Of a DNA stretch of 28,814 nucleotides, positions 1 through 28,814 are shown one piece after another. Within the stretch, counting starts at the first letter, position 1. Every line of letters begins with the position of its first letter. Location: the IMG/VR virus record IMGVR_UViG_3300025907_000029, positions 1 to 28,814 of that record. One strand, 5' to 3'. Origin of the DNA: a virus. The notes beneath the pieces are model-generated. The model was not told the DNA's origin and made no database searches. It saw only the letters and a program-made list of their open reading frames with translations. Both the position numbers and the translations under genes were made by a program.

Positions 1-270
1 CCTGTGGCTACTATAGCTGAAAACACCTTTGGAACAGCAGGCACTTGGGCGAGACTGGGGGCTGGTAATTATTCGTGGACAATCTCGGGAGCCTTCACCG
101 CCAATAAGACTGTCGTATTTATAACTAGCGATATTGTTTCTGGTGCGGGTATAACATTACAGGCTAGTAGAAACGACGCGAATACTATTTATGTAGCCTC
201 TAATAATGGGCCAAGCTCTCTTGATGGTCTAATGACGGGGGCTTCAATCTTCGTGACGGTTTATCCCTAA
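1..270 (+). CDS. 3' end of a phage structural protein, unidentified
   Basis: The reading frame is open at the left window edge, so this is probably the C-terminal part of a longer gene. A GTG at position 4 could instead start an 88-residue protein. The visible part is rich in Gly, Thr, Ser and Ala, has alternating hydrophobic residues, and has no signal peptide, so it looks like beta-structure. It ends one base before the tail-fibre-like gene at 272, so the two are probably co-transcribed. Its position suggests a tail or appendage protein, but no family was recognised. Confidence 0.6.
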   Translation, partial: PVATIAENTFGTAGTWARLGAGNYSWTISGAFTANKTVVFITSDIVSGAGITLQASRNDANTIYVASNNGPSSLDGLMTGASIFVTVYP

Positions 271-271
271 C

Positions 272-1450
272 ATGAAAAAGATATTCTTTATATTTAGTTT
301 TGTTCAATTATTGAACATGACTGCTCAGGCTGCTATTATACAGCCGCCTCGGACTGGTGCTCAAAGGACAACGTGGTCAGTGAGTTTTATAACTAATGCA
401 AATTATCTCACTAATTGGGCGTTAGTGCCTACTAATGCACTCACTGGTGGTAGCGGGCAGACAAATTGGAACGTTGCGGCAATCACCAACGCCGGGACCG
501 CCGCTTACTCCAACGCGACCGCGTTCGCCTTGGCTCAAAGCGGAACCATCGTCACGCAAAACAATTCCTTCTCCCTGGTTCTGAGCAACGCGCTAAAGAT
601 GGACGCCGCGCACTCGCTTTCTTTGAGTAATGCGACGGCTTCACGGCTCGCGTTTGTTGGCGCGGATAATACGGTTGGAAGTGCGGCGGGTTCAGGTGCG
701 GTGCCAGTGGACGCAGACGGGAGCGCGGCGACAGGTCCGCAGGTTAACGCTCTGTTTTCAGGGTTTGTTCAGACCAATAACAACGTAAACGCGATCACGT
801 GGTTCACTAATAACGGTGTGGCTGTTGGCGTCAATTCAAGCGGGGTTATAATCGCAACGAATTACGCGGCGGCAGGCGTAGGGATGTCTTGGAACACTAA
901 TGGGGTGATACTTGCTTATAGCGCAACTGACAACTCATTTGATGTGAGGAGCGGAACCAGCGGAGCAAGCAGCGCAAAGATTCTTGTTGCTAAAGGCGGA
1001 GGATTTGGCGGTGCTGGATTTAATGGTGCCATTAAGTTTAGCTCGGCAGACGGATCGCTTCCATGTGGATGGGATTATGCCTCCACAGGGTTTATTCCTG
1101 GAAATGACAACGAGCTTCATCTTGGAACCACAACCCGGAGGTGGAAGGACGTAAACACTTATGCGGTGCTCGAACCTGTTGTAACGAAAACCACGAATTA
1201 CACCGCAACTCTTACCGATTCAATAATCCTCGTAAACGGAACAACGCTGACAATGACTCTCCCGACCGCTGTAGGAAACACGAGCAAGACTTTTACCTTT
1301 GAGGAAATAGCGAACTCAACTGGGACGATCACCAACTCGAACGGCTCGCAAAATATCAATGGGTCACTGAGTTACTCGCTATCGGCGCAATACAAAAATG
1401 TGAAGGTGGTCAGTGATGGCACGCAATGGTGGGTGATTGGGAACAACTGA
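272..1450 (+). CDS. Tail-fibre-like protein with a Sec signal peptide
   Basis: This 392-residue protein starts with MKKIFFIFSF and has a hydrophobic core ending near AQA (about residues 19-21), which looks like a cleavable Sec signal peptide. The middle is rich in Asn, Thr, Ala and Gly. Near residue 280 is the segment HLGTTTRRWKDV, like the 'LGs..rrWkdv' motif of many phage tail fibres. The last 100 residues resemble a fibre-tip beta module ending in WWVIGNN. A signal peptide on a virion fibre is odd. It may instead be an exported adhesin-like protein made in the infected cell. The gene follows its neighbour by one base with no Shine-Dalgarno sequence, and its stop overlaps the next start (1448-1452). 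One palindrome copy (301-317) lies in codons 10-16. Confidence 0.8.
   Translation: MKKIFFIFSFVQLLNMTAQAAIIQPPRTGAQRTTWSVSFITNANYLTNWALVPTNALTGGSGQTNWNVAAITNAGTAAYSNATAFALAQSGTIVTQNNSFSLVLSNALKMDAAHSLSLSNATASRLAFVGADNTVGSAAGSGAVPVDADGSAATGPQVNALFSGFVQTNNNVNAITWFTNNGVAVGVNSSGVIIATNYAAAGVGMSWNTNGVILAYSATDNSFDVRSGTSGASSAKILVAKGGGFGGAGFNGAIKFSSADGSLPCGWDYASTGFIPGNDNELHLGTTTRRWKDVNTYAVLEPVVTKTTNYTATLTDSIILVNGTTLTMTLPTAVGNTSKTFTFEEIANSTGTITNSNGSQNINGSLSYSLSAQYKNVKVVSDGTQWWVIGNN
301..321 (+). repeat. Dispersed 7-3-7 palindrome, copy 1
   Basis: TGTTCAA-TTA-TTGAACA at 301-317, followed by TGAC (one change from AGAC). It lies inside the signal-peptide codons of the gene at 272, in the frame that reads V-Q-L-L-N. 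Confidence 0.85.
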
Positions 1451-2469
1451 TGAAGCATTTTCTTCCATTACTTTTCGCGCTTTCCGCACTTGCCCAAGTG
1501 CCCCCGAACGATCCCCCAGTGGGACCGCCGCCTGATCCAGTCTGTGTACCTTTCATCGACAATTCCGCATACTGCCGCGTTGAGTACGGTAAATGGTATC
1601 TGACGAATTGGAACAAAACCTCGGACCTTTATCTGAACGGTGTCTATCAATCAACAGAACCAGCGGGCAACGCCTCGATTGACTTTTTGCCGTGGCCTGC
1701 CAAGCGCAACATAACAGTCGGAATAGCTGATTCATCACATGGAATATCACTGGATAACATCATTACCAACATTTGTTCAGCTACAGTGTTTCACTCCACT
1801 CCCGACGCAGCAGGAATTAGAGACTGTGTTAGCGCAGGGTGCAATGTTATCAACATCTCATGGTTTACCACAGTCCAAGGCCAGCCAGCAACCGATTTGT
1901 CAAACGCCTGTTACGAGGCGACTCAAGCGGGGGTGATTCTGGTTTGCTCGGTTCCAAACGTGAACCAAAGCATTGATGATACTGTGGCGCTTCCAGCTTC
2001 ATTGGTGATGCCGCTACTAATCCCGGTTTGCTCAAGCACAAGGCAGGATGCGCTTTATGCTCCAACGGCGATTGGCAGTAATGTCGTGGCTGCTCCGGGA
2101 AGGGTTATCTGGACACAGGCGCCAGATGGCTCACCGGCTTATGGCTCAGGTTCTTCTTATGCTGCACCTATCGTTGCCGGTGTTGTTACATGGCTATTGG
2201 GACAATTTGAGCAGACTCCTACCGTTATCGTGCAGGCGATTCGACAGGGCTGCACACCTATAAGTTCTAGTGTCTTAGGGCGTGTTTCTATCGCTGGCGC
2301 GGTCAACGCTCTTAGACCAAAGGTCAAGCTTTCAGTGCTTGGAATCGACGGGGCCATGTACATGGTCGAACGTTCTACTGATTTAGTTGACTGGAATTAC
2401 TTTACAACCACGACCGCAAACACACCCTGTGATGCAACTCCAGGGTTTTATCGAGCAAGAATACTATAA
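1450..2469 (+). CDS. Secreted subtilisin-like (S8 family) serine protease
   Basis: I chose the ATG at 1450, which overlaps the previous stop (ATGA), because it gives the signal peptide MKHFLPLLFALSALA; an upstream ATG at 1426 would add eight residues and spoil it. The 339-residue protein has subtilase landmarks: HG at 97-98, the strand NVINISW at 132-138, an oxyanion-type Asn170 in SVPN, and the nucleophile motif GSSYAAP with Ser236. The likely catalytic Asp94 is only three residues before His97, far closer than in typical subtilases, so activity is uncertain. The C-terminus (about 291-339) carries a module of the type 'VERSTDLVDW...FYRARI', common in verrucomicrobial secreted proteins. Possible roles are host-envelope or capsule breakdown, or release of progeny. 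Confidence 0.82.
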   Translation: MKHFLPLLFALSALAQVPPNDPPVGPPPDPVCVPFIDNSAYCRVEYGKWYLTNWNKTSDLYLNGVYQSTEPAGNASIDFLPWPAKRNITVGIADSSHGISLDNIITNICSATVFHSTPDAAGIRDCVSAGCNVINISWFTTVQGQPATDLSNACYEATQAGVILVCSVPNVNQSIDDTVALPASLVMPLLIPVCSSTRQDALYAPTAIGSNVVAAPGRVIWTQAPDGSPAYGSGSSYAAPIVAGVVTWLLGQFEQTPTVIVQAIRQGCTPISSSVLGRVSIAGAVNALRPKVKLSVLGIDGAMYMVERSTDLVDWNYFTTTTANTPCDATPGFYRARIL

Positions 2470-2476
2470 AAAACTT

Positions 2477-4573
2477 ATGGCAGTATCTTATTATACAGTT
2501 AACAATCCAGAGGGTGCCTGTGAAATAGGAGATCCGGTCTTTCTAGATGACAGTCATTACGAGCTTGCTGGCACTTTAAGCAACGGAAATGCACATCTCA
2601 CTTGGACGGTTCCAAACTTTCCTGTTTTGGTGAGAGGCGGTCTTTGGCTACAACGTTCCATTACAGCGATGGATAGACCGGTAAAACTGCCGCCACTAGA
2701 AATTGCTTTTAGTGGTTTTGTGCTGACTAACACCACGCAACCGCCGCCGGACGCTAATTGGACAACTGTTGCTAGTTGGAACACTCTTGCATATCTAAGC
2801 ACGTATCCAATGGAGTTCACTGACACAATACCAGCAGGTTCTCTTTTTGCAACTTATCGTTTAATTGCGTTTACAGCCGGGCCTACTGATGCGTCATATC
2901 TTGAGGTTGATTGGAATGTTATTTCGGTTACGCGAAAGTTTGTCTTGACTGGCGTTGTAAATGGAACAACCAGTCTTTTTGACCTTTCATGGACAGGCAC
3001 CCCACAAGATGCATTATTTAGTAGTTTCATTATAGAACAAGGTGAAACCGATGGAACTTGGACTTTGGTACAAACGCTTGCAGCTAATATAAGATCTTAT
3101 AGTGGTTTACCGTCAGGAACGTATCGTGTTCGAGGTGTGCTTAGCAATGGCCTTTATGTGGACCACAATCCGGTGTCTTCTACACCAGTCGTTCCTACGG
3201 CACAAATTCAGCGTATGTTCGGCGGTAAGTCTGGAATGACTGGTGCCGGAGTGGCTATGACTAAGATTGTAGTAGATAGTCAAGGCAACGTCATTGTGGC
3301 TGGAGTGATGCTTTATACCGTAAACGCTGGTAGTGGAGAACTATCCGTTTTTGCGGGTCAAGACGCAATTATTGCGAAGTATTCTCCTTTGGGGGTATGT
3401 TTGTGGGCTAAACATTACGGAGGAGTTTCCAATGATAAGTTCTACGGTCTCTGTGTGGATAGTTCGGACAATATTTATGCAATCGGAAGTGTGTTAGGTT
3501 CACAAAACGCAGCTGTGTTGGATTTTGGTTTTGGGGATGTCCAAGCGCACGGAGGAGGAGATGTTTTACTGTTAAAGCTTTCATCTGCAGGAACCGTTCT
3601 TTGGAGTAAAGTCTTTGGAGGATCGGGTTCAGATACTGGTAGGGCAATAACAATAGATCCAAGTGGAGACGTCTATATAACGGGAACGCATGGATTTTTC
3701 GGAACAGGAGCTGATTTTGGTGCCGGAGCATTGGCTGTTCCAGGAAGACCGAGTGCCTTTTTAGTTAAACTTCTCGGCAGCGACGGTTCTCATGTTTGGT
3801 CTAAGTCCTATGGTAATGGATTAAACGAAACCTATGGAGTCGACGTGACGTTTGCTAGTGATGGAACTGTGATATTAGGTGCGAGATTCGTGACGAATTC
3901 CAGTTTTGATGGTGTGAATGTAATTACGAGCGGAGGAGGGAGTGACGTAGCTATTGTGAAGTGCAATAGCACGACTGGTGCAACTGTTTGGGTGAAGCAG
4001 ATAACTGGGCCATCTGATATTACAGTCGAGGGAATTTGTGAGGCTAATGGGATTGTTTATGCAGTTGGCGACTACACCCAAACGGCAACCGTTGATGGAC
4101 ATTCGTTAACTTCAAACGGTAGTTCCTTTCTATATGTGTTTAGTTTTACTTTGTCATCAGGAGCTTGGGCTAACGGAGCTTCGTTTGGGTCACTTCCAAA
4201 CGCCGTTAGTCCACCACACGTTGCCGGGGTTGCTGCTTTAGGTAATAACGGTATAGTAATAACTGGCACAATGTTAGATGCAATAGATTTTGGCCAAGGA
4301 TACATGCTAGGTCAAGGTGCGAGTAGTGCATTTCTAGTTAGGCTTAACACTAACCTGGCCTCTGTTTGGTCTCGACGGGGACGTTCTCAAAATGGAGATA
4401 GTTCTAGTGCAATTGCCGTCTTAAATGGAGGCGTCTATTTTGCTGGAGGCGGACTTATAACAGGTTTTGAAAGAATCTCTGGGTTTGGACAAGTTACAGT
4501 TGACCCAGCTACATCAATAGTTACTACCTCAGGAACCGATAACCTGACTTGGTGGATTCGGTTTACTTCATAA
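2477..4573 (+). CDS. Beta-propeller (SBBP-type repeat) surface or tail protein
   Basis: The start at 2477 (MAVSYYTV) is preferred. The upstream ATG at 2387 lies entirely inside the protease gene, and the residues it adds look like an out-of-frame shadow. The product is about 698 residues. An N-terminal half of beta-sandwich or fibronectin-like character (to about residue 240) is followed by repeated units of the pattern 'D..GNvyv.G...fg...g.D.fv.Kl...G..lWsk.fGG.g.D', as in seven-bladed SBBP propellers. Three or four clear units are visible, roughly from 3240 to 4350, with degenerate ones after. There is no signal peptide. Its place beside a fibre and a protease suggests receptor binding or another host-surface role. 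Confidence 0.8.
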   Translation: MAVSYYTVNNPEGACEIGDPVFLDDSHYELAGTLSNGNAHLTWTVPNFPVLVRGGLWLQRSITAMDRPVKLPPLEIAFSGFVLTNTTQPPPDANWTTVASWNTLAYLSTYPMEFTDTIPAGSLFATYRLIAFTAGPTDASYLEVDWNVISVTRKFVLTGVVNGTTSLFDLSWTGTPQDALFSSFIIEQGETDGTWTLVQTLAANIRSYSGLPSGTYRVRGVLSNGLYVDHNPVSSTPVVPTAQIQRMFGGKSGMTGAGVAMTKIVVDSQGNVIVAGVMLYTVNAGSGELSVFAGQDAIIAKYSPLGVCLWAKHYGGVSNDKFYGLCVDSSDNIYAIGSVLGSQNAAVLDFGFGDVQAHGGGDVLLLKLSSAGTVLWSKVFGGSGSDTGRAITIDPSGDVYITGTHGFFGTGADFGAGALAVPGRPSAFLVKLLGSDGSHVWSKSYGNGLNETYGVDVTFASDGTVILGARFVTNSSFDGVNVITSGGGSDVAIVKCNSTTGATVWVKQITGPSDITVEGICEANGIVYAVGDYTQTATVDGHSLTSNGSSFLYVFSFTLSSGAWANGASFGSLPNAVSPPHVAGVAALGNNGIVITGTMLDAIDFGQGYMLGQGASSAFLVRLNTNLASVWSRRGRSQNGDSSSAIAVLNGGVYFAGGGLITGFERISGFGQVTVDPATSIVTTSGTDNLTWWIRFTS

Positions 4574-4609
4574 GTGTAAACAACATAGTAGGAAGCTGCA
4601 TGAAGCAAT

Positions 4610-5038
4610 ATGAACTGGGGACTTGTATGGAAAATAGTATCAGAACTATGCAAAGCATTACGATACATAACCTTTCGGAAACCAAAGCGTGGTGTCTTTC
4701 TTATCGTGGAGGACGACCCACGTGATGCCGAATTGCTTGAATACCGGGTCAAAAAACGGGGATGGAAATGTGAAATTGCCACCTCAGGAGAAGTTGCGGC
4801 AGGGCTTGTCAAACATACGTTCTACCCTGTGGTCTTTGTTGACATGCGACTGCCGGGGATGTCCGGCGCAGCGTTGGTGCGCGTACTATCAAGAGAGGCA
4901 CCAAACACCAACATTGTTGTTGTCTGTGGAGAGCCTCAAGACCTCTCAAACATCCCCGACGGACAGTTTGTTTGCGTAATGCGGAAGCCGCCCACATTAG
5001 AGGCGATTGAAGACATGTTACATAAGTTAAAACTATGA
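4610..5038 (+). CDS. CheY-like response-regulator receiver domain protein
   Basis: This 142-residue protein has a receiver domain from about residue 28 to the end. The acidic pocket E34-D35-D36, the phosphoacceptor Asp78 in VDMRLPGMSG, and Lys126 in MRKP are all present. The conserved Thr/Ser that couples phosphorylation to the conformational switch is Cys106 here (VVVCGEP). No output domain follows. Residues 1-27 form an unusual amphipathic, partly basic leader with three Trp/Tyr residues that could touch the membrane. The stop overlaps the holin start (ATGA at 5035-5038), tying it to the lysis-like cassette. Possible roles are sequestering host phosphate flow or timing lysis; both are speculative. 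Confidence 0.88.
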   Translation: MNWGLVWKIVSELCKALRYITFRKPKRGVFLIVEDDPRDAELLEYRVKKRGWKCEIATSGEVAAGLVKHTFYPVVFVDMRLPGMSGAALVRVLSREAPNTNIVVVCGEPQDLSNIPDGQFVCVMRKPPTLEAIEDMLHKLKL

Positions 5039-5316
5039 AGAATCTATTAACTAATTGGAAGACGACCTTCGCGGGTATTTCCATGATTATCACCGCTGTT
5101 ACACATCTAGTGTTTATGGTCAACAGCGGTGAGGCTGACCCGGCGGTTTGGAAAAACGACCTTATAGCTGTAGCAGGTGGCCTAGGTCTCATATTCGCGG
5201 GTGACGCGACACAATCTCAGAAGCAAGTCGATGATGCAAAAGAGCAGGTTAAGACTGCTATTGAGACTCAAGACACAAGTCATATCACTCAAACGAAAGA
5301 CGAAACAAAAGTATGA
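5035..5316 (+). CDS. Putative holin
   Basis: This 93-residue protein has a short N-terminus (MKNLLTNWKTTFAG), a first hydrophobic segment at about residues 12-29, a loop with Asp and Trp, a second segment (LIAVAGGLGLIFAGDA) at about 43-58, and a hydrophilic charged tail. This matches small two-segment phage holins, which open the inner membrane at lysis. The 'GGLGLIFAGDATQS' part resembles a widespread holin-like family. Four-base overlaps on both sides (5035-5038 and 5313-5316) indicate translational coupling with the receiver protein and the lipoprotein. The holin call rests on topology and context; no endolysin was recognised next to it. Confidence 0.72.
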   Translation: MKNLLTNWKTTFAGISMIITAVTHLVFMVNSGEADPAVWKNDLIAVAGGLGLIFAGDATQSQKQVDDAKEQVKTAIETQDTSHITQTKDETKV

Positions 5317-5675
5317 AGAAGTTATCAATAACATTAGGACTCATTGCGATGCTTGTATGCTCATGTGCGTCCCCAATAGGAACGGCAGGGAAGCTCCTTA
5401 AGACCTCGCAAAAAACGGTCGACGCTGCTATGCAAGGTTGGGCCACGTATGTAGTGCTTGCAAAGCCACCAGTCATGCAAGAGGAAAAGGTCCGGTCAGC
5501 TTTGACTCGGTACCAGCAATGCATGATGGTCGCCAAGGTTGCCTATGCAAATGCGTTCAATGCCCCGACAGACCAGACGGCTCTAGATACCGCCATTACG
5601 GTCCTTACGGAGACTGAGTCAGAATTACTTGGTCTTATCACCTCGTTCGCCGGTAAAGTTCAAAAACCAACATAA
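5313..5675 (+). CDS. Small predicted lipoprotein in the lysis-like cassette
   Basis: This 120-residue protein begins MKKLSITLGLIAMLVCSCASP, a short type II signal peptide with a lipobox-like VCSC just before ASP. The mature part is mainly helical, without further membrane segments. It overlaps the holin stop by ATGA. A lipoprotein directly after a holin would fit an outer-membrane spanin subunit (Rz1-like). However, it is longer than typical Rz1, is not Pro-rich, and has no clear inner-membrane partner, so only the lipoprotein call is firm. Confidence 0.75.
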   Translation: MKKLSITLGLIAMLVCSCASPIGTAGKLLKTSQKTVDAAMQGWATYVVLAKPPVMQEEKVRSALTRYQQCMMVAKVAYANAFNAPTDQTALDTAITVLTETESELLGLITSFAGKVQKPT

Positions 5676-5676
5676 T

Positions 5677-5865
5677 ATGCCTGCACCGATACTAGCACAA
5701 CTTATCATCGCACTCGGTCCGCCAGCTTTAAGTCTTGCTCGTGACTTAGCTAAGGTTTGGAATGAACCGACTCTCACACCTCAGCAAGTTGAACAAATCT
5801 GCGGAGACGCCCAGAAGTCTTACGATTCATATATCGCTGACGCCAAAGCAAAACTTAACGTGTAA
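5677..5865 (+). CDS. Small protein of unknown function
   Basis: The start at 5677 follows the previous stop by one base (TAATATG junction), giving 62 residues. An in-frame ATG at 5629 lies inside the lipoprotein gene and is unlikely. The N-terminus (residues 1-22) is hydrophobic and contains GPPALSLARDL. The second half is amphipathic helix (LTPQQVEQICGDAQKSYDSYIADAKAKL). It may be a membrane-attached lysis accessory, but no family was recognised. Its stop overlaps the next ATG (TAATG at 5863-5867). Confidence 0.65.
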   Translation: MPAPILAQLIIALGPPALSLARDLAKVWNEPTLTPQQVEQICGDAQKSYDSYIADAKAKLNV

Positions 5866-6350
5866 TGTGCAAAACAAGTTGCTATCTGACGCTGCCGCCA
5901 AGCTGGAAAAGGCACTTAGTCTTGAGACGATTGAAGATCGTAAGACTGATATCGTTCAGTGTATTGGTGTTATTCACTACCTTGTGCATAGGAGCGGATA
6001 TAACTCCAGTGCTTCCCGGTGTCGTGGTAAAGCCTCAGATAGCAACGTCCCTCATAGGGACTAACGAACCGGTGGCAAGGATTAAATACTACTTTTTGCC
6101 ACTCGGCCAGGTTCCTATTGATAATACCTTGACTAATGCGCCGTTTCTCGCCCAACTCGAAGGTCAGAACGTTCGGTTCACTTTCCCGGTCCAAAGCAAC
6201 CGGGTCTATGAGATTCAAACCAAAGTTTGGCTTGAAGAAGAATGGCACACAGACATAAGGTTCACCGCCCCTAAAGATGATGTCTTTACGTCGTTCTATC
6301 CAATAGACGTAAAAGAGGAGTCACGCTATTTCCGTGTAATGTCAAACTAA
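5865..6350 (+). CDS. Secreted protein with a verrucomicrobial-type C-terminal module
   Basis: The longest form starts at ATG 5865 and has 161 residues. Its first 19 residues do not look like a signal peptide, so a TTG start at 5922 is plausible. That start would give a clean Sec signal of about 24 residues (MRRLKIVRLISFSVL...GA). The mature part is beta-rich and ends with a module (RVYEIQTKVW...ESRYFRVMSN) resembling the C-terminal segment of the protease at 1450-2469. Such endings are common in Verrucomicrobia and may help surface display or sorting, but their role here is unknown. Another reading frame overlaps its 5' third (5867-6064). The stop overlaps the next start (TAATG). Confidence 0.72.
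   Translation: MCKTSCYLTLPPSWKRHLVLRRLKIVRLISFSVLVLFTTLCIGADITPVLPGVVVKPQIATSLIGTNEPVARIKYYFLPLGQVPIDNTLTNAPFLAQLEGQNVRFTFPVQSNRVYEIQTKVWLEEEWHTDIRFTAPKDDVFTSFYPIDVKEESRYFRVMSN
5867..6064 (+). CDS. Possible nested small gene in another frame
   Basis: A GTG at 5867 would start a 65-residue product whose first 45 residues look like a real soluble helical protein (SDAAAKLEKALSLETIEDRK), while the overlapping frame reads poorly over the same stretch. After about residue 45 the composition turns into Arg/Ser-rich, shadow-like sequence. Either this is a true nested gene, like the embedded reading frames of some lysis cassettes, or it is the remains of a gene whose 3' half was overprinted by the secreted-protein gene. 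There is no Shine-Dalgarno sequence; it would depend on coupling to the stop at 5863-5865. Confidence 0.35.
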   Translation: MQNKLLSDAAAKLEKALSLETIEDRKTDIVQCIGVIHYLVHRSGYNSSASRCRGKASDSNVPHRD

Positions 6351-6607
6351 TGCTTTGGCGAACGAAATATGGAATCATGTGGTCAGAACCAAGTGAAGTA
6401 TGTGCGCAACGTGAGGAACCCACAAAATCCAACATATTCCACTTGGTTCATCGTCCGGGACCCAAAGTCAAACCACGCAAAAACTGCCCCGGATGTGGGG
6501 TTGTGATTGCACACAACTCCAAACAATGCCTACGCTGTAGGCTCAATTCGAAGGTTACAACTGTGTCACTTCCGCGCGATACGGCGAGACCTTCCCGCTC
6601 TGCCTAG
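6350..6607 (+). CDS. Small zinc-ribbon protein
   Basis: This 85-residue protein has paired cysteines C46-x2-C49 and C60-x2-C63 (CPGCG...CLRC), a classic zinc-ribbon knuckle pair, within a basic region rich in Lys, Arg and Pro. There is no signal peptide. It could bind nucleic acid or protein; nothing more specific is visible. The start overlaps the preceding stop (TAATG) and the stop codon lies within the stem of the terminator at 6597-6641, so it is the last gene of the lysis-like cassette. Confidence 0.7.
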   Translation: MLWRTKYGIMWSEPSEVCAQREEPTKSNIFHLVHRPGPKVKPRKNCPGCGVVIAHNSKQCLRCRLNSKVTTVSLPRDTARPSRSA

Positions 6608-6641
6608 TTTGTTATGGGACTGGGCAGAGCACCTAATTTTT
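6597..6641 (+). terminator. Rho-independent terminator after the lysis-like cassette
   Basis: GCTCTGCCTAGT (6597-6608) pairs with ACTGGGCAGAGC (6619-6630) in a 12-bp stem with one G-U pair and a ten-base loop, followed by a T-rich stretch to 6641. The stop codon of the zinc-ribbon gene (6605-6607) is inside the left arm. The stem is strong but the T-run is short, so termination may be partial. Confidence 0.7.
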
Positions 6642-6642
6642 A

Positions 6643-6795
6643 ATGTGGCGATATCTATGCCAAGTTTTTAGTTTATGTGTAGCGGCTATCGTTTTTGTCT
6701 TATTCATATGGGTAGTAGTGGTGGTCATCTCGGCTTTAACTTTGCCGCTTTTAGTGATAGCTTGGTACGAAACTTGGCAAATAAGGAAGAAGTGA
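6643..6795 (+). CDS. Very small membrane protein (50 residues)
   Basis: An ATG at 6643, two bases after the terminator T-run, opens a 50-codon frame ending at TGA 6793-6795. The product is strongly hydrophobic: a stretch from about residue 8 to 41 contains VAAIVFVLFIWVVVVVIS and LTLPLLVIA, enough for one long or two short membrane segments. It ends in a positively charged tail (WQIRKK). A random frame of this composition is unlikely. It may be a second holin, an antiholin or a superinfection-exclusion protein. The palindrome at 6796 begins at the base after its stop. Confidence 0.55.
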   Translation: MWRYLCQVFSLCVAAIVFVLFIWVVVVVISALTLPLLVIAWYETWQIRKK

Positions 6796-6816
6796 TGTTC
6801 AATTATTGAACAAGAC
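6796..6816 (+). repeat. Dispersed 7-3-7 palindrome, copy 2
   Basis: TGTTCAA-TTA-TTGAACA at 6796-6812, followed by AGAC. It starts right after the stop of the small membrane-protein gene and ends two bases before the ATG at 6819. If it folded in mRNA it would bring the GGAAGAAG stretch closer to that ATG. Confidence 0.88.
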
Positions 6817-6818
6817 AT

Positions 6819-8498
6819 ATGGATAAAACTAAAGCACAATCACCTAAGAGCTTGGTGCTCTCAAATTTTAAGTACGGTCTTGACACAAGGCGGTCAGAGC
6901 TTTCATCTGTGCCTGGCACTTTGCTCGTGGCTGAGAACGGCCATATTAATGCGGGTGGCCAGTTCGAGAAGCGTAAGGCTTTTCCTAACTTAGGCAGCTT
7001 GACGCTCGTTACGTTTGGTCTACAGGAGACCGAGGCGGGCCTTGTAGTGTTTGGGTCTGTGCCCTTAACCCTTCACACGAAGTGGAGGTCGCGAGCTACT
7101 AATGTGGCGATTTTAGACATAAACTCTGTTGTTCCTTTGACTAATTTTCTTAGTATAGGCATGTCCGTTACCATTGCAGGAGTGACCAATGCGGTAGGCG
7201 GCAACTATAATGGCGTTAAAGTCTTAACTCAAGTCACAGCAACCTCGATTCTCTATGCTAATGCTGGCACTAATGAGGGAACTATCGCTGATACTGGGGG
7301 CACCGCTACGTGGGCAGGACCGACGCTGCCAGCTAATGTCGTCTATCAGCCATTGACTCCGCCGAACGGGTACAATGAGACGGTGGATATCTGTCTCACA
7401 GAAATTATATATTCTTGCAATTACAAGGGTAAGGCTTTCTGTCTAGCCAAGTTTACAAACGATGCCTCCGTGTTTGCCTTCTATGATGGCACTCTAGTGC
7501 AAGAGTCTCGTAATGGACGTGTGCTGTTTACGGAATTTGGTGATGAAACAGTAACCCAGTTGGCTACAGATTTAGCCACGAATGTAGCCGATATCGAAGG
7601 TTGGCTGGCAACCGCCAATAAGAATGCCACCGCCCAGACTGACCAAACAGGCACAACCGTGGCTGGCTCGGTCCTCATTAGAAGTCCTGGCGCGGTGCAT
7701 TTCATTCCAACACCAGATTTTGACTCCACCAATGGCTTGTTTGGGGCTAAGCTTGTGGACCAGAATTATCCGGGCACCGCCAACGTGAGTGCCAAAGCTT
7801 CCTTCACATTAACAGGAGGGACTGTCATAGCTGACACTGTCCAAGTTAGCGCACCCAAGAATGCAGATGGCACAGGTACGGCTAATCTTACACAAGGTTA
7901 TATACCGTTCAATACGAGCCTTATTCAGACGGCTATTGACGTTGTCACTGCTATCAATACGAACACTTTCTTGACTGGCTACACCGCCGCGGTCGTCACA
8001 GGAACAGCTTCAATCACTGTGGCTGCCCCTAATAGCTTTGGGGGAGTAACCTTTAATCTTACAGTAGATGTGACAGGTGCCATGTCCTCAACTGCTTATG
8101 CCGGACCGCCAGCCGTGGTTCCGATGGCGGTCGTGATGCAATATAGCACTGTAGTGGCAACCTTGCTTAGCGGCACAATTATATATGCTAGCGATAAGTG
8201 CATTGTGACGGATGCTCCGGCGACACCGACTTATACTTGGTCTCTGGTGGATAATCCCACAGGCAGCATGGTAGTCTGTGATACTCCTTTGGATGTCCCC
8301 CGGACATCTCCATTTATATACTTCCACCAGAGCGACCCTTATCCTACAAGTGGAGGTATTGTAGGGGACACTAATAATAGGCATCATGCGGTGATTACGA
8401 CGCCTAGTACGTTCCTCACTAAGTGGAAATGCACTGTGAAGTCTGGTGCTTTGCCCGACGCTGTTATCGAGTTCCAAGTCAAATTCGTCCGTTACTAA
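6819..8498 (+). CDS. Virion tail/hub protein, N-terminal partner of a split propeller
   Basis: This 559-residue protein opens with NFKYGLDTRRSELSSVPGTL and, later, NGHINAGGQFEKRKAF (about residues 16-55). The pattern 'f..G.dtr.s....pgtl..aeNg.in..G...kRk.f' is typical of podovirus tail tubular B or P22 gp10-like hub proteins that close the DNA channel. The middle (about residues 330-430) contains an inserted immunoglobulin-like Thr/Ala-rich domain. No membrane segment or signal is seen. It is followed after one base by the gene at 8500, which seems to supply the rest of the propeller. The ATG lies just downstream of a palindrome copy. A GGAAGAAG stretch (6784-6791) is 27 bases from the ATG, too far for normal use. 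Confidence 0.72.
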   Translation: MDKTKAQSPKSLVLSNFKYGLDTRRSELSSVPGTLLVAENGHINAGGQFEKRKAFPNLGSLTLVTFGLQETEAGLVVFGSVPLTLHTKWRSRATNVAILDINSVVPLTNFLSIGMSVTIAGVTNAVGGNYNGVKVLTQVTATSILYANAGTNEGTIADTGGTATWAGPTLPANVVYQPLTPPNGYNETVDICLTEIIYSCNYKGKAFCLAKFTNDASVFAFYDGTLVQESRNGRVLFTEFGDETVTQLATDLATNVADIEGWLATANKNATAQTDQTGTTVAGSVLIRSPGAVHFIPTPDFDSTNGLFGAKLVDQNYPGTANVSAKASFTLTGGTVIADTVQVSAPKNADGTGTANLTQGYIPFNTSLIQTAIDVVTAINTNTFLTGYTAAVVTGTASITVAAPNSFGGVTFNLTVDVTGAMSSTAYAGPPAVVPMAVVMQYSTVVATLLSGTIIYASDKCIVTDAPATPTYTWSLVDNPTGSMVVCDTPLDVPRTSPFIYFHQSDPYPTSGGIVGDTNNRHHAVITTPSTFLTKWKCTVKSGALPDAVIEFQVKFVRY

Positions 8499-8499
8499 T

Positions 8500-9699
8500 A
8501 TGGCTACTTATGCTTTCTCTGGCGGGTCAACAGGCTATCCTGGGTATGGCGACCGCTGGCAAGTCGGATTTTCCGGCACTTGGGCTGCTGGCGACACGTG
8601 GTCCTTGGAAGCCTCGACCGGCGACGCAATTTTCACTCTCGGTCTAGGGGTCTTCGATAACCAGAATCCAAGAGTCTGCATGACCTATAGGGAGCGTATG
8701 TACATTGGCCTAGTGAGCCGCTTCCTCGCGTCTAATAATGATGACCCGACCAGCTACGAGGAACAAGCTCCCGGAGCCACGTTTGTTGACTATCAGTCTC
8801 AGTTCGGCATCCAAGATACTATTCAGGCACTTAGCCAAATGCAAGGTCGCCTTATAGTGTTTGCTCAGCATTCGATACAGATATGGACAGTAGACGCTGA
8901 CCCGAGCTTGTTTAATCTAGTGCAGACACTAGACAACCTTGGTTCTAGTTCGCCTTTATCGGTGCAGAATCTAGGAGATTATGATGTCATTTTCCTCGAC
9001 TCCACCGGATTCCGTAGCCTTCGCTCTCGTGAGGTCACACTAAATGCAGTGCCTGAGGACATCGGCATTCCGATTGACTCGCTGGTGCAGACTGACTTAG
9101 AGACCGCCGACCCAGCCGATTGTTGTGGTATCGTAGAACCAGCAAGCAAACGGTATTGGTGCTATATTAACGGTAAAATCTATGTCCTTACTCGATATGT
9201 TAATAGCAAAATCACCGCTTGGTCCACTTATATCCCGACCGATTCGGATGGCATAGCGTTTACACCTAAGAAGTTTGTCGTTTATAATGGCCTAATCTAT
9301 GTGCGGGCTAGTAATATACAGAATGATGGGGACATCCTACTTGCGTATGGAGGCACCAATGGTACTACATATGATGCAACAATAGCCACGTTGACTATCC
9401 CTTGGCTAGACGACGGGCGGCCTAAACAGAAAAAATACGCACAGGGCTTTGACTTAGGTGCAAAGGGTGGCTGGGACGTCAGAATAGGAATGGACCCAAA
9501 TCCCGGCACTTTACAGCTAGCCTACTCAGGGGTTAGCGTCGTCGGGACCGATGCTAAGGACTCAACGTATGACCTTGAGCACGTCAAATTTGAGCAAATA
9601 GGCACCCATTTTCAAATTCAAGCAAAAACACAAGCAACATGGACCTCGGCGGCTACACTTAGTGCGCTAGTGTTCCATTATAACCCCGGAGAACGATGA
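8500..9699 (+). CDS. Virion tail/hub propeller protein (P22 gp10-like), C-terminal partner
   Basis: The ATG at 8500 is used because it follows the previous stop by one base (TAATATG); an upstream ATG at 8446 would only add shadow sequence. The 399-residue product contains QALSQMQGRLIVFAQHSIQI (about 109-128) and a segment with GDYDVIFLDSTGFRSLRS (159-176). These look like blades of the beta-propeller found in podovirus DNA-stabilisation and tail-hub proteins. Two adjacent cysteines (DCCGIVEP) and a GKIYVLTRY blade follow. The end overlaps the next start (ATGA at 9696-9699). Role: structural, in the tail, sealing packaged DNA. The exact homologue is inferred. Confidence 0.75.
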   Translation: MATYAFSGGSTGYPGYGDRWQVGFSGTWAAGDTWSLEASTGDAIFTLGLGVFDNQNPRVCMTYRERMYIGLVSRFLASNNDDPTSYEEQAPGATFVDYQSQFGIQDTIQALSQMQGRLIVFAQHSIQIWTVDADPSLFNLVQTLDNLGSSSPLSVQNLGDYDVIFLDSTGFRSLRSREVTLNAVPEDIGIPIDSLVQTDLETADPADCCGIVEPASKRYWCYINGKIYVLTRYVNSKITAWSTYIPTDSDGIAFTPKKFVVYNGLIYVRASNIQNDGDILLAYGGTNGTTYDATIATLTIPWLDDGRPKQKKYAQGFDLGAKGGWDVRIGMDPNPGTLQLAYSGVSVVGTDAKDSTYDLEHVKFEQIGTHFQIQAKTQATWTSAATLSALVFHYNPGER

Positions 9700-10067
9700 T
9701 CCATAACTTCGCAAGTATCGGGCCAAGGCTACAGCCTGGGCAGTATGAGCAGCTAGTGCCTTTAGCTAAGGCCGACGACCACGGTGTCTTTCTGCCCACG
9801 AATCCAGTATACAAGGGTAAAGAACTCGCTGGCTACTTTTCCATTGGGACACCGGGAAAGCCGATTGTCCTTGCGTGGCTATCGACAGAGAAGATCACGA
9901 GTCGCGATAGCTTTCATCTTATTAATACGGTTGAGAATCACGTCGCGTTGGGTGGAGCCACGGGAGTATGCTTTCCAGTCCCTAGGCATAGTCCCTTTCA
10001 CCCAATGATGAAACCAATGGGATATACATACGGTGGCAGCTATGACTTCTTCGTAAAGGATTTTTAA
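9696..10067 (+). CDS. Small GNAT-like protein in the virion operon
   Basis: This 123-residue protein has the order 'GVFLPTNPVYKGKELAGYFS', 'PIVLAWLSTEKITSRDSFHL', and a C-terminal 'HSPFHPMMKPMGYTYGG'. This resembles small N-acetyltransferase-fold proteins found between tail genes of podoviruses, where a 'P(F)...le.lGY' ending is usual. A clear acetyl-CoA loop (Q/RxxGxG/A) is not obvious, so it may be a structural protein built on this fold. It overlaps the propeller gene by ATGA and is followed after one base by the gene at 10069. Confidence 0.6.
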   Translation: MIHNFASIGPRLQPGQYEQLVPLAKADDHGVFLPTNPVYKGKELAGYFSIGTPGKPIVLAWLSTEKITSRDSFHLINTVENHVALGGATGVCFPVPRHSPFHPMMKPMGYTYGGSYDFFVKDF

Positions 10068-10068
10068 T

Positions 10069-10692
10069 ATGGGTTTTGCTATATTTGATGCAGCACATGG
10101 TCAGAAGAACTACGGTAAGATCGCCAAGAAGCAAGAGGAAGCACGTCAGTCTGCTATTAAGACTGGTACAGCTTCTATTGATACCGCCTTCTCTGGTTTC
10201 AACGATGACTTTTATAACCAGCGAGCACAAGCGTATCAGAACTACGCCTTGCCTGAGCTAAGTAAACAGTATCAGCAGACCCGTAATCAGTTGATGTTCA
10301 ACTTGGCTAACAGAGGTATGCTTCATAGTGGGGCAGCGAACAATCAATGGTCAGACTTGAATAGGACCAACGCCCAGGCTAAGCAACAGATTGTAGACAC
10401 AGGGCTAGGGCAGGCGAATGACCTACGGCTAAAGGTTGAAGGCCAAAAGAATACTCTGCTTGACCAACTTTACCAGAGTGCAGACCCAGCTAGAGCAGCC
10501 CAAGGTGCCACGGCCACGGCAGCCTCGTTTACACCGCCTAGCACGTTCCAACCGCTGGCTAATAGCTTCGGTAACATTGCTCAGCAGTATTATCTGAGTG
10601 CATTAATTAACAAGAATCAGCCAACCTCGTTTGTACAGGCTCCACGTGAGAGCACGGATGGCTATAGTTCTCCAACCTTAAGCAGCTATTAA
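10069..10692 (+). CDS. Putative internal virion / DNA-ejection protein 1
   Basis: This 207-residue helical protein is rich in Gln, Ala and Asn. A segment (about 43-98: FNDDFYNQRAQAYQNYALPE, then QYQQTRNQLMFNLANRGML) resembles a common podovirus virion protein near the ejection proteins. It probably matches T7 gp14-type proteins by position, but no sequence identity is claimed. This is one of few starts here with a usable Shine-Dalgarno sequence (AAAGGA, 10056-10061). It also has a TAATATG junction with the preceding stop. Confidence 0.65.
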   Translation: MGFAIFDAAHGQKNYGKIAKKQEEARQSAIKTGTASIDTAFSGFNDDFYNQRAQAYQNYALPELSKQYQQTRNQLMFNLANRGMLHSGAANNQWSDLNRTNAQAKQQIVDTGLGQANDLRLKVEGQKNTLLDQLYQSADPARAAQGATATAASFTPPSTFQPLANSFGNIAQQYYLSALINKNQPTSFVQAPRESTDGYSSPTLSSY

Positions 10693-10695
10693 ACT

Positions 10696-11394
10696 ATGAG
10701 TACCGCAGGATACGGAGCAGCCACATCCATTATAGGTGGCGAATTACAAGGTTGGGCAGCCCTCCTTGACAAATGGAAGATGGAGCAAGAGTTTGACTCT
10801 GAGCTTAAACGGCAGAATGCGTTCAAACAAGAGGCACTCAATAGGTTTGGCCAGAGGATACCTACTGCTGGGTCAGACCAAGCCTATGCTGACCTATCAT
10901 CTGGTGCCGCTGACCGCAATGCAAGGTATGCCGCCGTCCAACAGGTTCCTATGGGTATCGCTTCGAAGGGTCAGCCTCAAGGTAACCCGCAGAGGGATGC
11001 TGCCACGGCCTCATTATTAGGTCAACAGCGCGCAGCCCTCGGCGCATATAGTGACTGGGGTCTCAAGCAAGCGATACAAAACATACAGACTCAGCGTGCT
11101 CTTAATCAGATTGAGGACCGAGCAAAGGGTCAAGCCGGGGTGTTTCCATATCGGATGTATGATGCCCAACATTCACATGATGTCATGGCTGAAGTGGGCC
11201 AAGCGATCTCTAGTCTAGGTGGCGGGTCGTCCGATTATAGCAAGTTTGCCGGCGGTGACCCAAGCGGCGGTGGCATGGGCTATTCACCGGCTGCATACAG
11301 TGCATATGGACAAGCGTACGGTATTGATCCCGGTCAAGCTCAAGTTGGCGGTAATTATATGAATAATAACACAGGCTACATTCCAGAAGCGTAA
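10696..11394 (+). CDS. Putative internal virion / DNA-ejection protein 2
   Basis: This 232-residue protein has an Ala-rich helical N-terminal half (GGELQGWAALLDKWKMEQEF) and a flexible Gly/Ser/Tyr-rich C-terminal tail from about residue 170. No membrane segment, signal or enzyme motif is seen. It sits in a run of three Gln/Ala-rich proteins before the giant protein at 12252, the position held by internal core or ejection proteins in podoviruses. That context is the only basis for the role. Confidence 0.6.
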   Translation: MSTAGYGAATSIIGGELQGWAALLDKWKMEQEFDSELKRQNAFKQEALNRFGQRIPTAGSDQAYADLSSGAADRNARYAAVQQVPMGIASKGQPQGNPQRDAATASLLGQQRAALGAYSDWGLKQAIQNIQTQRALNQIEDRAKGQAGVFPYRMYDAQHSHDVMAEVGQAISSLGGGSSDYSKFAGGDPSGGGMGYSPAAYSAYGQAYGIDPGQAQVGGNYMNNNTGYIPEA

Positions 11395-11398
11395 ATTT

Positions 11399-12250
11399 AT
11401 GGCAGACTTACATTACAGAGACAATATCTACGGTAATCAGGCAGCTATTCATGGCTTCGGTCAAGGTCTAAGGAATGCCGTGTTAGGTGCAGAGGCTCTT
11501 AGACTTAGACAACAGCAAGAGGCTCAACAGGCGGCGTATCAGGCGGCTCAGATTGACCTACAGAATAGGCAGTTAGCCGCCAGAGCGCCCATGCTTAGGT
11601 CACAGCAAGAGCATTTCGATGCACAAAGTGCGGGACTTAATCAGCAACGTATGGCCGGTCAAGACCTAGGCTTTAACCTACAACAGATGCAACAGGCAAG
11701 GCAGTTGCCGATGGCATCACAAGATGCCGGACTGCTTAGTGCGATACAGTCGCGCATTATGCAACAGCAAGGTATCATAGCCGCCACACATCCGGCTAAC
11801 ATTGGTGAGCAAGTGCCTCAGATACTTCAAGGTGCTGATCCTCGTATGCAAGCTTTGATGGCTACGAAGACTAAGATGGAGATACCTGTCTCGGCGGGAG
11901 GAACTGTCTATAATGCGGCTTCTCAACGGCCTGAGTATACTGCGCCCGGTGGACCACAAAGCCTTACGTTTGAGCAAAGACTAGAGTTAGCCAGACGCGC
12001 TTACGTAGCTAGACTTCTTTCAGAACAAATGTCAGGTATGAGTAAGCAAATTACGTATGGCGCAACCGCACCGGATCAAAGCAAGCTTAACGATTTTGTG
12101 GCGCAGGCTATACCTCGTGCTTATGGGGGAAGTACCACAAATGCAAAGCCACAGTTTGCACACAATCCAGAGACTAAAGAACGTCTCGTATCTGTTGATG
12201 GTGGAGAATCGTGGAGTCCAGTAATTCAAGCCCCAGCACTTAAATACTAA
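11399..12250 (+). CDS. Putative internal virion / DNA-ejection protein 3
   Basis: This 283-residue protein has a very Gln/Ala-rich first half (for example RLRQQQEAQQAAYQAAQIDL at about 36-55), predicted to be long amphipathic helix or coiled coil, and a C-terminal part that ends in a short beta-like unit (ETKERLVSVDGGESWSPVIQ). It lies one base before the giant gene (TAATATG junction at 12248-12254). The likely role is in the internal core or ejection apparatus, by position and composition only. Confidence 0.6.
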   Translation: MADLHYRDNIYGNQAAIHGFGQGLRNAVLGAEALRLRQQQEAQQAAYQAAQIDLQNRQLAARAPMLRSQQEHFDAQSAGLNQQRMAGQDLGFNLQQMQQARQLPMASQDAGLLSAIQSRIMQQQGIIAATHPANIGEQVPQILQGADPRMQALMATKTKMEIPVSAGGTVYNAASQRPEYTAPGGPQSLTFEQRLELARRAYVARLLSEQMSGMSKQITYGATAPDQSKLNDFVAQAIPRAYGGSTTNAKPQFAHNPETKERLVSVDGGESWSPVIQAPALKY

Positions 12251-12251
12251 T

Positions 12252-15200
12252 ATGCCTTTACCCCCAGGGTTCGTATTGGAGGAACAGCCAAAAGGATTGC
12301 CTCCAGGTTTCGTGTTAGAGCCTGAAAGTCCTGTTCAAAAATTGAACAAGACTCAGCTAGCAGCCTTACCTCAGTTCAAACTTGAACAGCCCTCTTGGTT
12401 AGAAAGGAACGCAGCCACGCTCTATAGTATGGTTGAGCCCTTTACTCCCCAAGGGCTATTGTCTCAGTCTAATAGACTACTTGGCTTGCCGGACCCTACA
12501 ATAGATGGCCGTCCGCTGGAGCAGTATTCGCCTCTCGAACCTTTGCTTGGTCCACCTCAACCACAGCCTTATCAGCCTTTTACAGGGGGACCACCTATCC
12601 CGTATCCTGAGCATCCCGACGTGCTCCGTGGTGCCAGTCAAGCCATGCGGGAGAAGTTGCTAGAGTATACTAGCCTTGGCAACATCATGACGTATCCGGC
12701 ATTCGTCAACCCAGTGGCTCGCTTAGGTCTAGCGGGCAAGATGACGTATGACACTGGCCAAAGACTCCAGCAGATCCCACAGCAGGCTACTGAACTAGGT
12801 TCTGACCCTAATGCCTCGGCAGGTGACTTGGCTAAACTTTTGACTGGCGGAGCTATAGACCTTGGTGCAGCATATTCGATGGCCAAGTTCGCTGGGCCTC
12901 AACCGCCTCCAGCACAGAGCTTAGGAGCCGAAGCGTTCAAAGCTTCTCAACGGCCTGGCGATGTGCCAATTGATGTGGAGTCGACAGTCAGTCCGCCGGA
13001 GTTACCCTTGCTCGGTACAGGACAGAAGCTTCTTGACTATAATGCACCCCGCTTTGCGGTGAACTCTATGGGTCATACAGCCGACCTGTCACAGCTCACC
13101 CCTAAGGAACAGACCGAGCTTCTTAGAGGTCCGCGCGAGTTCGTGCCACGTGAACAGTATGTCAGACCCGCTCAAGCAGAGCCTCAGATTGTAAAACCCG
13201 CGGCCACTACTGGTCAGATTCTAGGACTTCCTGAGGGATTTGTCCTTGAGGACCAGAGTAGCCCGTTAGTGAAAGGACCAGAGAGTGAAGCATCTGTCAT
13301 ACAAGAACCGAAAGCACCAGAGGGAGTCGAAGCTGAAGCGGTCCCGCAAGAAGGGCAACCTCTTAAGACGGCCGCCGAGCTGACCTCTGATCCCGGTCAT
13401 GCTCTGCATGGTGGAATACCAATTAAGGACTTAGCTGACCAGTTCAAAAAGATTCGTCCTTACCTTAGTCAGATGAATGATAATGGACTTAAGACCGTCT
13501 ATTCTGAGCATGGCCTTAGTGACCAAGCGGACGTTCCTTATGTAGTATTCTCGAAGCCTACAGAAGCCCAGGTTGAACAGATACAGAAGGCTGCTGAGCA
13601 CGTAGGAGGTAGCGTCCAAGTTCGGGAAGGGCGCACTGGTGTGTATTTTAAAGGTGGCACCCAGAAAGAGGTCATGCAAGACTGGGCTGACTTCACTCAT
13701 AAGCTGACGACTAAGCATGAGTTACATGCTGGTGCTAAAATAGAGAAGGAAGACATCAAAACCTTACCTTCTATATCAAAGTCTGCATACAAGGATAAAG
13801 AAGGAAATATCTATACTGGGTTATGGCATTATAACGCCTTGGAGAAAGTGCCTCAACACTTGCAAAAAGATGCTAAGGCTGGTTTTACAACCAAAGATGG
13901 TAATTTTGTTACGCGAGAAGAAGCGGCTAAAATTGCACGAAAAGCTGGTCAAATGTATAGTAGGGCTGCTGATCAGTATGATATGGGTGGGTTAACTAAG
14001 CTTGATTCAGCTCATTTAAAGTTAGATACGACTGACATGTTAGAACATAAACTACATGCCGGTGCCGAGATTGAGAAAGAGGACTTGCAGAAGGTAGTCA
14101 CCAATCTTAAGGACCGTGAGAAAGACCTCCGAGGCGGCACCTATCAGATGTCGATCCCTCGTATGATGGTCACGCCCGGCAAAGAGGGCAACGGATTTAG
14201 TGACTCGTTGAAGCCGGTCGATGGCACTCAGTTGTGGAACCGAGCTAAGAACAAGCATGCAGCTGAGGCTAGTATGCTAGAGGAGATGGGCGTGGCGGAC
14301 AAGATTAAAGGTCAGCGGCTGTCGCCAGCAGAGGCAGCTAAGATTGTGCAAGAGAATGGACCTAAGGTTGAGGTTAAGAAGTTCGGGGATAGTCAAGAAA
14401 AGGTTCATCCTAAGGTAGCTCAGTATCGACAACTTCTACATGAATTTTACGATAACCTAAAGAACGATAAACTCATGGAGTTTAATCAAGCCGGTTATGA
14501 TAATTCCTTTACACCTAAAAAAGGACTTAATAAGTCTTACTTAGCTAGTCGTGGATGGACAAGTGCGGAAATTAAAACGGCTGAAACTTACTGGAACCTA
14601 GCTAAAGATCCTGAAGTAAAACAAGCGAAAGAACAAAGGAACGAAAATCAAGCCCACTGGTCCTCAGTCGCGCCTAAACCAGAAAAAGACATGCCGGGGT
14701 ATGTGGAGATTGCAGTGACGAAAGACGCGGGTAAAGTCCATAGAGGCTTTGAAGGAACAGAACAAGGGAACAGACAACTATTCCCAGCGTCACATAGTTT
14801 CCCACCTAACACCCTCGCATGGACCCGAGCCTTCGAGGATAAGTATGGTGACATAAAGATAGGTCATGTGGTAGAGGTGCAGAGTGATTGGGCCGAACAG
14901 CGTCGTAAGATGGTCGAGACGATGAAACAACGTGGTGCCACACAAGAAGATATTGTTCGTGCCCGAGAAGGTGAAGGGCAACCACGTATACTTTCCAGAG
15001 CGGAAGCAGTAAATAATGACCCCCTACTCGCCCATTACGAACGTCTCGCAGCCAAGGCCACCATAGAGCACTTCAAAAGCCAGGGTGCCAAGGCCATCTT
15101 TATACCTGACTCTAAGACAGCCATGATGACTGAAGGTCATGATAGGCTTTTAGGCAATGAGTATCAGATAGACAACACAAAGGAGTCCCGCCAAGCCTTA

Positions 15201-17759
15201 GACGACCTAGGTAAAGACTATGACCCACTTAATTCTACATTCGAGGTGAGTCTTAGTGAGCAAGACTATCAGACCCTTAGAGAGTATGGAGTTGAGCCGT
15301 ATCAGGAACCGCCGCCTCAAGCTAAGGGTATGGAGCTTCATTATGATAAGACATTGCAAAAAGTCTATGAGGAGTTGACAGGTAGTAAAGGTGAGCCGAT
15401 TAGTCTTGGTGAGCATAAGATGGCGTTGAATCCTAATGAGCCTAACGTTGATGAGTTTGGTCAGTGGACCGCCGAGGGTCCCACGGATGAGAGTAGGGTC
15501 CGAAAAGACCTATACTTCCGCAATGAAGATGGCTCGCCCAAGACTGACATCACCGGCAAGCTTTATCCTTTAGAAAAGACCAAAGAAAGGTTCTCCTTAG
15601 TGGATAAGGATAAGCCTGACACGGATGTTAAGTATCTGTATGCTGGTATGAAGATACCGGGTCTTGATAAGGTTTGGGAAAAGCTTAAGGTTGCCGTTGA
15701 TCCTACGAAAGCGGTCGAGGCTGCAAAGGAACTTGTGCCTAAGGTGCTTGACCAAGTCTATGGTCATGGCGTGAAGCGGGACTTCAGTGAAAGTATTGAA
15801 CACCTCAAGGCGGACGTGGCTGGCTATAGCGCACCTCACCATGTGGCAGTCAGTGAGACCTTGGCTAACAAGATGATCGAGTATGCCGCCGCCGACCAGA
15901 CCGCTTCATTACCAGCAGCCACAAGGTCATTAGCTCCAACCTATAAAAAAGACGCTATGATGTCTTGGCTCAATGAAGGCGTCAAACAAGGGGTGTATAA
16001 ATTCGGTAGCCCAGACTTGGCTCCTATGGCTGGCGGTAAGGCAATGGAAAAGATACCGCTCCGCCTTAGCATCAAAGGGCAACCTAAGGGTCAGAACAGC
16101 CTTTATGTCAGAGCCGACCTTGCACCCGAAGTTAAGCAAGTCGTTAGTGGTCAAGGACGTATTCCAAGCGAAGGTGTTCAATTTGTCCTAAAGGCTCTCA
16201 CGAAGTTACAGCTTATGGCTCCCACCGACTTAGTCGTTCATTCGGCTAATATGTTTGGCACTGTAGCTCGAAGCCAAGGTAAGTATCCTAACATAGCCGC
16301 CGACCTTGTGGCTAATATGCCTATCGTTAAGCAGATAGATGCAGCACAGAAGCTAGCTTTTGGAGTCATGAGGATTATCTGTGATAATCCGGCGACTCAA
16401 GATCAGTTGTTAAAGTTATCTAAACTTGATGCTTTAAGGCCAGATGCCGTGGAATACAACAGCATTTCCTCTCGTATTATAAAGACCTTTGACAGAGCGG
16501 GGCGTATTGTCCGGGACCAAATGTTCGATAATGGTGTTAAAATGGGTCTATGGAAAGACACGCCTTTAAATCGTCGTGAGTTTGTTAATAAGATGGGTCA
16601 GTATAATACTAAGATGATGACGCATGCGATGGCTACATTGCGTAACTATACATCTCAGTTCGTGGTCGCCGGACGTCGAATGAATCGTAATGCACGTGAG
16701 GCAATACTTATGCAGAACGAACTCAAGGCGGCAAGTCCCGGTGCCTATGCTCAGATGAAGTTTAATAACATCTTGTCCGTCTTGGCGACATGGATAGGCG
16801 CTACAGTCGTGTTAAACATGGCCTTTACTGGTAAGCCTTTCGGACGTCCAGGCACGCCTACCGGCAAGGTCGATACTGGCAAAGACAGTGATGATGGACG
16901 CCCGTTAACAATCGACTTGGCCAAGACTGATTTGTCCCGTAGAGGTGCTAGAAACCTTGGCATTGAGGCGGTCATTAACGGTATCAAGCAGAAGAAAAGC
17001 GTAGGTGACACCGCATCGGATGCTATATGGGACATCATTAATGGTCACCTTAATCCGTGGATGGGTCCGCCAGTCCGTCCTTTCGACGAGGCACGTAAAG
17101 AGTATGCCGTCTCGCATGACGCAAATGCAGCCCTTTGGAAAGGTGCCTCGAAGTTTAACCCTATGACAGTAGCCTTAGAGAAGGACGAAAAGGGTAAACA
17201 TAAAGGGGCCGGAGAGTACGCAATGCAACTAGCCGGGTCGGTAGGCTACGGCAAAGGTTACTTCTTAACTCATATTCAACGTCTCGAAAAGGACGCAGGC
17301 AAGCCCGTCAATGAGATGTCTCTCAAGGAACGAGTTCTAGCCGAGCAGCACTTGAAAGAAGTCGAACCTCGGCTATCTGAGGAAGTACGTGCAAAGACTG
17401 CCACCCGCCCTGTGATGGAAGAGTATAAGACCGCCAAAGAGATTCGCGATAGCCTGTCGAAGGCTGACCGGGGCTTCCTTGAGTCCCGTGAGTTGTCAAT
17501 CCCTGGGTTCCGTAACATTATCGAGGTCGCCAAGACCGAGTTGCATCTTACACCAGAGGAGCAAGACCGCTATAAGCAGTATGTTAAGGAGGAATATGTG
17601 AAGGCTATCGAGTTCATGCGTAAGGACGTTCAAAGGTTCGACGCGTTGCCTAAGGTCGGCCAACAGCAAGCCTTCATTAAACTGATGATCGGTGCTAAGA
17701 AGGCGGCACGTGGTCGACTTCTTAAGGAGATGGACTCTATTCAATCTGGTCCAAAGTGA
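12252..17759 (+). CDS. Giant polyvalent / internal virion protein (1835 residues)
   Basis: The N-terminus carries the octapeptide LPPGFVLE twice (residues 4-10 and 16-23), and LPEGFVLE recurs at 326-333. A Pro-rich linker follows. Several modules typical of phage 'large polyvalent proteins' come next: a unit with GFTTKDGNFVTREEAAKIAR (about 546-565), an EVQSDW motif near 874-879 (as in polyvalent-protein domains), and a long helical C-terminal region from about 1330 with a membrane-like segment (ILSVLATWIGATVVLNMAF, about 1507-1525). Length, position after three small helical proteins, and one late hydrophobic segment fit a T7 gp16-like ejection protein. No transglycosylase motif was found. 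The 3' end overlaps the convergent LuxR-type gene by 23 bases. Confidence 0.85.
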   Translation: MPLPPGFVLEEQPKGLPPGFVLEPESPVQKLNKTQLAALPQFKLEQPSWLERNAATLYSMVEPFTPQGLLSQSNRLLGLPDPTIDGRPLEQYSPLEPLLGPPQPQPYQPFTGGPPIPYPEHPDVLRGASQAMREKLLEYTSLGNIMTYPAFVNPVARLGLAGKMTYDTGQRLQQIPQQATELGSDPNASAGDLAKLLTGGAIDLGAAYSMAKFAGPQPPPAQSLGAEAFKASQRPGDVPIDVESTVSPPELPLLGTGQKLLDYNAPRFAVNSMGHTADLSQLTPKEQTELLRGPREFVPREQYVRPAQAEPQIVKPAATTGQILGLPEGFVLEDQSSPLVKGPESEASVIQEPKAPEGVEAEAVPQEGQPLKTAAELTSDPGHALHGGIPIKDLADQFKKIRPYLSQMNDNGLKTVYSEHGLSDQADVPYVVFSKPTEAQVEQIQKAAEHVGGSVQVREGRTGVYFKGGTQKEVMQDWADFTHKLTTKHELHAGAKIEKEDIKTLPSISKSAYKDKEGNIYTGLWHYNALEKVPQHLQKDAKAGFTTKDGNFVTREEAAKIARKAGQMYSRAADQYDMGGLTKLDSAHLKLDTTDMLEHKLHAGAEIEKEDLQKVVTNLKDREKDLRGGTYQMSIPRMMVTPGKEGNGFSDSLKPVDGTQLWNRAKNKHAAEASMLEEMGVADKIKGQRLSPAEAAKIVQENGPKVEVKKFGDSQEKVHPKVAQYRQLLHEFYDNLKNDKLMEFNQAGYDNSFTPKKGLNKSYLASRGWTSAEIKTAETYWNLAKDPEVKQAKEQRNENQAHWSSVAPKPEKDMPGYVEIAVTKDAGKVHRGFEGTEQGNRQLFPASHSFPPNTLAWTRAFEDKYGDIKIGHVVEVQSDWAEQRRKMVETMKQRGATQEDIVRAREGEGQPRILSRAEAVNNDPLLAHYERLAAKATIEHFKSQGAKAIFIPDSKTAMMTEGHDRLLGNEYQIDNTKESRQALDDLGKDYDPLNSTFEVSLSEQDYQTLREYGVEPYQEPPPQAKGMELHYDKTLQKVYEELTGSKGEPISLGEHKMALNPNEPNVDEFGQWTAEGPTDESRVRKDLYFRNEDGSPKTDITGKLYPLEKTKERFSLVDKDKPDTDVKYLYAGMKIPGLDKVWEKLKVAVDPTKAVEAAKELVPKVLDQVYGHGVKRDFSESIEHLKADVAGYSAPHHVAVSETLANKMIEYAAADQTASLPAATRSLAPTYKKDAMMSWLNEGVKQGVYKFGSPDLAPMAGGKAMEKIPLRLSIKGQPKGQNSLYVRADLAPEVKQVVSGQGRIPSEGVQFVLKALTKLQLMAPTDLVVHSANMFGTVARSQGKYPNIAADLVANMPIVKQIDAAQKLAFGVMRIICDNPATQDQLLKLSKLDALRPDAVEYNSISSRIIKTFDRAGRIVRDQMFDNGVKMGLWKDTPLNRREFVNKMGQYNTKMMTHAMATLRNYTSQFVVAGRRMNRNAREAILMQNELKAASPGAYAQMKFNNILSVLATWIGATVVLNMAFTGKPFGRPGTPTGKVDTGKDSDDGRPLTIDLAKTDLSRRGARNLGIEAVINGIKQKKSVGDTASDAIWDIINGHLNPWMGPPVRPFDEARKEYAVSHDANAALWKGASKFNPMTVALEKDEKGKHKGAGEYAMQLAGSVGYGKGYFLTHIQRLEKDAGKPVNEMSLKERVLAEQHLKEVEPRLSEEVRAKTATRPVMEEYKTAKEIRDSLSKADRGFLESRELSIPGFRNIIEVAKTELHLTPEEQDRYKQYVKEEYVKAIEFMRKDVQRFDALPKVGQQQAFIKLMIGAKKAARGRLLKEMDSIQSGPK
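12332..12352 (+). repeat. Dispersed 7-3-7 palindrome, copy 3
   Basis: TGTTCAA-AAA-TTGAACA at 12332-12348, followed by AGAC, inside the giant virion gene (codons 27-34, V-Q-K-L-N-K-T). A weaker palindrome, AGTTCAA-AC-TTGAACA, follows at 12373-12388. Confidence 0.85.
13722..13754 (+). repeat. Duplicated LHAGAxIEKED element, copy 1
   Basis: Encodes residues 491-501 (LHAGAKIEKED) of the giant virion protein. A near-identical peptide is encoded 330 bases downstream (14052-14084). Together the copies bracket a separate domain. The bases differ mainly at third codon positions, so the duplication is not recent or is under coding constraint. Confidence 0.75.
14052..14084 (+). repeat. Duplicated LHAGAxIEKED element, copy 2
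   Basis: Encodes residues 601-611 (LHAGAEIEKED) of the giant virion protein. See copy 1 at 13722-13754. A looser relative (YLYAGMKIPG) occurs further on, near 15637-15666, just ahead of a helical region. Confidence 0.75.
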
Positions 17760-17949
17760 TAAGCTTCCGCTTCACGGCGGCACAAAGCATGGAGCTAGTG
17801 TTATGACAGCCAAGCTTGCCATAGATATTCTCACGATGGTGCATGGCCGTCCGTAATGAGATCTTAAGATGGTCAGCGACCTCTTTGTTTAGTTTACCTT
17901 TACATAGTAACCCTAAGACTTCCAGTTCCCGAGGAGTAAGTTTGCCCAT
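17737..17949 (-). CDS. Stand-alone LuxR/GerE-type HTH transcription regulator
   Basis: This 70-residue protein consists almost entirely of a LuxR-family DNA-binding domain. It has LTPRELEVLGLLCKGKLNKE (4-23), then VADHLKISLRTAMHHRENIY and GKL (24-46), and a final VKRKLITL. The usual 'TVktHrxxI..KL' helix reads TAMHHRENIYGKL here. No receiver or sensor domain is fused. It is the last gene of the minus-strand operon, 64 bases after the DUF3987 gene, and its 3' end overlaps the end of the giant virion gene. It may switch between early and late transcription. It is a candidate reader for the dispersed palindrome, which has two 7-base half-sites (inference). Confidence 0.85.
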   Translation of the reverse strand: MGKLTPRELEVLGLLCKGKLNKEVADHLKISLRTAMHHRENIYGKLGCHNTSSMLCAAVKRKLITLDQIE

Positions 17950-18013
17950 TATAGTTCATGTTAACTGAGTTGGTGGATTTAACGTTTTGGATAGGTTGCC
18001 CGTTAAGGCAACA

Positions 18014-19237
18014 TTAAATTTTATTAGTTACTTTCACTTCGCCCTTCTCGATTTGTTCAGCCAGTTTCTCAGGCATCACGATACAGATTTCATCTCCGCT
18101 CACATCCTTATACACGCGCTTAAAGATTTGCCTAGTTTCCTCAAGATGCCTCACTATCATACAGTATTCCATAGGAGTCATATCAGCTTGTGATAGTTTC
18201 TTAAGGAGCCGCTCGGTCACTATTCCGCCATGCTTCTTGACAAGTTCTAAGAGACGTTGCTGAGGCAGTGCAAGTTCGTTACGGCCCACAGCCACAGATA
18301 GCTTCGGTAGGTTCTCCTCGATAGACTCTAAGAAGGCGATAGCCGTCGATAAGAGTTCCTCTGTAAAAATCAGCTTAGGCTCCGGTTGAGCGACCGCCAG
18401 CATCATGGCTACCTTCTGTGCGAGGACATCCTTGGCTTCGTAAAATCCAGCCATGACAGTGTCATCAGGAATAGGCAGCGCTTTGAACCATTGGTCAAAG
18501 AAGTCCCGTGTCTTCTGACTGTCCCACGTGAAAGAGCCTGCAACCTGGGCTATCTTCTCAAGATGTTTAGCGCACCAGTCCCGCGCGGCGAGTGCTTCGG
18601 GACTAACATAAGGAAAGGTTATGCGCTCCGCTTGCTCAGTCTCATAGACATAAAGCATCCGGCGACTGAAGCCACCAGAGATGACCTTGAGTTTTAACTT
18701 ATCAATGATCCAGTCAGGAGTTTCACAAGCTAAGATGTTAATGCAAGGGTGCAAAATAGTCTGTAAGCCATGTTTAATAGTGCCCGCGTTGAAATGCTTC
18801 CGGTCATAAATGTCAGTCAAGAACTCAATCATGCCTTGAGGGTTAATAGACATGAAGTTCTTAAGTTCGTTAATAAAGAATGCCATCGGACGAAACTCGA
18901 TACTTTGGCCCGTCTCGTCGGTATAAATGCGGGCTGAGTCGGCTTCTGCTAGGCGGGTCACGATAGCCTCACGACTCATCACACTAGAGCCTAATGGATA
19001 GGTCGGGAAGACCTCGATAAAAAGTTCTGAGGCTAAGTCCTTGGCGGTTCCTTTTCTGATGCCTTGCCTGCCGACTAAGCAGATATACATTGTAGGATAT
19101 ATCCTATAGTAGCTGTGGTCTACATAGACTTTTCTACCCATAGTCATTGATAAGATTGATATGGCGGCCCACATATGGTGGCGCTTAGGTGCCATATTTC
19201 CGCTGTTATATAGTAGATATTGCGAAATAAAGTCCAC
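18014..19237 (-). CDS. DUF3987-type ATPase, putative replicative helicase-like protein
   Basis: This 407-residue protein starts at GTG 19237, which has an AAGGG Shine-Dalgarno sequence five bases upstream and no other start before the in-frame stop. It has a P-loop variant VGRQGIRKGTA (55-65; Lys62), a Walker B-like MAFFINEL (118-125; Glu124), and an arginine pair in SGGFSRRMLYVYE (188-200), which may act in trans. This order and the opening (MWAAISILSMTMGR) match DUF3987 proteins, which stand in for helicase or primase-helicase in phage replication modules. It lies directly downstream of the UDG-PolA and ABA-sandwich genes. The C-terminal 100 residues are a helical winged-helix-like region. 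A separate primase is not visible in the window. Confidence 0.72.
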   Translation of the reverse strand: MDFISQYLLYNSGNMAPKRHHMWAAISILSMTMGRKVYVDHSYYRIYPTMYICLVGRQGIRKGTAKDLASELFIEVFPTYPLGSSVMSREAIVTRLAEADSARIYTDETGQSIEFRPMAFFINELKNFMSINPQGMIEFLTDIYDRKHFNAGTIKHGLQTILHPCINILACETPDWIIDKLKLKVISGGFSRRMLYVYETEQAERITFPYVSPEALAARDWCAKHLEKIAQVAGSFTWDSQKTRDFFDQWFKALPIPDDTVMAGFYEAKDVLAQKVAMMLAVAQPEPKLIFTEELLSTAIAFLESIEENLPKLSVAVGRNELALPQQRLLELVKKHGGIVTERLLKKLSQADMTPMEYCMIVRHLEETRQIFKRVYKDVSGDEICIVMPEKLAEQIEKGEVKVTNKI

Positions 19238-19260
19238 GTGTCCCTTGGGTTCCTCTGATT

Positions 19261-19281
19261 GTCTTGTTCAATCTTTGAACA
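19261..19281 (-). repeat. Dispersed 7-3-7 palindrome, copy 4
   Basis: On the minus strand TGTTCAA-AGA-TTGAACA (19281-19265) followed by AGAC (19264-19261). It contains the stop codon of the ABA-sandwich gene and lies just upstream of the DUF3987 gene. Confidence 0.85.
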
Positions 19282-19585
19282 TTACTTTTATGAAGGCTTC
19301 GGCCCTTTGTCTTGTAGTAGCATGCACAAGTGGGTAAGTCAACATTATGTCTTTTCCAGTGAGTTCGTCTAGTGCCCATATGTATTTAATTTGTTGCTCT
19401 ATTGACATAACCTTTTCCGCCTCGTGCATGGCGTTCAGGTCGTTGAGGTAGTCGGGAAGCGCACCGATATAGCAGAGAACGCAACCGCCCGGTGGAATCC
19501 AACGCGCTTCTCCAGTTACTCCAGTATTTCCGCGATTCCACCCGCACGCCTCAGCAATCGCTATCCGCATTTCGTCGTTAGTCAT
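19268..19585 (-). CDS. Phage ABA-sandwich domain protein
   Basis: This 105-residue protein starts MTNDEMRIAIAEACGW and contains LPDYLNDLNAMHEAEKV (43-59) and a C-terminal ATTRQRAEAFIKVM. This is the layout of the small 'phage ABA sandwich' family of unknown function, common in phage genomes of many hosts. A Cys/Gly/Pro-rich loop (IPPGGCVLCYIG) is inserted between the first helix and the PDYLND motif. Its start follows the UDG-PolA stop by four bases. The stop codon is part of a palindrome copy (19261-19281). Confidence 0.78.
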   Translation of the reverse strand: MTNDEMRIAIAEACGWNRGNTGVTGEARWIPPGGCVLCYIGALPDYLNDLNAMHEAEKVMSIEQQIKYIWALDELTGKDIMLTYPLVHATTRQRAEAFIKVMFKD

Positions 19586-19589
19586 ATTG

Positions 19590-22364
19590 TTATTCGAATG
19601 TCCCTACTTGCGAGTCCTTATCGAAAGCCCAGTTAGTACCGTATTGACCAGAGAACGGAATCTTGATGTATTGACCCGCGATGATAAGGGTGTTATCAAA
19701 GTATTGTTTAATCTTACTAATTGCCCAGGCGGTATCGGCAATGGGCCACTGTCCGAGTAGAGCGTCGTGGACCTGATGAAGAGGCTGTATGCGAAGTCTT
19801 TTATCCGTTCGATTCTCTGGGTCTCTATACAAGTTGAGGGCAGCTTTGTTTGTGGCATAGGTTGTATTTTCTTGTGGTTCATTCGCTAACGCCTCACCTA
19901 GTATCTCATTATATCGTCCGAAGAACATTCTCGTGTGACCTGAGGCGGAAGTCAGCTTCGGCGGATAAGATTGACGGGACAGTTTCTTCTCGGTCTCCTT
20001 GTGCCAAATATCCGGTTTATAACAAGCATAGACCGCTTGGCGGAAGTTCGCTACATCACCCCGGCTCATCTTAATTCGGCCTTCACTCTGGACGAAGATA
20101 AGGTCGGCAAGGCGGTCCACTCCCATTAAGTAGCAGATGCCCCATATCCCACACTTGCACATAAAGTAGTCAAAGTCCTCTTTTTTGATCTCCTTTAGTA
20201 GCTGTTTAATTTCCTCCCGTTCTTTGCCTCGCAACGAATCATTACCGTGCCGGAGCATGTACGCAATGCGCTGAGCTGGTTTAATTCTTGCCAAGAGATC
20301 GTCAAGCATAGTTCGTTCACCGAGAGCTGCCAAATGTGCTCCCACTGTCCAGCCGTCAGCGCCAGAGAGATCGCATTGAAAAAGGTAGTATCCTTCGTCC
20401 GCCGTAAACAGGTCTCGCATACCTCTTTTGAGAGGATGTCCGTCGGGCCGAAGTGGATCTTCGGAAGGTATCGTCTGGAGATTGTAACCGCTTCCGGTAG
20501 GGGAGGTATAGCAAGTAATACGTCCTGTCTCAGTCCCGACAACATTATAACCTGCACGGATTCGTCCATCTGTATCAGGATATATTTGTAACATTTGTGC
20601 TCTAGTGCGTAGAGTACCAATTTGTAAAGCGAGTTCAACGCTTCGATGCGAGGTAAGGTGACTAAGCTTAAGGAGGGCTTCGTAGTCTGTTGTGAGTTGC
20701 CCTGTTTTCTTATTAACTTGCTGCGGGAGCTTGAGTGTTTCATAAAGATAAGTTTTAAGTTTGTCTCCTTTGATATTCATGTCGATACCGAGGTCGATAT
20801 GAAGACGGCCACGTTGAGCGTCCGTGAAGTTTGCCCCACTCTTAAGTAGTGCCATATGAGTGGCATAGCATTCGACATACTCTTTCTTAGGCTGCGTAGT
20901 ATCTCGCTTATAGCACATCACAGATTGGACAAGTTTAGCCACCCCTTCTCGATTAAGACTTGGGTCAAGGCCACATCCAGATATACGGTCAAGCTCATAT
21001 TGCAACCCGTATATTTGCTCCTCAACCTGTGCTAAACGCTCCTTAGCCAAGGCTTGATTGTACCGGATACCTCGAAGCTCCATGTAAAGCATAGGGTTTA
21101 AGAGCGCGACATTAAAGTCATAATGCGCACGGCTCGGTCCTTTGAGCCATTGTGAAAGCTTGTCATTTATTTCATATGTGACGGCTGAGTCCCTCGCGCA
21201 GTATCGCCAATACGTTTCATGGTCTTCTGACGTGCGCTCTTCCTTATAGAACGGCTCAAGAGTATATAGAGAACACTGAAAGCCTAGGCTTTTCTCAAGT
21301 TCGCTATACAGTTCCCAGTGCTTAAGCATCGTATCGTCGCTGACATTCTTTATGACCATGTCATAGGAGAACTGCAAGACGAAGCGATCATATAGGCTAT
21401 TCTGTAGAACTTTAGGGATAGCTGGGTCAGCCATGACACTGGCTAGTGCCCGCCAAAGCCTCGTCTCGTCCTCGACAGAATGGATGCTTCGACCATCACG
21501 AGTAGCGAAGGGGATGGTGAAGCTGGCGGTCTCTGAGGTGGCTATAGATAGACATTTCATCCCATAAGGTCTAGACTTCTCACCGGGCTGCGGAGCCACC
21601 GCCACGTAGCCTTCGATGTCCATAGCGATTAAAGGCTTGTTGACCTTGATTAAAGAGAGCTGAAGTATTATAGAGTCAACGCTATAGTCAATAGTCAAGA
21701 CTCGCTCTGGCGGTTTCCACTCACTCGTATGTGCATGACGGGATGCTTTCTTAATGTCGAACACTAAAAGGGGCATCCACTCGTAGTTACGCAAGCAGGC
21801 TGCCGGATGATAGGCACCAATACACTTCACTCCAGGCAGTGGGGCATCCATTGACGAGACGAAAAAGGAACCTCGCCAGTCAGAGATACTATTAGGATAC
21901 GCGAAGGTGAGTCCCTCGGGGGACTTCCGCTTAGGCACATCAGCTGAACGTCCCGCCATGAAAGAATGTAAGGCGGTACCGCCAAGGCAGATGACGATAT
22001 TCGGTTTAAATAGCCGAAGGTCGTCCGCTAGCTGAGATAGCCCTTCTTGTATTTGAGGACCATTCCAGTCGAAGGCGGTCAGCTTGTTGCCGGCGGGTCG
22101 AGTCTGACAGACGTTTCCTATAAAGCATTGGTCCCGTACGATACCTGCATGGCTAAGGCACTTGTTAAGTTCTCGGCCACTGTGCCCTACGAAGGGCATA
22201 CCCTCTGACACCTCGTCTGCACCCGGTGCCTCACCTATGATAGCGATACGTGCCGTGCCGGGCTTTATCTTAGGAAAGACATTGGGGACTTTCTTGTAGG
22301 TTGTGCGGTCGACTAAGGCTGCGTCCTCCTCGAAGAACTCCTCAAAGATGTTATGTTTAGGCAT
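19590..22364 (-). CDS. Uracil-DNA glycosylase / family A DNA polymerase fusion
   Basis: This 924-residue protein has three parts. The first (about 35-215) is a family 4-like uracil-DNA glycosylase with GEAPGADE (44-51), GMPFVG (55-60) and HPAA (186-189). The second (about 243-410) is a DnaQ-type 3'-5' exonuclease with Asp249/Glu251 in MDIEG, Asn322-Asp326, and Tyr388/Asp392 in YCARD. The third is a PolA domain with TETGR (611-615), motif A Asp665 in CDLSGADGW, motif B around Lys737-Tyr745 (KCGIWGICYLMG) and motif C His866-Asp867. The essential carboxylates are kept, but motif residues elsewhere are unusual: HDA instead of HDE, and Trp741 where F, Y or L is usual. It is the probable replicase. 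The glycosylase domain could bind or remove uracil in the template. ATG at 22364, four bases after the preceding stop. Confidence 0.93.
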   Translation of the reverse strand: MPKHNIFEEFFEEDAALVDRTTYKKVPNVFPKIKPGTARIAIIGEAPGADEVSEGMPFVGHSGRELNKCLSHAGIVRDQCFIGNVCQTRPAGNKLTAFDWNGPQIQEGLSQLADDLRLFKPNIVICLGGTALHSFMAGRSADVPKRKSPEGLTFAYPNSISDWRGSFFVSSMDAPLPGVKCIGAYHPAACLRNYEWMPLLVFDIKKASRHAHTSEWKPPERVLTIDYSVDSIILQLSLIKVNKPLIAMDIEGYVAVAPQPGEKSRPYGMKCLSIATSETASFTIPFATRDGRSIHSVEDETRLWRALASVMADPAIPKVLQNSLYDRFVLQFSYDMVIKNVSDDTMLKHWELYSELEKSLGFQCSLYTLEPFYKEERTSEDHETYWRYCARDSAVTYEINDKLSQWLKGPSRAHYDFNVALLNPMLYMELRGIRYNQALAKERLAQVEEQIYGLQYELDRISGCGLDPSLNREGVAKLVQSVMCYKRDTTQPKKEYVECYATHMALLKSGANFTDAQRGRLHIDLGIDMNIKGDKLKTYLYETLKLPQQVNKKTGQLTTDYEALLKLSHLTSHRSVELALQIGTLRTRAQMLQIYPDTDGRIRAGYNVVGTETGRITCYTSPTGSGYNLQTIPSEDPLRPDGHPLKRGMRDLFTADEGYYLFQCDLSGADGWTVGAHLAALGERTMLDDLLARIKPAQRIAYMLRHGNDSLRGKEREEIKQLLKEIKKEDFDYFMCKCGIWGICYLMGVDRLADLIFVQSEGRIKMSRGDVANFRQAVYACYKPDIWHKETEKKLSRQSYPPKLTSASGHTRMFFGRYNEILGEALANEPQENTTYATNKAALNLYRDPENRTDKRLRIQPLHQVHDALLGQWPIADTAWAISKIKQYFDNTLIIAGQYIKIPFSGQYGTNWAFDKDSQVGTFE

Positions 22365-22368
22365 AGGG

Positions 22369-22572
22369 TCATGACTGATCTTTATTGTGCATTATTTGTT
22401 CACTGAACGCCTCGATTATAGCTTCCTGTATATTCGCATGCAAATGATCGAACTCAACCTCACGCATTAGGCCACTACCAGAGGTGTGCTTGACTATCTT
22501 GACTAGATTAAAGTCCCGCACAGTCACTTCGTAGCAATCGCCATTGTAAAATGCGTGAAAGATTGTGTTCAT
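22369..22572 (-). CDS. Small protein of unknown function
   Basis: This 67-residue protein starts MNTIFHAFYNGDCYEVTVRD and reads as a short beta-rich unit followed by a helix (NIQEAIIEAFSEQI). It is acidic and soluble, with no recognised family. Its start overlaps the HNH gene stop (ATGA at 22569-22572) and it ends four bases before the polymerase start, so it belongs to the replication operon. Confidence 0.65.
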   Translation of the reverse strand: MNTIFHAFYNGDCYEVTVRDFNLVKIVKHTSGSGLMREVEFDHLHANIQEAIIEAFSEQIMHNKDQS

Positions 22573-23024
22573 ACTTGATTCAAAGTGGCAAACTCTTTGT
22601 GCAATTGTAGAGCAGCTTGATTGTATGCTACAGCAGCTTCTTCTTTAGAGTCAAAAAGTCCGATATGAATACTTTGTTTATGGTGTGTGATTGTAGCGCG
22701 CCATTTACGACTTCGTTTATGCCAGCCCACTCCACGTAATCCAGTTGTATTAGTTTCATACTGCTTTGTATTACATGCATTCTGTGCTGCTGTAGCAATT
22801 CGTAAGTTCGAGCGCACATTATTATGTATGTTTTGGTCTTTGTGATCTACCCTTTGTCCTTTAAAGACTTCAATAATAAAATGAGACAAGATTAACCATT
22901 CGTCTTTATTGACGTGGCTCTTTACTGTGTTATCAGTGCAATGCCATTTAAATGTTGACAGGACATCAAAGACATTATCGTCAACGTAAATACTTTCACC
23001 ACAATTACACCTAAATGTTTTCAT
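22569..23024 (-). CDS. HNH homing endonuclease with AP2 DNA-binding domain
   Basis: This 151-residue protein has an HNH core: His48, VDHKDQN (59-65, with Asp60-His61), and NNVRSNLRIAT (68-78), the usual '..NR.sNLR..t' element with Arg to Val. An AP2 domain follows at about 95-149 (GLRGVGWHKRSRKWRATITH, then FDSKEEAAVAYNQAALQLH). This architecture is common in free-standing phage homing endonucleases. A CNCG pair at residues 6-9 is extra. The gene is AT-rich compared with most neighbours and is fitted into the operon by four-base overlaps at both ends (23021-23024 and 22569-22572). It is likely mobile. No split host gene is seen beside it. Confidence 0.88.
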   Translation of the reverse strand: MKTFRCNCGESIYVDDNVFDVLSTFKWHCTDNTVKSHVNKDEWLILSHFIIEVFKGQRVDHKDQNIHNNVRSNLRIATAAQNACNTKQYETNTTGLRGVGWHKRSRKWRATITHHKQSIHIGLFDSKEEAAVAYNQAALQLHKEFATLNQV

Positions 23025-24514
23025 TGAAACTTAAAGTTTGGGTTTATTTTAAGATACATCTTCTTTATATTTTCTAATAAGTAATTGTAATGAGTCTCTT
23101 GCTTTTCCACGGCAATTACATTTCGGTGCATACGTAGCATTTGGATTACCATTGAACCACGACCTGCAAAAGGTTCCAATATGGTTTGACCTTGAATGCT
23201 AACTGCATTAGTTAATAACTCAGTAACTTCATATGGCTTTGCAAATTTGTGTCCTGTATCCATTACCGCCTGAGCGTTGTCAGCTAAGAAGTCTGAACGA
23301 TTAACTTTATTCGCTAAGGTTGCTCCTGGCTTACGCGCTATGATGGCAATTTCATAGTTCTTTGTAAAGTTATATTGTGCACACTGATTCATAGCATGAG
23401 GCTTTAGCCACACAAAAGGCCATCTTTGAACTGCAAAGCCAACTTCAGTTGCAATGTTATACATAAGTTGCCAGTTCATTAGGTCAGCAAATGTAATTAC
23501 AAAGGCGTTATCCTTTGTGCACAACCAAGCAGCGGGATAAAACGACTTAATGAGTTCTAAGTTCTCATCCACGTCATGCTCATCTGCTATCGTGTCTAAG
23601 TCAGCCAACCCACCATGAGGATTCTGCTGATTTAACATTTCGATATCAATGCCGTACGGAATGTCTGTGATGATGTGGTCAAACCGGCTACGTTGTTCGG
23701 GCATTAACATGAAGTCAATACTATTCATGTGAATGACCCGATTAGACACATAAATTACCTCAGACAACTGCTTAGCTTCGGCTTGTTTATTAGCCCAGTA
23801 TTCCTCGAAGGGGACCGTATTTAATGGGTTGCTATTATAGCGTTCACGTTGCTCAGCCAAGGCGTCAGGCTCGGCTTCAACTTGCTGGACAAAGTCAATA
23901 AGTTGCTTTGCGTGAGTTTCTTCTACGTTCTTATTCGCGTTCTCTCGATGCCGTTTTGCAAGCTCTGCTTGAAGTCGGTCCTGTTCGTCTTTCAAAAGAC
24001 CTAAACGATATGCTTCTGCGGCACTTTGAAAGTTCCAAAAGCGACGTTTATCTGAAGGCAAAGCTTGCTCAAGTTTAAGCCTCTCTGCTACACGCAAGAC
24101 ATAATTTATAGTTCCTAACTCCATTCCAAACGCTTCTGCTGCTAGTCTCTGTGACCAGCGCCAACCCTCTAGTGCACCGCGACGTTTCTTGAGTCGGTGA
24201 ATTTCTAAGATTGACAAGCATTCCTCTTGCCATGTCATTGACTTCCGTCGAATGTTCTCCTCAAGTTCAAGCTCATGGAGTTCGTCTTGAGACAAGGTTT
24301 CGACATAACACACAGAGACATGTTCTAAGGCAAGCTTCTGACATGCTGCGTAGCGACGTCCGCCGGCGACGAGTTGCTGGCTTTGGTTAAGAACGATTGG
24401 CTGTATAAGGCCGAATCTAGCTATAGACGCCGCCAAGCCTTCGATATCACCAAGGTCTTCGCGAAGGCGGTCCTTGACTATGATGTCTTTTAAAGGTATA
24501 GTAAAGTTTCTCAT
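23021..24514 (-). CDS. ParB-like domain / DNA methyltransferase fusion
   Basis: The start at 24514 (MRNFTIPLKD) makes an ATGA overlap with the preceding gene; an ORF start at 24562 lies inside that gene. The product is 497 residues. Residues 1-100 form a ParB/Spo0J-like N domain with LVAGGRRYAA (48-57) and the ELELEENIRR box (81-90), then a helical linker to about 250. From about 255 a methyltransferase domain has a motif IV variant TDIPYGID (283-290; usual DPPY) and, later, motif I ILEPFAGRGS (445-454). This is the permuted order of beta-type N4-cytosine/N6-adenine enzymes. It likely methylates phage DNA against restriction. DIPY instead of DPPY may affect target or activity. No cognate endonuclease is adjacent. 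Confidence 0.85.
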   Translation of the reverse strand: MRNFTIPLKDIIVKDRLREDLGDIEGLAASIARFGLIQPIVLNQSQQLVAGGRRYAACQKLALEHVSVCYVETLSQDELHELELEENIRRKSMTWQEECLSILEIHRLKKRRGALEGWRWSQRLAAEAFGMELGTINYVLRVAERLKLEQALPSDKRRFWNFQSAAEAYRLGLLKDEQDRLQAELAKRHRENANKNVEETHAKQLIDFVQQVEAEPDALAEQRERYNSNPLNTVPFEEYWANKQAEAKQLSEVIYVSNRVIHMNSIDFMLMPEQRSRFDHIITDIPYGIDIEMLNQQNPHGGLADLDTIADEHDVDENLELIKSFYPAAWLCTKDNAFVITFADLMNWQLMYNIATEVGFAVQRWPFVWLKPHAMNQCAQYNFTKNYEIAIIARKPGATLANKVNRSDFLADNAQAVMDTGHKFAKPYEVTELLTNAVSIQGQTILEPFAGRGSMVIQMLRMHRNVIAVEKQETHYNYLLENIKKMYLKINPNFKFQ

Positions 24515-24879
24515 TCTGTATATGGTAATAATTTGCTGTCTAAAGGGCACATTAGAAAGCATTGTTTTCGTCGATTCCGTGCTATAAGCAACTCAGCTTG
24601 TACGCCTTTAGACTCTTTCCAACCATCTAGAGTTAAGATAACAAAAAGGTCACATTTTCGTATCATTAGCTCGTCATACTCAGCCCAGTATTGCCAGTCA
24701 GTAGGTAAAGTAGAGTGAATCGCAATAGGATGTGTATGTGTAATAGGGCTAAACACAAAATAGCCTTGCTTAATTAGTTGACCGGCGGCTAAAGCGGCTA
24801 GTTCGAACCGCATAGTTTGAACGTCTGGATAAGCGTCCGTATAGGGACTAGCCAAGTAACATAAGAGTCGTGCACTCAT
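24511..24879 (-). CDS. DUF1937 / nucleoside 2-deoxyribosyltransferase-like protein
   Basis: This 122-residue protein has LASPYTDAY (9-17), FSPITHTHPIA (43-53), WAEYDELMIRKCDLFVILTL (65-84) and DGWKESKGVQAE (85-96; candidate catalytic Glu96). These are the features of the DUF1937 group, which has the nucleoside 2-deoxyribosyltransferase fold and cleaves or exchanges bases on nucleosides. It sits between MazG-like and methyltransferase genes with four-base overlaps on both sides, so it probably works in phage nucleotide metabolism. The substrate cannot be read from the sequence. Confidence 0.8.
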   Translation of the reverse strand: MSARLLCYLASPYTDAYPDVQTMRFELAALAAGQLIKQGYFVFSPITHTHPIAIHSTLPTDWQYWAEYDELMIRKCDLFVILTLDGWKESKGVQAELLIARNRRKQCFLMCPLDSKLLPYTE

Positions 24880-25253
24880 GGTTTCTTGTCAGCTCGAAGG
24901 TGGGCAGCCTTGTCACTATATTCAAAGTTCTCGTATCGCACTGCAAGTTTCTTTATGTTCGCTTCGAGGATGTCCGCGCGACCAAGATGCAGAAGCTGTC
25001 TAAGTCGTTGCATATAGAACTCTAGGTCGCCAAGTTCCTCTATGAAGTGAATGTGCATTTCAGCATTCATGTCCTTATTGTATATAGCATACTTCTTAGC
25101 TATGTCGATAAGCTCACCCGCCTCACCACAGATACCAACTGCCATGTGGAGGACTTCCATCTTGTGAGCAGAGAGGTCTTCCAAGATAAGACCGCCAGGC
25201 TTCGAAAGCTTGGCTACCATCTGAGCGTGTTTCTGTTCTATAGTTTCTCCCAT
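24876..25253 (-). CDS. MazG-like nucleotide pyrophosphohydrolase
   Basis: This 125-residue all-helical protein has the divided acidic metal site of the MazG superfamily: GEAGELID (43-50; Glu44, Glu47, Asp50) and EELGDLEFY (72-80; Glu72, Glu73, Asp76). These enzymes hydrolyse NTPs, dNTPs or (p)ppGpp-type nucleotides to monophosphates. Phage members may clean up non-canonical nucleotides or keep the host in a growth-like state. It overlaps the DUF1937 gene by four bases and the PLD gene by 16. The single domain is close to the size of short phage MazG proteins. Confidence 0.85.
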   Translation of the reverse strand: MGETIEQKHAQMVAKLSKPGGLILEDLSAHKMEVLHMAVGICGEAGELIDIAKKYAIYNKDMNAEMHIHFIEELGDLEFYMQRLRQLLHLGRADILEANIKKLAVRYENFEYSDKAAHLRADKKP

Positions 25254-25672
25254 AAAGCGTTAAAGAATTCTAGCATCGGTTGCACATGATTTTGTGCCAC
25301 GCGATACATTATGTTTAAGTTCGTTCCGTGTGTTAGATTTTGGCTACCAATGTAGATATGAGCACCATGACTATGGCGATAGCATATAAACATTTTGACA
25401 TGAATGTTAAGGCAATGTTTCTTAGCATCACTCCTAGTGTTGCAGCCTCGTTGGGCTAGGCCGTAGATAAGGCGACGCACCCGTTTGAGTGGATGTCGGG
25501 CCGCCTTGCTTTGGCTATAGGTAATGACGTCAAACTCATCATATGACGAGTTAAGATAGTCAAGAAAGCGGTCGCCATCGAAGAAAAGGTCCGGCTCAAA
25601 AGACCGCGAAAGCGGTATCATGAGACGGGTCGGGATGGCGGACGCCGGGACGTTAAGAGGATCTAGTGCCAC
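25238..25672 (-). CDS. Single-HKD phospholipase D-like protein (putative nuclease)
   Basis: This 144-residue protein starts at GTG 25672. It has one PLD-type half-site: IHVKMFICY (90-98; His91, Lys93), then IYIGSQNLTHGTNLNIMY (106-123; Ser110, Asn112). The Asp of the classical HxKx4D is absent, as in PLDc_2 proteins such as small nucleases, which form dimers to build the active site. The N-terminal half is alpha/beta (DGDRFLDYLNSSYDEFDVIT). Likely acts on DNA rather than lipid. It overlaps the DUF1599 gene by ten bases. Confidence 0.8.
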   Translation of the reverse strand: MALDPLNVPASAIPTRLMIPLSRSFEPDLFFDGDRFLDYLNSSYDEFDVITYSQSKAARHPLKRVRRLIYGLAQRGCNTRSDAKKHCLNIHVKMFICYRHSHGAHIYIGSQNLTHGTNLNIMYRVAQNHVQPMLEFFNALWEKL

Positions 25673-26010
25673 TTTGAGTCCTCACAGAGCAAGGCGATGA
25701 TTGCGTAGTTACTAAGGTCCCGCCAAGAGTCAGTGATAGACTCGTTTGTGACTTTCTTACGTCTATTCATGTAGAGGTGTTTAAGTCTCTTATACTTGTC
25801 GGACATACGGACGAGACAACCCATTGCAGCAAACTCGGCTATATTGTCTGGTCCGTAGTCTTCGTTCTTACGGTCGAATAAGAGAGCGTTGGCAAGGCTG
25901 TATCGTATGAAGTCACGAGAGACTGAGGACTTGAGGCCAAGCGTAGCACAGAGGGTCTCAATCCCTACTTTCTCGTTGACAAAGTCTAAGTCTTGTTTAG
26001 GTGTCGGCAT
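25663..26010 (-). CDS. DUF1599-type nucleotide-metabolism protein
   Basis: The ATG at 26010 gives 115 residues. A TTG at 26022 is in frame but falls inside a palindrome copy, so the ATG is preferred. Residues 40-110 contain NALLFDRKNEDYGPDNIAEF (41-60), KYKRLKHL (72-79) and DSWRDLSNYAIIALL (94-108). This matches DUF1599 / nucleotide modification-associated domain 1, a MazG-like fold often linked to modified bases or thymidylate metabolism in phages. Its place beside MazG and DUF1937 proteins supports a nucleotide-pool role. No base-modifying enzyme is visible in the window. Confidence 0.75.
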   Translation of the reverse strand: MPTPKQDLDFVNEKVGIETLCATLGLKSSVSRDFIRYSLANALLFDRKNEDYGPDNIAEFAAMGCLVRMSDKYKRLKHLYMNRRKKVTNESITDSWRDLSNYAIIALLCEDSKWH

Positions 26011-26015
26011 AGTGT

Positions 26016-26036
26016 TGTTCAAAAAATGAACAAGAC
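26016..26036 (+). repeat. Dispersed 7-3-7 palindrome, copy 5
   Basis: TGTTCAA-AAA-ATGAACA at 26016-26032 (one mismatch in the right arm), followed by AGAC. It is in the 61-base gap between the SSB-like and DUF1599 genes. The AGAC flank is on the plus strand, opposite to the direction of transcription here. Confidence 0.82.
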
Positions 26037-26071
26037 TGAAGGGGTCGGACCTTACAGTCGAGTGTTATAAC

Positions 26072-26590
26072 TTAGGCAGGCAACACGAAACTGATGTTCG
26101 TTGAGGGTCCGAAGTTGCCGGAGCCTTTGTCGACCGAGGTCTTGCCTTGCACGATTTCACCCTCAAGCATCGAGGGATTGTCGATAAGTTGACGAGGGGT
26201 CTTGTCAGTCTTTGGACCGAAACAAGCCTTGAGCACCGTGGCGAGATCCTTCTTGATGTTCTCGATAGTGCGTCCGGCCTTCTCGTTACCTTTGTCGTCG
26301 ACAGTGGGTTCTGTCGGCGTGATGCCATACCGCTTGAACACTGGGAACCCTGGGGCAGTCTCTTTGCCGTCGAGAAGCTTGGCAGGTTTCGTGGACTTGA
26401 ACTTGATGGTCAAGGTCTGATTCTGCTCGTTCGATTTCGAGGCTGCAATCTTGGACGATTCGACCTTGAATTCGACGATACGATCAGGGGCTAGGACCGG
26501 AAACGACGTGTCAATAGTACCTGCCGCTTCATTCAAGGGGTCTACCATACCGCCTGCTGCTTCGTCGGGACTTCTGTTTATGTTTTTCAT
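26072..26590 (-). CDS. Putative single-stranded DNA-binding protein
   Basis: This 172-residue protein has a basic, beta-rich core from about residue 35 (PDRIVEFKVESSKIAASKSN) to 170 with a helical unit (RTIENIKKDLATVLKACFG) in the middle, and an unstructured N-terminus. The pattern resembles the OB-fold-like ssDNA-binding proteins that accompany Sak4-type ATPases in phages. It lies three genes downstream of the ATPase. It lacks the acidic C-terminal tip of bacterial SSB; the end is FVLPA. It has its own A-rich leader with a hairpin (26619-26639), consistent with separate expression. The function is inferred from context and size. Confidence 0.55.
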   Translation of the reverse strand: MKNINRSPDEAAGGMVDPLNEAAGTIDTSFPVLAPDRIVEFKVESSKIAASKSNEQNQTLTIKFKSTKPAKLLDGKETAPGFPVFKRYGITPTEPTVDDKGNEKAGRTIENIKKDLATVLKACFGPKTDKTPRQLIDNPSMLEGEIVQGKTSVDKGSGNFGPSTNISFVLPA

Positions 26591-26618
26591 TTGTGTTTTT
26601 GTTTATGTTTTCTCTAAG

Positions 26619-26639
26619 TTCTCACCAACAAGGTGAGAA
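26619..26639 (-). promoter_or_regulatory. Perfect hairpin in the leader of the putative SSB gene
   Basis: TTCTCACC (26619-26626) and GGTGAGAA (26632-26639) form an 8-bp stem with a five-base loop. On the minus strand it lies 29 bases upstream of the ATG at 26590, inside a 51-base gap (26591-26641) that is otherwise A-rich on the coding strand. No T-run follows on either strand, so it is not a normal terminator. An mRNA-processing or stabilising site is likely. Confidence 0.5.
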
Positions 26640-26641
26640 AA

Positions 26642-26986
26642 TCACGTCGGTGATATCGCATCAGCCTGTGAACCGCCAAAAGGACTTTGGCCGATAGTTT
26701 CAATAAGGAGTTGGGTGTGCAACATAGTGCAAAGGTTCTCAAGCTCGTCTTTAGAGAACTTTGTCATGCCTTCAAGGTAGAGACGGCTAATTAAGTCAGT
26801 CAAGGCGGCCTTGTCTTTAAAGTAACCGCCAGCCTTAAGCACGGGTAAGACACTTTCACGGACCTTATTAGTCAAGGTCATGGCCTTTTCCATAAGGAGA
26901 CCGTATTCGTCAAGCTTAGGCTTTTGTGTGTACTTGAGCTTACTAATGCCGGCTTGGACTATTTTCCGTCGTTCATCGCTGTTCAT
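26642..26986 (-). CDS. Small helical protein of unknown function
   Basis: The ATG at 26986 gives 114 residues (MNSDERRKIV...). A TTG start at 27004 would overlap the preceding gene and is less likely. It is almost all helical, with paired units such as NKVRESVLPVLKAGG and KDKAALTDLISRLYLEG, and a Gly/Ser-rich tail. It begins one base after the preceding stop. A role in recombination or replication is suggested only by its neighbours. Confidence 0.65.
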   Translation of the reverse strand: MNSDERRKIVQAGISKLKYTQKPKLDEYGLLMEKAMTLTNKVRESVLPVLKAGGYFKDKAALTDLISRLYLEGMTKFSKDELENLCTMLHTQLLIETIGQSPFGGSQADAISPT

Positions 26987-26987
26987 G

Positions 26988-27182
26988 CTAATTGGTGCTT
27001 TCAATCGGTTGTTTCTTTGTGACTGTACTCGATTTTCCGCTTGGCGGTGTGATAGTCATAATGTAGTCGGCTATCATGTTGGTCACCTTGTGCTCATATT
27101 CAGAGCCAGGAGCGTCAATACGTTCAGTGGCACGAACAGCTATGCCACTAGTTTCGTCGATATAAATGGTCATCTTAGTCAT
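26988..27182 (-). CDS. Small protein of unknown function
   Basis: This 64-residue protein starts MTKMTIYIDETSGIAVRATE and reads as a beta-hairpin followed by a helix (EHKVTNMIADYIM) and a Ser/Thr/Lys-rich tail. The start overlaps the ATPase stop (27179-27182). No family was recognised. Confidence 0.6.
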   Translation of the reverse strand: MTKMTIYIDETSGIAVRATERIDAPGSEYEHKVTNMIADYIMTITPPSGKSSTVTKKQPIESTN

Positions 27183-27946
27183 AAGTTTAACATTTTAATG
27201 AAGTTCTCTGCACCGTTGGTTATCTCCACCTCATCGGGTATATTAGGAAACGAACACTTAAGGTCCGACAAGGTGGTCTTCTTTGTGACAACAAAATACT
27301 TGTACTGACCGGCAGCCGCCTTGCGACATTCGACTCGCCACATATCTGTGAAGAAGCCGCCAAAGTAGTCGGTGATGCCGCCTTGGAACGCAGGCTCATA
27401 CTTTAGTACCTTTTCTTTCATCATGCTCTGCGGGTCCGACTCGACGATTATCTTCTCGTGACACATACAGATTGTATGCTTGCCGGTGCCTTGAAGTTTT
27501 GTGATGAGTAACTGATAAGCCTTCGACTTAAAAGGTATCCAGTCACGTGCTTCCATCTCGAACGGGTTCTTTTGCTTGTTCTGTAGCTTAAGGACGTTCC
27601 GAATGAGGAACTCGTTAACATGAGTAAGGCCATCGACGGCGACGACCCCTACATCTTGACTCTTGCCCGCCTCGACAATCTTGTCACAGAGTCTATCGAA
27701 GCATTCGTGAATCTCGACTGGCGTGCCATTGTCATCAGTCCGTATCGTTTCATACTGATACGCTAAGTCTTTCTTGAAGCGGCTACGGACTAGACGTTCT
27801 GGTCCATCAAGGTTCCCATCGCAGTCCATTATACGAAGGCGAGGGAATTGAAGTGCTAAGGAGGTCTTGCCACCGCCTGGTGGTCCAATGAGAAGAATCT
27901 GTAATGGCTGAGGCGGCTTCGGTTTGTCAGGTGTTGAGGTTTTCAT
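27179..27946 (-). CDS. Sak4-like RecA-fold ATPase (AAA_24), putative recombinase
   Basis: This 255-residue protein has a Walker A motif GPPGGGKTS (21-29; Lys27) close to the N-terminus, an acidic MDCDGNLDGPE stretch (40-50) and a Walker B motif VGVVAVDGLTH (99-109; Asp105). These are the features of phage Sak4/AAA_24 single-strand annealing proteins and related phage nucleotide-binding proteins. A PD-(D/E)XK nuclease gene lies just upstream and a putative SSB downstream, a set usually used for recombination-dependent replication or repair. Overlaps at both ends by four bases. Confidence 0.8.
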   Translation of the reverse strand: MKTSTPDKPKPPQPLQILLIGPPGGGKTSLALQFPRLRIMDCDGNLDGPERLVRSRFKKDLAYQYETIRTDDNGTPVEIHECFDRLCDKIVEAGKSQDVGVVAVDGLTHVNEFLIRNVLKLQNKQKNPFEMEARDWIPFKSKAYQLLITKLQGTGKHTICMCHEKIIVESDPQSMMKEKVLKYEPAFQGGITDYFGGFFTDMWRVECRKAAAGQYKYFVVTKKTTLSDLKCSFPNIPDEVEITNGAENFIKMLNL

Positions 27947-28203
27947 ATCATATACTGTATGTCTGTGTATGTAGCCTTATTAAATCGTCGAATTTCTGAC
28001 TTTGTATCAGGGTCAAACCAAGCAGTTCTTTTGTCTCTGAGAGCAAGACATTGATGATGTCGAGAATTTCGGTCAATAAAAAGGTAAAGTTCTGATTCCC
28101 AGACGCTTGTTTTTTGAGGGCGGTATTGAAATACATCACCAGGAGTAAGGTCTTTAAACGTGAGAGGTCTAAATGGTTGTTCTTCTACTATAATGTCTTT
28201 CAT
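27943..28203 (-). CDS. Small protein of unknown function
   Basis: This 86-residue protein starts MKDIIVEEQPFRPLTFKDLT. It has a small beta-rich domain (GDVFQYRP, ELYLFIDRN, CLALRDKRTAWFDP) that resembles short SH3-like or 'host-takeover' folds in phages, but no family was recognised. It is coupled by four-base overlaps to the nuclease and ATPase genes. Confidence 0.6.
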   Translation of the reverse strand: MKDIIVEEQPFRPLTFKDLTPGDVFQYRPQKTSVWESELYLFIDRNSRHHQCLALRDKRTAWFDPDTKSEIRRFNKATYTDIQYMI

Positions 28204-28814
28204 GTTGCTTTAGGTTGAGTTGGTTCTTTCAACGGATTCCAGTCGTTAGATTGATACAAATTCGAGGCCAGCATGACACCACGGTCCTCAGGCACGAGTG
28301 TGCACACATCATAGTAAGGGCAGCGGCCAAAGTTAGTGCATTGCACGGTCTTCATAGGCATATAGCCGCGTTGATAATTATAGAAGAACTCCTCGACGAG
28401 AGCGATGGTGTTCTGTTTCCATTCTATGATTGACTGTTTAGAACAGTGGAACCTTTCGCGCTGTAGAGACTCTTGCCACCACTTCTCGGGGGTGTTCGCA
28501 CCTTGACGTTCGCCACGTTGGACATAAAGTGGGGGCTGTTTGGTACGTATCGCGTTGACAATATATCCTGCCACTGGCTGCTTAAGGACTTGTTCAAGTG
28601 CCCAGACGTAGCCTCGCTGCTGACTAGACATCTTCATGCGTTCGAAGAACTGGCTACCTAGCATTGAGGTGGTCTTGTGGTCCAGGACGAAGATTTGGCC
28701 GTCTTGGTTAATAGGGAGGTCTATCTTACCGGTGTAGATAATAGGTATAATGACTGGAGCCTTATACAAATACCCATCTGGACCAGTGTATGGAAGTATT
28801 CCTTCCCATGTAAA
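28200..28814 (-). CDS. PD-(D/E)XK exonuclease (RecB/Cas4-like), truncated by window edge
   Basis: The frame runs to the right window edge; 205 residues are visible and the N-terminus lies outside. It shows the metal-binding pair of the PD-(D/E)XK fold: the Asp in YTGKIDLPI, then LDHKTTS (Asp-x-Lys), and a downstream QRGYVWAL helix. A Cys-rich C-terminal part (CTNFGRCPYYDVC) with one more Cys upstream (RFHCSKQ) could bind an iron-sulfur cluster as in Cas4 and AddB. Phage members process DNA ends for recombination. It is the first visible gene of the minus-strand operon. Confidence 0.8.
   Translation of the reverse strand, partial: FTWEGILPYTGPDGYLYKAPVIIPIIYTGKIDLPINQDGQIFVLDHKTTSMLGSQFFERMKMSSQQRGYVWALEQVLKQPVAGYIVNAIRTKQPPLYVQRGERQGANTPEKWWQESLQRERFHCSKQSIIEWKQNTIALVEEFFYNYQRGYMPMKTVQCTNFGRCPYYDVCTLVPEDRGVMLASNLYQSNDWNPLKEPTQPKAT

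Follow-up and report, generated by a model that had tools for sequence, protein, structure and literature searches.

Five copies of a 27-bp palindrome are dispersed through the 28,814-nucleotide stretch of viral DNA analysed here (the window), and covariation between these sites and the helix predicted to contact them strongly supports the conclusion that they are most likely read by the phage's own ParB(-methyltransferase). We consider it probable that the palindromes, together with their counterparts in related phages, are distributed parS/NBS-like loading sites from which ParB clamps, often ParB-methyltransferase clamps, spread over the phage genome. The window is a complete IMG/VR record, yet it is a fragment of a genome of ~45-50 kb, its relatives measuring 43-50 kb.

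Palindromic sites in the window and in related phages

The core of the site, TGTTCAA-N3-TTGAACA, is exact at positions 301, 6796, 12332 and 19265 and has one mismatch at 26016; the first-pass annotation had given these five coordinates and sequences correctly. No further core match with up to two mismatches was found in the window, and the core pattern read backwards gave zero matches there. Sites with at most one mismatch numbered five, compared with a mean of 0.01 and a maximum of 1 in 200 shuffles, and the five copies were aligned as one 27-nt family by repeat finding. The full site, (A/T)GT-N2-TGTTCAA-N3-TTGAACA-N2-AC(T/A), is a 27-bp palindrome with an outer dyad. Each window copy matches itself at 9-11 of the 13 symmetric pairs, and in relatives with the same layout the outer GT (198/212) and the outer AC (197/212) are conserved alike. 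The AGAC flank had been taken as a mark of direction. It belongs instead to this outer dyad, as its right half: the flank is symmetric and completes the 27-bp palindrome. The AG adjoining the arm, found in three of the five window copies, is a mild asymmetry.

No strand is assigned to any of the five sites. Site 1 (AGTTTTGTTCAATTATTGAACATGACT, 296..322) has its core at 301-317. The centre of site 2 (AGTGATGTTCAATTATTGAACAAGACA, 6791..6817) is located 15 bp upstream of a structural gene of family c07 that begins at 6819. Site 3 (AGTCCTGTTCAAAAATTGAACAAGACT, 12327..12353) falls within a large structural gene of family c05 (12252-17759), 88 bp in from its 5' end, and many relatives have a site at this position. 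Site 4 (TGTCTTGTTCAATCTTTGAACATTACT, 19260..19286) is upstream of the primase/helicase gene 18014-19237(-) and also overlaps the stop of the ORF 19268-19585(-). Site 5 (AGTGTTGTTCAAAAAATGAACAAGACT, 26011..26037), the copy with one core mismatch, is immediately upstream of a nucleotide-modification-associated gene, 25663-26010/26022(-). The view that these copies form a dispersed, predicted protein-binding site, for which coding is not the explanation, was supported by the analysis.

The window encodes a UDG-PolA fusion, which was used as the query for relatives in IMG/VR; the search gave first 14 and then 80 loci, and 56 further records were read (57 with the window). A de novo gapped-palindrome search that was blind to the window motif revealed, in most of the 57 records, a dispersed family of palindromes with the dyad architecture of the window sites, at numbers far exceeding shuffles. 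The palindromes of the relatives are lineage-specific, with 4-16 copies in most records, and their arms include TGYTCAG, TGCTCAA, TGCCCAA, CTTCAGA, TTGTCCA and GATTCACA, as well as ATTCAC, GGTTCTT, GGTCATT, GGTAA-N7-TTACC and TTCTGT. The outer GT...AC and a YCA core are common to many relatives; the inner arm is lineage-dependent. Nine GTCCCAA-type copies were present in Desulfofustis phage LS06-2018-MD01, a ParB-bearing member of the family, and 23 TTTACT-N3-AGTAAA copies in Vibrio phage R12Z, which encodes a ParB-like protein, and the same finder returned zero dispersed palindromes in lambda. Codon periodicity in high-GC genomes produced false positives, which were removed by eye (Gordonia Bowser, Nyceirae, G047, G050, G055 and G056), and a reversed-sequence null was left out as invalid for palindromes. 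A clear site family was absent from seven ParB-encoding records (G019, G032, G035, G036, G038, G044 and G056).

Across 39 records the sites are evenly spaced, with a median gap of 4.8 kb, 95% of gaps below 10.6 kb and a coefficient of variation of ~0.45 as against ~0.85 for random placement. The departure from random spacing reached p<0.05 in 21/39 records, and the Fisher combined value of 8e-19 is optimistic because the genomes are related. In the same records (321 sites), 53% of the sites are intergenic, compared with 11% expected, and each type of gap, co-directional, convergent (17 observed, 3.5 expected) and divergent (23 observed, 5.5 expected), is enriched four- to five-fold. Given that convergent and divergent gaps are enriched alike, promoters are not the common factor. 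Particular places are also favoured. In 12/19 records there is a site between -120 and +250 relative to the c05 start (1.3 expected), in 6/13 records one between -13 and -18 relative to the c07 start (0.9 expected, for a wider interval) and in 11/38 records one near the primase start (2.6 expected); the polymerase gene is depleted of sites (2 observed, 14.7 expected). The place of site 2 is occupied in five other phages, in which the site sequences are different. A check of positional conservation, proposed in the first-pass annotation, thus showed that the places recur at orthologous genes while the site sequences differ between lineages. Such a change of many sites in concert at fixed places argues for a trans-acting reader with a drifting specificity.

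Because many sites are just upstream of starts, the main rival explanation is silencing in the manner of KorB, in which ParB would silence or time phage transcription and each site would be an operator for the downstream gene or operon. KorB, a member of the ParB family, is a CTP sliding clamp that, from both proximal and distal OB sites, silences promoters of RK2 (PMC11790492), and the recurrence of sites ~15 bp upstream of the c07, c14 and primase starts fits this kind of regulation. However, the promoter-free convergent gaps are as enriched as the divergent ones, the spacing is even through structural operons, and many sites are within genes or mid-operon; we regard KorB-like regulation as rather unlikely. 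Palindromes that often adjoin start codons could also be RNA-level elements, namely hairpins close to ribosome-binding sites, with a loop of 3 nt, but we give this reading almost no credence: convergent gaps are equally enriched, the outer bases are strand-symmetric and the sites covary with a DNA-binding helix, as described below.

Covariation of the sites with a ParB-methyltransferase

The candidate reader is encoded on the minus strand at 23021..24562 and is a 513-aa ParB-N / helix-turn-helix / N6-N4 DNA methyltransferase fusion (Pfam matches ParB_N, 2.3e-9, and N6_N4_Mtase, 5e-15). Its AF2 model (pLDDT 87) retrieved Noc (7nfu) and CcrM (6pbd) in Foldseek; the N-terminal half matches Noc/ParB, with 7nfu as the closest fold, and the C-terminal half matches CcrM/HpyAVI-type adenine methyltransferases. 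Noc and ParB structures were also among the profile matches to the reader. The ParB N-terminal CTPase-type fold (24251..24451, minus strand; residues 38-104) is marked by G67xxR70 and E99...R106, and these four residues, which correspond to Box I GxxR and the Box II ENxxR arginine, are invariant in 30 relatives. The helix-turn-helix (24068..24151, minus strand; residues 138-165) is modelled as helices 138-145 and 149-165, which places residues 149-151 and 154 at the start of the recognition helix, beginning with L149. The methyltransferase domain (23081..23680, minus strand; residues 295-494) carries the motifs DIPY and PFAGRGS, the former being an unusual motif IV, so that the predicted methyltransferase activity is not assured. 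The canonical ParB C-terminal dimerisation domain is absent from the reader, this half being the methyltransferase, and the protein is therefore a ParB-CTPase-fold protein with a helix-turn-helix and not a canonical ParB. In the model, a long helix (residues 181-230) might allow dimerisation.

Mutual information was calculated between ten half-site positions and the alignment columns of ParB, polymerase, primase, exonuclease and the terminase small subunit (TerS), 1,613 columns in 33 genomes. The best covarying column of all 1,613 was ParB residue 149 (mean z 2.66; next 1.70), the codon of which lies at 24116..24118 on the minus strand, and this residue stayed between 1st and 4th place in four random draws of 24 genomes. 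ParB residues 140, 141, 150, 151 and 154 were in the 97-99th percentile, and 4/7 recognition-helix columns were in the top 3% (p=2.5e-5). A histidine at residue 149 was paired with GGT arms (4/4), a leucine with TGTTCA (3/3) and a valine with TTC (4/4). In a profile alignment, residue 149 is opposite Noc Q158, which is equivalent to Caulobacter ParB R173, and this position switches the preference between parS and NBS (PMC7383237). A Mantel test of site distance against the distance of the whole HTH region gave a weak correlation (r=0.18; 0.12 when controlling for polymerase); on whole domains the HTH was not singled out, the signal being limited to the contact residues. Polymerase, primase and exonuclease ranked below ParB in covariation and were rejected as readers.

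TerS, which is widespread and HTH-bearing, would be the reader if the sites were packaging or headful signals. Its partial correlation with site distance was -0.016 (p=0.56), its mean covariation z of 0.11 was the lowest of the five proteins, and clear sites are absent from one record, G047, in which TerS is present; we consider TerS an extremely unlikely reader. Two candidate readers had been named in the first-pass annotation. The LuxR-type protein (LuxR/GerE ORF 17737-17949) occurs in 4 of the first 15 records and was rejected as a general reader, whereas the ParB-methyltransferase is favoured by the covariation. The accompanying statement that no gene in the window names its reader was wrong, as the residue-motif covariation indicates the ParB-methyltransferase gene.

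The distribution of ParB was compared with that of the sites. An HMM detected the ParB part in 50/57 records, and the other seven consist of four contigs whose ParB-bearing part may be missing and three records (G016, G047 and G050) in which polymerase, primase and exonuclease are present and ParB and clear sites are both absent. Vibrio phage VS-ABTNL-3, a family member, has a ParB-methyltransferase without a recognisable HTH, and zero sites. Tabulation of sites by ParB presence and absence (46/7 versus 0/4; Fisher p=0.0008) is only indicative, as its counts were typed in manually and draw on genomes that are related to one another and on some weaker assignments of sites. Methyltransferase motif IV was found in 39/50 family members and is lost in several that have sites (G009, G011 and G028). 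Loss of the methyltransferase while the sites are kept suggests that the clamp is the constant function and methylation a frequent cargo.

In addition, when 2.9 million viral contigs were scanned, GTNNTGTTCAANNNTTGAACANNAC matched five of them, one with multiple copies. This contig, IMGVR_UViG_3300021602_000011 (45.4 kb), carries eight copies of GTNNTGTTCAANNNTTGAACANNAC, and its polymerase is about half identical at best to the others in the set. It encodes a ParB-methyltransferase that is 47% identical to that of the window, with the helix SVGNIN where the window has ELGTIN. The motif alone therefore led back to this type of reader.

Proposed loading sites for a ParB clamp

Phage_integrase was found in none of 40 records, neither an integrase nor a universal repressor was present among 93 proteins scanned, and a search with conserved polymerase patterns detected no relatives in 84,980 bacterial and archaeal genomes. 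Judged by their sequences, the phages look virulent, and the combination of no ParA, no integrase and no relatives in these genomes argues against both partition and lysogeny. If a lysogeny repressor read the sites as operators or stoperators, like those of cluster A mycobacteriophages, this would account for their being dispersed, intergenic and lineage-specific, but the sites described here have symmetric outer bases, the covariation singles out ParB and the 40 records lack Phage_integrase, which makes this reading most unlikely. The analogy with stoperators drawn in the first-pass annotation was not supported by the missing integrase in the 40 records or by the equal enrichment of convergent and divergent gaps; its analogy with partition sites was supported. 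As for a phage-plasmid ParABS system with the palindromes as its centromere, the reader is of the ParB type, and the plasmid-like Yong-DA, which encodes ParA and ParB, carries TGTTCAGACGTCTGAACA at five dispersed places; the arms of these sites nearly match the window arms, and the sites are paired with the recognition helix SVAGIN. However, a ParA-type AAA_31 ATPase (PF13614) was found in 0/40 records, and in canonical systems the parS sites lie in a cluster close to parB, whereas the sites here are spread evenly along the genome; a true partition system is very unlikely.

In the reading that we favour, of distributed loading sites, a dimer of the ParB-HTH-methyltransferase would bind the two half-sites through its helix-turn-helix. 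By analogy with ParB, Noc and KorB, loading would be followed by nucleotide-dependent closure of the clamp and then by sliding along the DNA; part of a 2025 survey describes some phage ParB folds as binding ATP instead of CTP (PMC12704722). With a site every ~5 kb, in intergenic gaps, clamps could reach the entire phage genome. In most members the clamp would carry the fused methyltransferase and thereby bring about methylation of the whole genome, which might for instance counter host restriction. In members with a decayed methyltransferase the clamp array itself would serve, and it probably organises, protects or holds together replicating DNA. The length of the site (25-27 bp) and its 3-bp centre count against this explanation, as the site is longer and differently spaced than the 16-bp parS/NBS.

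With less than even confidence, we propose further that these apparently virulent phages carry a widespread viral 'distributed centromere', from whose evenly spaced sites sliding ParB-methyltransferase clamps methylate and coat the entire replicating genome. The clamp would make DNA modification processive, and site and reader would re-specialise fast in each lineage, possibly preventing cross-loading by co-infecting relatives. A clamp that carries a methyltransferase along DNA would be a new way of modifying a whole viral genome. Loading sites of this kind would assign to the catalogued phage ParB-methyltransferase fusions a target on DNA and a role that can be tested, and the ~45 natural reader-site pairs are a data set for the evolution of ParB-type DNA specificity. 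Our literature search, which left subscription papers and preprints outside its scope, found no report linking dispersed phage palindromes to ParB.

Comparison with known systems

Stoperators of cluster A mycobacteriophages resemble the window sites in being dispersed, lineage-specific and phage-borne; they are asymmetric, oriented with transcription and read by the lysogeny repressor (PMC4351075). ParABS systems (parS TGTTTCACGTGAAACA) share the ParB N-terminal fold, the HTH and a palindromic site with the window system, which differs in having no ParA, an even dispersal, another site length and centre, and a fast, lineage-specific change of the site. KorB and the OB sites of RK2 provide an example of a ParB-family sliding clamp that has several operators per mobile genome and is not confined to partition (PMC11790492). 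However, KorB is a transcriptional repressor partnered with KorA, its OB sites are by promoters and it has no methyltransferase. The domain architecture of the window reader is that of the phage ParB-N6/N4-methyltransferase fusions, which are common in phages according to part of the 2025 survey of the ParB-CTPase fold (PMC12704722); in that part, the fusions appear without assigned DNA sites and with a role given as unknown, perhaps anti-defence (PMC12704722).

Noc is a ParB-fold CTPase whose HTH reads palindromes scattered round the chromosome, after which the protein spreads (PMC8429893); Noc, ParB and KorB all use a palindrome for loading, after which CTP closes the clamp and it slides (PMC8429893; PMC11790492). 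Noc and its NBS are like the window system in having scattered palindromes for a ParB-type HTH, where our assignment of the reading rests on covariation, and they share with the window reader the position of the specificity residue and the closest N-terminal fold. The differences are that NBS is a 16-bp site without a 3-bp centre, that the system is bacterial, and that Noc carries a membrane helix and lacks a methyltransferase.

The cluster O mycobacteriophages Corndog and Dylan carry 34 copies of TGTTCGG-N3-CCGAACA, the function of which was unknown to the authors (PMC4351075); our palindrome finder returned 38 copies in Dylan. These repeats are dispersed, many are intergenic and they are not tied to promoters, and the phages encode a ParB-like protein and neither integrase nor ParA (PMC4351075). 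In the authors' view it was not likely that this protein, gp89 in Dylan and gp90 in Corndog, had a role in genome stability (PMC4351075). The 17-bp repeats share with the window sites the 7-3-7 dyad, the dispersal and a phage that has a ParB-like HTH protein; they differ in being several-fold denser per genome and in lacking the outer GT/AC, and their ParB protein has no methyltransferase. The orphan repeats of Corndog-like mycobacteriophages thus look like sites of the same kind, and a ParB-type protein is a candidate answer to the 2015 question of their reader.

Domain exchange and decay in the ParB fusion

In two related phage records, G006 (locus L044, 12470-13828) and G008 (218-793), the ParB fusion carries, in place of its methyltransferase half, a different, putative methyltransferase-like domain that is common to both records. 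The same half is degenerate in G009 and G011. The fusion gene of the window is adjoined by an AP2-HNH (homing-endonuclease-like) ORF (22569-23024, minus strand).

Other genes of the window

A family A DNA polymerase fused with a uracil-DNA-glycosylase superfamily domain is encoded at 19590-22364, and in the related records G009, G010 and G011 the match is divided between two genes. A stand-alone GerE/LuxR-type HTH protein of 70 aa (17737-17949, minus strand) adjoins the convergent junction, and its ORF was found in only four of the first 15 records. An S8 subtilase-like protein (1426-2469) and a response-regulator receiver-domain protein (4610-5038) lie amid structural and host-interaction genes.

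Dispersed palindromes in other records

The 45.4-kb relative IMGVR_UViG_3300021602_000011 (loci L270-L274) carries eight copies of exactly the window's site, although its polymerase is only ~47-52% identical to those of its nearest relatives in the set. Five TGTTCAGACGTCTGAACA sites, one of them within parB, are dispersed in ON073792.1, named 'Aphanizomenon phage Yong-DA' (locus L262); judged by its polysaccharide genes, ParA/ParB and Rep, this record appears to be a plasmid and not a tailed phage. Vibrio phage R12Z (PP094284.1, Mardecavirus; loci L267/L268), a 77-kb vibriophage with a gene for a ParB-like protein, contains 23 dispersed copies of TTTACT-N3-AGTAAA, and an even-centred variant of the palindrome also occurs there in repeated blocks near 70-74 kb.

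Follow-up and report, generated by a model that had tools for sequence, protein, structure and literature searches.

A single-domain CheY-like receiver encoded among lysis-type genes of a metagenomic phage, and its recurrence beside small membrane proteins in other phages

Introduction

The timing of phage lysis is classically set by the accumulation of holins and by antiholins. Holin accessory proteins of the XhlA type are coiled-coil proteins that combine a helical, charged domain with one transmembrane (TM) segment. Among bacterial response regulators, those of the NarL/FixJ type fuse a receiver domain to a LuxR-type helix-turn-helix (HTH) domain. Phage genes for CheY-like receivers have already been published: gp48 of the Alteromonas phage R8W was described as a PhoB related to low phosphate (PMC8228385), and the CheY-like genes of phages V22 and A5 were classed as class II auxiliary metabolic genes (AMGs) (PMC7289586, PMC10579305). 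A literature search, whose limited coverage makes it no proof of absence, returned no link of such genes to lysis. In this work we describe a lone receiver protein encoded in a lysis-type operon of a metagenomic virus, and what is new here is the recurrent lysis-gene context of a known domain. The sequence analysed (hereafter, the window) is the whole 28,814-base IMG/VR record IMGVR_UViG_3300025907_000029, read as a fragment of a tailed phage.

Materials and methods

Relatives of the window phage were gathered by searches with its DNA polymerase and its tail protein and by receiver similarity, and the resulting 45 records were scanned for the receiver family PF00072. Five further records were added by receiver similarity and two more by similarity to a hybrid kinase. 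A set of 25 bacterial receivers, obtained by a scan of genome contigs and located mostly within longer frames, was used only as background for the phylogenetic tree. Regarding cultured phages, R8W was taken from lysis-directed literature, XX1924, PB15, R9Y1, and PT11-V19 were chosen by similarity alone, V22 and A5 were reached from literature without a lysis focus and by similarity, and R22Y was found by similarity. The similarity search with R8W gp48 gave 122 records; among the 40 matches listed, the contexts of R9Y1, XX1924, PB15, PT11-V19, Bhz63, OQ658365, and OQ572403 were examined beside that of R8W.

Results

The window encodes a lone receiver with a predicted amphipathic leader

Analysis of the window revealed a gene at positions 4610–5038 of the plus strand encoding a 142-aa protein, residues 31–109 of which match PF00072 (E 1.1e-12, 48.5 bits, cut-off 30.2 bits). 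The AlphaFold2 model of this protein, built on a 9-row alignment (mean pLDDT 84.3, pTM 0.74), displays the (beta-alpha)5 fold of receivers with a short alpha-4, and its best PDB matches in a Foldseek search were CheY-like receivers (E 1.9e-9), so that structure prediction supports the fold that had been read from the sequence. The residues characteristic of receivers are present: the acid pair Asp35-Asp36 (4712–4717; Asp35 found in 11/11 aligned phage receivers), the phosphoacceptor Asp78 (4841–4843), and the conserved Lys126 (4985–4987), each of the last two kept in 10/11. The position usually, but not in all receivers, occupied by Thr or Ser is Cys106 in the window protein (4925–4927), and an alignment read by eye showed Thr or Ser there in nine of the 11 phage receivers. 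The original prediction of a lone receiver with intact Asp and Lys and with Cys replacing the switch Thr/Ser was thus borne out. The protein ends after the receiver, with no C-terminal DNA-binding domain of the PhoB/OmpR type, and it matches the PhoB model at positions 5–80 of 226 only. In a wide alignment, its identity to other phage receivers was 14–24%.

The receiver domain is preceded by a 27-aa leader (4610–4690), for which an amphipathic helix with possible membrane contact is predicted at residues 3–22, as had also been anticipated from the sequence. This helix appears in the model with pLDDT values of about 65–76, and the best 18-residue hydrophobic moment within residues 1–27 was 0.57, with a mean hydrophobicity of 0.27; the leader is more hydrophobic than those of five related receivers. 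It cannot be trimmed from the protein, since the ATG at 4610 is the sole in-frame start codon before the domain; reading by eye of the sequence upstream of this codon showed no strong Shine-Dalgarno motif at ideal spacing.

The receiver gene is followed by a cluster of small membrane-type genes

Four genes follow the receiver on the same strand. The first one (5035–5316) encodes a 93-aa protein with two TM segments predicted by hydropathy (residues 11–29 and 37–55) and a charged C-terminal tail, and it occupies the slot of holin-like genes in relatives. The second (5313–5675) encodes a 120-aa predicted lipoprotein, whose hydrophobic N-terminal segment precedes a Cys, in a spanin-like position; lipoproteins were found in the same place in six relatives (L018, L019, L038, L058, L115, and L117). 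The third gene (5677–5865) encodes a 62-aa protein, and genes of similar size come after the lipoprotein in L019, L058, L115, and L117. The last gene of the cluster (5865–6350) encodes a protein of 161 aa that has a hydrophobic N-terminal segment and no family match.

The original prediction proposed that the receiver was translationally coupled to a holin. The stop/start overlap ATGA between both genes (5035–5038) is real, and the neighbor is a two-TM protein, but profile searches gave no holin-family match for it. Having two TM segments in 93 aa, it falls within the range of small proteins with one to four TM segments expected of holins, and its designation as a holin is a putative one. Regarding the overlap itself, ATGA is present in three of the 15 neighboring junctions listed in the window; for this reason, it was rejected as special evidence for receiver-holin coupling and is taken as an operon marker, nothing more. 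An endolysin was not found in the window.

Other genes of the window were also recorded. Proteins related to the tail protein are encoded in other phage contigs. Shortly before the receiver come a subtilase gene (Peptidase_S8, 1426–2469, plus strand) and then a gene for a beta-propeller (SBBP) protein. On the minus strand, a single protein (19590–22364) joins N-terminal uracil-DNA glycosylase and 3′-5′ exonuclease domains to DNA polymerase A, and a fusion of a ParB N-terminal domain with an N6/N4 DNA methylase (23021–24562) adjoins the gene for an AP2/HNH protein (22569–23024). At 17737–17949 (minus strand), a gene encodes a LuxR/GerE HTH domain on its own, in a protein of about 70 aa, and small standalone GerE frames were also seen in records G001, G002, G003, and G015.

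Receivers occupy the same slot in seven further lineages

PF00072 was detected in seven of the 45 records scanned, the window included (5/24 and 2/21 in the two sets), many of these records being fragments. With the records added later, collapse of near-identical sequences left eight lineages: the window, G015/G016/G021, G024, G044, G045/G046/G048, G047, G049, and G012/G050/G051. Seven of them carry lone receivers, and the G012/G050/G051 lineage encodes instead a REC-kinase-REC hybrid (REC, receiver domain). In all seven lineages besides the window, the receiver (lone in six, an ATGA-coupled REC-kinase-REC in one) occupies the same slot, located after tail-fibre-type or FN3-like genes and before genes for small TM proteins, which in most lineages are followed by a lipoprotein gene. 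One of these seven lineages differs in its gene set and is a contig that carries an integrase gene. In L119, a gene beyond the receiver and its neighbor matches the holin families PF16079 (E 3.2e-5, below the curated cut-off) and phrog_1129 (E 1.1e-6). The hybrid gene of G012 (L038:6971–8434) overlaps by ATGA both the two-TM gene that precedes it and the lipoprotein gene that follows, and is at least 99.9% identical in contigs of three metagenomes (L038, L084, and L086). Linkage in relatives was thus found as lone receivers beside membrane or lysis-type genes. On the other hand, most relatives lack a receiver, and G001 and G003 keep the cluster of small membrane genes alone, indicating that the receiver is accessory and dispensable. 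A match to L002 was rejected as due to chance, as only 30 residues were matched and the frame lies in a different gene region.

Small genes for LuxR-type HTH proteins precede the receiver, either directly or with one gene in between, at L019:5895–6374, L081:7698–7991, L117:7282–7542, L115:3408–3668, and L058:451–1059, the last one by eye only. In the phylogenetic tree, six lone IMG/VR receivers group together (84/86), and the window receiver (branch length 4.28) and the receivers of the hybrid kinases were left unplaced. The branch of the window receiver is too long to place, and common descent with the other receivers is therefore not supported.

A one-TM charged protein is encoded next to most receivers

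In six of the seven lone-receiver IMG/VR lineages, the next gene 3′ of the receiver encodes a helical, charged protein of 102–109 aa with one C-terminal TM segment (hereafter, the partner). The junction between both genes is an ATGA overlap in L019, L081, L119, L115, and L117, and the genes abut in L058. The exception is the window, where the next gene encodes the two-TM protein and a scan with a partner profile showed no gene of the usual one-TM kind. This profile matched nine of 30 records, all nine with receivers, that is, 9/13 receiver records and 0/17 others (Fisher 5e-5; 1.6e-4 with the receiver side collapsed to lineages), an association that is partly circular because the profile was built from receiver neighbors and the 30 records were hand-picked from 52 (G000–G051). 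The profile had no match in five genomes, nor in 232 genomes from the phylum to which a Chlamydiae record belongs, negatives that carry little information, and no XhlA family match was listed for the partners scanned in Pfam.

In 12/12 partner-type proteins (11 encoded beside receivers and one from the receiver-less G001), Lys plus Arg residues were more numerous on the side of the TM segment that bears the coil, a weak count given C-terminal tails of 1–5 residues and a thin margin in L058. This bias predicts a cytosolic location for the charged part of the partner, where the receiver could touch it. The AlphaFold model of the L117 partner, of low confidence (pLDDT 72.5, pTM 0.31), was used as helical support only. 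Comparison of L117 with L115 gave dN/dS values of 0.037 (receiver) and 0.028 (partner), which indicate strong purifying selection on both proteins; most other pairs were saturated at synonymous sites.

Cultured Alteromonas phages carry lone receivers among lysis-type genes

A lone receiver was located among lysis-type genes in all eight Alteromonas phage contexts examined (R8W, R9Y1, XX1924, PB15, PT11-V19, V22, A5, and R22Y), and in all eight the gene directly 5′ of it encodes a small, charged protein whose single membrane or hydrophobic segment fell, in A5, below the hydropathy threshold. R8W gp48 matches PF00072 over residues 4–115 of 153 (77.1 bits). Since it consists of a receiver only and gave no match to a DNA-binding family, it is not a PhoB. 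This gene is flanked by gp47, with one TM segment and a charged helical part, and by gp49, encoding a TM protein, with ATGA at both ends of gp48, and the annotated holin gene gp46 is just upstream. In R9Y1, a GH108 lysozyme gene comes directly after the receiver with an ATGA overlap; in PB15, an M15 peptidase gene overlaps the receiver gene, and a GTA_holin_3TM gene is nearby. The receiver region of XX1924 contains DUF5675 and GTA_holin_3TM genes, that of PT11-V19 contains DUF5675 together with a three-TM protein encoded on the opposite strand, and R22Y is similar by eye. A two-TM protein and a spanin-like protein, the latter assigned by eye, are encoded in the regions of both V22 and A5, along with DUF5675 in V22 and an annotated endolysin in A5. 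DUF5675 hence recurs near the receiver-bearing lysis regions of XX1924 (L141), PT11-V19 (L143), and V22 (L148), and may be a lysis enzyme.

The PF00072 scores of the other receivers were 83.2 bits in R9Y1, 79.1 in V22, 62.7 in XX1924, 62.6 in A5, and 29.9, just below the cut-off, in PT11-V19; those of PB15 and R22Y were assigned by similarity (61.8% to XX1924 and 53.7% to PT11-V19, respectively). These proteins form four sequence groups (R8W/R9Y, XX1924/PB15, PT11-V19/R22Y, and V22/A5), borne by phages that belong to different families or are unclassified. The groups are not fully independent, since horizontal exchange of the receiver region among V22, A5, and P24 has been proposed (PMC10579305). 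The PT11-V19 receiver seems to lack the phospho-Asp and the Lys in the alignment, and that of R22Y also seems to lack the phosphoacceptor, so phosphorylation cannot be general among phage receivers.

A counter-example is Bhz63, where a complete OmpR-type regulator is encoded outside the lysis genes, next to a membrane protein (kinase superfamily in the record note). The OQ658365 context was rejected as host DNA beyond an integrase, and the OQ572403 receiver record is unannotated. Searches of cultured phages by tblastn with the window receiver, its two-TM neighbor, and the L117 partner gene gave no matches, and the L117 receiver and the hybrid kinase gave weak matches only, mostly to unannotated or host-like records.

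The original prediction considered receivers rare in phage lysis cassettes. On the contrary, they recur there under annotations as PhoB, CheY-like protein, AMG, hybrid kinase, or hypothetical protein, and their recurrence in other phages supports the suggested link of a phosphorelay-type receiver to lysis genes.

Discussion

We propose that the receiver serves the phage lysis operon as an accessory regulatory subunit acting on membrane partners, a reading to which we assign an even chance of being right. The receiver would be made late, together with the holin-type genes, and Asp78 would probably be phosphorylated by host histidine kinases or by a small phosphodonor; in one relative lineage, this would be done by the phage-encoded REC-kinase-REC hybrid. 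The protein would then act on the cytosolic side of the membrane, where its target would be a small protein, usually the one-TM charged helical partner encoded beside it, and binding or release of this target would shift the time of holin triggering with the signalling state of the host, phosphorylation being the usual switch. In the window, the hydrophobic leader and the charged C-terminal tail of the two-TM protein could stand in for the missing partner, and this variant of the receiver, having a leader and no partner, would be self-targeting. The evidence in favor of lysis regulation comprises the fold and the phosphorylation residues, the shared slot, the holin match in L119, the Alteromonas contexts, the partner, the dN/dS values of receiver and partner, and the hybrid of G012. 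The evidence against it includes the many relatives without receiver, the receiver-less clusters of G001 and G003, the window's lack of the usual partner, of a holin match, and of an endolysin, the divergence of the window receiver, the apparent loss of the phospho-site in PT11-V19 and R22Y, and the thin topology margin in L058.

Other explanations were considered. The receiver might form a split response regulator with a LuxR-type HTH protein encoded by another gene of the operon, and the two would control transcription of late or lysis genes. This possibility is favored by the fusion of both domains in NarL/FixJ-type regulators and by the HTH genes that precede the receiver in L117 and in L115 and its copies (29–30 bits, above the 23.5-bit cut-off), as well as by those scoring below the cut-off in L081 (18 bits) and L019 (20 bits), the one recognized by eye in L058, and by the presence of a standalone GerE gene in the window phage. 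This latter gene is, however, far from the receiver, GerE frames also exist in two records where no receiver was seen (G001 and G002), and the receivers of the window, L119, and L038 have no HTH gene beside them; none was seen in the Alteromonas contexts either. A LuxR-type HTH as universal partner was rejected: profiles detected it in only four of the eight lineages, two of them below the cut-off, with one more by eye, which disfavors transcription as the common output. We consider the split regulator an unlikely explanation. The missing output domain, along with the intact phospho-site and the absence of a strict partner in the window, would fit a decoy or phosphoryl sink that drains host histidine kinases and blunts late stress or envelope responses, its placement among lysis genes reflecting late expression only; phage proteins that target host kinases do exist, PIT4 being one (PMC10714779). 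Such a decoy seems improbable, given that phages unrelated to one another repeatedly encode the receiver right beside a small membrane protein and lysis genes, and PT11-V19 keeps a receiver without phospho-site.

The apparent loss in PT11-V19 of both phospho-Asp and Lys would rather suit a scaffold independent of phosphorylation, in which the receiver fold serves as an adaptor for assembly of the holin or the partner, and the Cys106 and short alpha-4 of the window receiver point in the same direction. We regard this scaffold as very unlikely, as Asp and Lys are kept in 10 of the 11 aligned receivers. Equally small is the probability that we give to an auxiliary host-takeover gene, the sense of the published assignments of R8W gp48 as a PhoB for low phosphate and of the V22 and A5 genes as class II AMGs: R8W gp48 has no DNA-binding family match, and this reading leaves the placement among lysis genes unaccounted for.

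If lysis regulation by the receiver is true, its presence in the operon would let the phage read host physiology directly when deciding to lyse, and would explain the CheY-like and PhoB-like genes of phages that have been classified as AMGs. A broader generalization is put forward tentatively and is somewhat doubtful: several unrelated phage groups would have recruited a receiver, or in one lineage the complete REC-kinase-REC hybrid, to the lysis operon and connected it to a membrane protein with a cytosol-facing helix, and burst time would thereby read the two-component state of the host. The link to lysis is testable at once, as cultured Alteromonas phages carry the same arrangement.

Compared with single-domain response regulators such as CheY, Spo0F, and DivK, the window protein shares the lone receiver fold, the acid pair, the phospho-Asp, and the Lys. 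Unlike them, it is phage-borne, belongs to a lysis-type operon, and has an N-terminal leader and a Cys at the Thr/Ser position, and no kinase is encoded near the phage receivers, G012 excepted. The cREC of jumbo phages is also a phage-borne receiver-like fold, but it is tied to NAD/ADP-ribose enzymes and not to lysis genes in the consulted part of its description (PMC7824862). The closest counterparts are V22 gp30, A5 gp11, and the PhoB of R8W, lone receivers beside lysis-type genes whose own neighbor is small and charged with a hydrophobic segment; R8W gp48 is 18% identical to the window receiver in the wide alignment. The consulted parts of the corresponding papers treat these genes as AMG, host-recognition module, or PhoB, and draw no link to lysis (PMC7289586, PMC10579305, PMC8228385). 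As to the receiver partner, its helical charged domain with one TM segment is the architecture of XhlA-type proteins. Finally, antiholins and other regulators of lysis inhibition such as T4 RI (PMC11413866) are small regulators of holin timing that respond to a signal, which is the function proposed for the window receiver; a phosphorelay receiver would be a different kind of sensor, and the likeness lies in this proposed function.
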